Below, piece after piece: positions 1 to 49,171 of a stretch of 49,171 nt of DNA. The notes beneath the pieces were generated by a model. That model made no database searches, was not told the DNA's origin, and saw only the letters and a list, made by a program, of their open reading frames with translations. Within the stretch, counting starts at the first letter, position 1. The number at the start of each line of letters is the position of its first letter. A program made the translations under genes and the position numbers. Location: NCBI RefSeq assembly GCF_000497245.1, contig NZ_AWTC01000022.1, positions 1-49,171 of the forward strand, read 5' to 3'. The stretch is from Sporolactobacillus laevolacticus DSM 442 (GTDB taxonomy: Bacteria > Bacillota > Bacilli > Bacillales > Sporolactobacillaceae).

Positions 1-17
1 TTGGTCACTTTAATGAT

Positions 18-46
18 AACACCGGATTTTATAATGGTGTTTTATT
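18..46 (+). terminator. weak hairpin, possible terminator of an upstream gene
   Basis: AACACC (18-23) pairs with GGTGTT (36-41) and is followed by a short T-rich run. The stem is only 6 bp, so this is a tentative call for the end of a gene lying left of the window. Confidence 0.3.
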
Positions 47-128
47 CCTCCAACCTAGCTGGCTAATTTGATTTTACAACTGGCCATCTAATAACATATT
101 GATAAATTTTATAGAATGTCAAATGGTT

Positions 129-170
129 ATCCTCCGAACTATTCTATTATAGTTTCGGAGGATTTTTTTT
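129..170 (+). terminator. rho-independent terminator
   Basis: ATCCTCCGAA (129-138) pairs perfectly with TTCGGAGGAT (153-162) and eight T residues follow. It closes a transcription unit entering from the left and insulates the ABC transporter operon that starts at 477. Confidence 0.75.
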
Positions 171-476
171 GTATAAAGGTATAAACTTTTTTGCGCGGTA
201 TAAAGTTTTAAGTGATTCTGATTAATTTAAAAAAATATGTCAGATAAAGTGACAATTTCATGGACAAAAAATTTTTAGAAAACTAAAATAAATTCATCGG
301 ATGAAATTATATTTTACAAATATTAATTTTATCTAGCATAAAATATTATCTATTTTTGCAATTTTTTTAGAATTCACAAGAGAAAAATTCAGTCATTTTC
401 TTGGGGGTGATACATAATTTTTGTTGTTGACCGATCCATTGCACGGTGTCTTTAAAAAAAGGAGGATGAACAAGAA
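171..476 (+). promoter_or_regulatory. AT-rich leader of the muropeptide operon with two candidate operators
   Basis: About 300 bp without a gene. Two palindromes stand out: TTTTAG-AAAA-CTAAAA (273-288) and TTCATC-G-GATGAA (293-305), the latter extending with one mismatch to 290-308. RpiR-family regulators such as MurR generally bind inverted repeats, and murR lies in this operon, so these are candidate operators (inference). No convincing -35/-10 pair could be assigned; TAAAAT/TATTAT-like boxes lie around 340-350. Confidence 0.35.
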
Positions 477-2297
477 TTGAAGGTAATTAAACGTCTTACT
501 ATTTTAATGCTTATAGCATTACTGGCTATCTCAATGACTGCATGTGGCGGTACGACTTCAAATATGAGTGGATCAAAATTCACGACTGTTTATTATTACC
601 ATCCAATTTCTCCCGGTGCACCTAAAAACCCTTATAATGCCACGGGAAATTCATTCACAAGTTTTGACAAAATGCAGCTAGCCTGGTCAGCAAATTCTGC
701 CACAGACCTGAACAAATTCTATCCAGGTTTGGCAGAAAAATGGAGCGCGAATTCGGACGGAACAACTGCAACTGTCGAAATTCAGCCGAAAGCAAAGTGG
801 TCCAATGGGAAGCCTGTAACTGCTAATGATGTTAAGACATCCATGGCTATTGCATTTACACAAGGCACTGCACAATCATTCTCATTGGGATCGGTTAAAG
901 TCCTGTCTCAGAAAAAAGTAGAGCTAAGTCAATTGCCTGGAGCAAAATATAATATGTTCCTACATGATTTGCTACAGCAGACAGTTGTTCCCGACTTTCA
1001 GTACGGCAAACTACTGCCTAAGAATATCTGGGCATTGATTGATCAGTCTTTGTACAGTGGTAAAGATAAAGCCAAAGCCGCTCAGGCAAAGAAAGCTCAG
1101 GAACAGATTACAAAACTTGGAAAAAGTATTACTACATTCGCACCAAAAACAGATATTTCCGCAGGTCCTTTCGTTTTGAAACGCTTGAATCCCGGCGAAG
1201 CTTATTTGGTTAAAAATAAGTACTTCTACGCGAGTGAAAAAGTGAAAGTTGGCAGCGTTTCTCTAAGAAATTATACCGGAAACCAACAGATCTGGAATTA
1301 CCTCACTTCCGGTCAGCTAGACGCAGCGCCGTTCACGGCAATGCCTCAAAACGTTCTGGACAATATTGTTAAGACAAAAGGTAACCAGAAAGTAGTCTCA
1401 CCAACTTATGTTGCCGCGTCCCTGGCATTTGACCAGAAATTCTATCCTTACGGCAATGTCAATGTTCGCAAAGCTCTTGCTTACGTCATTGACCGAAAAG
1501 CTGTACAGAAAGTAGCAGAGCCAGTTGTTGGAAAGCCATCTAAATACACAGACGGCATTGTAGATAGTGTGGCTGGAAAATGGATCGATGCGTCAACGCG
1601 TTCGAAAATGGATACCTACGATCTTAATCTGAAAAAGGCAACAGCTATGCTTCAAAAAGAAGGATTTAAGAAAACCAATGGTAAATGGGTTATGCCTAAT
1701 GGAAAGCCTTGGACGATGGATATCTATGTTGTTAACGGATTTAGTGACTGGATTCAAGGCGGTAAAGTAATTTCGAGTCAGCTGACCAATTTCGGAATTG
1801 ATGCGAAACCGACGATCGTTAGCAGCTTTGCACAGTATCAGGCTGATTTGGCGGCTCAGAAATATGCAGTAGGTTTCTGGCTGGATTCACTTGGAGCAAG
1901 CATGTATACATCGTTTGGCAGAATTTATGGTATGCCAGACGGATATAACGTAGTCGGTGGAAAACTTACTTATTCCGATCAGAAAGATAAAACAAAGGGA
2001 AATTGGGTTGGTATTCCACAAAATCTTAAATTATCTGCAGGTGAAAAAGTCAATCCTGGTAAACTAACCTATCAGTTGAATCAGATGAAGGTTGACGAGC
2101 AGCGTCCGAATGTCCAGAAGCTGGCGCTAGCAACCAATGAATATGTTCCGCTCATCGAAATCTGGGATTATATCCATGTTCAATTCGTAAACAATAACAG
2201 ATTTACCAACTTCCCAGTCAAAGACGAAGGCTTAATGAATAACATGCCAGGCGTGTGGATGTCGATGGGCTATGTCACACCCAAATCTTCAAAATAA
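477..2297 (+). CDS. oligopeptide/muropeptide ABC transporter substrate-binding lipoprotein
   Basis: Extracytoplasmic solute-binding protein of family 5 (Opp/Dpp type), 606 aa, expected to capture peptides outside the cell and deliver them to the two permeases encoded next. The N-terminus has two basic residues, a hydrophobic stretch and the lipobox MTAC, so Cys at about residue 23 should be lipidated and the protein membrane-anchored. The start is TTG, 11 nt after a clear GGAGG (461-465); the only ATG nearby abuts the SD and opens a four-codon frame. It is first in a plus-strand array running to 15347 that continues into MurNAc-salvage genes, so the likely cargo is muropeptide or murein tripeptide rather than general oligopeptides (inference from context). 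Family assignment is firm; ligand is not. Confidence 0.88.
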   Translation: MKVIKRLTILMLIALLAISMTACGGTTSNMSGSKFTTVYYYHPISPGAPKNPYNATGNSFTSFDKMQLAWSANSATDLNKFYPGLAEKWSANSDGTTATVEIQPKAKWSNGKPVTANDVKTSMAIAFTQGTAQSFSLGSVKVLSQKKVELSQLPGAKYNMFLHDLLQQTVVPDFQYGKLLPKNIWALIDQSLYSGKDKAKAAQAKKAQEQITKLGKSITTFAPKTDISAGPFVLKRLNPGEAYLVKNKYFYASEKVKVGSVSLRNYTGNQQIWNYLTSGQLDAAPFTAMPQNVLDNIVKTKGNQKVVSPTYVAASLAFDQKFYPYGNVNVRKALAYVIDRKAVQKVAEPVVGKPSKYTDGIVDSVAGKWIDASTRSKMDTYDLNLKKATAMLQKEGFKKTNGKWVMPNGKPWTMDIYVVNGFSDWIQGGKVISSQLTNFGIDAKPTIVSSFAQYQADLAAQKYAVGFWLDSLGASMYTSFGRIYGMPDGYNVVGGKLTYSDQKDKTKGNWVGIPQNLKLSAGEKVNPGKLTYQLNQMKVDEQRPNVQKLALATNEYVPLIEIWDYIHVQFVNNNRFTNFPVKDEGLMNNMPGVWMSMGYVTPKSSK

Positions 2298-2364
2298 TCT
2301 CAAGTAAGGGATAGACGCGAAATATTGAAAAAAAGACTAGATGAAAAGGGGGGTGCAGGATTTC

Positions 2365-3357
2365 ATGAAAGATTTTTTAATCCGCCTTGTATGGCGGATT
2401 TTTTCTGGCATTTTAATGGTTTTGGCCGTCGCTTCCTTAACTTTTTTCCTTGTACGTATGATGCCTGGTGATCCGGTTAATGCTCAATATAATCAGCTGA
2501 TCATGCAGGGGATGACACCTGTCCAAGCGGAGAATCAGGTTAAGGTGATGTACGGTTTTATCCCTAAGGAGCCTGTTGGTCAGCAATTTGTCAACTATAT
2601 TTTGAACCTTTTACACTTCGATTTTGGGCAGTCCATCTCCTATGAAGGCGTTAGTGTATCGCATATTATTGTGAGTGCGGCACCTTGGACACTGGTTCTC
2701 GTATTTACAGGCTTAATCGCAAGTTTCCTTATCGGAGTTTTGGCGGGAGTCATCGCTGCCATCAAACGTTCATCACCATTTGGCACATCATTAACGGTTT
2801 CCGGCTCCTTACTACATGGCATTCCCCAATTTGTTATGGGGCTGCTGCTTGCCTATTTGTTCACAACACTATGGCCGCTTCTGCCTTTTGGTGCACCATA
2901 CGATTCATCAATTGATCCGGGATTTAACTGGCCGTTTATCTCGTCGCTTTTCAGTCACGCCGTTCTTCCGGTTTTTACTTATGCGTTATCTAGCTATGGA
3001 GGTTGGCTACTGACCATGAAATCGAGTGTTATAACAGTACTTGGTGATGATTTCATCCTGGCTTCGGAGATCAGGGGACTGAAGGCTTCGACACGAGTCG
3101 GTTATATCGCTCACAATGCAATCCTTCCGCTGTTCACACTATTTACTTTATCAATCGGATTTATGTTCGGTGGATCGGTTTTTATTGAAAATATCTTCGA
3201 TTATCCTGGATTGGGAAATTTGCTACTTAAGTCTATTGATACAAGAGACTATCCATTAATGAGCGGAGCTTTCTTGTTGATCACCATTGCGGTTATTCTA
3301 TCGAATATTATTACGGATTTTCTCTATTCGATTGTCGATCCCCGCATAAGGAGGTAA
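2365..3357 (+). CDS. peptide ABC transporter permease (OppB/DppB type)
   Basis: First inner-membrane permease of the importer, about 330 aa, with the hallmark N-terminal helix followed by RMMPGDP, an extracytoplasmic segment, and five further membrane segments. The cytoplasmic EAA-like loop that contacts the ATPases is visible as ASEIRGLKASTRVGYIAHNA. The C-terminus ends in the typical VDPRIRR. An in-frame ATG exists at 2341, but the GGGGGG stretch at 2348-2353 sits at proper distance from ATG 2365, so that start is preferred. It lies 67 nt after the binding protein gene and 7 nt before the second permease, consistent with one operon. Confidence 0.87.
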   Translation: MKDFLIRLVWRIFSGILMVLAVASLTFFLVRMMPGDPVNAQYNQLIMQGMTPVQAENQVKVMYGFIPKEPVGQQFVNYILNLLHFDFGQSISYEGVSVSHIIVSAAPWTLVLVFTGLIASFLIGVLAGVIAAIKRSSPFGTSLTVSGSLLHGIPQFVMGLLLAYLFTTLWPLLPFGAPYDSSIDPGFNWPFISSLFSHAVLPVFTYALSSYGGWLLTMKSSVITVLGDDFILASEIRGLKASTRVGYIAHNAILPLFTLFTLSIGFMFGGSVFIENIFDYPGLGNLLLKSIDTRDYPLMSGAFLLITIAVILSNIITDFLYSIVDPRIRR

Positions 3358-3364
3358 GTCCTGT

Positions 3365-4282
3365 ATGGGAACAACGAGTACAATGAAATCTATTAAACAA
3401 TTTAATCCTAAAGCCTATCAGAGGCAGTCTTTCTGGAGGGCTGCATGGAAGGCAATCTCTAGAAAGCCAGGTCGGTTGGTCGGCTTCATCATTATTGTTA
3501 TCTTTACGTTGATGGCGATCGTTGGACCCTATCTTTTTCCAAAAGAGCTCCCGATCGATCCTAATGCAATTTATGCGCCGCTCAGCTGGAAATACCCGCT
3601 CGGAACGGATTTCGAGGGCACCAGCAATCTGGCACTGATCATTACCGGTGCAAGATATGTATTGCTAGCGGCAGCGCTCGGCGCACTGTTTACTGTCGTC
3701 TTTGGGACTGTTTTGGGTCTTGTTGCCGGCTATTTTCTCGGTTGGTCGGATTCAGTGATCATGCGCATCACAGACTTTTTTCTGACGGTTCCTTCTTTTC
3801 CGCTACTGGTCGTTCTGTCAACAGTCTGGAATTTCGGGCATCCGCTCGCAATGGGCTTTATTCTTGGAATAACGGGCTGGGGAGGAATGGCAAGAGCTGT
3901 ACGATCACAGACACTGTCTCTTCGTGAACGGGGATTTATCGAGGCAGCCAGAGGTCTTGGCCTTTCACCCTTCTATATACTTTTCAGGGAGATCCTTCCT
4001 AATGTTAGTTCCTATATTGGCATGAACCTGCTGACATCAATCACCGGCTGCATTTACGCGGAAGTCGGACTGTTCTTCCTGGGTGTCGTGCCATTCCATG
4101 TTAATAATTGGGGGGTTATGCTGAATATGGCTGTTTTTTCCGCCGGGGCTATGTCTAGTCCAAGTGCATTGCCCTATCTGCTTTCCCCTCTTCTTGCCTT
4201 GCTGATTTTAACACTTGGCATTGTTCTATTCTTAGATGCGGTTGATGAAATGTTCAACCCACGTTTAAGGGAGGATGCTTAA
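3365..4282 (+). CDS. peptide ABC transporter permease (OppC/DppC type)
   Basis: Second permease of the heterodimeric channel, 305 aa. It shows the OppC-type N-terminal domain (basic cytoplasmic tail, one membrane helix ending near residue 60, then an extracellular LGTDFEGTSN segment) and the BPD_transp_1 domain with about five helices. The EAA loop is present around FIEAARGLGLSPFYILFREI. A strong AAGGAGG ends just before the ATG. Its stop codon is separated by one base from the chosen start of the first ATPase gene, which indicates translational coupling. Confidence 0.87.
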   Translation: MGTTSTMKSIKQFNPKAYQRQSFWRAAWKAISRKPGRLVGFIIIVIFTLMAIVGPYLFPKELPIDPNAIYAPLSWKYPLGTDFEGTSNLALIITGARYVLLAAALGALFTVVFGTVLGLVAGYFLGWSDSVIMRITDFFLTVPSFPLLVVLSTVWNFGHPLAMGFILGITGWGGMARAVRSQTLSLRERGFIEAARGLGLSPFYILFREILPNVSSYIGMNLLTSITGCIYAEVGLFFLGVVPFHVNNWGVMLNMAVFSAGAMSSPSALPYLLSPLLALLILTLGIVLFLDAVDEMFNPRLREDA

Positions 4283-4283
4283 A

Positions 4284-5309
4284 ATGACAAATGCCTCATC
4301 GGCAAATATGGAGAACGTAATTGAAGAAAAAAATCAAGACATGGCAATCAGCGCTAGAAATATTAATGTCGTTTATTCGACCCCCACAGGTCAGATTCCA
4401 GCTGTCCGAAATGTTGACATCGATTTACCCAAGGGAAGCATTACCGGAATTATCGGAGAATCTGGTTCAGGTAAGTCGACTCTGATCATGGCGATTATGA
4501 ATGCAGTGACGAAACCAGGGAAAATTGAGAGCGGGTCGGTCATTCTAGATGGCAAGGAAGATATGTTGAAATTGAGCACCGAGCAGCAGAGAAAAATCCG
4601 AGGAAAGAAAATCGGGTTTGTTTTTCAAGCGGCTCAAAATTCATTGAATCCGCTTCGAAGAGTTGGTCAGCAGATCCTAGACTTGGGACGATCGCATGAT
4701 GTGAAAGATTTAAGAGCGCTGATAAAGTACGCAAAAGAATTATTGATGCGTCTAGGATTAGATGCAGATCGAGTGCTGGCTTCGTATCAGCATGAATTGT
4801 CTGGCGGGATGAGGCAACGTGTCGGAATCATGTTTGCACTTGTTCTGAATGCGGATATCGTATTCCTGGATGAATCGACGACAGCTCTGGATATGCTCTC
4901 TCAAGCATCAGTGCTCGAAATCATCCGTGAACTTCAAAAGGAAAAAAAACTAACGATTGCACTCGTTTCTCATGATATTGGTGTCATTGCTGACCTTTCC
5001 GAGCGAATTGAAATTTTCTACGCAGGGGAGATTGTAGAAGAAGGAAAAACGGATGATGTTTTAGCAAATCCTCAACATCCGTATACGAGAGGCTTGATTC
5101 GCGCTATTCCGAAAATCTCGGGAGATATCGACTCCGCAGAGCCTTTGAAAGGTGCATCACCAGATTACAAGACCTATCAGCAGCCCGGCTGTCTTTTCTA
5201 TGATCGCTGTCCGATCAGAACGGATGAATGCCTGAAAAAAAGGCCGGATCTGACTCATATTGGCAAATCTCACAAGGTTGCCTGTTTTAGGGTGGGTGTC
5301 CATGATTGA
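4284..5309 (+). CDS. peptide ABC transporter ATP-binding protein (OppD/DppD type)
   Basis: Cytoplasmic ATPase subunit, 341 aa. Visible motifs are Walker A GESGSGKST, signature LSGGMRQR, Walker B IVFLDESTTALD and the switch histidine in VSHD. The C-terminal oligopeptide-transporter extension carries the cysteine-rich CLFYDRCPIRTDEC region typical of OppD/OppF and often linked to an Fe-S cluster in relatives. ATG 4284 is chosen because GGGAGG (4269-4274) is 9 nt upstream; the in-frame ATG at 4275 touches the SD. The end overlaps the next gene by 8 nt. Confidence 0.87.
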   Translation: MTNASSANMENVIEEKNQDMAISARNINVVYSTPTGQIPAVRNVDIDLPKGSITGIIGESGSGKSTLIMAIMNAVTKPGKIESGSVILDGKEDMLKLSTEQQRKIRGKKIGFVFQAAQNSLNPLRRVGQQILDLGRSHDVKDLRALIKYAKELLMRLGLDADRVLASYQHELSGGMRQRVGIMFALVLNADIVFLDESTTALDMLSQASVLEIIRELQKEKKLTIALVSHDIGVIADLSERIEIFYAGEIVEEGKTDDVLANPQHPYTRGLIRAIPKISGDIDSAEPLKGASPDYKTYQQPGCLFYDRCPIRTDECLKKRPDLTHIGKSHKVACFRVGVHD

Positions 5310-6312
5310 AATTAAAAATCTAGAAAAGTATTTCACAATTAAAGCGAAATTTTCTGATCGAAAGATAGTGCACGCAGTTCGTCGCGCCAGCTTAACGATT
5401 CCCGATGGTGGGGCGGTTTCTCTAATTGGCGAATCAGGTTGCGGGAAAACAACAATAGGCCGGATGCTTTGCGGGATGGAAACGCCGAGTGAAGGAACCA
5501 TTATCATTAATGGGCAGGACATTTCCAAATTGAGACGAGGGGCACGAGCTCGACTGCTTCAAAAAATACAACTGATTCATCAGGACCCCTATCAGGCCTT
5601 GAATCCAACACATACGATTCAGCAGATGATGTCTGCGACTTTGAAAAAAATGGCGAGACAAAAGAAGAAGGGAGCTGAATGGATCAGTCAGCGTACGAAT
5701 GAGCTGCTCAAACTAGTGGGACTCGATCCTTCAACGATTTTGTTTAAATATCCGCACATGCTGTCCGGTGGGCAGAAACAGCGGGTGATCATCGCTAGAG
5801 CACTAACCGTTGAACCGGAAATGCTAGTCGCCGATGAAGTCGTTTCAATGATTGACGTGTCTTTGCGGCTTGGAATTTTAAAACTACTACGCAGTCTAAG
5901 AGAAAAGTTTAATATTTCTATATTATTTATTACACATGACATTGCATCGGCACGTTACCTGGGGAGCAATACAGAACTGTATGTGGTCTATAAAGGAATG
6001 ATTATTGAAAAAGGTCTGACCGAGCAGGTAATTCGTCAACCTCACCATCCCTATACACAAGCATTATTAAGTGCAATGCCGATTCTGAAAGGCATCGAAA
6101 AGCCGGGGAAAGATCGCTTTGTTTTGACCTCGCAGTTCCGGCAAAGTGAAGAAGAGCAGGTAGGATGCCTTTTTGCCGATCGTTGTCCGTTCAGTCAACC
6201 GATTTGCAGTGAAAAACGGCCGGAACTCATCTCACAGGGAAACAGTACAGACGCTTATGCATGTTTCTTTCCAGAAATACGTGATGTAGCTGCAGTTTCG
6301 GTTGACCATTAA
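5302..6312 (+). CDS. peptide ABC transporter ATP-binding protein (OppF/DppF type)
   Basis: Second ATPase of the importer, 336 aa, pairing with the preceding subunit. Walker A GESGCGKTT and signature LSGGQKQR are intact. The Walker B/D-loop reads VADEVVSMID where the family usually has DEPVSALD: the catalytic Glu is kept, but the following Pro and the Ala-Leu of the D-loop are changed. The cysteine-rich C-terminal segment CLFADRCPFSQPIC is present. Translation starts at ATG 5302, overlapping the stop of the upstream gene (ATGATTGA), so expression should be coupled. The open frame extends upstream to 5260 without a ribosome binding site. A 58-nt gap follows before murR. Confidence 0.86.
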   Translation: MIEIKNLEKYFTIKAKFSDRKIVHAVRRASLTIPDGGAVSLIGESGCGKTTIGRMLCGMETPSEGTIIINGQDISKLRRGARARLLQKIQLIHQDPYQALNPTHTIQQMMSATLKKMARQKKKGAEWISQRTNELLKLVGLDPSTILFKYPHMLSGGQKQRVIIARALTVEPEMLVADEVVSMIDVSLRLGILKLLRSLREKFNISILFITHDIASARYLGSNTELYVVYKGMIIEKGLTEQVIRQPHHPYTQALLSAMPILKGIEKPGKDRFVLTSQFRQSEEEQVGCLFADRCPFSQPICSEKRPELISQGNSTDAYACFFPEIRDVAAVSVDH

Positions 6313-6370
6313 ACATACTTTTATTCCTTTAAATACTGGTATGGAACATAAATAATAAAAGGTGATGACC

Positions 6371-7228
6371 ATGTTAAGAGGCGGACTCTCAAGACTTAAG
6401 GAATCTTATCGGGCACTTAATCCATCAGAGCAAAAAGCGGCAAAATTTACTCTAGATTATCCTGACCAAATGGTTCAAATGACTGTGAGTGAGCTGGCAG
6501 CAGCGAGCGGATCAAGTCAGTCAGCGATCATTCGTTTATGCAAAACACTTAATTTAAAGGGCTATCAGGAGTTGAAATTATGTGTTGCCGGAGATTTACA
6601 GGATTCATCGTCCAATGGCGATGAATATAAAGAAATTAATCCGGGCAGTGATTTGAGCACCATCGTTACTTCTGTATCGAATAACAATATTTACTCAATT
6701 AACGAAACACTCAAAGTTCTCGATATTCAAAAGCTCCAAAAAGCAATTGACTTAATTGAGGGTGCGCGCCGCATAGATTTCTTTGGATCAGGCGCTTCTC
6801 AGCTCGTCGCATGTGATGCGCAGATAAAATTTATGCGAATTGGTAAAGCCTGCACAGCTTACGCTGACAATCATTTGCAGTTGACATCGGCCTGCACTTT
6901 GACAAGTGATGATGTCGCTGTCGCCTTTTCCAACTCTGGCGAAACTCTTCAAACAGTCGAATGCATTAAAGCTGCTAAGAATTCAGGTGCAATGACCATT
7001 GGCATCACACGTTACGGAAACAATACACTTGGACAGCTAGTCGATGTCCATATCGGAATTGCTTCTTCAGAATCTGATGTACGGAGTGCTGCGACTTCAT
7101 CACGAATTGTCCAGTTGAACATTGTGGATATTATTTATCTCTCCATTGCCGGACATCAATATGAATCATCCTTGAAATATCTCAATCGATCATTGGGCGC
7201 GATCAAAAATAGTTTTCGGGTCAAGTAG
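6371..7228 (+). CDS. murR: RpiR-family transcriptional regulator, MurR-like
   Basis: About 285 aa with an N-terminal HTH_6 domain (VSELAAASGSSQSAIIRLCK, then LNLKGYQELK) and a C-terminal SIS sugar-phosphate-binding domain (DFFGSGASQLVACDAQIKF). Members of this family sense phosphosugars; B. subtilis MurR responds to MurNAc-6-phosphate and represses the murQRP-amiE-nagZ-namZ cluster (established for that species). Here it lies between the importer and the salvage enzymes, so it probably controls both. The start is ATG 6371 with AAAGGTGATG upstream; two in-frame starts lie within that SD and are rejected. Candidate operators are the palindromes before the first operon gene. Confidence 0.85.
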   Translation: MLRGGLSRLKESYRALNPSEQKAAKFTLDYPDQMVQMTVSELAAASGSSQSAIIRLCKTLNLKGYQELKLCVAGDLQDSSSNGDEYKEINPGSDLSTIVTSVSNNNIYSINETLKVLDIQKLQKAIDLIEGARRIDFFGSGASQLVACDAQIKFMRIGKACTAYADNHLQLTSACTLTSDDVAVAFSNSGETLQTVECIKAAKNSGAMTIGITRYGNNTLGQLVDVHIGIASSESDVRSAATSSRIVQLNIVDIIYLSIAGHQYESSLKYLNRSLGAIKNSFRVK

Positions 7229-7239
7229 GTGGCAAAAAG

Positions 7240-8298
7240 ATGAGTGAGAACAACCGGTCTTTTAAATTACTAGATAAATTTTTACATGAGATGGTTGAAG
7301 CACATCAGATTCCCGGTGCTGTCTATGCCATACTCGATAAAAATGGAACACTCGTTGAAAATGCAGTGGGTTTTTCTCATAAAGATAAAAAAATACCGAT
7401 GACGATGGACACGTTGTTTGATTTGGCTTCTCTTACCAAAGTCTGTGCAACTTTGCCGAGCATCTTTTTGTTGATTGAAAAAGGCAGAATCGATATTGAT
7501 GATCCCATTCAGATGTTCTTTCCTGCATCAGTGAACAGTGAGCTTACTCTCAGAGATTTACTTACACATACTAGCGGATTTCCACCGTCGTTTCCGTTTT
7601 ATCAATACAGATGGACGAAAGAAGAAATCTTGAATTACATTCTTTCAATAAATGCTGAACCCGGAAAGCACACTGTTTATAGTGATCTTAATTTTATTCT
7701 ATTGGGCTTTCTTGTAGAAAAACTTACGTACCAGCCACTGGATGTTTTTACGGAGGAAAGTGTGTACCGACCATTGGGCATGACTCATACCTGCTTTAAT
7801 CCCCAGGCGGATTTGCAGTACATTGCGCCAACGGAATGGCTTCCGGATGCTAATAAGTTTCAGTGGGGAGAGGTGCATGATGAAAATGCGCATTACATGG
7901 GAGGAGTATCCGGTCATGCAGGCCTGTTTTCAAATCTTCATGATTTGAAGATTTATGTTCACATGCTGATGAATGAAGGCAAGACGGAACACGGGAATTA
8001 TTTTATATCACCCGCGACGCTTCTGGCTAGTCGTAAAAACTATACAAAGCATTTGGAATATAACCGTGGACTTGGCTGGCAGCTTGCCGATGACCGTTAT
8101 TCTCCTGGAGGTTATTATGTTTCGGATCAAGGTTATGGCCACACTGGGTTTACCGGTACTTCTTTCTGGATCGATCCGGAAAGTGATCTTGGTTTTATTT
8201 TACTAAGTAACAGAGTGCACATCAGCCGTCAAATTAATATGAATCGCATCCGGAGAATAGTTAATAATCTCGCAATGTCTGAGTTGGCCAAAAAATAA
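7240..8298 (+). CDS. amiE: beta-lactamase-family serine hydrolase, AmiE-like N-acetylmuramyl-L-alanine amidase without signal peptide
   Basis: 352 aa serine hydrolase of the penicillin-binding-protein fold. The catalytic SxxK is SLTK at residues 64-67, the second motif is YSD at about 147-149 and the third is GHTG near residue 293. In B. subtilis the homologous AmiE (YbbE) removes the peptide from MurNAc in the murQ cluster and is exported. This protein starts directly with a hydrophilic sequence and has no signal peptide, so it should act in the cytosol. It follows murR by 11 nt. The amidase role rests on family and context; an esterase or D-Ala peptidase role is possible. Confidence 0.72.
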   Translation: MSENNRSFKLLDKFLHEMVEAHQIPGAVYAILDKNGTLVENAVGFSHKDKKIPMTMDTLFDLASLTKVCATLPSIFLLIEKGRIDIDDPIQMFFPASVNSELTLRDLLTHTSGFPPSFPFYQYRWTKEEILNYILSINAEPGKHTVYSDLNFILLGFLVEKLTYQPLDVFTEESVYRPLGMTHTCFNPQADLQYIAPTEWLPDANKFQWGEVHDENAHYMGGVSGHAGLFSNLHDLKIYVHMLMNEGKTEHGNYFISPATLLASRKNYTKHLEYNRGLGWQLADDRYSPGGYYVSDQGYGHTGFTGTSFWIDPESDLGFILLSNRVHISRQINMNRIRRIVNNLAMSELAKK

Positions 8299-8346
8299 AG
8301 CCTGAAATAGATAAATGTCTCTAAATCTAAGCACAGGGGTGTGAAA

Positions 8347-9525
8347 ATGGTTGATAAATATGTTGTCGGCTTGATGTCCGGAACATCAGCTGATGGAATT
8401 GACTCGGTGCTCACAAGAATTAAAGATTCAGGAGATCAGACTGAGCTCGAGGTTCTGGATTTTGAGACGATACCATATACGCAGGAGATGCAGAAAAAAA
8501 TATTTACAGCAATGGACCCTGACCGGTCGAGTTCTCCCTTGATCTGTAGCTTGAATTTCGAACTAGGGTATTGTTTTGCTGATGCGGTGAAGTCATTGTG
8601 CCGCCATGCTCACTTTTCAATCGACAGAGTGGATCTTATTGGTTCTCATGGCCAGACTATATATCATATTCCGGATTCAGACGAAACTTATCACGCCTCA
8701 ACCTTGCAAATTGGTGAACCTGCTGTTATCTCATACGAGACGCGCACACCTGTAGCTTCAAACTTCCGCGTCATGGATATGGCGGCGGGAGGACAAGGCG
8801 CACCTCTGATTCCTTATGTGGACTATTTATTGTTCAGAAATCTTGAACGAACCATTGCCCTGTTGAATATTGGAGGTATTTCGAATATCACGGTTCTCCC
8901 AAAAAGAGGAAACTTGCGGAGTGTTCAGGCCTTTGATATGGGTCCTGGAAATATGATTATCGATGAACTTGTCCGAAAGTTCTATGGCAGACCCTATGAC
9001 CGAAATGGAAACTTTGCGAAAAGGGGTAAAGTGATCAAGCAGATTTTGAAAACATTGATGAATGATTCGTATTTTGCAAAAAAACCGCCAAAATCCACTG
9101 GACGCGAACGTTATGGAAAACAGTATGCGGAATGGATGGTGGAGAATTGGCACGATCAAAATTCCGATGACTTGATTGCCACTGCAACCTGTTTTACCGC
9201 AAAGGCTATCTTCAAAAATTATCAGGATTTTATTCAATCTAAAAACCCAGTTGACGAGATATGGGTGAGTGGGGGAGGCAGTCATAATCCAGTCTTAATA
9301 GGGTGGCTGCAAACGATGTTACCAGATGTCACGATCAAAACCTTTGAAAGTAATCGGTTAAATGCTGATGCAAAAGAGGCAGCCGCTTTCGCTGTGCTGG
9401 CAAATGAAATGGTGCATCAGCAGCCAGCAAATGTTCCCACCGCGACCGGTGCAAAAGAACAATTGATATTGGGAAACTATACTCCCTTTACTGGAATGAA
9501 AAACAGAATACTAATCGGAGGATGA
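8347..9525 (+). CDS. anmK: anhydro-N-acetylmuramic acid kinase
   Basis: 392 aa, matching AnmK (UPF0075) across its length: N-terminal GLMSGTSADGID phosphate-binding motif, NIGGISNITVL, the AFDMGPGNMIID segment, and the C-terminal VSGGGSHNPVL motif. AnmK opens the 1,6-anhydro ring of anhydroMurNAc and phosphorylates it to MurNAc-6-phosphate, the substrate of MurQ. ATG 8347 is preferred to GTG 8341 because AGGGGTG lies about 7 nt upstream of it. The gene ends 5 nt before the start chosen for the acetyltransferase. AnhydroMurNAc is made by lytic transglycosylases, so its presence suggests such products are taken up or formed. Confidence 0.9.
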   Translation: MVDKYVVGLMSGTSADGIDSVLTRIKDSGDQTELEVLDFETIPYTQEMQKKIFTAMDPDRSSSPLICSLNFELGYCFADAVKSLCRHAHFSIDRVDLIGSHGQTIYHIPDSDETYHASTLQIGEPAVISYETRTPVASNFRVMDMAAGGQGAPLIPYVDYLLFRNLERTIALLNIGGISNITVLPKRGNLRSVQAFDMGPGNMIIDELVRKFYGRPYDRNGNFAKRGKVIKQILKTLMNDSYFAKKPPKSTGRERYGKQYAEWMVENWHDQNSDDLIATATCFTAKAIFKNYQDFIQSKNPVDEIWVSGGGSHNPVLIGWLQTMLPDVTIKTFESNRLNADAKEAAAFAVLANEMVHQQPANVPTATGAKEQLILGNYTPFTGMKNRILIGG

Positions 9526-9530
9526 AATCG

Positions 9531-10505
9531 ATGTATTATGTGCCGATCACGCGAAATCGCGCGAACGATATCGTGCATCTCTGGAATCAGGAAATAGGTG
9601 ATGAATTTCCCTTAAGGAAGGAGCTTCTGATTCAGAACAGTTATGAAGACACCAATGTATTAGCTGCTGGTTCCTGCTTGGCAGTCGATGAAAGCGGCAA
9701 TCTTATCGGATTTATCATTACAAAAAAATATCAGGAAGCCATTGACGTCGGATTTAATAGTGAGCTTGGATGGATTCAAGTCCTGCTCGTTAAGACTGAA
9801 AATAGGAACAGAGGAATCGGTACAGAACTTTTGAGAAGAGCCGAGGATGCACTTGAGAAGCGCGGTGCAAAGAAAATTATACTTGGCAAAGATGTCTGGC
9901 ATTATTTTCCCGGCATTCCTGATCATTACGTTCAAGTCAAACAGTGGTTTGTTTCCAGAAATTATCATTTCGATGGAAGAGAATACGACCTATTGACTGA
10001 AACACCGGTTCTGCAGATTCCAGAGGTTAAGGAAGCACGGTTCTTGCTTTTAAATAATAAAAATGATCAAGGTTTGTTGCTTGATTTTCTGCATCGATGC
10101 TTTCCGGGACGTTGGGAATATGAAGCTATTAAATATTTTGAGATGGGCGGCGATGGGAGAGAATTTGTCATCCTGAAGAACGATGTACAAGTCATTGGTT
10201 TCTGTAGGATTAACGATCACCTCTCCCGTCAAATCGCCCAGAACGTCTATTGGTCTCCTCTATTTACAGATGGGCTAGGTGGAATGGGTCCTCTGGGAAT
10301 TGACGCGGCAGAACGCGGAAAAGGATATGGCATTGCTCTTGTGCAAGCGGGAATCGCTTATCTCAGTAGACGCGGTCTGAAACATTTTATTATTGATTGG
10401 ACACAGTTAATAGACTTTTACAAAAAAGTAGGCGCACATCCTTGGAAGTCCTATGCTACTTACTTCAAATCATTAGAGAATGAAAAAGTAGCAGGAGTCC
10501 GGTGA
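9531..10505 (+). CDS. tandem-domain GNAT acetyltransferase of unknown substrate
   Basis: 324 aa with two GNAT domains. The first carries the acetyl-CoA-binding motif RNRGIGTELL at about residues 98-107; the second carries RGKGYGIALV at about residues 262-271 and ends with the FYKKVGAHPW segment. A single-copy GNAT gene (ybbJ) lies beside murQ in B. subtilis, so the association with MurNAc salvage recurs, but the acceptor is unknown; an amino group on an amino sugar or on a released peptide is a reasonable guess. ATG 9531 has CGGAGG 9 nt upstream; the ATG at 9522 overlaps the stop of anmK but directly abuts that SD. Confidence 0.75.
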   Translation: MYYVPITRNRANDIVHLWNQEIGDEFPLRKELLIQNSYEDTNVLAAGSCLAVDESGNLIGFIITKKYQEAIDVGFNSELGWIQVLLVKTENRNRGIGTELLRRAEDALEKRGAKKIILGKDVWHYFPGIPDHYVQVKQWFVSRNYHFDGREYDLLTETPVLQIPEVKEARFLLLNNKNDQGLLLDFLHRCFPGRWEYEAIKYFEMGGDGREFVILKNDVQVIGFCRINDHLSRQIAQNVYWSPLFTDGLGGMGPLGIDAAERGKGYGIALVQAGIAYLSRRGLKHFIIDWTQLIDFYKKVGAHPWKSYATYFKSLENEKVAGVR

Positions 10506-10541
10506 ATCTGAGAAAAATATATTGATCAAGGTGATACTCAA

Positions 10542-10595
10542 ATGCAGGACTTGTTTACAGGTTTTTGGCGTGATGATAAAGCAGTTATTCAATAA
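10542..10595 (+). CDS. possible 17-residue small ORF between the GNAT gene and murQ
   Basis: ATG at 10542 follows AAGGTGAT by about 6 nt and encodes MQDLFTGFWRDDKAVIQ before a TAA. It may be a start-proximal remnant of a lost gene or a leader that couples translation to murQ, which starts 33 nt later. I do not recognise the peptide and the frame is short enough to be chance. Confidence 0.25.
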   Translation: MQDLFTGFWRDDKAVIQ

Positions 10596-10628
10596 TCGCA
10601 AATTGCAGTTTTAAAAAGGATGGTTTGA

Positions 10629-11534
10629 ATGCTGGATAAACTGACGACAGAGGCACGAAATAAAAAAACAACCAATCTAGATATGATGACGGTTCATGAA
10701 ATGTTAAGCAGCATGAATCAGGAAGATCAGAGTGTGCCTCAAGCAGTTTCAAGAGAATTGGGGAAAATTGAACAGGTTGTGAAATCTGCAATTCACGCTT
10801 TTCAATCTGGTGGACGACTCATCTATATGGGTGCGGGGACAAGTGGAAGGCTTGGCGTGTTGGATGCTGTTGAGTGTGTCCCAACTTTCAGTTCTTCTCC
10901 AGACAGAGTTGTCGGTCTGATTGCCGGAGGGAACAAGGCACTTACTGAAGCGGTTGAAGGGGCTGAGGATAATGAAACGATGGGTTCTGGAGATTTGGCT
11001 GCATTAGATCTTACCGAGAATGATTTGGTTGTGGGAGTCGCGGCTAGCGGAAGGACACCATACGTGATCGGCGGTTTGAAGTATGCTCAGAAAATTGGTG
11101 CTTCCACAGCAAGTCTTAGCTGCAATCGCTATGCCGAAATCAGCAAATATTCGAATATGGCGATCGAGATAGAAACAGGGCCGGAAGTACTGACTGGATC
11201 CACACGACTTAAAGCGGGTACTGCTCAAAAATTAGTTTTGAACATGATTTCTACTGCTTCTATGATCGGTCTAGGAAAAGCTTATGAAAATTTGATGGTA
11301 GATGTACAACCGAATAACGAAAAACTTGTTGAGCGTTCGAAAAAGATCATTATGGAAGCAACAGGTACGGATCTGAAGACTGCGGAGAATGTATATTTTA
11401 ATGCACATCAGAATGTTAAAGCGGCGATCCTCATGATACTGCTTGGTTGCTCTCTAGATGAGGCACTGGAACGTTTAAAGCACGCGAATGGATTTATCAG
11501 GAAGGCAGTTGTCGCGAATAACAAATGCGAATAA
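10629..11534 (+). CDS. murQ: N-acetylmuramic acid 6-phosphate etherase
   Basis: 301 aa, full length for MurQ. The enzyme removes D-lactate from MurNAc-6-phosphate to give GlcNAc-6-phosphate, the committed step of MurNAc catabolism. The SIS domain shows GAGTSGRLGVLDAVE at about residues 68-82, with the first catalytic Glu at 82 and the second in VEGAEDN at about 113. N-terminal LTTEARN and C-terminal KAAILMILLGC segments are family-typical. The start is ATG 10629 behind AAAAAGGATGG. It can be fed by AnmK and by the downstream MurK-like kinase. Confidence 0.93.
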   Translation: MLDKLTTEARNKKTTNLDMMTVHEMLSSMNQEDQSVPQAVSRELGKIEQVVKSAIHAFQSGGRLIYMGAGTSGRLGVLDAVECVPTFSSSPDRVVGLIAGGNKALTEAVEGAEDNETMGSGDLAALDLTENDLVVGVAASGRTPYVIGGLKYAQKIGASTASLSCNRYAEISKYSNMAIEIETGPEVLTGSTRLKAGTAQKLVLNMISTASMIGLGKAYENLMVDVQPNNEKLVERSKKIIMEATGTDLKTAENVYFNAHQNVKAAILMILLGCSLDEALERLKHANGFIRKAVVANNKCE

Positions 11535-11564
11535 TCTCTTAATTTATCTGAAAGAGGTTTGGAA

Positions 11565-12515
11565 ATGGATAATTATTATATAGCCATTGATGGCGGTGGG
11601 ACAAAAACTGACGCGGTAATATTTTCAACTGGTGGGCAACTAATCAACAGAGTTATTGGTGCTGGAACCAATCCGAATGGAATGGATTTTAATCAGGTAA
11701 CTGAGCATTTTCGGAAACTTTTCTCAGAACTCATGTCTGTGAAGAAGCCGGTATCGATTGCCGGTTGTTATGCCGGATTATCTGGTTCTGATCATCCGGC
11801 GTTAACCCGCAAATTGGCAAATGCTATAAAGGACGCTTGCCCTGTAAAAATCAGTCATCTGCAGGTTGGAAACGATGCGATGAACGCTTTGTGGAGCGGC
11901 ACAGATGGGAGGCCAGGACTCGTTGTGATTGCAGGAACCGGTTCAATCGCTTTTGGTATTCTTGACAATGGAAAATATTTTCGAATGGGTGGCTGGGGCT
12001 ATCTGTTCGGTGACGAAGGAAGCGGTTATGCGATCGGACGTGAAACAGTTCGGCGTGTGCTGATGGTCTATGATGGGCGTGAAAGAGAAACAACTTTAAT
12101 TTCAGCGCTTACCCGGTATTTTCATGTGCAATCCATTAATGATATTGTGCCGATTGTCTACCAATCATCCAAAGATGTTATTGCTGGATTAGTTCCGATT
12201 GTGGCAAGTGAAGCGGAACAAGGGGATTGCTTGGCTGAACACATTCTATTTGAGGCAGCGCAAGACCTAATTTCTCTTATTCAAAACGGAATGTCCAAAT
12301 TTGAATCAGTGCCTGAAACGGTGCTTGTCGGTGGTGTATGGAACAGCCGGATCATTCGTGAAAAAGTTTGTTCTGGAATCTCTGCCCCATTTATTTTTCC
12401 TGACTATCCTCCTGTGTACGGATCAATTGCGAAATGCGTTAATGAGTGGGAATATCAGAATGAAGGGCTTTTGGATTCGCTAAAAAAGCAGCTCATCAAA
12501 GGTAAACCTGCATAA
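11565..12515 (+). CDS. BadF/BadG-family N-acetylhexosamine kinase, MurK-like
   Basis: 316 aa sugar kinase of the ASKHA fold. The phosphate-1 loop is IDGGGTKTDA near the N-terminus, followed by GNDAMNAL, IAGTGSIAFG and GGWGYLFGDEGSGYAIGR. The closest functional model is MurK of Clostridium, which phosphorylates MurNAc and GlcNAc at O6 (established for that enzyme); eukaryotic-type NAGK belongs to the same family. Placed between murQ and namZ, it would phosphorylate MurNAc and GlcNAc released in the cytosol, replacing the phosphorylation that MurP gives in B. subtilis. ATG 11565 is chosen over TTG 11559 because AGAGGT lies 6 nt upstream. Confidence 0.8.
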   Translation: MDNYYIAIDGGGTKTDAVIFSTGGQLINRVIGAGTNPNGMDFNQVTEHFRKLFSELMSVKKPVSIAGCYAGLSGSDHPALTRKLANAIKDACPVKISHLQVGNDAMNALWSGTDGRPGLVVIAGTGSIAFGILDNGKYFRMGGWGYLFGDEGSGYAIGRETVRRVLMVYDGRERETTLISALTRYFHVQSINDIVPIVYQSSKDVIAGLVPIVASEAEQGDCLAEHILFEAAQDLISLIQNGMSKFESVPETVLVGGVWNSRIIREKVCSGISAPFIFPDYPPVYGSIAKCVNEWEYQNEGLLDSLKKQLIKGKPA

Positions 12516-12547
12516 CTAAAAAAAATCAATAAATGAGAGGCGTAAAA

Positions 12548-13693
12548 ATGATTCAATTAGGTATTGAAACATTGCTGCGGGACCAAATAGCACTGCTAAA
12601 GGGAAAGCGGGTCGGTTTGCTTACTAATATGACTGGACTGGACAGCAGACTGTGTCCGACCATCGATCTACTCATGGCTCAGCCGGATATTCATTTGTCG
12701 GCTTTATTTGGACCGGAACACGGTGTTCGAGGAGACGGTCAGGAAGGCTTGCCAATTGAATCATATACGGATCCGCTGACTCATCTACCAGTTTATAGCC
12801 TTTACGGTAATACCCGGAAACCAAGCAAAGCGATGCTGAAGAACATCGATTGCATCGTCATTGATTTGCAAGACATTGGTGTGCGATATTATACTTTTAT
12901 TTCAACTATGAGTTTAGTAATGGAAGCATGTATGGAAGAATCAAAGGAGGTCGTGGTTCTCGACCGGCCTAATCCGGTAAACGGTCTAAACCGGGAAGGG
13001 AATATTCTTGATAAGTCACTTTCTTCATTTGTTGGAATGCATCCTCTCCCAAATCGTCATGGATTGACAATCGGCGAGCTCTCACTGCTTTATAAACATG
13101 AATTCGGAATTAACTGTTCGTTGACTGTAGTACCGATGAAGAGATGGAGTCGGACGATGTACTTCCGGGAGACCGGTTTATGCTGGGTTCAGCCTTCACC
13201 AAACGCTACGGGAGAAGCGATGGCTGTCCTCTATCCTGGGATGTGCCTTATTGAAGGCACGACGCTTTCTGAAGGAAGAGGAACGACACGTCCATTTGAA
13301 GTGATTGGTGCCCCGTATATGAATGGTTCGGAAATTGCTGACAAATTCAACCAACTCGGCTTGAAGGGAGTACTTGCACGGCCAACAAGTTTTGTACCCT
13401 ATTATTCAAAATACAAAGGGAAGCTTTGCCGAGGAATTCAAATACATATTACTGATATTAGTAAGGTTCAGTCTTATAAGATAGGTCTTTACACATTAGG
13501 ACTGGTCGCCGAAATGTATCCATCTGAGTTTTCGTTTCTCGGAAATGGTAATCGATGCACTTTCAATCTGTTGGCAGGAAATACGAAGATCAGGCAGAAA
13601 ATATTGGAAAATAATTTTGACGATTTCTTTGAACAATGTCAAGCGGAATGCGATCAGTTCAGCGAACATGTCCTGCCTTATTTATTGTATTAG
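12548..13693 (+). CDS. namZ: exo-beta-N-acetylmuramidase NamZ (DUF1343) without signal peptide
   Basis: 381 aa DUF1343 protein. Conserved blocks are KRVGLLTNMTGLD, FGPEHGVRGDGQEG, YSLYGNTRKPS, DLQDIGVRYYTFISTM, LDRPNPV and the C-terminal LNRG-like region. In B. subtilis NamZ (YbbC) releases MurNAc from the non-reducing end of peptidoglycan fragments and is secreted. This copy starts with a cytosolic-type sequence (MIQLGIETLL) and lacks any export signal. ATG 12548 follows GAGAGG by 7 nt; the ATG at 12533 precedes the SD and is rejected. nagZ follows after about 43 nt. Confidence 0.87.
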   Translation: MIQLGIETLLRDQIALLKGKRVGLLTNMTGLDSRLCPTIDLLMAQPDIHLSALFGPEHGVRGDGQEGLPIESYTDPLTHLPVYSLYGNTRKPSKAMLKNIDCIVIDLQDIGVRYYTFISTMSLVMEACMEESKEVVVLDRPNPVNGLNREGNILDKSLSSFVGMHPLPNRHGLTIGELSLLYKHEFGINCSLTVVPMKRWSRTMYFRETGLCWVQPSPNATGEAMAVLYPGMCLIEGTTLSEGRGTTRPFEVIGAPYMNGSEIADKFNQLGLKGVLARPTSFVPYYSKYKGKLCRGIQIHITDISKVQSYKIGLYTLGLVAEMYPSEFSFLGNGNRCTFNLLAGNTKIRQKILENNFDDFFEQCQAECDQFSEHVLPYLLY

Positions 13694-13736
13694 TTCCATT
13701 AAACAAAGACTATTTAAAAAGACACTTTTTAATGGG

Positions 13737-15347
13737 GTGATTCCAATTACTTTTCAAAATAGAGATCTCATTCAAAACATAGGTCAACTGATGGTTTTTG
13801 GCTTTTATGGAAAGAAGATGACACCTGAATTAAAGCAATTTATCAATAAAAACAAGTTAGGAAACATTATTCTTTTTTCAAGAAATATGGATGACCAGTT
13901 GCAGATCCGTCAGTTAACGATGGAACTTCAGGGGGAGGCAAAAAGGGCTGGGCATAAACATCCACTGTTAATTTGTACGGATCAGGAAAATGGCGCAGTA
14001 CGGCGCCTGGGCTCTGGCTCGACTGAATTTCCCGGATCGATGCTTATCGGAGCTACATATTCAACAGCAAATGCATTCGAAATTTCTAGAATGACGGCGG
14101 AAGAATTAAAGAGTGTCGGCATTAACTGGAATCTAGCTCCTGTTGTAGATGTCAATAATAATCCCGCAAATCCAGTTATCTGCACGCGTTCGTTTGGAGA
14201 AGATCCTCAAGTGGTTGCTGAAATGGGAGAAGCATTTATGCGAGGAATGCAGTCAGAGGGTATCGTATCGACACTGAAACATTTTCCCGGACACGGAGAT
14301 ACGGGAGTTGATTCCCACTTGGATCTTCCTGTCATCCCCCATAATTTGGAAAGACTGGAATCGGTTGAACTCGTTCCGTTCAGAAAATGTATCAAGGCAG
14401 GTACTGATGTGATCATGAGCGCACATGTTTATTTTCCTGCTATTGAAAAACAATATGGACTACCGGCTACACTCTCCAAAGCAGTTCTGACTGGACTATT
14501 GAGAGAACGCCTTCACTTTCAGGGAGTTATAACGACGGATTGTTTGGAGATGAAAGCCATCGATGATCGGTTCGGTACCGCTCAGGGCGCCGTTATGGCA
14601 TTCCAGGCCGGAGCAGATTTTGCCATGGTTTCACATACGTTTGAGAAGCAGAAGGAGACACTGGAAGCTGTAACTAGTGCTCTTGAAAACGGAAAAATCG
14701 ATACACAATCAGTTAGAAATTCGATGGAAAGAATTGATAGACTGAAGGATAAATATCTAGATTGGGGTCAGGCCCTGAAAAAGGAGGTCATTTCAGTTGA
14801 AAAAGGAGAAGAACATTGGACGACTGCAGAAAAAGTGTACCATGAAGGGATCACATTATTAACTAACAAACAGGATCTGCTTCCTCTTTCAGACAGAAAA
14901 AATTCAAAAACTCTGTTTCTGTATAGTGGAATGGTCTTTGCAGCGAAGGTAGAGGATCAGAAAGATCAAATATCGGTCTTTGAGTCAATCGTTAAGTCTG
15001 TACACACTGAATCAGAAGTTGCCAAAATCGAGGATCCATCGTTCAATGTTCTTTTGAAAAATGTGATCTCTACCACTGAAAGCTACCAGGCCGTTGTCCT
15101 ATTAACAGTTTCGATTACGAAAGGAAGCAGCCAAATTGACTTATTGACACAGCTGAAGAAAACCTGCAATTGTCCGATTATTGTTATTGCCGCAAAAAGT
15201 CCTTATGATCTTCGCTTATTACCACAGGCAGATGGTTATATCTGTACTTATGATTTTAATCCGCTGTCCCTTAAAATCGCAATTCGCACACTGTTTGGAT
15301 TGGATAAGGTGTATGGCAGACTACCGATTAGTTTGAATAACACATAA
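13737..15347 (+). CDS. nagZ: glycoside hydrolase family 3 beta-N-acetylglucosaminidase NagZ, cytosolic form
   Basis: About 536 aa with an N-terminal GH3 barrel and a C-terminal alpha/beta domain, as in Bacillus NagZ. The catalytic acid/base loop KHFPGHGDTGVDSH places the Asp-His dyad at about 192 and 194, and the nucleophile is Asp in TTDCLEMKAI at about 268. It should cleave GlcNAc from GlcNAc-MurNAc(-peptide). The start is uncertain: the frame is open back into namZ to 13545, but the only SD-like GGGGTGA covers GTG 13737, leaving either that GTG or an ATT at 13746. No signal peptide is present under any start, unlike the exported B. subtilis enzyme. It is the last gene of the array. Confidence 0.85.
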   Translation: MIPITFQNRDLIQNIGQLMVFGFYGKKMTPELKQFINKNKLGNIILFSRNMDDQLQIRQLTMELQGEAKRAGHKHPLLICTDQENGAVRRLGSGSTEFPGSMLIGATYSTANAFEISRMTAEELKSVGINWNLAPVVDVNNNPANPVICTRSFGEDPQVVAEMGEAFMRGMQSEGIVSTLKHFPGHGDTGVDSHLDLPVIPHNLERLESVELVPFRKCIKAGTDVIMSAHVYFPAIEKQYGLPATLSKAVLTGLLRERLHFQGVITTDCLEMKAIDDRFGTAQGAVMAFQAGADFAMVSHTFEKQKETLEAVTSALENGKIDTQSVRNSMERIDRLKDKYLDWGQALKKEVISVEKGEEHWTTAEKVYHEGITLLTNKQDLLPLSDRKNSKTLFLYSGMVFAAKVEDQKDQISVFESIVKSVHTESEVAKIEDPSFNVLLKNVISTTESYQAVVLLTVSITKGSSQIDLLTQLKKTCNCPIIVIAAKSPYDLRLLPQADGYICTYDFNPLSLKIAIRTLFGLDKVYGRLPISLNNT

Positions 15348-15555
15348 ATGGTGTATGAAGTAGAACATCTCGTTAGATTTTTGAGAGTCACACCAGCACG
15401 CCTAGTTATTAACATGATTTGTTAAGTTACCGATTAATTTAGAAAATGACCTTAGATCATCTTTTTCTTAAATATGAATCAACTTTTTTAAAAATAGTCA
15501 CCTTCAAATTTATGCTATAGTGGTTATATAGTATTGAATCAGAAGGGGAATAGAA

Positions 15556-16125
15556 ATGAAACGAATTGCAGTTTACTGTGGTGCTAGTAAAGGAAAGAAT
15601 CCGATTTATGAAGCATATGCGGTCCAACTTGCCAACTGGATTACTAACAATCATTTTGAGTTGGTGTATGGAGGCGGTAAGGTAGGCTTAATGGGTATTG
15701 TCGCTGATACAGTGCTGGACAATGGAGGAAAAGCAACTGGAGTGATTCCTCAATTTCTTGTTGATCGAGAAATTGCCCATGATCGGTTGAGCCGGCTAGT
15801 CGTTGTTGATGATATGGATGAACGAAAAAAGGCAATGATGGATTTATCCGATTGCTGCATTGCATTGCCTGGAGGGCCAGGAACTCTTGAGGAAATTTCC
15901 GAAGCTATATCCTGGGCACGACTTGGAGAGAATGAAAGCCCGTGTATTTTCCTTAATGTGAATGGTTATTATGACTTAATCAGTCGCTTTTTTGATCAAA
16001 TGGTTGAAGAAGGATTTCTTTCGGGAGAGGACCGGAATAAGATTCTTATTTCTGATTCGTTTGATGAAATTATGGCGTTTATCGATGCTTATGTTCCGCC
16101 GCATGTAAGAAATTATATAAAGTAA
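15556..16125 (+). CDS. LOG family protein (putative nucleotide phosphoribohydrolase)
   Basis: 189 aa, full length for the LOG/TIGR00730 family (B. subtilis YvdD type). The signature PGGPGTLEE lies at 105-113, with the conserved Arg-Lys of ERKKAMM just upstream and the nucleotide-binding VYGGGKVGLMG at about 37-47. Relatives cleave cytokinin riboside monophosphates or AMP-like nucleotides to base and ribose-5-phosphate. AGAAGGGG precedes the ATG. An extended -10 (TGCTATAGT, 15513-15521) about 40 nt upstream suggests its own promoter, though the -35 is weak. The physiological substrate is unknown. Confidence 0.82.
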   Translation: MKRIAVYCGASKGKNPIYEAYAVQLANWITNNHFELVYGGGKVGLMGIVADTVLDNGGKATGVIPQFLVDREIAHDRLSRLVVVDDMDERKKAMMDLSDCCIALPGGPGTLEEISEAISWARLGENESPCIFLNVNGYYDLISRFFDQMVEEGFLSGEDRNKILISDSFDEIMAFIDAYVPPHVRNYIK

Positions 16126-16129
16126 AACT

Positions 16130-16215
16130 TGGCGAAGCGAAGTCTTTAATGTTGGCTGAACTTCCGCAGGATGCGGTGGCTTTCGCGTTGCCTACAGGAC
16201 GTACGCGTTGTTAGT
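16130..16215 (+). other. GC-rich, hairpin-prone intergenic block
   Basis: This 85-bp block has several small inverted repeats, for example CCGC-AGGAT-GCGG, and clearly higher GC than the surrounding spacer. It resembles degenerate GC-rich intergenic repeats known from bacilli, but only one copy is in this window, so repeat status cannot be shown. Confidence 0.25.
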
Positions 16216-16313
16216 GAAAGTTCCTCTTTTGTTACACTTATACTAGACTCCGCTAATCTTTTATATTTTATCTTTTCCTTTTTGTACAAGATAAGTCGCT
16301 TGCGCATAGAAAA

Positions 16314-16355
16314 AGAGCACCTCTCAGAATGTTCTGCGAGATGCTCTATTTTTTA
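16314..16355 (-). terminator. bidirectional terminator between the LOG gene and pflA
   Basis: AGAGCACCTC (16314-16323) pairs with GAGATGCTCT (16338-16347), with an inner CAGAA/TTCTG extension. T-rich tracts follow in both directions: TTTTTCTAT on the minus strand and ATTTTTTATT on the plus strand. On the minus strand it lies directly behind the pflA stop codon. Confidence 0.8.
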
Positions 16356-17114
16356 TTGCGGTATTGCTACAAGCGGCTCTGCTATATTTTGCTGGATCAG
16401 CTGAGCGGCCCGTTTAACTTCTTCGTCTGAGGGCGGTTCAATTCCTTCAAGCGGATAATCAAGCCCCATTGCCTCCCACTTGTAGACACCCATTTTATGA
16501 TAGGGCAGCAGTTCTACACGTTCGACATTACTCAGCGTGTTGATGAACGCTCCGAGTTCTGTTAAATCTTCTTCTGAATCAGTAATGGTTGGAACGAGTA
16601 CATGTCTGATCCAAACTGGAATTTGTTTCTCTGATAAAAGCTTAGCAAATGCCAGAATGTGCTTGTTTGGTTGACCAGTCAGCCATTTATGGCGTTCTGA
16701 ATTGATTTCTTTAAGATCCAAAAGCACAAGATCTGTATAGTTTGCAAGCTCATCAAATTGCTTGTGGAAGAAGGGAGCATCCACATAACAGCAACCGGAT
16801 GTGTCGAGAGCGGTATGAACGCCGATTGCCCTGCATGCCTTGAATAATTCAATAAGAAAAGGCATTTGAAGGAGTGCTTCTCCGCCGCTAACCGTAATTC
16901 CGCCACCTGAAGACTGGATGAACGGCAAATAGTCTTTCAGTTCGCCGACAATTTGATCAACGCTGATCTGTTGCCCCGTGCCAACCGCACGTGTATCGAC
17001 ATTATGGCAGTACTTGCAGCGGAGCGGGCAGCCCTGGGTAAAGACGACAAATCGGATGCCGGGTCCGTCTACTGTGCCAAATGATTCAATGGAGTGAATA
17101 TTGCCAAGAACCAT
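16353..17114 (-). CDS. pflA: pyruvate formate-lyase activating enzyme
   Basis: 253 aa radical-SAM enzyme that installs the glycyl radical on PflB using SAM and a [4Fe-4S] cluster. The cluster motif CxxxCxxC is CPLRCKYC with Cys at 29, 33 and 36, preceded by ESFGTVDGPGIRFVVF, which is typical of PflA. GGxxxSGGE is seen as GGGITVSGGEAL. ATG 17114 sits behind a strong GGGAGGTG; an upstream in-frame ATG at 17144 precedes that SD and is rejected. The gene lies 53 nt downstream of pflB and is co-transcribed with it. A bidirectional hairpin follows the stop. Confidence 0.93.
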   Translation of the reverse strand: MVLGNIHSIESFGTVDGPGIRFVVFTQGCPLRCKYCHNVDTRAVGTGQQISVDQIVGELKDYLPFIQSSGGGITVSGGEALLQMPFLIELFKACRAIGVHTALDTSGCCYVDAPFFHKQFDELANYTDLVLLDLKEINSERHKWLTGQPNKHILAFAKLLSEKQIPVWIRHVLVPTITDSEEDLTELGAFINTLSNVERVELLPYHKMGVYKWEAMGLDYPLEGIEPPSDEEVKRAAQLIQQNIAEPLVAIPQ

Positions 17115-17167
17115 TGGAGGCACCTCCCTTCTGAAACGGATCATGATCTAAACTATGCCAACACGGT

Positions 17168-19423
17168 TCAAATTGATTTATGGAATGTACGATGAAGAAC
17201 CTCCAGCTGTTGTTCACGTGTAAGCTTGATGAAGTTGACGGCGTATCCGGAGACACGAATGGTCAACTGCGGATACTTTTCAGGATGATCCATCGCATCA
17301 ATCAGTGTCTCGCGATTAAACACATTGATATTAATATGATGACCCCCTTTTACTGCATAGCCGTCAAGCATAGCATCCAGATTGGCTTCACGAACGACCT
17401 CATCTTTTCCCAAAGCCTGAGGAACGATGGAGAACGTGTTGGAAATACCATCCAGAGAATAACGATATGGCAGTTTGGCTACGGATGACAGAGATGCAAG
17501 GGCTCCTTTGCTATCGCGGCCGTGCATTGGGTTTGCACCCGGCGCAAATGCTTCACCGCGCAGACGGCCATCTGGGGTGCTACCCGTTTTCTTTCCATAA
17601 ACGACATTCGATGTGATCGTCAGAATCGACAATGTCTGTACTGAGTCACGGTATGTGTCAACTGTTTTCAGTTTGTTCATAAACCGCTCAACCAGATCAA
17701 CAGCTATGGAATCGACGCGATCATCGTTATTGCCGTATTTAGGGAAATCCCCTTCAATAGTAAATCCGGTTGCGATGCCGTCTTCATCACGCTGTACATG
17801 TACCTTTGCATATTTAATCGCGCTTAAAGAGTCCGCTGCAACACTGAGTCCGGCAATACCTGTAGCCATCGTTCGCAGAATATGCGTATCATGCAGCGCC
17901 ATTTCGCTACGTTCATAGGAATACTTGTCGTGCATATAGTGGATCACGTTCAGTGTATTAATATAGAGATCAGAGAGCCAATCCATCATCTTATCAAATT
18001 TGTCCAAGACTTCATCATAGTCCAGAATATCACTTGTGATCGGAGCCAAGGCAGGTGCAACCTGAACCTTTTTAACTTCGTCTACGCCACCGTTAATCGC
18101 ATAGAGCAAAGTTTTTGCGAGATTGGCACGGGCACCGAAGAACTGCATCTGTTTTCCAATTCGCATTGCCGACACGCAGCATGCGATGCCATAATCATCG
18201 CCATATTCAACACGCATCAGATCGTCATTTTCATATTGAATCGCGCTGGTTTTAATTGAGATCTTTGCACAATATTTTTTAAAAGCCTTCGGAAGTTGGT
18301 TTGACCAAAGTACCGTCAGGTTTGGTTCAGGTGCCGGTCCGAGATTTTCCAGTGTATGCAGGAAACGGAACGAGTTTTTAGTTACTAAGGTTCGGCCATC
18401 GACAGACATTCCGCCAATGGATTCGGTTACCCAAGTAGGATCGCCGCTGAACAATTCGTTATAATCCGGTGTGCGTGCAAATTTTACGAGACGAAGCTTC
18501 ATGACAAAATGATCGACGAGTTCTTGTGCTTCTTCTTCGGTCAATACATGGTTTGCTAAATCACGTTCAATATAAATATCAAGGAACGAAGAGGTTCGAC
18601 CAAGGCTCATTGCAGCTCCGTTCTGTTCTTTGACAGCTGCAAGATAACCGAAATACAGCCACTGGAAGGCTTCCTGAGCATTTGTAGCCGGTTTGGAAAT
18701 ATCGAAGCCATAGCTTGCGGCCATTTTCTTAATATCTTCTAGGGCGCGAATCTGTTCAGTCAGCTCTTCTCTCAAACGCATGACGTCTTCGCTCATTTTA
18801 CTTCCTGTGCTTTTTTTATCAATTTTCTTTTGTTCAATGAGAAAATCGATACCATAAAGTGCAACGCGTCTGTAATCACCGATAATTCGTCCGCGGCCGT
18901 ACGCGTCAGGAAGTCCGGTGATAATACCGACGTGGCGTGCGAGTTTCATCTCATCTGTATAGGCGTCAAATACACCTTGGTTATGTGTTTTTCTGTACTC
19001 AGTAAAAATGTGTTCAACTTCATCACTCATTTTAAAGCCGTAGGATTCACACGCTTGTTGTGCCATGCGAATACCGCCAAAAGGCATCAATGATCGTTTA
19101 AAAGGCTCATCGGTCTGCACGCCGACGACTTTTTCAATCGATTTATTTAGATAACCAGGTCCATGAGATGTGATGGTAGAGACAATTTCGGTGTCCATGT
19201 CCAGCACACCGCCATTTTTCCGTTCCTTTTCGGAAAGCTCCAAAACCTGTTTCCATAAAAGTTCGGTATTCTTGGTAGGGCCGGCAAGGAAAGACTCATC
19301 TTGTGTATATGCATGTATGTTCTTCATGATAAAGTCACGAACGTCAATTTCATTCTTCCAAATACCCTCTACGAATCCGTCCCATGCGGATCCGTATTTG
19401 CTTCCTTCTACAACTGCTTCCAT
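17168..19423 (-). CDS. pflB: formate C-acetyltransferase (pyruvate formate-lyase)
   Basis: 751 aa, full length for PflB. It converts pyruvate and CoA to acetyl-CoA and formate during anaerobic fermentation. The active-site Cys pair is in [10 protein letters not shown] and the radical glycine is in RVSGYAVNF at about residue 726. The start is ATG 19423, 9 nt after GAGGAG; the ATG at 19432 abuts the SD. The promoter region contains a perfect relaxed-consensus cre site, so CcpA control is likely. The enzyme is oxygen-sensitive and marks a fermentative or facultative anaerobe. Confidence 0.95.
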
Positions 19424-19492
19424 GTCGTTCATCTCCTCAATTAAATAGTCGACTGTTTGAACGCATTATCCTTGAGCACACTTTAATTATAT

Positions 19493-19521
19493 AATATCAG
19501 ATGTAACCGCTTACACTTCAA
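19493..19521 (-). promoter_or_regulatory. pflB promoter with an embedded cre site
   Basis: On the minus strand TTGAAG (19521-19516) and GATATT (19498-19493) are 17 bp apart. The spacer holds TGTAAGCGGTTACA (19515-19502), which fits the cre consensus TGWAANCGNTNWCA at every position. Placement between -35 and -10 would give CcpA repression; the exact -10 is uncertain because TATTAT and TATAAT alternatives lie a few bases downstream. Confidence 0.6.
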
Positions 19522-19651
19522 TTGTGACTTTTTTGTTAATGTTATATAGGTGTATAAGTGGCAATTTTGTGAATGGGGGAAGCAGTCAAAAGAACGAACT
19601 ATACATTTTTTTGGTAAAATGAAATTAAGCCAAAAGTGGAGGAGTGGTTCA

Positions 19652-19963
19652 ATGTTTTGCCCAGTATGTGAGGACGTCCGCATGAAGGAAGTCGAGAGAG
19701 ACGGTGTTCTGATTGATATTTGTCCAAGCTGCAAAGGTGTTTGGCTTGACCGGGGCGAACTTGACAAAATATCGAGCAGAGTGAAGGAAGTCCGCCGCCC
19801 GTTTAATGATTGGTATGAACGCGAAGAAGATGATCGAAAAAGGTACAATGACCGTGACTATAAAGAAGATTCGTATTATGATAAAAGACAAAATGGTGAC
19901 GATTATCCCCGCAAAAAAAAGAAAAAATCGGTAATGGATATGCTAGGAGACATGTTTGATTAA
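19652..19963 (+). CDS. zinc-ribbon (TFIIB-type) protein with charged tail
   Basis: 103 aa. The N-terminal 40 residues form a zf-TFIIB-type ribbon with CPVC (Cys 3, 6) and CPSC (Cys 24, 27) followed by KGVWLDRGELDKI, the family signature. The remainder is very hydrophilic, rich in Asp, Arg, Tyr and Lys, with a KKKKK run and a short hydrophobic MDMLGDMF end. ATG 19652 follows GTGGAGGAG by about 7 nt; the frame stays open upstream to 19550 without an SD. Function of the family is unknown; metal or nucleic-acid binding is plausible. Confidence 0.75.
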   Translation: MFCPVCEDVRMKEVERDGVLIDICPSCKGVWLDRGELDKISSRVKEVRRPFNDWYEREEDDRKRYNDRDYKEDSYYDKRQNGDDYPRKKKKKSVMDMLGDMFD

Positions 19964-20101
19964 CGCACAAATAAATGGATAGATGGTTTGGAATGCAATA
20001 AAGGTCTGAGAAGGAGACGCTTCGCACTCTTTTTCGGACTTTATTCTTTATCACATGAGATATTACGTATTTCAAAAGCAGAGATTCAGGGAGATGGCAA
20101 A

Positions 20102-20803
20102 ATGCATGTGCATTATTTTCAACACGTTTCGTTCGAACAACCGGGCAGCATTGTGGAATGGTGTCAAGCGCGTGGGCATTTGTTAACCGGTACTCAATTT
20201 TATAAGAATGAATTACATTCACCCGATTTCGACACAATTGATTTGCTGGTGATCATGGGTGGACCAATGAACATTTATGAGGAAGAGGAATCTCCATGGC
20301 TAAACATGGAAAAGCAGTGGATCAAGCAAGCGATTACGTTGAAAAAGCCTATACTAGGTATCTGTCTGGGTGCCCAATTACTTGCGGACAGTCTTGGAGC
20401 AAAAGTATATCCTGGAAAAGAAAAAGAGATCGGATGGTTTCCGATCACACGTACAAGCAAATATGAGCAACCTTTTCAATATATACCAAAACAAATGAAC
20501 GTCTTTCATTGGCATGGAGATACTTTTGATCTCCCGGAAAACGCAGTGCGCATTGCCTCAAGCAAAGCCTGTCAGAATCAGGCGTTTATCTATGAGAAGT
20601 ATGTGATCGGTCTGCAGTTTCATCTTGAAGTTGGTGAAGAGAATATTCGTGACATCATTGATCACTCAAGAAATGAATTGACGCAAGGGCGCTATATTCA
20701 AGCTGTTCCAGATATGTGCGGACGATTTGGCTTGATCCAGCAGAACAAGGCAATACTTTTTCAATTCATGGATCAATGGATGAACAGTCTAATTATTAAA
20801 TAG
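20102..20803 (+). CDS. class I glutamine amidotransferase (GMP synthase-like domain protein)
   Basis: 233 aa GATase1 domain protein. The oxyanion strand is LLVIMGGPMNIYEE, the nucleophile elbow GICLGAQL holds Cys 88, and the His-Glu pair is in LQFHLEV. HWHGDTFDLP, seen in the stand-alone GuaA-like branch, is also present. Such proteins transfer glutamine-derived ammonia to an unidentified partner or act as gamma-glutamyl hydrolases. ATG 20102 has AGGGAG upstream; the longer open frame from 19988 has none. Its stop codon abuts the stop of the convergent HAD gene with no spacer. Confidence 0.83.
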   Translation: MHVHYFQHVSFEQPGSIVEWCQARGHLLTGTQFYKNELHSPDFDTIDLLVIMGGPMNIYEEEESPWLNMEKQWIKQAITLKKPILGICLGAQLLADSLGAKVYPGKEKEIGWFPITRTSKYEQPFQYIPKQMNVFHWHGDTFDLPENAVRIASSKACQNQAFIYEKYVIGLQFHLEVGEENIRDIIDHSRNELTQGRYIQAVPDMCGRFGLIQQNKAILFQFMDQWMNSLIIK

Positions 20804-21640
20804 TTAATGAATGCTGCCAACAATACCGAATCTTTCCAAGGCTGCTTGAATCCCATCTTGATCATTAGACAGTGTTACGAAATCAGCGGCTCCTTTTACT
20901 TGGCTGGGAGCGTTGTCCATAGCGACACCAATACCGGCAAATCGCAGCATATCTAGGTCGTTAAAATTGTCTCCAAAAGCAATGGTTTCTTCACGGCGAA
21001 CATTATATTCTTTCATAAGCAGATTCATTGCACCTGCTTTACCCACATCTTTTGCCATAATTTCGAGATAGGTTGGCTTTGACTTGAACACGGATACCTC
21101 TAGCTTTAACGAAAGTAGTGACTCGTACAACTGATCGATTTTTTCTGGTTCACCCATGCACAGCACTTTATGAATTGGCGCGAATTCAACGTCCATGTCG
21201 TCATCCTGAAACGTGCACAAAGTCGCCGCTGTTCCGGCGATCTGGCGTTCCTGTTCGATCCATGGATTGTTTGGTTCTTGTACCAGCCATTGGTCGAAGC
21301 TGTAGGCGGAAAAACTGATATTCGGAAAGCGTTTGCATATATGTTGATGAATGGTGAGCACTGTTTCGGTATCCATGGTTATGGTTAACAATGGTTGGCT
21401 TGCTGAACCGGTTTGCTGTGGCCTCACAATAAGTGCTCCACTATAGCAAACGATTGGGTTGGACAAACCAAGCTGCTGCTGCAAGGGCAAAATGCCACCG
21501 GGCATACGTGCGGACACGAGAATAAATGGAAGCTGGTGCCTTGCACAAGATTTGATCGCCTTAATTGTTTTCTCTGTGATGACATGTTTTGAATTGATGA
21601 GTGTCCCGTCAATATCACTGAAAATCATTTTAACAGACAT
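20804..21640 (-). CDS. Cof-type HAD-IIB hydrolase
   Basis: 278 aa sugar-phosphatase-like HAD protein. Motif I is FSDIDGTL with Asp 9 and 11, motif II is in FILVSARMPG, motif III is the Lys in DVGKAGAMNLL and motif IV is FGDNFNDLDML. The C2b cap lies between motifs II and III. These enzymes dephosphorylate phosphosugars, nucleotides or cofactors with broad specificity. AAGGAGAG precedes the start. It follows a DeoR-type regulator by 50 nt on the same strand, which suggests a carbohydrate-phosphate substrate under that regulator. No terminator separates it from the convergent amidotransferase gene. Confidence 0.85.
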   Translation of the reverse strand: MSVKMIFSDIDGTLINSKHVITEKTIKAIKSCARHQLPFILVSARMPGGILPLQQQLGLSNPIVCYSGALIVRPQQTGSASQPLLTITMDTETVLTIHQHICKRFPNISFSAYSFDQWLVQEPNNPWIEQERQIAGTAATLCTFQDDDMDVEFAPIHKVLCMGEPEKIDQLYESLLSLKLEVSVFKSKPTYLEIMAKDVGKAGAMNLLMKEYNVRREETIAFGDNFNDLDMLRFAGIGVAMDNAPSQVKGAADFVTLSNDQDGIQAALERFGIVGSIH

Positions 21641-21690
21641 GTGCGTTCTCTCCTTTATAAAAAATTCAAAATCATTCTGTCTATTTTTGT

Positions 21691-22452
21691 TTATTGAGCA
21701 ATTAGAATTTGTGTCCCGTTTTCCACAGCAATGCTCTCCATGGCGTCAGGCAATCGCTGATCCGTGATGATCAGATCGATGCTGCTCCAATTTATCGATT
21801 TGAATCGGCTTTTGCGGCTGAATTTTTTGCGTTCGGCAAGAACAACCGTACACTCTGAACGCGAGGACACCAAATTGCTAATCCAAGCATCTTCCTGGTC
21901 ATCATAATAGATGCCGTCTTCAGTAATTGCTGCGGTACCGAGAAACGCGCAATCAAAATGAATCGCTTCAATTTGCTTCATACTTTCTAAACCAAAGAAG
22001 AATCGATTGCTTGCATTTAAACGCCCTCCAAATAGGTGGATCTCCGCCTTTGATTGGTGGGATAAGAGTTCAGCAACATCCAGTGATTGAGTGAAAACAG
22101 TGACTTCCGTATCGATCTGCCGTGCCATACAGGAAATAGTGGTTGAGGCATTTAAAAAGTAGCAGCCGTTTTCATGCAGCAAAGAAACTGCTTTTTTTCC
22201 AATGCTCATTTTTTCTTCAGAATAAGCTTGAAGACGATCTCGGTAAGCCAGAATTTCATTGTGTAAATCAGGTAATGCAATACCTCCGTGCGTCCGAATT
22301 GCGGCACCTTGATCTACAAGTTTTACGATGTCTCGACGTGCCGTATCTCGGGAAACCTCATAGCGTTCGCAGATGTCTACAACTGACATGCTGCGGTGTT
22401 CCTTCAAATAAGCAAGAATGGATACAAGGCGTTCTTCCTGATAAATGATCAT
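21691..22452 (-). CDS. DeoR-family transcriptional regulator
   Basis: About 253 aa. An N-terminal DeoR HTH (RLVSILAYLKEHRSMSVVDI, then YEVSRDTARRDIVKLVDQG) is followed by the family signature RTHGGIALP and a DeoRC sensor domain with TTISCMARQI and FLGTAAI segments. Members bind sugar phosphates and usually repress a neighbouring catabolic operon; the only same-strand neighbour here is the HAD hydrolase. The start lies in ATGATG directly behind GGAG, so either ATG may be used. Immediately upstream lies a MITE-like repeat that may have displaced or replaced part of the promoter region. Confidence 0.83.
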   Translation of the reverse strand: MIIYQEERLVSILAYLKEHRSMSVVDICERYEVSRDTARRDIVKLVDQGAAIRTHGGIALPDLHNEILAYRDRLQAYSEEKMSIGKKAVSLLHENGCYFLNASTTISCMARQIDTEVTVFTQSLDVAELLSHQSKAEIHLFGGRLNASNRFFFGLESMKQIEAIHFDCAFLGTAAITEDGIYYDDQEDAWISNLVSSRSECTVVLAERKKFSRKSRFKSINWSSIDLIITDQRLPDAMESIAVENGTQILIAQ

Positions 22453-22463
22453 CATCTCCTATA

Positions 22464-22612
22464 GAGGGTGTTCGAAAAGTCTGGGAAAAATTACCGGCGA
22501 ATTTCTGTGTCAACTTGCTTCTCCGCTCCTCACGTATTATTTGCATACGCTCTGGTGCTCAAATCTGCGTTTCCTTGACCTTCTTGGTCCTTTTTGTCCT
22601 CCTTTTCGAACA
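22464..22612. repeat. MITE-like repeat, copy A
   Basis: About 145 bp bounded by inverted ends TGTTCGAAAAG (22469-22479) and CTTTTCGAACA (22602-22612). Nearly the same sequence occurs at 35426 and 41186. Internal features shared by copies are GTGTCAACTTGCTT, CTCCTCACGTATTATT and the GACC-TTCTT-GGTC hairpin. It has no coding capacity for a transposase, so any movement would need one in trans. It separates the DeoR gene from the divergent LevR gene. Confidence 0.75.
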
Positions 22613-22740
22613 ATTTTATATAAGTAATTATAAGTAATATCAACTGATTATTCAATGATATATAATTATATGTAGTTTATTTTTATTTAAATATAAGTGT
22701 ATTAACTGCTTGTTATATTTTTAATACACTCTTAATAAGG

Positions 22741-22770
22741 TATGATAAAATAACAATGAAAACGTTTTGA
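22741..22770 (+). promoter_or_regulatory. -10 box and cre-like site upstream of levR1
   Basis: TATGAT (22741-22746) is a plausible -10, although the -35 is weak. TGAAAACGTTTTGA (22757-22770) matches the stringent cre consensus at 13 of 14 positions and would cover the transcription start, the usual position for CcpA repression. Confidence 0.5.
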
Positions 22771-22861
22771 TCAACGATCAGCAGCTTGATGAGTTGCAGC
22801 CTAAAAGACGATGTATGAACGATTGGTCAGCAGGCAGCACAACATTCATGGAGGATAGGCT

Positions 22862-25693
22862 ATGAAAAGAATCGATCGTGTGTATCAATTATTGGAAGAA
22901 AAATGTGATGCATTGACAAAAGCACAGCTTCTTGAGGAAGAGGGATTTTCAGCAAACGATTTAGCCGATGATCTCGACATGTTGAGAAATAATGTCAGCC
23001 TCGAATTGAATAATCTCGTCCGGATCGGGAAAGTGATCAAAATTAAAAAACGTCCGGTACTTTACATTCCCCGTGATACGGTTCAGAAGAATTATGGAAA
23101 TTTGGTTGACCACATCATTTTGGACATTTCATCATTAAAGGATCTGTATTTGGGGCGAGAAAAAGCGACGATCAACGAAAATGAAGATCCCTTTAATTTA
23201 ATGATTGGTGCTGACGGAAGTTTAAAAAAGATTGTAAGCCAGGCAAAGGCGGCTGTCGTCTATCCACCACGCGGGTTACATACGCTTATTCTCGGACCAA
23301 CCGGATCCGGAAAAACACTGTTTGCACACATGATGCACAACTATGCTAAATATATGGAAAGAATGGATAAAGACTCACCGTTCATTGTGTTTAACTGTGC
23401 AGACTACTATAACAATCCTCAATTATTGATCTCACAAATTTTTGGGCATACAAAGGGCGCATTCACTGGGGCTGACCGTGACAAGAAAGGTCTCGTTGAA
23501 AAAGCGGACGGAGGCATGCTGTTCCTTGATGAAGTACACCGGCTCCCGCCTGAAGGCCAAGAAATGATCTTCTATTTCATGGATACCGGCCGTTACAACA
23601 GGCTCGGCGAAACAGAAAAGCGCAGGGAATCAAAGGTTTTGATTATCGCTGCAACAACTGAGGATCCATCATCTTCTTTCTTGAACACATTTTTACGACG
23701 CATTCCTATAACAATCACTATGCCTTCCTTCCATGAACGGCATACAAAGGAAAAAATTGAATTAACCAAATATCTGTTGTCCAAAGAAGCAAAACGAATT
23801 CACAAAGGGATTAAAGTGAATGAAGATGTGATCAAAGCATTGATCGGAAGTGTGACCTTCGGGAATGTCGGCCAATTAAAATCAAATATCCAATTTGTCT
23901 GTGCCCAAGGCTTTCTGGAAAGCATGGAGAGCGATTATGTCAATCTCTATGTGAAAATGCTACCTCAAGAAATGAAAGAAGGACTTAGCCTTATTTCCAG
24001 AAATGTTAAAGAAAATGAGGAAATTTCGAATTATGTAGGGAAAGTAACAGTGATTACCGGAGAAGGCAGCAAGGAGCTTGTCGATGATGATGTCTATGAG
24101 CTTCCTTTTGATATGTATAAGATTATCCAGGATAAATCAAATTTACTCAAACAGGAAAATGTTGACCCAGCCGAGATTAACCGGTTTGTTGCGACGGATA
24201 TTAAGCTTCATATTAAATGCTTCTATCAGCAAGTGACAAAAAGCCCGAATATGAAGCTGGCGAAACTGGTTGACAAGCGTGTCATGAACTTGTCCGAAGA
24301 ACTGCGCTCCCTTGCAGAAAGTATGCTCAACAAAACCTTTAATGATAAATTTCTTTACTTTCTCAGTCTTCATATTGACGGCTATCTTAAGCGGAAAAAC
24401 CGCACGAAACTTACTGCACCACCTTCACATGGGCGCCTGATTGAGGAAAGTGAAATCGAGTATCAGGTTGCACTCAAAATGAAAGAAATGATCGAAGAAA
24501 AATTGAATGTCAGCCTTCCGAAAATTGAAGTCATGTATTTGGCTATTCTTCTTGTTTCGGCTAATGAATTGAACCAAAAAGGGAAAGTAGGCATCATTGT
24601 CGCGACGCATGGAAACAGCACAGCATCATCAATGGTTAACGTTACTAAGGAGCTGCTGGGTGATTACAATATCATGGCTGTCGATATGCCTTTAGATATC
24701 AGCTTTAAGGTAATTCTTGAAGAAATTGTAGCAGCGGTTAAAAAAATTGATCGCGGAGAAGGCGTCCTGATGCTTGTAGATATGGGCTCACTCTATTATT
24801 TTGAAGATAAAATCAGGGAACAAGCCGGCATTCCGGTCAAAGCCATTGATATGGTGTCAACGCCGATGGTGCTCGATGCAGTACGTAAAGCGAACTTCTT
24901 GGACATGGATTTAAACGCCATTTATAACTCTTTGAAAAACCCTGATCCCGGGGCAGAAAATGTATTGAAGAGCCCGAATTCTGAGCACAAAGATAAGCCA
25001 AAAGCCATCCTGACGATTTGTTCAAGTGGGGAAGGAACGGCAAAGAAAATAGAAGAAATGATCAAGACGTTTATTGGTGATGTGACCGAAGAAACGATTA
25101 AAATTATTCCTATGTCAATCATTAATCTGAATCAGAACGTTCAGGAATTGCAGAAAAAGTATACAATCCTTTGTTCCATCGGTGTCACAAAGCCGAAAAT
25201 CAGAGCTCCCTTCATTTCACTTGAACACTTTATAGAAGGAGAAGGTCAGAAAATAATCGAGCAGGCGATTGTAAATAAACATTTGCGTATTAATAATGGT
25301 CAATCCGACGCCATCATTCGGGGTCTATGCGAAGATAGCCTAAAAATGATGCTGACCTATCTTAACCCATACCGAGCGATTACAACTTTGCTCCATTTTT
25401 GTGAGAGTTTGCAAAAAGAGTGGGAAGTTCACTTCAAAAATACAATGACCCTGCGTATTGTGGTACACTGCGCGTTTGCTCTTGAACGAACGATTACAAA
25501 TGAAAACCTTCAATATAAAGAGCCAATTACTGATGAAAAGAGAAAACTGCTGGGCAAAGTGAAAAAGGCTTCAGCTGTGATCGAAAAAGAAATGAATCTG
25601 ACGCTGCCGGATGAAGAACTCTGTTACGTAGTGGATTTGTTGCAAGATGAATTTTCTGATCCGTTAGAAACGCAAAGCAGAGTACTAAGATGA
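22862..25693 (+). CDS. levR: LevR/ManR-type sigma-54 activator with PTS regulation domains (first paralogue)
   Basis: 943 aa. Order: N-terminal winged helix (about 1-75), AAA+ sigma-54 interaction domain with Walker A GPTGSGKT (145-152), the sigma-54 contact loop GAFTGA (199-204) and Walker B LFLDE (about 220-224), PRD1 (about 450-570), an EIIA-Man domain with VATHGNSTA (His 583), an EIIB-Gat-like domain starting near 713 with CSSGEGTA, and PRD2 (about 820-930). LevR is phosphorylated by PTS proteins on PRD and EIIA histidines to tune activation of mannose/fructose-class PTS operons. A second, closely similar gene follows. The ATG is preceded by GGAGG. Which paralogue acts on the sigma-54 promoter at 28848 cannot be read from sequence. 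Confidence 0.9.
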   Translation: MKRIDRVYQLLEEKCDALTKAQLLEEEGFSANDLADDLDMLRNNVSLELNNLVRIGKVIKIKKRPVLYIPRDTVQKNYGNLVDHIILDISSLKDLYLGREKATINENEDPFNLMIGADGSLKKIVSQAKAAVVYPPRGLHTLILGPTGSGKTLFAHMMHNYAKYMERMDKDSPFIVFNCADYYNNPQLLISQIFGHTKGAFTGADRDKKGLVEKADGGMLFLDEVHRLPPEGQEMIFYFMDTGRYNRLGETEKRRESKVLIIAATTEDPSSSFLNTFLRRIPITITMPSFHERHTKEKIELTKYLLSKEAKRIHKGIKVNEDVIKALIGSVTFGNVGQLKSNIQFVCAQGFLESMESDYVNLYVKMLPQEMKEGLSLISRNVKENEEISNYVGKVTVITGEGSKELVDDDVYELPFDMYKIIQDKSNLLKQENVDPAEINRFVATDIKLHIKCFYQQVTKSPNMKLAKLVDKRVMNLSEELRSLAESMLNKTFNDKFLYFLSLHIDGYLKRKNRTKLTAPPSHGRLIEESEIEYQVALKMKEMIEEKLNVSLPKIEVMYLAILLVSANELNQKGKVGIIVATHGNSTASSMVNVTKELLGDYNIMAVDMPLDISFKVILEEIVAAVKKIDRGEGVLMLVDMGSLYYFEDKIREQAGIPVKAIDMVSTPMVLDAVRKANFLDMDLNAIYNSLKNPDPGAENVLKSPNSEHKDKPKAILTICSSGEGTAKKIEEMIKTFIGDVTEETIKIIPMSIINLNQNVQELQKKYTILCSIGVTKPKIRAPFISLEHFIEGEGQKIIEQAIVNKHLRINNGQSDAIIRGLCEDSLKMMLTYLNPYRAITTLLHFCESLQKEWEVHFKNTMTLRIVVHCAFALERTITNENLQYKEPITDEKRKLLGKVKKASAVIEKEMNLTLPDEELCYVVDLLQDEFSDPLETQSRVLR

Positions 25694-25874
25694 AGGTTCG
25701 TCATCTATGTGTATCATTCATAGTGATTTTGTCCCTAAGTTATTAAATTCACGCGCTGAGCTAATTTATGAAAAAAACGATATGAGTGAATATGTATAGA
25801 AATTGATATTTTGAAAATGTATAAGTTGAAATAAAATCCTGTATTGGAGATAATGAATCCGCTTACTTTTTTGC

Positions 25875-25887
25875 TTGTGATACACAA
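25875..25887. promoter_or_regulatory. TTGTG-ATA-CACAA palindrome upstream of levR2
   Basis: A 13-bp perfect palindrome 25 bp before the second activator's ATG. It contains GATACACAA, which recurs three times before the sigma-54 promoter at 28848. Shared sequence suggests that the same protein, probably one of the LevR paralogues, binds at both places; this would allow autoregulation. Confidence 0.4.
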
Positions 25888-25912
25888 TATAGTTAAAAAA
25901 GGAGGGCATATA

Positions 25913-28765
25913 ATGTCACGGCGTGAAAAAGTTTTAACGTATATGGAAAAGCACGCACTCAGTATGGATCAAGGTGTGACAACGAGTGAAATTTCCGAAG
26001 CGATCGGTGTGCTTCGCCCGAATGTTAGCAAGGAGTTAAATCAGCTTGTCAGAGAGGGAAGGATAAAGAAGTTAAATGGTCGACCGGTTCACTATGTCGT
26101 GAATCATGCAGTCGGGAAACGTAAAATTAAGATGGAGCAGAAACCCAACATTGGGTTTGCAGGGGATGCTCGTATCAGTGATCACAACATTAAAGAGAAA
26201 TCTGCTGCACATAAGAACGAAGTGGATGCTTTTGAGAACATGATTGGCAATCGTGATAGCCTAAAGAATCAAGTCGAGCAGGCCAAAGCAGCATTGCTTT
26301 ATCCACCGCACGGACTGAATACACTGATCATTGGGCCGACAGGATCCGGTAAGACGTATTTTGCTAATAAAATGTACCATTTTGCATTAGATAAGGAGAT
26401 CATCTCCAAAAAGGGATTTACCACATTCAATTGTGCAGATTACGCACACAATCCGCAGTTGTTGATGTCGCATTTGTTTGGCTACGTCAAGGGAGCTTTT
26501 ACTGGTGCCAACAGTGATAAAGATGGTCTGATTCAAGAAGCTGATGGCGGAATGCTTTTTCTTGATGAAGTCCATCGTCTGCCGCCTGAGGGGCAAGAAA
26601 TGATTTTTTATTTTATGGATCATGGAACATACAGCCGTTTAGGCGAAACGACCAAAGTTCATCATGCGGACGTCAGACTTGTTTACGCAACAACTGAAGA
26701 CCCGGAAAGTTCATTGTTGCAGACTTTTGTCCGTCGTATCCCGATCATCATTCAGCTGCCGGACTTTAAACAAAGAAGTGCACGTGAAAAATTACAATTA
26801 TTAGAACAATTATTAACACTTGAAGCAAATCGGATTCATAAAAATATTCGTTTAAATGAAGATGTCGTTCAAGCACTGCTGGGAAGTGTTACATACGGTA
26901 ATGTTGGGCAATTGAAATCTAATATTCAATTAGTGTGTGCTCAAGGCTTTTTGAATAGCATGCATAATAAAAATGAAATAACCCTGCTTTTTAGCCAGTT
27001 GCCGCCAAATATCAAAGATGGACTTTCCAATTTGGCTGACAATCGGAAAGAACTGGGGAATCTGAGTCGCTTGTTGGAACCGACGATGGTGATCAAGCCC
27101 AATGCTAAGCGCGGTCTGCCCGACATTGACAGCTATGAACTGCCTTATAATTTGTATGAAATCATTGGCGATAAAGCTACGCTACTGAAAGACGAAGGAT
27201 TGGACCAAACAGCGATCAATAACTTCATTATGACGGATATTAATCTGCATTTAAAATCTTTTTATCGGCAAGGGAATCTGGAAAAAACGTTCAGCAGTCT
27301 GAATGAGATCGTTGATCAAGAAATTATTGACTTAACCAAGCAGATCCAACGCCTGCTTCAGGAAAGAGAGAATTATCCAGTCAGGGATAATTTCATTTAC
27401 GCGATGAGTTTACATATCAGCTCTTTTATTAAGCGGGTCCAGTCAGGAAAACCGTTACGCAGTATTTCATCTGATTTGATTTCAATGGTCCATGATTATC
27501 CTGATGAACTCAAGATTGCGGAACACGTTAAAGTATTGATCGAGGATCATTATCGTTTTCCCGTTCCTGAATCTGAAGTGTATTACATGGCGATCCTTTT
27601 AGTCTCGTTAAAATCAGAACCTAAAGCCGGAAAAGTTGGAATCGTTGTGGCAGCCCATGGGAACAGTACCGCATCCTCAATGGTGCAAGTGGTTTCGCAA
27701 CTGCTGTCTGTCGATAATATCGCCGCATATGATATGCCGCTTGAAATGAGTCCTAAAGTCGCATTGGATGGCATTGCATTACAAGCAAAAAATATCGATC
27801 AGGGCAACGGGGTTTTACTATTGGTCGATATGGGGTCTCTGAGCACATTTAGCAGTAAACTGACAGAGAAAACGAATGTTCATGTCAAAACGATCGATAT
27901 GGTGACGACAGCGATGGTGCTTGAAGCAGCTCGTAAAACAGCACTGATCGATAGTGATCTTGAAACAGTATATCGGGAATTGCGTGAATTTAATGGCTAT
28001 TCTCGAACGATTAATAAGGTCCAGAAAAAAAAGAATGATGTTCAGAAAATATCAGATCAAAGAGAGAAGGCTATTATTGCGATTTGTTCGACGGGTGAAG
28101 GAACAGCTCAGAGAATTAAAGACCTGTTAGATAAGATATTGGTCGACAATCTGATTGATGATATCACAGTGATCACAGTTTCGGTCGTGAATATGAAAGA
28201 ACAAATTGCTAAAATCCAGCAAAAATATCAAATCGTAGCCACGACCGGTGTTGTGAATCCCCAACTTGCTGTTCCATTCGTTTCACTAGAAAATTTATTG
28301 CAGGGTGGAGGCGAGAGTTTTGTCAGTCTGATCGAAGAAATAAACAATCATACTGTACGTGAAGCAGAGGCTCTGGAACATTCGGAGTTATTAACGGAAG
28401 AAATGAGTCAGAACTATTTGGGACAGTACTTTACATTCATTAATCCCGAAAAAATCGCAAAAATATTGTGGAGTTATTGCGATTTTATTCAGCAGCGCAG
28501 TAAGCTCAACATGTCCAATGCCTTCAAAGTTAGTTTGATTATGCATATGGCAGGAGCAATTGAGCGTTATCTGACACGCTCAGAAATGAATGTTGATGAT
28601 GATCAACTAGCTAGCGTCAGATTGGAGAAACTGTACCCGATCGTGAAACAGGCGAATAAGGTTCTGCACGACACGATTAATATCGATCTTTCAGAGGCTG
28701 AAGTGTATTATATCGTCGAAATATTTAATACAGAAAAAGAAAAAAACGATACACAAAATAAATGA
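25913..28765 (+). CDS. levR: LevR/ManR-type sigma-54 activator with PTS regulation domains (second paralogue)
   Basis: 950 aa with the same domain order as the preceding gene: winged helix, AAA+ with Walker A GPTGSGKT and the GAFTGA loop in YVKGAFTGANSDK, Walker B LFLDEVHRLPPEGQEM, PRD1, EIIA-Man domain VAAHGNSTA (His 582), EIIB-like domain with CSTGEGTA, and PRD2 with the HMAGAIERYLTR segment. All phosphorylation-site types seen in the first paralogue are kept, so neither looks degenerate. ATG 25913 follows AAAAAAGGAGGG; the frame is open to 25844 upstream but without SD. It lies directly upstream of the sigma-54 promoter of the PTS genes and is the best candidate for their activator. Confidence 0.9.
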   Translation: MSRREKVLTYMEKHALSMDQGVTTSEISEAIGVLRPNVSKELNQLVREGRIKKLNGRPVHYVVNHAVGKRKIKMEQKPNIGFAGDARISDHNIKEKSAAHKNEVDAFENMIGNRDSLKNQVEQAKAALLYPPHGLNTLIIGPTGSGKTYFANKMYHFALDKEIISKKGFTTFNCADYAHNPQLLMSHLFGYVKGAFTGANSDKDGLIQEADGGMLFLDEVHRLPPEGQEMIFYFMDHGTYSRLGETTKVHHADVRLVYATTEDPESSLLQTFVRRIPIIIQLPDFKQRSAREKLQLLEQLLTLEANRIHKNIRLNEDVVQALLGSVTYGNVGQLKSNIQLVCAQGFLNSMHNKNEITLLFSQLPPNIKDGLSNLADNRKELGNLSRLLEPTMVIKPNAKRGLPDIDSYELPYNLYEIIGDKATLLKDEGLDQTAINNFIMTDINLHLKSFYRQGNLEKTFSSLNEIVDQEIIDLTKQIQRLLQERENYPVRDNFIYAMSLHISSFIKRVQSGKPLRSISSDLISMVHDYPDELKIAEHVKVLIEDHYRFPVPESEVYYMAILLVSLKSEPKAGKVGIVVAAHGNSTASSMVQVVSQLLSVDNIAAYDMPLEMSPKVALDGIALQAKNIDQGNGVLLLVDMGSLSTFSSKLTEKTNVHVKTIDMVTTAMVLEAARKTALIDSDLETVYRELREFNGYSRTINKVQKKKNDVQKISDQREKAIIAICSTGEGTAQRIKDLLDKILVDNLIDDITVITVSVVNMKEQIAKIQQKYQIVATTGVVNPQLAVPFVSLENLLQGGGESFVSLIEEINNHTVREAEALEHSELLTEEMSQNYLGQYFTFINPEKIAKILWSYCDFIQQRSKLNMSNAFKVSLIMHMAGAIERYLTRSEMNVDDDQLASVRLEKLYPIVKQANKVLHDTINIDLSEAEVYYIVEIFNTEKEKNDTQNK

Positions 28766-28844
28766 TACACAACTAAGTGTGTCATTTATTTTTTTTTATT
28801 AGTGGAAAAATCCTGTTATTCCGGCTCTTTTATACGATACACAA
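28748..28844 (+). promoter_or_regulatory. repeated GATACACAA elements, candidate upstream activating sequence
   Basis: GATACACAA occurs at 28748-28756, 28764-28772 and 28836-28844, and TTGTGTA in reverse orientation lies at 28872-28878. The first two are 16 bp apart and about 75-100 bp upstream of the -24 element, the usual range for enhancer sites of sigma-54 activators. The 28836 copy is close to the promoter itself. Binding by LevR is inferred. Confidence 0.5.
28760..28797 (+). terminator. rho-independent terminator of levR2
   Basis: AAATGATACAC (28760-28770) pairs with GTGTGTCATTT (28777-28787) over 11 positions with one G-U pair and a six-base loop, followed by a run of T. The left arm contains one of the GATACACAA elements, so the DNA may serve two purposes. 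Confidence 0.8.
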
Positions 28845-28847
28845 AAA

Positions 28848-28864
28848 TTGGCATGTAATTTGCT
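28848..28864 (+). promoter_or_regulatory. sigma-54 (-24/-12) promoter of the mannose-type PTS operon
   Basis: TTGGCAT-GTAAT-TTGCT matches the RpoN consensus TTGGCACN5TTGCW at all but one position. The invariant GG (28850-28851) and GC (28862-28863) are separated by exactly 10 bp. Two sigma-54-dependent LevR-type activators lie directly upstream and the PTS genes downstream. Confidence 0.9.
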
Positions 28865-28927
28865 TATGATGTTGTGTAGGGATTTTCTGAGAGATTTTAT
28901 ACTCTTCGTGGTTTGAAACCCAAATCA

Positions 28928-28941
28928 TGAAAGCGCTACAG
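28928..28941 (+). promoter_or_regulatory. cre-like site in the PTS operon leader
   Basis: TGAAAGCGCTACAG fits the cre consensus at 12 of 14 positions, with an intact TGAAAGCGCTA core. It is about 65 bp downstream of the -12 element, as in the B. subtilis lev operon where CcpA acts downstream of the start. Confidence 0.45.
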
Positions 28942-29001
28942 AGTAATCAGAAACTACGAACGCGTGGTGAGCGTGGATTACTTACTCGGAAAAGGTGGAG
29001 A

Positions 29002-29079
29002 GTGATATTAGTTATTTTGCTCGCACTTGCAATGTTGGTGGGTTGTCATGACGATGGATGTTCGTTTATTACGTATTGA
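29002..29079 (+). CDS. possible 25-residue hydrophobic leader peptide overlapping the EIIB start
   Basis: GTG 29002 follows AAAGGTGGAGA and opens a 25-codon frame beginning MILVILLALAMLVGC, i.e. a hydrophobic stretch ending in a lipobox-like LVGC, then a short polar tail to TGA 29077. It overlaps the start of the EIIB gene (29048) by 32 nt in another frame. It may be a translated leader, a truncated lipoprotein start or chance; the good SD and the hydrophobic composition favour translation. No function is assigned. Confidence 0.35.
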   Translation: MILVILLALAMLVGCHDDGCSFITY

Positions 29080-29545
29080 CAGTCGTTTACTACATGGGCA
29101 AGTGACTACGAATTGGGCGAAAGCCATCCACGTTAATCGCATCTTAGTTGTATCTGATCGTGTGGCGCGCGATCTGACACGCAAGACATTGATCGTGCAA
29201 GCTGCACCTCCTGGAATTAGGACGCATGTCGTTACGTTGGAGAAAATGATAAGAATCTATCATGATCCGCGTTTTAACGTTTTAAAACCTATGATTCTGG
29301 TTGAGAACGCAGTTGACGCAAGATGCATTGTCGAAGGTGGCATAAGGGTTGATTCGATCAATATTGGTGCGATTAGCTTTGACAATACGCGAGTCATGGT
29401 TACCGATGCAATCGCTGTTAATGCGGCCGATGTGGAGGCTTTCAAGTGGTTTCATGATCATGGGATTAAGCTTGATGTCCGCAAGGTTTCCAATGATAGT
29501 TCAAAAAATCTTTGGAAAGCGCTTTCTGAAAAGGGCTTGGTGTAG
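29048..29545 (+). CDS. PTS mannose/fructose/sorbose family EIIB component, stand-alone
   Basis: 165 aa, one complete EIIB-Man/Lev domain. The phosphoacceptor His is residue 16 in RIDSRLLHGQV; VQAAPPG and the C-terminal LDVRKVSNDSSKNLW segment are also conserved. EIIB receives phosphate from EIIA-His and passes it to the sugar in the EIIC-EIID channel. A second EIIB is fused in the next gene, so this one is extra and may phosphorylate an activator PRD instead of sugar (inference). ATG 29048 has GGTGGG 5 nt upstream; ATG 29054 is an alternative. It is first in the sigma-54 operon. Confidence 0.87.
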   Translation: MTMDVRLLRIDSRLLHGQVTTNWAKAIHVNRILVVSDRVARDLTRKTLIVQAAPPGIRTHVVTLEKMIRIYHDPRFNVLKPMILVENAVDARCIVEGGIRVDSINIGAISFDNTRVMVTDAIAVNAADVEAFKWFHDHGIKLDVRKVSNDSSKNLWKALSEKGLV

Positions 29546-29614
29546 ATCAAATGATTTTTAAATTTTCTGCTCTACTTAATTGTGTATTTCCTTAAACATG
29601 AAGGGGGGTGAGAA

Positions 29615-29662
29615 GTGTTTCATCACGACGAATCGATCCAGTATGTTGTTTCGATTTTTTGA
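29615..29662 (+). CDS. possible 15-residue small ORF with strong SD
   Basis: AGGGGGGTGAG is followed by GTG 29615 and the frame MFHHDESIQYVVSIF, ending at TGA 29660-29662. The stop overlaps the first base of a perfect cre site. The SD is among the strongest in this region, but the peptide is unrecognised and could be a relic. Confidence 0.25.
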   Translation: MFHHDESIQYVVSIF

Positions 29663-29673
29663 AAGCGATGACA
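29660..29673 (+). promoter_or_regulatory. cre site between the EIIB gene and manX
   Basis: TGAAAGCGATGACA satisfies TGWAANCGNTNWCA at every position. It lies in the unusually long 187-bp gap before manX, which suggests an internal promoter or a CcpA roadblock within the operon. No good -35/-10 pair was found next to it. Confidence 0.5.
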
Positions 29674-29732
29674 GAACTGGATGCTTAAGTAATGTACTAA
29701 AGTGCAAATATTGACATAGGAGGTATTAAACG

Positions 29733-30704
29733 ATGGTAGGTATTATCCTAGCAAGCCACGGCGATTTTGCTGAAGGCATTTTCCAATCCGGCTCAATGAT
29801 TTTTGGAAAGCAGGAGAATGTCCAAACGGTTACCTTAATGCCCAACGAAGGTCCCGACGACGTTAAGACAAAACTGAAAAAAGCGATTGCATCTTTGGAC
29901 GATCAAGAGGAAGTTCTGTTCTTAGTCGATCTTTGGGGCGGAACACCGTTCAATCAAGTCAACAGCTTGTTTGAAGCACACAAAGATAAATGGGCAATCG
30001 TTGCCGGTATGAACTTACCGATGGTGATCGAAGCGTATGCTTCGCGCTTATCCATGAACACAGCACGTGAAATTGCGGCGCATATTTCGCGCACAGCAAA
30101 AGAGGGGGTCAAAATCAGACCTGAAGAATTAGAACCGGCAAAAGCAACGGCTTCAGCTCCTGCCCAGCAGGTAAAGAAAGGTACTCCCGGTACATTTAAA
30201 TACGTGTTGGCACGTGTTGACTCCCGTTTGCTTCACGGTCAGGTCGCAACTGCATGGGCCAAAACGACCCAACCAACGCGTATCATCGTCGTATCCGACG
30301 CGGTAGCTGAGGATGATCTTCGTAAAAAATTAATCCAACAAGCGGCGCCGCCGGGGGTCAAAGCACACGTTGTTCCTGTCGCTCAAATGATCAAACTGGC
30401 AAAGGATGATCAGCATTTTGGTGGTGAACGCGCGCTGCTTCTTTTCGAAAATCCGCAGGATGTGGTGAGAGCGGTTAAGGGCGGTGTTCCATTGACGACC
30501 ATCAATGTAGGTTCTATGGCACACTCACCAGGTAAAGTTCAACCGAATAAGGTGCTCGCCTTTAACCAAGATGATATTGATGCTTTCGCTAAGTTAAGAG
30601 AAGCCGGTTTGGCCTTCGATGTACGTAAGGTGCCAAACGATTCAAAAGGTGACATGAACGAAATTCTCAAGAAAGCTCAAGATGAGTTAAACAAATTAAG
30701 ATAA
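29733..30704 (+). CDS. manX: PTS mannose-family EIIAB component
   Basis: 323 aa, full length for ManX. The EIIA domain (about 1-130) has the phosphoacceptor His 9 in ILASHGDFAEG and the FLVDLWGGTPFNQ segment. An Ala/Pro-rich linker (about residues 138-152) joins it to the EIIB domain, whose His 168 lies in RVDSRLLHGQV. It relays phosphate from HPr to the incoming sugar. AGGAGG precedes the ATG. It is followed at short spacing by manY and manZ. Confidence 0.93.
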   Translation: MVGIILASHGDFAEGIFQSGSMIFGKQENVQTVTLMPNEGPDDVKTKLKKAIASLDDQEEVLFLVDLWGGTPFNQVNSLFEAHKDKWAIVAGMNLPMVIEAYASRLSMNTAREIAAHISRTAKEGVKIRPEELEPAKATASAPAQQVKKGTPGTFKYVLARVDSRLLHGQVATAWAKTTQPTRIIVVSDAVAEDDLRKKLIQQAAPPGVKAHVVPVAQMIKLAKDDQHFGGERALLLFENPQDVVRAVKGGVPLTTINVGSMAHSPGKVQPNKVLAFNQDDIDAFAKLREAGLAFDVRKVPNDSKGDMNEILKKAQDELNKLR

Positions 30705-30737
30705 TAATTATTCAGGAGAAAGGGAGGATTAACAATC

Positions 30738-31544
30738 ATGGATTTGAACATTATTCAAATTATATTAGTCGTTCTCGTGGCATTTTTAGCGGGTATGGAA
30801 GGAATTCTGGATGAATTTCACTTTCACCAACCAGTCATTGCATGTACGTTAATCGGCTTAGTGACAGGAAATTTAGTACCATGTCTTATCCTTGGCGGTA
30901 CGCTACAAATGATTGCCCTAGGTTGGGCAAATATCGGTGCCGCTGTAGCGCCTGATGCTGCGCTAGCATCTGTTGCCTCTGCAATTATTTTAGTTCTTAG
31001 TGGGCAAGGCAATGCTGGTGTATCTTCTGCAATCGCGATTGCTATCCCGCTTGCCGTTGCAGGTTTGTTATTAACCATCATCTGCCGTACGATTGCAACA
31101 GCTTTTGTGCACTTTATGGATGCTGCAGCTAATGAAGGAAGCTTCAAAAAAGTTGAACTATGGCACATCAGCGCGATCTGCATGCAAGGGGTACGTATCG
31201 CCATCCCGGCAGCATTGATTTTAGCAGTTGGTGCGGGTCCAGTTAGAGGGTTACTTGCAGCGATGCCAACTTGGTTGACAAGTGGTTTAGCGATTGGCGG
31301 TGGCATGGTCGTTGCCGTTGGTTATGCAATGGTTATCAACATGATGGCAACAAAAGAAGTATGGCCATTCTTTGCCATTGGTTTCGTACTCGCGACTGTA
31401 ACACAAATCACATTGATCGGTCTTGGTGCTATCGGTGTAGCTATTGCCCTTATCTATCTGGCGCTTTCCAAGCAAGGCGGCTCAGGTAATGGCGGAAATT
31501 CAAACACCGGTGATCCACTAGGCGACATTATTGATAATTACTAA
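30738..31544 (+). CDS. manY: PTS mannose-family EIIC component
   Basis: 268 aa membrane protein, full length for ManY. It has multiple hydrophobic helices and the family motif LGGTLQMIALGWANIGAAVAP; the AIPLAVAG segment is also typical. With EIID it forms the sugar-conducting channel for mannose, glucose or related hexoses. AAAGGGAGG lies before the ATG. The C-terminus ends in a Gly/Asn-rich stretch (about residues 246-258) that is longer than usual and probably cytoplasmic. Confidence 0.93.
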   Translation: MDLNIIQIILVVLVAFLAGMEGILDEFHFHQPVIACTLIGLVTGNLVPCLILGGTLQMIALGWANIGAAVAPDAALASVASAIILVLSGQGNAGVSSAIAIAIPLAVAGLLLTIICRTIATAFVHFMDAAANEGSFKKVELWHISAICMQGVRIAIPAALILAVGAGPVRGLLAAMPTWLTSGLAIGGGMVVAVGYAMVINMMATKEVWPFFAIGFVLATVTQITLIGLGAIGVAIALIYLALSKQGGSGNGGNSNTGDPLGDIIDNY

Positions 31545-31563
31545 GAAGGAGGGAGAAATAAAA

Positions 31564-32475
31564 ATGGCACAAGAATTGAGATTATCAAAAAAGGATCGTA
31601 TTTCTGTTTGGTGGCGCTCAACTTTCCTTCAAGGTTCTTGGAACTATGAACGTATGCAAAATGGCGGTTGGGCCTATACAATGATTCCGGCAATCAAAAA
31701 ACTATACAAAACTAAGGAAGACCGTACGGCTGCACTTAAACGTCACCTAGAGTTCTTTAATACTCACCCTTATGTCGCTTCACCAATTATTGGTGTAACT
31801 TTAGCACTTGAAGAAGAACGTGCAAATGGTGCGCCAGTTGACGACGTAGCCATTCAAGGGGTTAAAATAGGCATGATGGGGCCGTTAGCAGGTATCGGTG
31901 ATCCGGCTTTCTGGTTCACGGTAAAACCAATACTTGGTGCATTAGCAGCTTCTCTTGCGATGACCGGTAACATTCTCGGACCAATTATTTATTTCTTTGG
32001 ATGGAATATTATTCGTATGGCATTCATGTGGTCTACGCAGGAATTTGGCTACAAAGCGGGTTCTAAAATTACTGACGACTTATCTGGTGGATTGCTTCAG
32101 GATATTACTAAAGGTGCATCAATCCTTGGTATGTTCATCCTGGGTGCATTAGTTAACCGTTGGGTATCAATAAAATTCACGCCAGTTGTATCTTCAGTTA
32201 AGCTTGACAAGGGTGCTTTTATTGATTGGAGCAATTTACCGTCCGGCGCGGCAGGAATTAAATCAGCGTTGGAACAACAAGCTTCCGGTCTTTCATTGGC
32301 AGCACAAAAAGTAACGACGTTACAAAACAACTTGGATAGTTTAATTCCCGGTTTAGCTGCATTGGCGTTAACGCTTCTTTGCATGTGGTTGCTTAAGAAG
32401 AAAGTTTCTCCAATCATTATGATTCTTGGGTTGTTCGTGGTTGGTATCGCCTTGCACTTACTAAACGTGATGTAA
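31564..32475 (+). CDS. manZ: PTS mannose-family EIID component
   Basis: 303 aa, full length for ManZ. Conserved elements are QGSWNYERMQNGGWAYTMIP, the HLEFFNTHPYVASPIIGVTL block, GPLAGIGDPAFW, and LSGGLLQDITKGASILGMF, with transmembrane segments in the C-terminal third. The start is ATG 31564 after AGGAGGG; the upstream in-frame start at 31531 lies within manY and lacks an SD. It completes one intact EIIAB-C-D set. A hairpin terminator lies 92 nt downstream. Confidence 0.93.
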   Translation: MAQELRLSKKDRISVWWRSTFLQGSWNYERMQNGGWAYTMIPAIKKLYKTKEDRTAALKRHLEFFNTHPYVASPIIGVTLALEEERANGAPVDDVAIQGVKIGMMGPLAGIGDPAFWFTVKPILGALAASLAMTGNILGPIIYFFGWNIIRMAFMWSTQEFGYKAGSKITDDLSGGLLQDITKGASILGMFILGALVNRWVSIKFTPVVSSVKLDKGAFIDWSNLPSGAAGIKSALEQQASGLSLAAQKVTTLQNNLDSLIPGLAALALTLLCMWLLKKKVSPIIMILGLFVVGIALHLLNVM

Positions 32476-32567
32476 TAGCTAATATTTTAGCCTGGGTATA
32501 TATTTATTCATTGAGTCATTAAATTGAGTATAAATCCTGCATCCCAGGAGTTGTATGCCAATAATTG

Positions 32568-32606
32568 AGCCTGATTCCTCTTAAGTTAAGGATTTCAGGC
32601 TTTATC
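32568..32606 (+). terminator. terminator after manZ
   Basis: AGCCTGA (32568-32574) pairs with TCAGGCT (32595-32601), with an additional inner TCCT/AGGA pairing; TTTATC follows. It separates the PTS operon from the DUF956 gene, which has its own promoter. Confidence 0.7.
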
Positions 32607-32648
32607 TATATGTTTTCTAACTAACCGCTTGAGCATGCCCGATCAAAA

Positions 32649-32677
32649 TTGTTTGGTCGATGGAAAAAAAGTATAAT
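32649..32677 (+). promoter_or_regulatory. sigma-A promoter of the DUF956 gene
   Basis: TTGTTT (32649-32654) and a perfect TATAAT (32672-32677) are 17 bp apart. Transcription would begin near 32684, downstream of an in-frame ATG at 32680, which supports the later start at 32713. Confidence 0.75.
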
Positions 32678-32712
32678 GAATGAGTATAGCGAAAGGGAAT
32701 GGAGCAAAGAAA

Positions 32713-33096
32713 ATGGTTCAATCAATGAATACAAAAGTCGATTTTGTAGGGGATGCCACTTCTTTTATTGGGCTTGCTGATTATGGCAAAATCATGATTG
32801 GCGACAAAGGGTTTGAGTTTTATAATGACCGAGATGCTCGAAAAAACATTCAAATCCCTTGGGATGACGTCGATTATGTCGTTGCTTCAGTGATGTTTAA
32901 AGGGAAGTGGATTCCTCGCTATGCCATACGAACGAAAAAAAATGGAGCGTACTCTTTTTCTTCTAAGAATCCTAAGGAAGTTTTGCGTGCCGTGCGAAAA
33001 TACGTGAAACCGGAACGAATGGTTCGGTCGCTGACGTTCTTTCAAGTGGTCAAGCGCGGACTAAAAGCCAAGTTCGGTCGAAAAAGAAGTAATTAG
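32713..33096 (+). CDS. manO: DUF956 family protein (ManO-like)
   Basis: 127 aa, DUF956, a family found almost only beside mannose-class PTS operons. The N-terminal VDFVGDATSFIGLADYGKI and the YVVASVMFKGKWIPRYAIRT segments are typical. No catalytic motif is visible; a regulatory role towards the PTS has been proposed for the family but is not settled. It is normally co-transcribed with manZ; here a terminator and a separate sigma-A promoter precede it, so it may be expressed without inducer. ATG 32713 has GGAG 8 nt upstream. Confidence 0.8.
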   Translation: MVQSMNTKVDFVGDATSFIGLADYGKIMIGDKGFEFYNDRDARKNIQIPWDDVDYVVASVMFKGKWIPRYAIRTKKNGAYSFSSKNPKEVLRAVRKYVKPERMVRSLTFFQVVKRGLKAKFGRKRSN

Positions 33097-33156
33097 TATC
33101 CTGTACGTTTAAATTGTTAGAAAATCACGTTTCATTTGCTGCTCTCCATCTGAACG

Positions 33157-33187
33157 AACAGTCGTTTTGCAAACGGCTGTTTTTTTA
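33157..33187 (+). terminator. terminator after the DUF956 gene
   Basis: AACAGTCGTTT pairs with AAACGGCTGTT around a three-base loop, followed by a T run. Confidence 0.8.
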
Positions 33188-33225
33188 GCTTGAATTGTCA
33201 AACTAAGTGCAACACCTAATTATAA

Positions 33226-33396
33226 AAAGCCTCGAAAGGAGTTTTCCTTCACAAACACGTTCTGCATCTTGGCTTTAGATGGTGGGGCATTTCTTAGGAG
33301 TATAAAAAAGGTGTCGATGTTGTCTTGGATATGGGAGGCGGCTTGCTTCAGAAATTAACCGAAAGCGCTTCAATTCCTGGTTTTTTTAATATGTAG
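33226..33396 (+). pseudogene. manZ: decayed fragment of a second mannose-PTS EIID (manZ) gene
   Basis: In the frame of 33226 the translation gives LGFRWWGIS, a TAG stop (33295-33297), then EYKKGVDVVLDMGGGLLQ, KLTESASIPGFFNM and a TAG (33394-33396). This matches the ManZ block that in related proteins reads roughly R-YG-GYxKG-D-V-DMGGGLLQKLTEGASILG. It is not a copy of the adjacent intact manZ, which reads GYKAGSKITDDLSGGLLQDI at this place, so it came from a different EIID paralogue. No start codon or SD is present and only about 55 codons survive. The YobD-like gene directly after it sits where yobD sits behind manXYZ in E. coli, so this may be the last trace of a lost second operon. Confidence 0.75.
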
Positions 33397-33446
33397 ATCG
33401 TTTAAACTTGGTAATAGATGAAAGCACATAAAGTGGGGGGAGACAC

Positions 33447-33905
33447 ATGACTTTGATAATCGCTTTTTTATGCCTGATATTAGCGGGATTGCTGGCTTAT
33501 ATTTTTTACGACGGCATCCTTGTTCGCGTACTAAAGGGGAAAACAGTTCTATCCGTACGTCTTCGTAAGCGGAATTATCTGGACCAACTGATTCTTGCAG
33601 TTTTGCTTGCCATTATATTTATTTCCAATACTGTCAGAGGCGAAAATAACGCTGTAATGAATAGTGTGCTCATATTATTGGTGATCACCTTGCTGTACAA
33701 CACGCTTATTCACGCGCCAAGTGCTCGTTTTAAGGCGGATGGATTCTTTTACGGTTTGGAATTCACAAAGTATGATCGAGTAAAGAACATGAAATTATCT
33801 GAGGATGGCGTCTTGGTTGTGGATACCCAACGTCGACGGATACTGCTATATGCCCGGAAAATTGAAGATCTGGAAAAAATTTTAAATGTATTTGTGGAAC
33901 ATTAA
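33447..33905 (+). CDS. yobD: UPF0266 (YobD-like, DUF986) membrane protein
   Basis: 152 aa. Three hydrophobic segments (about 2-22, 48-62 and 68-87) precede a soluble C-terminal part with KADGFFYGLEFTKYDRVKNM, LSEDGVLVVDTQRRRILLYA and IEDLEKI, which match the YobD family. In enterobacteria yobD lies immediately downstream of manXYZ, and here it follows a manZ fragment, which supports a functional tie to mannose-type PTS. Biochemical function is unknown. GTGGGGGGAG precedes the ATG. Confidence 0.8.
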   Translation: MTLIIAFLCLILAGLLAYIFYDGILVRVLKGKTVLSVRLRKRNYLDQLILAVLLAIIFISNTVRGENNAVMNSVLILLVITLLYNTLIHAPSARFKADGFFYGLEFTKYDRVKNMKLSEDGVLVVDTQRRRILLYARKIEDLEKILNVFVEH

Positions 33906-33950
33906 AGAATACGGATTTAGGACAATGAGCAGAAATTATGATCATCCTCT

Positions 33951-33982
33951 TTAACCCGTGCCAAAGTAAAGGCATGGGTTAA
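33951..33982 (+). terminator. hairpin terminator after yobD
   Basis: TTAACCCGTGCC (33951-33962) pairs with GGCATGGGTTAA (33971-33982) with one G-U or mismatch position. Few T residues follow, so efficiency is uncertain. Confidence 0.55.
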
Positions 33983-34327
33983 GTACTTTCTTCAGTTGAC
34001 TTTTTGAATGATAACATCTATACTAAAGTAGACCTAATGTGAATGACAAGATTTTTTGTGACCTGTCATGAATATACTATCGTTTTATTGTTAATACTTT
34101 GCAACAGATGGTATGAAAGCAGATTGAACTTTGCGCTGAATCATACTGGCTCGGTCAGAGGAACCGTAAGGATGAAAGAGAGGTAGGGCTTTCGTTGTTT
34201 CGGCGCCAGAAAAGCCGATTGATGTTTTTGTTTTGGAATGTTTATATTAGGTCTAAAATTTATGATGGTACGTATGATAAAGGGTGACATTTATAATTCA
34301 CGTGTTATAAAAGGATTATCAATGTGT
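33983..34327. other. 345-bp intergenic stretch without a recognised gene
   Basis: The stretch is AT-rich at both ends with a higher-GC block at about 34130-34230 that contains GGAACC, GAGAGGTAGGGC and GGCGCC elements. I compared it by eye with SAM, c-di-AMP, manganese, glycine and c-di-GMP riboswitch consensus patterns and found no match. It may be a decayed gene or an unrecognised RNA. Confidence 0.3.
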
Positions 34328-34357
34328 TTGTACTTTTTTATTGATACTTTTTATAAT
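34328..34357 (+). promoter_or_regulatory. promoter of the cold-shock gene
   Basis: TTGTAC (34328-34333) and TATAAT (34352-34357) are 18 bp apart. This predicts a leader of about 150 nt, the long untranslated leader typical of csp mRNAs. Confidence 0.6.
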
Positions 34358-34466
34358 ATGTGAATTTTTTATTTCTGCGGGATGGCCCCGTTCAGTGAAG
34401 GATTTATATCTGTAGCTACAGGGAAAAGATACGCCAGATAAAACATGCGCATATATCAAATTAAAA

Positions 34467-34493
34467 GTGCGTTCAAATGATTTGAACATCCAC
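34467..34493 (+). promoter_or_regulatory. leader hairpin just upstream of the csp ribosome binding site
   Basis: GTTCAAA (34471-34477) pairs with TTTGAAC (34481-34487), and the flanking GTG/CAC (34467-34469 and 34491-34493) extends the stem. It ends 7 nt before AGGAGG, a position where temperature-dependent folding could affect initiation. Confidence 0.45.
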
Positions 34494-34514
34494 TTATATT
34501 AGGAGGTTTTCTTT

Positions 34515-34715
34515 TTGAAAACAGGTACAGTAAAATGGTTTAACAGTGACAAGGGTTTTGGATTTATCGAAGTTCCAGGCGAAAATGACGTATTCGTTCA
34601 TTTCAGCGCAATCCAAACTGACGGATTCAAGACACTTGACGAAGGTCAAGCAGTTGAATTCGAAGTTGTCGAAGGCAACCGTGGACCACAAGCAGCTAAC
34701 GTTACAAAGCTGTAA
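34515..34715 (+). CDS. csp: cold-shock protein (CspA/CspB family)
   Basis: 66 aa single cold-shock domain, a nucleic-acid chaperone that binds single-stranded RNA and DNA. RNP1 is KGFGFIEV and RNP2 is [18 protein letters not shown] and RGPQAANVT are family-typical. The start is TTG with AGGAGG 8 nt upstream. It has its own promoter, a long structured leader and a strong terminator, so it is monocistronic. Confidence 0.95.
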
Positions 34716-34727
34716 TTAATTATTTAG

Positions 34728-34761
34728 AAAAAACCGTTTCCCATTTGGGAGGCGGTTTTTT
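34728..34761 (+). terminator. terminator of csp
   Basis: AAAACCGTTTCCC pairs with GGGAGGCGGTTTT around ATTT and is followed by a T run. Confidence 0.88.
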
Positions 34762-34859
34762 GCTTAAATTGAAATTTTTTTAAGCATGTCATTGGATTCA
34801 TTTTGCATTTTCTTTTATGATTAAGTGTGACGTTTATACTTGACTTGGGGGAAATAAAT

Positions 34860-35405
34860 ATGTCACAGCTGGAAGAAATGCTGGCTTATAACCAACAATT
34901 TGTTAAGAATCAGTCCTACCGTCCATTCGAGGCACCTAGCCGCCCGACGAAGAAGATGACCATTGTATCATGCATGGATTGTCGATTAATTGAGCTGCTT
35001 CCAAAAGCATTGAATGTAAAGAACGGCGATGCCATCATGTTAAAATCTGCAGGCGGCATGGTTGAATCTCCATATAGCAACACCATGAAAAGTATTCTTG
35101 TTTCACTCTATGAGCTAGGTTCTGAAGCAGTATACATCATCGGACACACCGATTGTGGCATGCACGGACTTCACGCGCATAAAATGATTGACGATATTAA
35201 GAAACGCGGCGTGGCCGATCAGAAATTTGCCGAGGTTCTTGAACAGGGTGTGGATCTCGATCAGTGGCTGAATGGGTTTCAATCCGTCGAGGATGAAGTA
35301 CAAAAGAGTGTGTCGATTGTAAAAAACCATCCACTGCTTCCTGAAGGAACACCGGTGATCGGACTCGTCATCGATCCGAAAACCGGCGAAATTACTCCTG
35401 TTTAA
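34860..35405 (+). CDS. beta-class carbonic anhydrase
   Basis: 181 aa, matching the short beta-CA group of B. subtilis YtiB. It interconverts CO2 and bicarbonate with a zinc held by Cys 38, His 96 and Cys 99; the motifs are SCMDCR (Cys38-Asp40-Arg42) and GHTDCG. All metal ligands and the Asp-Arg dyad are intact. ATG 34860 follows TTGGGGGAAATAAAT; the frame is open to 34827 upstream without an SD. It is a single-gene unit between the csp terminator and a MITE-like repeat. Confidence 0.88.
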   Translation: MSQLEEMLAYNQQFVKNQSYRPFEAPSRPTKKMTIVSCMDCRLIELLPKALNVKNGDAIMLKSAGGMVESPYSNTMKSILVSLYELGSEAVYIIGHTDCGMHGLHAHKMIDDIKKRGVADQKFAEVLEQGVDLDQWLNGFQSVEDEVQKSVSIVKNHPLLPEGTPVIGLVIDPKTGEITPV

Positions 35406-35425
35406 AAATCCTTTCCTCCCTTATC

Positions 35426-35587
35426 GAGGGTGTTCGAAAAAGTCTGGAAAAAATTACCGGCGAATCTCTGTGTCAACTTGCTTTTCCGCTCCTCACGTAT
35501 TATTTGCATACGCTCTGGTGCTCAAAGCTGCGTTTCCTTGACCTTCTTGGTCCTTTTTGTCCTCCTTTTCGAACTGACTCTAATATA
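35426..35587. repeat. MITE-like repeat, copy B
   Basis: TGTTCGAAAA at 35431 to CTTTTCGAAC at 35565-35574, with outer arms GAGGG (35426) and GACTCTAATATA extending the inverted ends. Nearly identical to copy A over its whole length. It lies between the carbonic anhydrase gene and the SASP promoter. Confidence 0.75.
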
Positions 35588-35621
35588 GAATCGTTTCCTA
35601 GAAATTTCCAAGTGAGGTTTC

Positions 35622-35651
35622 GAATATAGAAAACGATTACAGAGCAAAATA
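35622..35651 (+). promoter_or_regulatory. sigma-G-type forespore promoter of the SASP gene
   Basis: GAATA (35622-35626), an 18-bp spacer, then CAAAATA (35645-35651). The sigma-G consensus is GHATR-N18-CATWHTA, so only one position differs. SASP genes are classic sigma-G targets. Confidence 0.7.
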
Positions 35652-35674
35652 GGTTTGTAAGGGAGGTGAAACAC

Positions 35675-35869
35675 ATGGCAAATTCAAATCAGTTAGTTGT
35701 GCCAGGTGTACAGCAAGCTATTGATCAAATGAAAGCAGAAATCGCGAGTGAATTTGGTGTCAACCTTGGACCGGACACAACATCAAGAGCAAATGGTTCG
35801 GTTGGTGGAGAAATTACAAAACGTTTGGTAGCGCAGGCTCAATCTCAATTCGGCGGCTACCAGAAATAA
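35675..35869 (+). CDS. alpha/beta-type small acid-soluble spore protein
   Basis: 64 aa. The two conserved blocks are present: the GPR protease site region [11 protein letters not shown] and the DNA-binding [19 protein letters not shown]. Such proteins coat and protect DNA in dormant spores and are degraded by GPR at germination to supply amino acids. ATG 35675 follows GGGAGGTGAAAC; GTG 35666 lies in that SD and is rejected. A strong terminator follows at 35901. Confidence 0.96.
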
Positions 35870-35900
35870 TCCGAATGGATATGAATGACTGAACGATAGA

Positions 35901-35930
35901 AGAGGAACGGCTTCCCGCCGTTCCTCTTTT
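35901..35930 (+). terminator. terminator of the SASP gene
   Basis: AGAGGAACGG pairs with CCGTTCCTCT around a short loop and TTTT follows. Confidence 0.88.
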
Positions 35931-36055
35931 CATAGATCTAAAAAGTGGTATTACTTAAGGGAACAAGCAGATGCCTGGTTCTATTTTTGTTCTCCATTTC
36001 ATAAGCTGTTGACAGGAATGAAGGACTGAAATGGATTCCGAAGAGGGGGATAACC

Positions 36056-36892
36056 TTGGTATATCGCTTACTTGCACTGGACATCGATGGAACCCTGTTG
36101 AGCAGTAATAACCGGCTTGATCGGCAGACAAAGGATGCCATTCAGTATGCACAGAAGAAAGGTGTCATTGTTACACTTGTCTCAGAACGTCACTTTCACT
36201 CTGCGGCAAAAGTTGCTCGAGCGTTGCGGTTGACACAACCGATTATCACGCACAATGGTGCATTTGTTTCTTCTTCCATGGATGATCCGGTTTACACGAG
36301 CAAAATTGATCATAGTGTGTTGATGCAGCTAGCTGAATTTCTAGAAACTTATCCATGCCAAATTCAGATGTCCCATGAACGGCTGTCAATAAGCAATCGG
36401 CCTCATCAAAAAAATCTGATCGCAAAAATGACGATTGGAATGAATGAGCCGCTTTTTTACCCAGTTACTTATGTAGACTCCCTCAGTCAGTACCTTCTGG
36501 AAAATTACGAAGGCGCTACAGATGTGAAGGTTAAACTGGATGACAAGAAAGTGATGGATGATCTAGAAAAAGCAATAAGTGACTATTTTCCATCCCTAGA
36601 TGCCTGGCGAACGGCTCCGGACAGCTTAACGTTGGTCCGTCAAGGAACTTCCAAATTTAACGGGTTGCTTTTCTTTGCCGGACAGCTTGGTATTCCGCTC
36701 CATGAGATTGTTGCGGTTGGAGACAGCCTTCAGGACGCGGAAATGATCGAGAAGGCCGGACTCGGTGTTGCCATGAGAAATGCGCCTGCGGAAGTGAAAG
36801 CGAAAGCGGATTGGCTGACACGTTCAAATGATATGGATGGTGTCGCCTATGTTGTTCGTGAAGTGTTCAGAAAACAGATACGTGTTCATTAA
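36056..36892 (+). CDS. Cof-type HAD-IIB hydrolase
   Basis: 278 aa. Motif I is LALDIDGTL (Asp 9 and 11), motif II the Ser of TLVSERHFH, motif III Lys in QGTSKFNGL and motif IV VGDSLQDAEMI. The C2 cap fills the middle. Substrate is probably a phosphosugar or flavin/nucleotide, but the family is promiscuous. The start is TTG with AGGGGG about 7 nt upstream. Motif II reads SERHFH where relatives usually have SxRxxx, still compatible with phosphate binding. It is a single-gene unit followed by its own terminator. Confidence 0.85.
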   Translation: MVYRLLALDIDGTLLSSNNRLDRQTKDAIQYAQKKGVIVTLVSERHFHSAAKVARALRLTQPIITHNGAFVSSSMDDPVYTSKIDHSVLMQLAEFLETYPCQIQMSHERLSISNRPHQKNLIAKMTIGMNEPLFYPVTYVDSLSQYLLENYEGATDVKVKLDDKKVMDDLEKAISDYFPSLDAWRTAPDSLTLVRQGTSKFNGLLFFAGQLGIPLHEIVAVGDSLQDAEMIEKAGLGVAMRNAPAEVKAKADWLTRSNDMDGVAYVVREVFRKQIRVH

Positions 36893-36909
36893 CGGATGTA
36901 AGTAAACGG

Positions 36910-36934
36910 CAGCCTTTTTCGGGCTGTTTTTTTT
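36910..36934 (+). terminator. terminator after the HAD gene
   Basis: CAGCC pairs with GGCTG around a TTTTTCG loop, followed by eight T residues. Confidence 0.75.
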
Positions 36935-36977
36935 GCTTCCATTTAGGACAAGCATTACTATGAATTTGTTTGAATAA

Positions 36978-37007
36978 TTGAGAACGTGTGATCGGTTGTG
37001 ATAAAAT
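36978..37007 (+). promoter_or_regulatory. likely promoter of yhaO-yhaN
   Basis: TTGAGA (36978-36983) and TAAAAT (37002-37007) are 18 bp apart and about 35 bp upstream of the yhaO start. Confidence 0.45.
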
Positions 37008-37040
37008 AAATACAAACAGTTGGCGGAGGGAGGAAAAGCA

Positions 37041-38276
37041 ATGATTCGGTTTGTACACACCGCCGATTTGCATCTAGACCGCCCATTCGAAGGACTTACA
37101 AAGCTTCCAAACGCACTGTACCAACGAACAGCAGCCAGTACATTTACGGCATTCAGCACGCTGATTGATACCACCATTCATGAAGGTGCAGATTTTCTCA
37201 TTATTGCTGGTGATGTGTTTGACAATAGCCATCGCAGCATCAAAGCGCAACGTTATTTTATTAGTGAAATGAAACGTCTACAGGTGGCATCGATTCCTGT
37301 TTTTCTGACTTATGGCAATCACGACTTTATCAATAAATCATGGAATCATTTGAAACTGCCTGACAATGTCCATGTATTCCCTGTGAGCCCAGCTATGATT
37401 CCATTACATACAGCAAGTGGCCAATGTGTTCATCTCTATGGTTTTAGCTACAAGCAAAGATGGATCAGCGCTGATATGTCGGCTCAATATACACGGACTG
37501 GTCATGCTGACTTTCATATTGCCATACTTCATGGTGAACAGAGTTCAGGAGAGACAGAAGGATCATACGCACCGTTTACGATACAAGGATTATCTGAAAA
37601 ACGATTTGATTACTGGGCTCTGGGACATATTCACAAGAGGCAACAACTGGCTTTTCCACTGCCGATTTGGTATCCGGGCGATATACAAGGGCTCTCGTTT
37701 AAAGAATCAGAATTAGGACAAAAGGGTGCTTCAATCGTAGAATTGGATGAAAATGGAGCTCACGTCCGATTTTTTTCAACCGCGGATGTTGGTTGGAATT
37801 GTGCATCTCTTGCTTTCTCCGGCCCTATAACCGCTGAAGCATTGGAAGAATCCATGAATCAACTTAAAGAAGAACAAAGGGAAAGACATCATGGCGCTTT
37901 TATCCGACTCAGTTTTACGTTTACTGCTTCCGGATTAGAACGATATGAAGCTGAAGAAATGGTGCGGGAAATGATTGAAGCGATTAATGAAGAAGAGATG
38001 GATCAACCGGATTTTATTTGGTTCATTCCGGGAAACTGTTCATTCCGAACGGTTTGGGATAAGAAGCAAATCATCGATAGCCCACATTTTGTCGGTGATC
38101 TTTTCCGGTTAATTGAACGGACAGAGAATGTAAGTTTGGCGACGGATTTGCTCTATCAGCACCACTCCGGAAGACGTTACTTAGCGGCGCTCACTCAATC
38201 TGATCTTGAGGAGATTAAAGTTGAAAGTGAGCAGCTGCTTGCTGAAGCCCTCTTGTCGCCGGAAACGGACATTTAG
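37041..38276 (+). CDS. yhaO: YhaO, SbcD-like metallophosphoesterase
   Basis: 411 aa nuclease-type phosphoesterase. Metal-binding motifs are HTADLHLDRPF, IIAGDVFDN, YGNHD, AILHGE and LGHIHKR, in the order seen in SbcD/Mre11 proteins. It pairs with the ATPase YhaN encoded next, like Mre11 with Rad50, and probably processes DNA ends. ATG 37041 follows GGGAGGAAAAG; an in-frame start at 37020 is rejected because it precedes the SD. In B. subtilis yhaM-yhaN-yhaO are contiguous and lie near prsA; here the order is kept but interrupted after yhaN. Confidence 0.88.
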   Translation: MIRFVHTADLHLDRPFEGLTKLPNALYQRTAASTFTAFSTLIDTTIHEGADFLIIAGDVFDNSHRSIKAQRYFISEMKRLQVASIPVFLTYGNHDFINKSWNHLKLPDNVHVFPVSPAMIPLHTASGQCVHLYGFSYKQRWISADMSAQYTRTGHADFHIAILHGEQSSGETEGSYAPFTIQGLSEKRFDYWALGHIHKRQQLAFPLPIWYPGDIQGLSFKESELGQKGASIVELDENGAHVRFFSTADVGWNCASLAFSGPITAEALEESMNQLKEEQRERHHGAFIRLSFTFTASGLERYEAEEMVREMIEAINEEEMDQPDFIWFIPGNCSFRTVWDKKQIIDSPHFVGDLFRLIERTENVSLATDLLYQHHSGRRYLAALTQSDLEEIKVESEQLLAEALLSPETDI

Positions 38277-38295
38277 CAGATAAGCGGAAATTCAC

Positions 38296-38340
38296 AAGGA
38301 GGTGTACGGCACGGTTTTTGTAGTAAGCCGTTCTTGATGC
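38296..38340 (+). promoter_or_regulatory. yhaN: distant SD and hairpin in front of yhaN
   Basis: A consensus AAGGAGGTG (38296-38304) lies 36 nt before the yhaN ATG, too far for direct use. ACGGC (38306-38310) and GCCGT (38327-38331) can pair, and this hairpin would reduce the SD-to-ATG distance to about 10 nt. No other SD precedes the ATG. Confidence 0.4.
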
Positions 38341-41145
38341 ATGAAAATAAAAACTTTGGATATCAAACAATTTGGGCGTTTTGAACAAAAAAAAATCATG
38401 TTGCCGGCATCTCCTTTTGTCATTGTCTATGGAGAAAACGAAGCGGGCAAATCGACAATGATGCATTTCATTCTGAGCCAGCTGTTCGGATTTCCACAAA
38501 AAAAAGCGCTTGAAAAATGGAGAGACAAGCATCATTCCACTTTGTTCGGCGGATCAATGACGTTTGCAGCAGATGACGGAAATACATATAGGCTGGAACG
38601 GATTCTGGATGAAGAGGCTAGGCTCTCTTCAGAAACCGGTACATCCACGGACTTGCGCACGCTATTGCGTGGTATCGACCGTATGCTTTACCAGAATGTT
38701 TTTTGTTTTGATCTGGAAGGCCTTCAAGATATTGATAAAAAGAATCCTTCAGACATGAATGATCTTCTGCTTGGAGCAGGGATGATTGGCAGCGGAACGC
38801 TTGGCAAGCTAGAGTTGGCTTTGGAAAAAAAATGCGGACAATTATTCAAAAAGAGCGGAAAAAAGCCGCAATTGAATCGACTTTTTTCTGACCTTAGTTC
38901 GTGTTCTTCAGAACTAAAAACGTGGGAAAAGAAGCTGGATACTTTTCAAGTATTGAAAGAGAAAATTAAAACCAATAACGAACAACTGGCTGGTCTGGAA
39001 TTGCAGAAAAAAGAGCTTCAGCAAACATTTCAAATGTGGACAGCCTTTTCTGCAGCGCGACCATTGCTGATGACTTTGCGCACGTTGGAAAATGAAAGGA
39101 AAAGATTGGGACTGTTGCAGCCATTTCCCCAAAATGGAAAAGAAATGTTTGAAGATAGCCGCAAAATGCTGATCTCTTTAAAGAAAGAGCTTCGCGATTT
39201 AAATGAACAGATTGATCATTTGGATGATTCAATCCAAATGATCCGTATCGATGCGCAATGGAGTGAGGAAGAACCTGCACTCCTCCGTCTTTTTCGTTCT
39301 GCAGCGAACGATGAGCAGAATGGAAAGGAGCGGCGCAGATTAGAGGATGAACTTCGCGAACATCGTGCTGCGTACAGACAACTATGTGATCAGCTTGGGG
39401 AGGACTGGACAAGCGAAAAAATTAGGCAGGCATCCTCAGAATTTACTTTGGACCAGCAATTAAAAAATAAATTGAACCGCTGGAAGAAAAGTTTAGCGAG
39501 AAAACAAGAGGCGGCTAGAGATCTTGACTCTATGAATGAAAAAATTGCTTTTCTTGAAAAACGTTTGAAAGACTTGAGTGGTGATCATGGGGCAATTGGA
39601 AGTCGTGTGAAAGAGAGGAGCGGGGGTAGTGGTTCCCGAGTGATAGTCGCATGCATCATTGCTCTGGTTCTGACGATCACTATGACATTGATGTCTGCAC
39701 TTCTGATTACTCCACTAGCAGGTGTTCCTGTGTTCATCATTGGTTTGGCGATGGCAGGCGGTATTTTTTTCGTCACTGGATCACGCAAAGAAAACCGTAA
39801 GGGTATGGAACAGTTTCACCACATACTGGATGACCGGCAATCTGCCGAAGCTTCGCTGACTGTAGACCAATTGAGGTCAGCGAAAACCGCTTTGGATCAG
39901 AAGAGAGAAGATGTCCGTTCCTGCACAATTTCATGTGAGGAGGAGAAGCGAAACATTCAATTATGGTTACGGGAACGCGGATATAGCATTGACGATTTAG
40001 ATTGGGCTGAGGAGACTGTCCGTCTTGTTGGTCAGGCTCAGGAGAAGTGCCGAAAGATAGATACGTTAAACGATCAGTTGCGTCATTTAATTAAGTCGCA
40101 TGAAAATTTTGAAAATGAGTGTTTGGAACTTGCGAAAAAGTTAGGCATGCCAGGTGGGGATGCGACTTATTTAGAAAAGCAATATCATCTAGTGACTGAA
40201 CGGATACGACAAAGGCAAGAATTGAGTAAGCAGAGATTAATTTATGTGAAGCAAAGAGAGCGATTCAGCAACCGGATTGAGGCCCTCATCCATGAACAGA
40301 AAAAACTCTTTAATCAGGCACAGGTTGAAGATGAACAGCAGTTCTTCAAAGCAGCAGAATACGCTGTACGCGTGGATGAACTGACAAAACAAATTCAAGC
40401 ATGCAGAATCCAATTGCTTGAATTGACAGGATCGGAAAAGCGTTTGCAGTATTACTTTTCCTATTTGGATGAAAATAAATGGGAAGGCCTAACTGAACTG
40501 GACTTCAAAAACCATATCTCGGAATTGGAAGCTGATTTGAAAACGATTCGCGATCAAGTGTCGAAAGATCAGGCAAGCTGTGAGAGTATGGAGGAAAATG
40601 ACTCCTATCGTGAGATGCTGGACCGTTATCACACGTTGCTTACGGAAGCGAATCTAACAGCAAAGGACTGGGCGGTTTACGAGACTGCGTTGTGGGCGAT
40701 TCAGAAGGCGAAAGAGCAGTATAGGGAGCAGCGCTTGCCTAAAGTGATGAAGGAAGCATTGCATTACTTCCAATATGTTACCGATGGACGTTATGAAACG
40801 CTTCAACTCGGTGATGATGGCTTCATCGCCGGACGTTCCGACGGCCGACGTTTTTCGGCTGCTGAATTAAGCAGGGGCACAGCGGAGCAGCTGTATCTTT
40901 CACTCCGTTTAGCGCTTATGGGCGTGTTTAGTGGTGATGAGACGTTGCCATTGATTATTGATGATGGTTTTGTGAATTTTGATCATGAACGATCAGAAAA
41001 GGTGTATCGGTTACTCGAGAAGGTATCAGAGAAACGACAAGTCATTCTGCTGACTTGTCATATCAACGCATATATGAAAGAACATCCTGAAAGCATCCTC
41101 AGGCTCCAAGATAACATGAATGAGTCTTTAGGCTCGACAATCTAA
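38341..41145 (+). CDS. yhaN: YhaN, SbcC/Rad50-like AAA ATPase with coiled coils
   Basis: 934 aa. Walker A GENEAGKST lies at 31-39. Long heptad-rich coiled coils (about 175-420 and 490-800) flank a hydrophobic pair of segments at about 430-476, which suggests membrane attachment as in Bacillus YhaN. The ABC signature-like LSRGTAEQLYLSLRLAL and Walker B LIIDDGFVNFD are near the C-terminus. It should drive conformational change of the YhaO nuclease. There is no SD next to the ATG; a consensus SD sits 36 nt upstream beyond a possible hairpin. A MITE-like repeat begins a few bases after the stop. Confidence 0.87.
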   Translation: MKIKTLDIKQFGRFEQKKIMLPASPFVIVYGENEAGKSTMMHFILSQLFGFPQKKALEKWRDKHHSTLFGGSMTFAADDGNTYRLERILDEEARLSSETGTSTDLRTLLRGIDRMLYQNVFCFDLEGLQDIDKKNPSDMNDLLLGAGMIGSGTLGKLELALEKKCGQLFKKSGKKPQLNRLFSDLSSCSSELKTWEKKLDTFQVLKEKIKTNNEQLAGLELQKKELQQTFQMWTAFSAARPLLMTLRTLENERKRLGLLQPFPQNGKEMFEDSRKMLISLKKELRDLNEQIDHLDDSIQMIRIDAQWSEEEPALLRLFRSAANDEQNGKERRRLEDELREHRAAYRQLCDQLGEDWTSEKIRQASSEFTLDQQLKNKLNRWKKSLARKQEAARDLDSMNEKIAFLEKRLKDLSGDHGAIGSRVKERSGGSGSRVIVACIIALVLTITMTLMSALLITPLAGVPVFIIGLAMAGGIFFVTGSRKENRKGMEQFHHILDDRQSAEASLTVDQLRSAKTALDQKREDVRSCTISCEEEKRNIQLWLRERGYSIDDLDWAEETVRLVGQAQEKCRKIDTLNDQLRHLIKSHENFENECLELAKKLGMPGGDATYLEKQYHLVTERIRQRQELSKQRLIYVKQRERFSNRIEALIHEQKKLFNQAQVEDEQQFFKAAEYAVRVDELTKQIQACRIQLLELTGSEKRLQYYFSYLDENKWEGLTELDFKNHISELEADLKTIRDQVSKDQASCESMEENDSYREMLDRYHTLLTEANLTAKDWAVYETALWAIQKAKEQYREQRLPKVMKEALHYFQYVTDGRYETLQLGDDGFIAGRSDGRRFSAAELSRGTAEQLYLSLRLALMGVFSGDETLPLIIDDGFVNFDHERSEKVYRLLEKVSEKRQVILLTCHINAYMKEHPESILRLQDNMNESLGSTI

Positions 41146-41151
41146 TAGGGT

Positions 41152-41185
41152 GGTCTTTGTCCTCCTTTTCGAACAGATTCTAGTA
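41152..41185. repeat. truncated right end of the MITE-like repeat
   Basis: GGTCTTTGTCCTCC and TTTTCGAACAGATTCTAGTA reproduce the last 34 bp of the repeat. The full copy C follows directly and ends in the same GATTCTAGTA, so the two are in tandem. Confidence 0.65.
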
Positions 41186-41344
41186 GAGGGAGTTCGAAAA
41201 GTCCGGGAAAAATTACTGGCGAATCTCTGTGTCAACTTGCTTTTCTGCTCCTCACGTATTATTCTCATACGCTGCGGTGCTCAAAACTGCGTTTCCTTGA
41301 TCTTCTTGGTCCTTTTTGTCCTCCTTTTCAAACAGATTCTAGTA
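41186..41344. repeat. MITE-like repeat, copy C
   Basis: GAGGGAGTTCGAAAAG at 41186-41201 to CTTTTCAAACAGATTCTAGTA ending at 41344. It is more diverged than copies A and B (for example CTCATACGCTGCGG and CTTTTCAAACA), so it is probably older. It lies between yhaN and cssR. Confidence 0.75.
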
Positions 41345-41370
41345 AAAAGGGCATTTTTTTGTGAAATTTG

Positions 41371-41408
41371 TTTCATTTATCTTAATGAAATTAGTCTCAT
41401 GCTATAAT
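41371..41408 (+). promoter_or_regulatory. cssRS promoter region with TTTCAT palindrome
   Basis: An extended -10 TGCTATAAT (41400-41408) has no good -35 at 17 bp. Upstream lies TTTCAT-TTATCTTA-ATGAAA (41371-41390), an inverted repeat that may bind the response regulator; a weak -35 plus an activator site would fit autoregulation (inference). Confidence 0.45.
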
Positions 41409-41526
41409 TTAATTATTTATTAGTTCTGTTTCATGATTCTGTTGAGGCTGAAACATTGGGCACTGAATCCTTTAGCGGAACTACATAGTTATTTTAATAA
41501 AAGACTCATATAAGGATGATTTCTCT

Positions 41527-42204
41527 ATGAATGAAACACTCTTTAAAATTAACCTCGTTGAGGATGAAGAAAGTCTGGCATCTATTCTCAAGGCGTATAT
41601 GGAGAATGAAGGATGGGATGTTTCTGTTTTTCATACGGCTGAAGAGGCTATGAATTATTTGCATAATGGCGTACATTTGTGGATTCTGGATATTATGTTG
41701 CCAGGCATGTCCGGTTATGATTTAATCAAGAAAATTAAAGAGAACCACTCTGAACAGCCCGTCATTTTTATTTCGGCAAGGGATCAGGATCTTGACAAAA
41801 TTCTTGGGCTTGAGCTAGGGAGTGATGATTATCTTGCTAAGCCTTTTCTTCCTAAGGAACTTGTGATTCGCGTGAAGAAATTGCTGCATCGTGTGTATGG
41901 AGCAGGTATCCATGAGAATAGAATGGTCATCTCTAAATATCAGCTTGATGTCGTTCGACGCAAGGTATTTGATGAAGAGAATCAGTTAATTGAACTGACA
42001 ACTAAAGAATTTGATGTTCTGCTTTACCTGGTGGAAAATGTTAATGTCGCCAAATCACGACAGGATATTCTCACTGAGGTATGGGGGCAGGACTATGTTG
42101 GGTCCGACAGAGCAGTGGATGATGTTGTTCGACGTATTCGCAGAAAAATGGCACGCTTGTCGCTCGAGACAGTCTATGGGTCTGGATACAGGATCGTCTC
42201 ATGA
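41527..42204 (+). CDS. cssR: OmpR-family response regulator, CssR-like
   Basis: 225 aa: receiver domain (about 1-120, phosphoacceptor Asp 55 in LWILDIMLPG) and winged-helix DNA-binding domain (about 130-225, DYVGSDRAVDDVVRRIRRKM). Several blocks are very close to B. subtilis CssR, such as HLWILDIMLP, VIFISARD and LGLELGSDDY, so it is assigned to the secretion-stress system that activates htrA/htrB-type proteases when misfolded exported protein accumulates. Its stop overlaps the kinase start (ATGA). The proximity to prsA fits this role. Confidence 0.82.
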   Translation: MNETLFKINLVEDEESLASILKAYMENEGWDVSVFHTAEEAMNYLHNGVHLWILDIMLPGMSGYDLIKKIKENHSEQPVIFISARDQDLDKILGLELGSDDYLAKPFLPKELVIRVKKLLHRVYGAGIHENRMVISKYQLDVVRRKVFDEENQLIELTTKEFDVLLYLVENVNVAKSRQDILTEVWGQDYVGSDRAVDDVVRRIRRKMARLSLETVYGSGYRIVS

Positions 42205-43604
42205 AATTGCCGATAAAAATGACGCTGACCAAGCGTATATGGCTGTCCTTCGCACTGCTTGAATGCATTATCGGCTTAATTATAATCAGTGTGTACCCGT
42301 ACTCGATCCAAAGCACGTTAAAAGAAAATACTTATCGAACGATCGAAGTGCAACAGATGCTGAACTTTCAAGCACTTACCGGAGGTTACGGAGTGGACAA
42401 CCCCGGAACACAGGTTCATGATCAAGATTCAACAAGTTCAATCTGGACTTTAATGGTAAATAATCAATTTCAGACGATCATTGGCCATGCTCCTTCAGAC
42501 CGTTCTGTGCTTGTACAAATGAAACAACAGATCAAATCTCAAAAAAGTGAATTAGCTCGCTATGAATTAAAGATAAACGATTCGACCCTTTATTTTGTCG
42601 CTAGGCGTTTCAGAATAAATTCAGTAAACGGTTATCTAATTTCCTACATGTGGGATACCTATAATAATGAATTGAAAGATAGTTTGTGGAATCGCCTGAT
42701 CTTTACTTTTGCGATGGCAAGCATTCTTAGCTTGTTTCTTGCTTTTTGGCTAGCACGTTATCTGAAACGACCGCTTGATATCTTAGGCAGGCGGTTTAAA
42801 GAAATTTCACGATTGAATTGGGAAAAGCCGTTCGAATGGAAAGGCGATGTAGAGTACGAACGGCTCTCTGCGCAATTCGAGGAAATGCGGCTCAACTTGA
42901 TCCAATATGATAAATCCCAGAAAGTGTTTCTCCAGCAGGCCTCTCATGAATTGAAAACACCGATTATGATCGTGCAAAGTTATGCGCAATCTGTTAAGGA
43001 CGGTATTTATCCAAAAGGCGGATTGGATGATTCCATGGATATTATCATCCGTGAAGCTCAGCAGATGGAGAAACGCGTACGAAAACTACTGTATTTTACT
43101 CGTTTCGATTCACTTGGCGATCAACAAATGCGTTACTCGAGGATCCGCTTTGGCGATCTTGCGGGATTAGTGCGTAAAAGGCTGATGGCCCAGCGACCAG
43201 ATATAGATATTCACGTCGGTGGTGAAGAGACGATGATTTACGCCGATCAGGAACAACTGCAGACCGTTTTGGAAAATCTGGTCGAAAATGCACTGCGTTA
43301 TGCGATTCACAATATATGGATGGAAGCTGATGGAAGCAGTACGCTTCATTCAGTAATTTCTGTAAAGAATGATGGTCCTTCGATTCCGGAAGATGAAAGG
43401 AAAGCGATGTTCGAACCGTTCCAAAAAGGCGAAAAAGGACAGTTTGGATTAGGGCTCGCGATTGTCAAACGGATCGTTAATAATCATCATGGGTTTATCC
43501 GTGTGATAAACATTGAAGACGGGGTTGCGTTTCAAATGACATTACCTGCCCCGCCTCCGCAGAAACAAAATGGAGAATCTGATAAAATAATTGGAAAGGA
43601 CTAA
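42201..43604 (+). CDS. cssS: sensor histidine kinase, CssS-like
   Basis: 467 aa. A transmembrane helix at about 12-33, an extracytoplasmic sensor of about 130 residues, a second helix at about 166-188, a HAMP linker, HisKA with phosphoacceptor His 249 in QASHELKTP, and HATPase_c with N box VLENLVENALRY and G box FGLGLAIVKRI. The ELKTPIMIVQSYAQSVKDGI and PKGGLDD block resembles CssS. It should sense secretion stress at the membrane and phosphorylate CssR. The gene starts within the stop of cssR. Confidence 0.8.
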   Translation: MKLPIKMTLTKRIWLSFALLECIIGLIIISVYPYSIQSTLKENTYRTIEVQQMLNFQALTGGYGVDNPGTQVHDQDSTSSIWTLMVNNQFQTIIGHAPSDRSVLVQMKQQIKSQKSELARYELKINDSTLYFVARRFRINSVNGYLISYMWDTYNNELKDSLWNRLIFTFAMASILSLFLAFWLARYLKRPLDILGRRFKEISRLNWEKPFEWKGDVEYERLSAQFEEMRLNLIQYDKSQKVFLQQASHELKTPIMIVQSYAQSVKDGIYPKGGLDDSMDIIIREAQQMEKRVRKLLYFTRFDSLGDQQMRYSRIRFGDLAGLVRKRLMAQRPDIDIHVGGEETMIYADQEQLQTVLENLVENALRYAIHNIWMEADGSSTLHSVISVKNDGPSIPEDERKAMFEPFQKGEKGQFGLGLAIVKRIVNNHHGFIRVINIEDGVAFQMTLPAPPPQKQNGESDKIIGKD

Positions 43605-43648
43605 TTGTCAGAAACGATCTGACAGTTGACTCCTTAAATGCATGAAAG

Positions 43649-43673
43649 AATGGCGGCCTTGAAAGGCCATTTT
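43649..43673 (+). terminator. hairpin after cssS
   Basis: GGCCTT (43655-43660) pairs with AAGGCC (43663-43668), followed by ATTTTG. A second perfect hairpin, TGTCAGA-AACGA-TCTGACA (43606-43624), lies just after the stop codon. Together they probably attenuate or end cssRS transcription before yhaM. Confidence 0.45.
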
Positions 43674-43687
43674 GAAGGGAAGGGTTC

Positions 43688-44683
43688 ATGTTGAAGGGAA
43701 TCGCGTTTTACAAAGAAGGCGAGCATGTTCATGAATACCTGTTGATAAAGAGCGTGACTAAAGGACTGGCGAGTAATGGCAAGCCTTTTCTTACGATTAT
43801 GCTTCAGGACAAGACGGGCGATATTGAGTCAAAGCTATGGGGCAGCACACCTGAAGATGAAAGTAATTATGTTCCGGGAGTTGTCGTTTTGGCGGAAGGA
43901 GACGTCACCACATTCAGAGGAAGAAATCAGTTCAAGATCCGAACGATTCGTCCTGCGTCGGATCATGACCCGATTAATAAAGCAGATCTCGTGATGGCCG
44001 CTCCGTTATCCATTGATGAATTGAATGAAAAGATCACTCAATATCTATTTGAGATAAAGAATCCGGTCATTCAGAGGCTGACTCGCGCGCTTTTAAAAAA
44101 GCACCATCACGATTTTTTTGAATACCCAGCTGCTGTAAGCATTCATCATAATTTCCTTTCCGGATTAGCCTATCATGTTTGCTGTATGCTGGACATGGCG
44201 AAGGCAGTCGTCAACTTATACCCGGAAATCGATAAAGACTTGCTGTATGCCGGCATTATTATTCATGATATGGGAAAGCTGGAAGAGTTATCAGGTGTGA
44301 CGGCGACAAGCTACACATTGACAGGAAATCTGCTTGGCCATATCTCCATCATGATTGACAAGATTGGCAAGATAGCGGATGAGTTGGGGATTGGCGATAA
44401 AGAAGAAGTTCTGCTGCTGCAGCACATGGTACTCAGCCACCATGAAAATCCAGAATGGGGAAGCCCGAAGCCTCCGCTCTTTAAAGAAGCGGAAATTCTG
44501 CATATTCTTGATGATATGGATGCTAAAATAAATGTCATGACCCGCGCGGTTAGAAAGACACGTCCAGGCGAATTCTCTGAGCGTATTTTCGCTATGAACA
44601 ACCGTTCGCTGTACCGTCCATCTTTTGACACCAATGATTTAGAAGAAACATCACAGCATATCCACGAAGACAACACAAATTAA
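43688..44683 (+). CDS. yhaM: 3'-5' exoribonuclease YhaM
   Basis: 331 aa. An N-terminal OB-fold ([20 protein letters not shown]) is followed by an HD domain with [25 protein letters not shown] and [15 protein letters not shown]. YhaM degrades RNA and single-stranded DNA from the 3' end in a metal-dependent manner in Bacillus. GAAGGGAAGGG precedes the ATG. In B. subtilis it sits directly beside yhaN; here cssRS and a repeat lie between. Slightly longer than the usual 314 aa because of an extended C-terminus. Confidence 0.9.
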
Positions 44684-44769
44684 TCTGGTCTAACAGTCCC
44701 GCCTCATGCATACAGTAACAGTGCGAATGAAAAAATGGACAAACGTCATGTACGTTGGGAGGCGGGAAC

Positions 44770-45063
44770 ATGAAACAAGCCAGACGTTCATTAATTGTTG
44801 TTGCGTTACTTTTCCTGCTCTTCATGCTGCAGCAATTCGGTTTGATTGATCCGGTGATTAATAAACTAGAAAGTATCGCTTGGTGGGTTTATTTAGTGGT
44901 TGCCGGTATTATTTTCAGCGGATATCAAGCATTCAGCATATCCAGGCAGGACAAAGAAGTAGATGAAGAGTGGGTCGAACAGCAAGGCAATGTTTATATG
45001 AAAAGAATGGATGCGGAGAAAAAGCGGCGTCAAAGCAGAAAAAATCCGAAAGCTATGCAATAA
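44770..45063 (+). CDS. yhaL: sporulation protein YhaL family
   Basis: 97 aa. Two hydrophobic segments (about 8-22 and 35-52) precede a highly charged C-terminus. The block WWVYLVVAGIIFSGYQAF followed by DEEWVEQQGNVYMKRM matches the SpoYhaL family. It lies between yhaM and prsA as in Bacillus, which supports the assignment. The molecular function is unknown; in the family it is linked to sporulation. ATG 44770 follows GGGAGGCGGG; an upstream in-frame ATG at 44755 is rejected. Confidence 0.83.
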   Translation: MKQARRSLIVVALLFLLFMLQQFGLIDPVINKLESIAWWVYLVVAGIIFSGYQAFSISRQDKEVDEEWVEQQGNVYMKRMDAEKKRRQSRKNPKAMQ

Positions 45064-45083
45064 GCATGGCCTTCGGATTTTTA
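45041..45083 (+). terminator. terminator of yhaL
   Basis: AAAATCCGAA overlapping the end of the gene pairs with TTCGGATTTT (45072-45081) and T residues follow. Confidence 0.75.
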
Positions 45084-45133
45084 TTTTTCCAGAGAAAAAA
45101 ACTTCTATCAACCTCAAAAAATTATCAATAAAA

Positions 45134-45174
45134 AAAGATCCAATCGAAAATTTTAATCTTCGATTGAATCTTTT
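45134..45174 (-). terminator. terminator of prsA
   Basis: On the minus strand AAGATTCAATCGAA pairs with TTCGATTGGATCTT and is followed by seven T residues. Confidence 0.85.
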
Positions 45175-45177
45175 GGA

Positions 45178-46059
45178 TTACTGTTGAGTTGTCGTTGTAG
45201 CTGCTGAGTTATCGAACAAGTCTTTAAAATCTTTATCTTTGACTTGGACATTGTTATTTTTAATTAATGTTTTCATGACTTGGTCTTGTGATTTTTCCTT
45301 GCTAGCAAGGTATGCTTCCTTGACAGAAGACTTCAGATCATTATAAGCATCTTTCTTACCTTCAAGTTTGATAATGTGATATCCGCCATCTGTACTTGAG
45401 TAAACGAGAGGGCTGATTTGTCCAACCTTCAGTTTCATTGCTGCATTACTGAATTCAGGGACCATGGTTGATTGCTTGAACCAGCCAAGCTCGCCGCCTT
45501 TGGTTTTTGAACCTGTGTCTATCGAGTATTTCTTAGCTAGAGCAGCGAAATCGGAGCCGCTTTGAGCTTTCTTCAGAACAGATTGAGCGGTTTTTTTGTC
45601 TTTAATAAGAATGTGGCTAGCCTTAAGTTCTGTCAGCTGAATCTTATTTTTATTGTAATAATCTTTAAGCGCCTTATCGTTTACCTTAATACCCGCCTGC
45701 TGTGCTTTTGTCATCATCAGTGAGTCTTTGATCTGACGTCTGAACTGAGCTTCAGTCAGCTTATTTTGGGCAAGAGCTTGTTTGAATTGGTCTTCAGTAG
45801 AGAATGTTTTCCGAACTTGATCATATTTTGCGTCTACAGCTTTCTTCGACACATTGTAATTCTTCTCAAGAAGTTTCTCATAAACCAAATTCTGAAGAAC
45901 TTGATCACCATTTGTCTTCTTCAGTTCATTGTAAAATTCTTCTTTAGTAATATTACCGCTTTTTGTTTTAACAACTGCGGCATTATCTCCGCCATTACCG
46001 CATGCTCCAAGGCTTGCGAGTACAATAACGGCAGCTAGAACCATCATTAGCTTCTTCAA
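45178..46059 (-). CDS. prsA: foldase lipoprotein PrsA (parvulin peptidyl-prolyl isomerase)
   Basis: 293 aa. Lipoprotein signal MKKLMMVLAAVIVLASLGAC with lipidation at Cys 20, an N-terminal chaperone region, and a PpiC domain at about 125-225 (ASHILIKDKKTA, KYSIDTG, GGELGWF, FSNAAMKLKVGQIS, GYHIIKLEG). It folds exported proteins between membrane and wall. The start is TTG 46059 with AGGAG 8 nt upstream; the frame is open to 46089 but without an SD. The gene is divergent from ypmS and convergent with yhaL, as in Bacillus. It is a natural partner of the nearby CssRS secretion-stress system. Confidence 0.93.
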   Translation of the reverse strand: MKKLMMVLAAVIVLASLGACGNGGDNAAVVKTKSGNITKEEFYNELKKTNGDQVLQNLVYEKLLEKNYNVSKKAVDAKYDQVRKTFSTEDQFKQALAQNKLTEAQFRRQIKDSLMMTKAQQAGIKVNDKALKDYYNKNKIQLTELKASHILIKDKKTAQSVLKKAQSGSDFAALAKKYSIDTGSKTKGGELGWFKQSTMVPEFSNAAMKLKVGQISPLVYSSTDGGYHIIKLEGKKDAYNDLKSSVKEAYLASKEKSQDQVMKTLIKNNNVQVKDKDFKDLFDNSAATTTTQQ

Positions 46060-46451
46060 TACGTCCACTCCTAATTTAAATTGTTCCACATTACAACAGT
46101 ATTTCGCAGATACTTGCGGTTATCCGTCGCATAGCACAAGAATATTTTTTTCCCATGCTAAGTGGAAATCAGCTTGTCAACACTGTACATTCTAACTGAT
46201 AAGAGCCCTGATTGTCGAGTTGCGGAAGAACCATCCACTTATATTTCGCTAAATTCCGCCAAATTAAGAAATCATTTAAATCAAATAATTGTTAAATCGC
46301 TATGTGAAGCGAATTGTTAAGGGCCAGCATTTTACTCAGAGAGTGCTTTTCTCTATCTTGGTTGATGATTCATGATCAATGATTTAATAGTTAACAGACT
46401 AATTTAGCAGGGCTTTTGTTTTAAGAAATCATACAATCACTTGTCCATTGG
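46060..46451. other. prsA upstream region, no gene found
   Basis: Nearly 400 bp of AT-rich spacer. On the minus strand a perfect TTGACA (46180-46175) has no good -10 at 17 bp. TTGTTAA (46289-46295) and TTGTTAA (46314-46320) flank the palindrome TCGCT-ATGTGA-AGCGA (46297-46312), a possible regulatory site. No coding frame with an SD was seen. Confidence 0.3.
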
Positions 46452-46480
46452 TTCGCACAAAATACGAAATGCGCTATAAT
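46452..46480 (+). promoter_or_regulatory. promoter of the ypmS-like gene
   Basis: TTCGCA (46452-46457) and perfect TATAAT (46475-46480) are 17 bp apart, 86 bp upstream of the start codon. Confidence 0.55.
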
Positions 46481-46565
46481 AAGAAAATTACAGGACGAGT
46501 TAAAATAAGCAAAATTCAGGTGCGCCTATTTAATATAGTGGAAGAAAAGGAGAGGGAGAAGAACA

Positions 46566-47162
46566 GTGAATTTAGGAAATCATTCTAGGAAGAAAAATAT
46601 TTGGAAAATCGCTTTTTTATCATTTCTACTTTTAGAGGTGTTAGCAATTGGTGTGATTTTGGCGATGATTACAAATGGTTTCTCATCAAAAGACGGGGCA
46701 TTGCCACGGACTGACCGGACTCAGGGACAAGCAATTTTTTCCGTGCAAGCCAACAAACAACAGCTCGAAAATATGATAAATGATCAAATTGATTCAAACC
46801 AAAATAAACGCCTTTCCTATCATGTCAATATTGGAGACCAGCTTGTGCTTAATGGCAAGTACAAGCTCTTATTTACTGCGATTCCTTTTTCATTAACCTT
46901 TACACCGGGTGTTCAGAATGGGGATGTTGTGCTTAAGGAGACGAATGTGAAACTAGGCAGTTTGCCGCTTCCGGATAAACAAGTGCTGAGCTTCTTGAAA
47001 AGCGGCTCGGATTTTCCAAAATGGGTAGTAATTCAACCGAACAAGCGCCAAATCTATATTAATCTGACCCAAGTTCAAGTTCAGCAAGGACTCTATCTAC
47101 GCGCGGAAACGATTAATCTGCCGCACAATGATGTCACATTTAGTGTTCATCAGAAAAAATAA
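46566..47162 (+). CDS. ypmS: YpmS family (DUF2140) membrane-anchored protein
   Basis: 198 aa. A basic N-terminus and one transmembrane helix at about 13-36 anchor an extracytoplasmic domain with KQQLENMINDQI, YKLLFTAIPFSLTFTP, NGDVVLKETNVKLGSLPLP and FPKWVVIQPNKRQIYINL, which match YpmS. Function is unknown. The start is GTG 46566 preceded by AAAGGAGAGGGAG. It has its own promoter. Confidence 0.8.
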   Translation: MNLGNHSRKKNIWKIAFLSFLLLEVLAIGVILAMITNGFSSKDGALPRTDRTQGQAIFSVQANKQQLENMINDQIDSNQNKRLSYHVNIGDQLVLNGKYKLLFTAIPFSLTFTPGVQNGDVVLKETNVKLGSLPLPDKQVLSFLKSGSDFPKWVVIQPNKRQIYINLTQVQVQQGLYLRAETINLPHNDVTFSVHQKK

Positions 47163-47283
47163 ATAGAGGATTCAAATGATTTGATGACAACGTTTGCATT
47201 TATGCCTGCGGTAAGTGTTAGAATAGACTTGGAAGAAAATGCGGATTGCTTAAGCATGTGAACCATAAATGGGGGCGTTCATT

Positions 47284-48516
47284 TTGAAAACCTTTGCTCA
47301 GAAACTGGAAAAGTATGCAGAACTAGCCGTAAAAGTTGGCGCAAATGTTCAGAAAGGCCAGGAAGTGCTGATCAAAGCGCCGATTGAAGCAGGAGAACTC
47401 GTTCGGATTGTTACCGAAAAGGCTTATCAGGCCGGAGCGAAGCGTGTGTATTATAACTGGACGGATGATCATTTGGATCAATTGCGGTTGAACTACACAT
47501 CAGAAGAGGTCATTGCTGAATATCCGGTTTGGAAGGCGAATAAGCTTGAAGATTTGGTGAAACGTGGTGCCGCTTGTATTGATATCAAGACAACAGGCAT
47601 CGGTATCATGGACACGATTGATCCGAAGAAGGCGGCGCTGGATCAGGAAACGATGTGGCGGGCGCTGAATACTTATTATGATTACCGCATGTCCGACCGT
47701 GTCAGCTGGACGATTTTGATCTATCCGACTGTTGAGTGGGCAAAAAAACTGTTTCCAGGGAAAATCAGAGAGCTGGCACTTGCCGATCTGTGGGATGTCA
47801 TTTTTAAAATGACACGGATTGATTGCGAAGATCCCATTCAGGCTTGGGAAGACCATAAAGCCACTCTTGCTGAAAAAATCACCTTACTGAATAAGAAGAA
47901 ATACAAAAAATTGCATTATAAAGCGCCGGGTACAGATCTGGAGATCGCCTTTGATTCTGCTTATCACTGGGATGGAGGAGCTGCGATAAACAGTGCAGGC
48001 ACGACGTTTGTCCCAAACATTCCGACCGAAGAAGTTTACACACTTCCTCTAAAAACAGGTGTCAATGGAACGGTTATGGCGACACGTCCTCTTGTTTATG
48101 GCGGTAAATTGATTGAGAAACTTTCAGTCGCTTTTGAGAATGGACGCATTACCCGTGTCAATGCGAAGGAAGGCGAAGAATTGATCAATCATCTTCTCGC
48201 TACTGATGAAGGCGCACACTATTTAGGTGAGGTTGCTCTTGTTCCAAATGATTCGCCTATATCGAAATCCGGACTCGTTTTCTATACGACCTTGTTTGAT
48301 GAAAATGCTTCTTGCCACCTCGCGATAGGAAAGGCATATCCAACGTGTTTGGATGGAGGAACACAAATGTCTGCTGATGAACTCAAGGCACATGGAGCAA
48401 ACGATAGTCTCATTCATGTCGATTTTATGATCGGTTCCGATCAGTTGGATATTGACGGAGAAAATGCCAATGGTGAATGGGAACCCGTTTTCCGAAACGG
48501 AATTTGGGCATTCTAA
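47284..48516 (+). CDS. ampS: M29-family aminopeptidase (AmpS/AmpT type)
   Basis: 410 aa, full length for the M29 (thermophilic leucyl aminopeptidase T) family, which removes N-terminal amino acids with Co, Zn or Mg. Conserved blocks are VQKGQEVLIKAPIEAGELVR, NIPTEEVYTLPLKTGVNGTV, EVALVPNDSPIS and FDENASCHLAIGKAY. The start is taken as TTG 47284, with GGGGG 8 nt upstream; an ATG at 47269 overlaps that G-run. In the cytosol it could help recycle peptides. A strong two-way terminator follows. Confidence 0.87.
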   Translation: MKTFAQKLEKYAELAVKVGANVQKGQEVLIKAPIEAGELVRIVTEKAYQAGAKRVYYNWTDDHLDQLRLNYTSEEVIAEYPVWKANKLEDLVKRGAACIDIKTTGIGIMDTIDPKKAALDQETMWRALNTYYDYRMSDRVSWTILIYPTVEWAKKLFPGKIRELALADLWDVIFKMTRIDCEDPIQAWEDHKATLAEKITLLNKKKYKKLHYKAPGTDLEIAFDSAYHWDGGAAINSAGTTFVPNIPTEEVYTLPLKTGVNGTVMATRPLVYGGKLIEKLSVAFENGRITRVNAKEGEELINHLLATDEGAHYLGEVALVPNDSPISKSGLVFYTTLFDENASCHLAIGKAYPTCLDGGTQMSADELKAHGANDSLIHVDFMIGSDQLDIDGENANGEWEPVFRNGIWAF

Positions 48517-48532
48517 GGTGATTTGGAGATAT

Positions 48533-48587
48533 AAAAGGCGCCCGTATCTGATGAAATAATGATCAGGTACAGGCGCCTTTTTTTACG
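48533..48587. terminator. bidirectional terminator between ampS and ytxH
   Basis: AAAAGGCGCC (48534-48543) pairs with GGCGCCTTTT, with an inner CTGAT/ATCAG pairing. T runs flank both sides, serving ampS on plus and the YtxH gene on minus. Confidence 0.88.
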
Positions 48588-48588
48588 A

Positions 48589-48993
48589 TTACAACGATGG
48601 CGGAGTTTCTTCTTCACCTGGCTTCTTCTCAGGGGACTCTTCCGTGAGTTTATTGGCCAGCTTTTCTTTTGCGGCTTCTAATTGGACCACATTATTTTTG
48701 ATTTTTGTCAAATAAGGCTGCACATCTTCTTTCCATTCTTGCAGAAGATTGCCAAGGTCAGATACGGCTGACTTTAGCACCGGTACGCTTTCATCTTTTA
48801 AAGCGATGACACGGTCTTTCACGATGCTCAAATTATTCGCCGCATCTTTTAGTGGTTGCTGGATGGAGAGTGCTCGTTCCTTTATATCACTTCTGATTTC
48901 TTCGCCTCTTTTTGGCGTGGTCAATAAGACAATAGTCCCGCCGACAATTCCACCGACAACAGCGCCGATCGTGTAAGAGAAAAATTTTCCCAT
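48589..48993 (-). CDS. YtxH domain-containing general stress-type protein
   Basis: 134 aa. The N-terminal YtxH segment FFSYTIGAVVGGIVGGTIVL followed by LTTPKRGEEIRSDI is a glycine-rich membrane helix with the conserved P-x-x-G motif. The remainder is a helical, charged region (about 35-115) with a Glu/Pro-rich tail. Related proteins are sigma-B or spore-associated in bacilli, but function is unknown. ATG 48993 follows AGAGGTGAAAGG; the upstream GTG 49002 lies in the SD. Confidence 0.82.
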   Translation of the reverse strand: MGKFFSYTIGAVVGGIVGGTIVLLTTPKRGEEIRSDIKERALSIQQPLKDAANNLSIVKDRVIALKDESVPVLKSAVSDLGNLLQEWKEDVQPYLTKIKNNVVQLEAAKEKLANKLTEESPEKKPGEEETPPSL

Positions 48994-49036
48994 TCCTTTC
49001 ACCTCTTCACAATAATATGCGTTCTTAACTACCTCT

Positions 49037-49065
49037 ATTATACCCTAGACTGGTGAGCTTATCAC
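49037..49065 (-). promoter_or_regulatory. putative promoter of the YtxH gene
   Basis: On the minus strand a perfect TATAAT (49042-49037) preceded by GGG has GTGATA (49065-49060) 17 bp upstream; the -35 is weak. Confidence 0.45.
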
Positions 49066-49105
49066 TTGATTGTGAAATTGATAATAAGAAACATACTAAC
49101 CTTAA

Positions 49106-49150
49106 TGGTGCAGAAAGTACGACGGTACTCTTCTGCACCACTTTTGTTTT
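49106..49150 (+). terminator. terminator-like hairpin without an obvious upstream gene
   Basis: TGGTGCAGAA (49106-49115) pairs with TTCTGCACCA (49131-49140) with an inner GTAC/GTAC pairing, followed by CTTTTGTTTT. No plus-strand gene ends nearby, since ampS already has a terminator, so it may serve a short RNA or be part of an element extending right of the window. Confidence 0.55.
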
Positions 49151-49171
49151 ATAGTGGGAGTGAAGCATCAG

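Follow-up and report, generated by a model that had tools for sequence, protein, structure and literature searches.

How fragments of the cell wall re-enter Gram-positive cells is poorly known. An excerpt of a review describes AmpG as apparently absent from these bacteria and considers that other specific transporters may import the fragments, naming no ABC system for this uptake (PMC6448482). The locus studied here, from the spore-forming lactic bacterium Sporolactobacillus, would let wall fragments enter first and be cut inside the cell, whereas its best-studied relative cleaves them outside and imports the sugar by another kind of pump. The analysis covered a stretch of 49,171 nucleotides, hereafter the window. 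Our reading, to which we assign a probability of about 65%, is that a MurR-controlled operon would bring soluble wall sugar fragments to the cytosol through a dedicated family-5 ABC importer of the oligosaccharide branch, to be dismantled inside. The operon and its relatives supply concrete candidates for this re-entry.

Gene content and layout of the operon

Pfam and NCBIfam searches identified 13 genes on the plus strand between 477 and 15347, five encoding an ABC importer and eight encoding salvage proteins, with intergenic gaps of -8 to +123 nt. Their order (binding protein, two permeases, two ATPases, MurR, AmiE-like amidase, AnmK, GNAT, MurQ, MurK-like kinase, NamZ, NagZ) reproduced in full the list of an earlier note on this DNA, which ran from an Opp-type importer to nagZ on one strand with short gaps. 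The importer and salvage genes, described there as fused, are adjacent but not fused.

The first gene encodes a family-5 substrate-binding lipoprotein (477..2297, TTG start, SBP_bac_5), which the tree described below places probably in the oligosaccharide branch and whose lipoprotein-like Cys23 is conserved in five of five rows. It is followed by permeases of the DppB/OppB type (2341..3357, BPD_transp_1) and DppC/OppC type (3365..4282, BPD_transp_1 and OppC_N), and by ATPases of the OppD type (4275..5309) and OppF type (5302..6312), both matching ABC_tran and oligo_HPY and showing a Walker A motif together with LSGGM and LSGGQ respectively. The second ATPase was started at ATG 5302, the longest ORF beginning at 5260.

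The salvage part opens with a MurR-like RpiR-family regulator (6362..7228; HTH_6 and SIS, MurR/RpiR models under cut-off) and an AmiE-like MurNAc-L-Ala amidase (7240..8298) of the beta-lactamase fold with SLTK, YSD and HTG motifs, whose best NCBIfam match, PBP4B, was under cut-off. These are followed by the anhydro-MurNAc kinase AnmK (8341..9525, AnmK Pfam, NCBIfam over cut-off), a tandem GNAT acetyltransferase (9522..10505) with two Acetyltransf_1 stretches, the MurNAc-6-P etherase MurQ (10629..11534, NCBIfam over cut-off) and a MurK-like MurNAc/GlcNAc kinase (11559..12515; BcrAD_BadFG, NagK-like, under the NCBIfam cut-off). The operon ends with the exo-beta-N-acetylmuramidase NamZ (12533..13693, NamZ_N and NamZ_C) and the beta-N-acetylglucosaminidase NagZ (13737..15347), which carries Glyco_hydro_3 and KHFPGHGDTGVDSH and scored over the cut-off of the beta-N-acetylhexosaminidase NCBIfam model. 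The likely NagZ start is GTG 13737, resulting in 536 aa; the longest ORF begins at 13545, inside namZ. GlmA, the glucosaminide acetyltransferase of Clostridium acetobutylicum, is a two-domain GNAT acting on GlcN and glucosaminides; the window protein, with its two GNAT domains, is a candidate for an enzyme of this kind.

Upstream of the operon a candidate MurR operator, TGAAAT-TAT-ATTTTA (302..316, plus strand), is conserved in five of five aligned upstream regions. Among the regions upstream of such operons, 10 of 11 differed from TGAAATNNNATTTCA, a consensus derived from the very sequences scored, by one mismatch at most, as did 4 of 186 other upstream regions. The palindrome is common to operons with a family-5 and with a sugar-type importer, and MurR would be expected to control transcription. 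The same gene order, with or without anmK, occurs in five other Sporolactobacillus-type clusters (L031, L090, L091, L092 and L193), so the arrangement is more than chance; within the genus NamZ is present in 5 of 15 genomes, which marks the cluster as patchy there.

Predicted location of the hydrolases and comparison with known routes

Signal peptides were assessed by eye and with a home-made score, in place of a dedicated predictor. The line of 1.9 was chosen after a first inspection of the data, and the controls called exported were 0/61 MurR, 0/34 AnmK, 0/23 PIG-L, 1/76 MurQ and 2/100 MurK. By both means the N-termini of AmiE (MSENN...), NamZ (MRGVKMIQLGIE) and NagZ read from 13737 (VIPITFQNRDLIQNIGQ) left no space for a signal peptide, in agreement with the earlier note. 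The untrimmed NagZ ORF, whose extra stretch overlaps namZ, scored 1.86, slightly below the line.

The genome, 99.8% complete, was then searched for MurP and for further copies of the hydrolases. The absence of murP, previously noted for the cluster, was extended to the nine PTS EIIC proteins of the genome, none of which matched the MurP model at E 1e-100 and whose best NCBIfam matches were GlcNAc, sucrose (2), cellobiose/lactose, trehalose, beta-glucoside, mannitol and fructose (2). A mannose-family PTS, a type outside this search, is present within the window. NamZ and GH3 are each encoded by a single gene in the genome. A murP gene and exported NagZ or NamZ paralogues elsewhere had been named as evidence against import; none was found by these searches, so that the genomic half of that objection does not refute the import reading. 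Three beta-lactamase-fold proteins, the window's included, were over cut-off in the genome; neither L282 (23.6% to AmiE) nor L283 (27.7% over 141 aa), the latter with a hydrophobic N-terminus, was accepted as an AmiE.

According to an excerpt of PMC5061867, the MurR, MurQ, AmiE and NagZ families are likewise clustered, with ybbC, in the Bacillus subtilis operon murQRP-amiE-nagZ-ybbC. In that species AmiE and NagZ are extracellular and the MurP PTS brings in MurNAc, whereas the window shows neither signals nor MurP and adds an ABC importer and the MurK-like and AnmK kinases. We take B. subtilis YbbC to be an exported NamZ. The exported AmiE, NagZ and NamZ of this type of recycling are a feature absent here, with no N-terminal signal in the three proteins and a single NamZ and GH3. 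C. acetobutylicum has a cytosolic NagZ. The MurK of this species is a characterised Gram-positive kinase for MurNAc and GlcNAc (Reith et al. 2011, as cited in an excerpt of PMC5790795), and the window encodes a MurK-like protein.

In the Gram-negative AmpG-NagZ-AmpD-AnmK route, as excerpted from PMC5061867, import comes first and is followed by cytosolic NagZ, amidase and AnmK. The window would resemble it in that import precedes cutting by enzymes of the cytosolic type, and a NagZ, an amidase and a MurNAc/anhMurNAc kinase that look cytosolic are all present; it differs in the ABC importer, in the beta-lactamase fold of the amidase and in the addition of NamZ and MurK. The MurP-MupG route of Staphylococcus aureus recovers the disaccharide MurNAc-GlcNAc (excerpt of PMC6262408), and disaccharide recovery is also what we propose here, but S. 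aureus uses PTS import and a phospho-muramidase, MupG, which is absent from the window's genome.

Lineage of the binding protein and nature of the cargo

The earlier note had proposed a peptide-type importer and a comparison of its binding protein with Opp and Mpp proteins. The highest-scoring named solved relative was a chitin oligosaccharide binding protein, and the profile favoured it (67 bits) over OppAIV (56), OppA 8are (49.5) and MppA (37). This part of the comparison spoke for a saccharide binder, whereas single-sequence scores were nearly tied, with 49.9 (8i5j) and 49.6 (1zty) versus 48.5 for OppA, and two own paralogues (50.5 and 45.4) outscored VhCBP, the Vibrio chitooligosaccharide-binding protein (43.8). 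Three of the seven own family-5 paralogues were typed against the PDB. The binding proteins of two other salvage operons reached 229 and 267 bits against VhCBP, compared with 51 (OppA 8are) and 64 (OppA 1b05).

In the tree the window protein fell on the VhCBP side at 100/99, with all seven family-5 paralogues of its genome opposite; the branch that bears its clade is long (1.5) and does not adjoin VhCBP. Most other rows had been chosen for their similarity to the window protein, which makes their grouping partly selected, and the tree was built with no OppA reference. Like VhCBP, the window protein is a family-5 binding protein with an aromatic-x-Asp motif at the sugar site, and this motif, at VhCBP W363/D365, was found in six of six binding proteins near salvage genes and in none of the seven own paralogues. 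The VhCBP residues Asn204, Trp363, Asp365 and Trp513 (excerpt of PMC8449061) served as marks of the VhCBP group; in the window protein Asn269 and Asp424 are present, Trp363 is replaced by Phe422 and Trp513 is not alignable. AlphaFold2 on the binding protein alone returned a mean pLDDT of 33.9, its relative in L193 is partial, and an alignment scan of viral_contigs gave no relative.

Judging from the grouping and the motif, which are those of oligosaccharide binders, the peptide-type label is probably wrong. The importer could still be an ordinary oligopeptide transporter for stem peptides that merely shares the operon, the sugars entering otherwise, as its family-5 architecture with Opp/Dpp-type permeases and ATPases, the near tie in single-sequence scores and the mannose-family PTS would suggest. 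We consider this unlikely, as the tree and the motif set the protein apart from all seven paralogues, MurP was not found among the nine EIIC proteins and CUT-type importers occupy the same slot in relatives.

The top-scoring solved relatives bind chitooligosaccharides (excerpt of PMC8449061), and NagZ with a GlcNAc/MurNAc kinase could handle chitobiose, so the operon might scavenge chitooligosaccharides or a GlcNAc-rich polymer besides, or instead of, murein. However, Arg436 and Phe437, the N-acetyl contacts of VhCBP, are not conserved in the window protein. Moreover, from established family knowledge we know of no role in chitin use for MurQ, NamZ, AnmK or AmiE, and scavenging of this kind seems improbable, even more so than a stem-peptide transporter.

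A further proposal, that of the earlier note and overlapping with our main reading, is that whole GlcNAc-MurNAc-peptides are taken up, sugar and peptide both being recognised and AmiE performing the first cytosolic step. A cytosolic-looking AmiE is indeed encoded in the operon, which makes it plausible that the peptide is still on the fragment at import. Moreover, reduced chains consisting of murR, a cytosolic-looking amiE, a CUT-type importer, murK and murQ, with neither NagZ nor NamZ, occur in Bacillaceae and relatives (L212, L217, L228, L257 and others) and make most sense with muramyl-peptide entry. In Agrobacterium the family-5 importer YejBEF-YepA, a peptide-family ABC system serving murein recycling, carries muropeptides; YepA is reported to be confined to Alphaproteobacteria, with a gene that lies away from those of its permease (excerpt of PMC9790009). 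By description the two systems differ, in that the window protein groups with a saccharide binder and its importer lies inside a catabolic operon. Given the resemblance of the binding protein to saccharide binders, and as AmiE could act on minor peptide-bearing fragments only, we rate the uptake of whole GlcNAc-MurNAc-peptides somewhat below even odds.

The more likely cargo would be a muro-disaccharide, GlcNAc-MurNAc or MurNAc-GlcNAc, or possibly a longer chain, with or without the stem peptide. AmiE would strip the peptide in the cytosol, NagZ and NamZ would remove GlcNAc and MurNAc at the non-reducing end, and the MurK-like kinase would produce MurNAc-6-P and GlcNAc-6-P, with AnmK acting on anhydro ends. 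MurQ would convert MurNAc-6-P to GlcNAc-6-P and NagA, encoded elsewhere in the genome, would carry the pathway onward. The tandem GNAT may serve to restore the acetyl group on glucosamine that stems from de-N-acetylated wall.

Importer type and enzyme location in related clusters

Of 110 NamZ places in 398 genomes, 100 were taken as 99 regions, nine (mostly fragments) were left out and one is the window. A chain was defined as a run of genes on one strand separated by no more than 300 nt. A further set of loci came from the best 80 of 547 MurK matches, 80 of the 192 loci being obtained in this way. L195 and L197, as duplicates, were left out when NamZ and AmiE were counted, but not in the other counts, and further near-copies and overlapping regions stayed in. 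Importers were called CUT from Pfam for L086 and the L089 binding protein, by our own reading for the L087 trio, and otherwise by BLAST similarity to these.

NamZ scored as exported in 6/6 PTS-only, 2/2 PTS plus ABC and 4/34 ABC-only chains (Fisher p 5e-5, 70 NamZ chains), 28 of the 70 having no importer within reach; the exceptions to this trend, with exported-scoring NamZ beside an ABC importer, are L084, L136, L192 and L226. In the NamZ survey outside the window's genus the figures were 6/6 versus 3/18 (p 6e-4). The six PTS-only chains belong to two families only (f43 and f59), so these p-values overstate independence. AmiE scored as exported in 3/4 PTS-only versus 2/34 ABC-only chains and NagZ in 5/6 versus 2/25. 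NagZ scored as cytosolic despite an exported NamZ in L085, L100, L200, L203, L222, L226, L247 and L263, which we attribute to probably long N-termini. With no signals, no MurP and a cytosolic-looking NamZ in 30 of 34 ABC-only chains, import followed by cytosolic dismantling, as the earlier note had proposed, appears well supported.

The kinases were less clearly distributed. Over all loci, the best 80 of 547 MurK matches included, MurK was found in 35/53 ABC-only versus 1/7 PTS-only chains and AnmK in 17/53 versus 0/7. In the NamZ survey alone the values were 10/23 versus 0/6 for MurK (p 0.07) and 7/23 versus 0/6 for AnmK, and outside the window's genus 5/18 versus 0/6 for MurK (p 0.28). The contrast between MurK tied to ABC chains and absent from PTS chains is weak once the MurK-selected loci are excluded.

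The importer appears to be interchangeable, since relatives carry a sugar-type ABC importer at its position: in the same family an SBP_bac_1 protein and two permeases fill the slot (L086, L087 and L088). Other lineages too have family-5 importers within complete salvage operons (L093 and L170), and an accident of one genus was rejected as the origin of the linkage between importer and salvage genes. ABC-linked, cytosolic-looking sets occur in many other Bacillota, and the predicted import-then-dismantle set is not special to the window's genome; the cluster is a variant of known murein recycling, one of a wider type.

There is close to an even chance that a second way of recycling the cell wall is widespread in Bacillota, the location of the enzymes changing with the type of importer, either as a MurP PTS with exported hydrolases or as an ABC importer with cytosolic AmiE, NagZ, NamZ and kinases, the importer being exchangeable between CUT1 and family 5 and the Sporolactobacillus one dedicated to muro-saccharides. 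To our knowledge, muro-saccharides are not a recognised ligand class of family-5 importers in Gram-positives. In excerpts of the open-licence PMC literature, no ABC importer was described as serving murein recycling in Bacillota. The simple rule suggested, that importer type predicts enzyme location, is testable in non-pathogenic species. Evidence against our main reading comes from the sister genome L090, where the operon lies beside MupG and a MurP-like EIIBC, for which the MurP model was the best match, below the model's cut-off.

Operon structure and genomic enzyme complement

The salvage operon consists of thirteen genes on the forward strand (477-15347) with intergenic gaps of -8 to +123 nt, and the domain calls of all thirteen agreed with the identities named in the earlier note, i.e., an Opp-type (family-5) ABC importer of five genes, murR, amiE, anmK, a tandem GNAT gene, murQ, a murK-like gene, namZ and nagZ. 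Terminator-like sites were not in excess within 1-17000 (14 against 14.2 expected from shuffles). In the AmiE, NamZ and NagZ reading frames the catalytic domain starts few residues after the N-terminus, in line with the earlier note, which saw no signal peptide on the three enzymes.

Genome-wide searches of the 3.59 Mb assembly (99.8% complete; the window is contig C22 in full) returned one NamZ, one GH3 protein and, on contig C6, a NagA above cut-off, while no MupG was found. At E 1e-100 the MurP model picked up none of the nine PTS EIIC proteins, extending the reported lack of murP from the cluster to the genome. The earlier note had stated that a MurP and exported NagZ or NamZ paralogues elsewhere would speak against import of whole muropeptides; none was found in these searches, NamZ and GH3 being single and no EIIC protein matching MurP, and this genomic check did not refute the proposal.

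In five genomes of Sporolactobacillus type, a palindrome close to TGAAAT-N3-ATTTCA precedes the substrate-binding protein (SBP) gene by 164-177 nt; five relatives with importers of another kind carry it 81-96 nt ahead of murR. At most one mismatch was present in 10/11 operon upstream regions against 4/186 other upstream regions, a contrast inflated because the consensus was taken from the same sequences; the copy at locus L194 has two mismatches, a level reached by 13% of its shuffles. The window genome holds two copies of the pattern TGAAATNNNATTTTA in all, one of them upstream of the operon. This palindrome is a candidate MurR operator and as such would link the family-5 importer with the salvage genes.

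Downstream of nagZ, a LOG/lysine-decarboxylase-like gene (15556-16125) has the same place in the related clusters L090 and L092; none was seen at that position in L031 or L091. Further on (22862-32475), two tandem LevR-like regulators, the first of which was scanned and carries Sigma54_activat, PRD and EIIA-man domains, precede a mannose-family PTS (IIB, IIAB, IIC, IID) with two IIB domains, one as a separate gene.

Ligand class of the binding protein

Compared with solved structures, the window SBP profile scored 67.5 bits with 8i5j (listed merely as substrate-binding protein), 67.0 with 1zty (chitin oligosaccharide binding protein) and 59-61 with chains of the Vibrio chitooligosaccharide-binding protein (VhCBP), against 56 for OppAIV, 49.5 for OppA 8are and 37 for MppA. 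As a single sequence it showed a slight lead (49.9 and 49.6 for 8i5j and 1zty against 48.5 for OppA), and two paralogues from its own genome slightly outscored VhCBP. Three of the seven own paralogues were compared, their best matches being an oligopeptide-binding protein, Lmo0135 and AppA. SBPs from two other salvage operons fall near VhCBP (229 and 267 bits, against 51 for OppA 8are and 64 for OppA 1b05). A maximum-likelihood tree of 24 rows separated all seven own paralogues, with a 100/99 split, from a side holding VhCBP, the window genus on a long branch, five more SBPs encoded close to salvage genes and another six relatives; since most rows had been picked for their resemblance to the window protein and OppA was not among them, the tree gives support rather than proof. 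One own paralogue, L018, looks like a regulator that carries an SBP domain, not like part of a transporter.

According to PMC8449061, replacing W363 or D365 of VhCBP with alanine costs 4.7 and 8.6 kcal/mol, respectively, for (GlcNAc)2. The site corresponds to Phe422-x-Asp424 in the window SBP, and an aromatic-x-Asp pair was found in 6/6 SBPs with salvage genes nearby (window, L034, L093, L168, L170, L192) against 0/7 own paralogues, counting L192, whose importer is divergent from murR, and L034, whose importer lies about 7 kb from the salvage genes on the same contig. Six relatives without a salvage-gene tie have Tyr-x-Asp (two), His-x-Asp (three) or Trp-x-Ser (one). The N-acetyl contacts Arg436 and Phe437 of VhCBP are not conserved in the window SBP, and the Trp513 position could not be aligned. 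We take the protein to be a saccharide binder whose specificity has shifted; this does not prove its ligand.

Importer type, enzyme location and cargo

Annotation covered 192 loci (the window, L031, 110 NamZ regions and 80 named MurK loci, the best 80 of 547), and 102 of these gave 109 chains of same-strand genes holding two or more salvage genes. Among the 70 chains with a NamZ gene, the enzyme was scored as exported in 6/6 PTS-only, 2/2 PTS+ABC and 4/34 ABC-only cases, and in 9/28 with no importer in reach. The PTS-only against ABC-only difference (Fisher p 5.5e-5) persisted in the NamZ survey alone (6/6 against 3/23, p 1.8e-4) and after removal of the window's genus (6/6 against 3/18, p 6e-4). 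None of these p values allows for kinship, and the PTS-only chains, six in all, represent two families and three genera. AmiE was scored as exported in 3/4 PTS-only against 2/34 ABC-only chains. Loci L084, L136, L192 and L226 are exceptions, with an exported-scored NamZ beside an ABC importer. Kinases are expected with ABC importers because a PTS delivers sugar already phosphorylated; leaving out MurK-selected loci, MurK occurred in 10/23 ABC-only against 0/6 PTS-only chains (p 0.07), a weak trend.

An AmiE that looks cytosolic points to peptide being still attached to some of the fragments taken up. In Bacillaceae and relatives, a compact set of murR, amiE, a CUT-type (sugar) importer, murK and murQ recurs, with murR before or after the other genes and a cytosolic-looking AmiE (L212, L215, L217, L228, L232, L244, L257 and others). 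No NagZ or NamZ scored as cytosolic was present in these compact chains, and in L226 the chain directly follows genes for an exported-scored NamZ; most simply, their importer would take muramyl-peptide. For the window's fuller set the best-fitting cargo would be disaccharides or longer pieces, whether or not peptide is attached.

Relatives, importer exchange and known systems

A search of 299 genomes of the order with the operon SBP (E 1e-30) gave matches in two, both belonging to the window's genus. NamZ was present in 12/26 genomes of the family and 5/15 of the genus; this family-wide search added three same-genus clusters, and the MurK scan of named genomes (best 80 of 547) one more, its closest locus being L193 of Sporolactobacillus sp. 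THM7-4. Clusters L031, L090, L091, L092 and L193 share the order importer-murR-amiE-(anmK)-gnat-murQ-murK-namZ-nagZ. AnmK is the least constant member: L031 and L091 lack it, and in L090 (L090:6573-7707) its gene is broken into two reading frames. Such variability speaks against anhydro-fragments being the main substrate.

Elsewhere in the family, other genera have the same catabolic genes beside a different importer. In L086 this is of CUT1 sugar type, an SBP_bac_1 lipoprotein and two permeases with no ATPase alongside; similar trios occur in L087 and L088 and a related set near L089. In L093, from another genus of the family, a family-5 importer again lies between nagZ and namZ, its binding protein sharing 22% identity with the window SBP. 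Outside the class, L170 combines a family-5 importer with the complete set, including anmK, murK, amiE, GNAT, nagZ, namZ, murQ and murR. MurP-type and ABC-type routes can coexist in one genome, as in L090, a sister genome within the genus, where MupG and an EIIBC resembling MurP (its best NCBIfam match, under the cut-off) adjoin the ABC-linked operon (L090:16604-19000).

Bacillus subtilis shares the enzyme families; however, PMC5061867 places its AmiE and NagZ outside the cell and describes a MurP. A Gram-positive MurNAc/GlcNAc kinase is known in C. acetobutylicum (cited in PMC5790795) and a muropeptide ABC importer of the peptide family in Agrobacterium (PMC9790009), so that the separate elements are already known. 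The open-licence PMC literature searched gave no report of salvage genes combined with a saccharide-branch family-5 importer, nor of the relation between importer type and enzyme location; we therefore consider the system a variant of known recycling. The C. acetobutylicum kinase gene is presumably located with nagZ and a two-domain GNAT gene.

Two genes that the window operon lacks, for a PIG-L de-N-acetylase (resembling BshB1, under the cut-off) and for a second tandem GNAT, recur jointly in salvage chains (L093:2121-2861 and 12352-13299; L031:14198-15937; also L086, L102, L171, L176, L233, L253, L256 and L258). Among the 109 chains, whose MurK loci are the best 80 of 547, PIG-L was found in 20, the second GNAT in 17 and both in 15.
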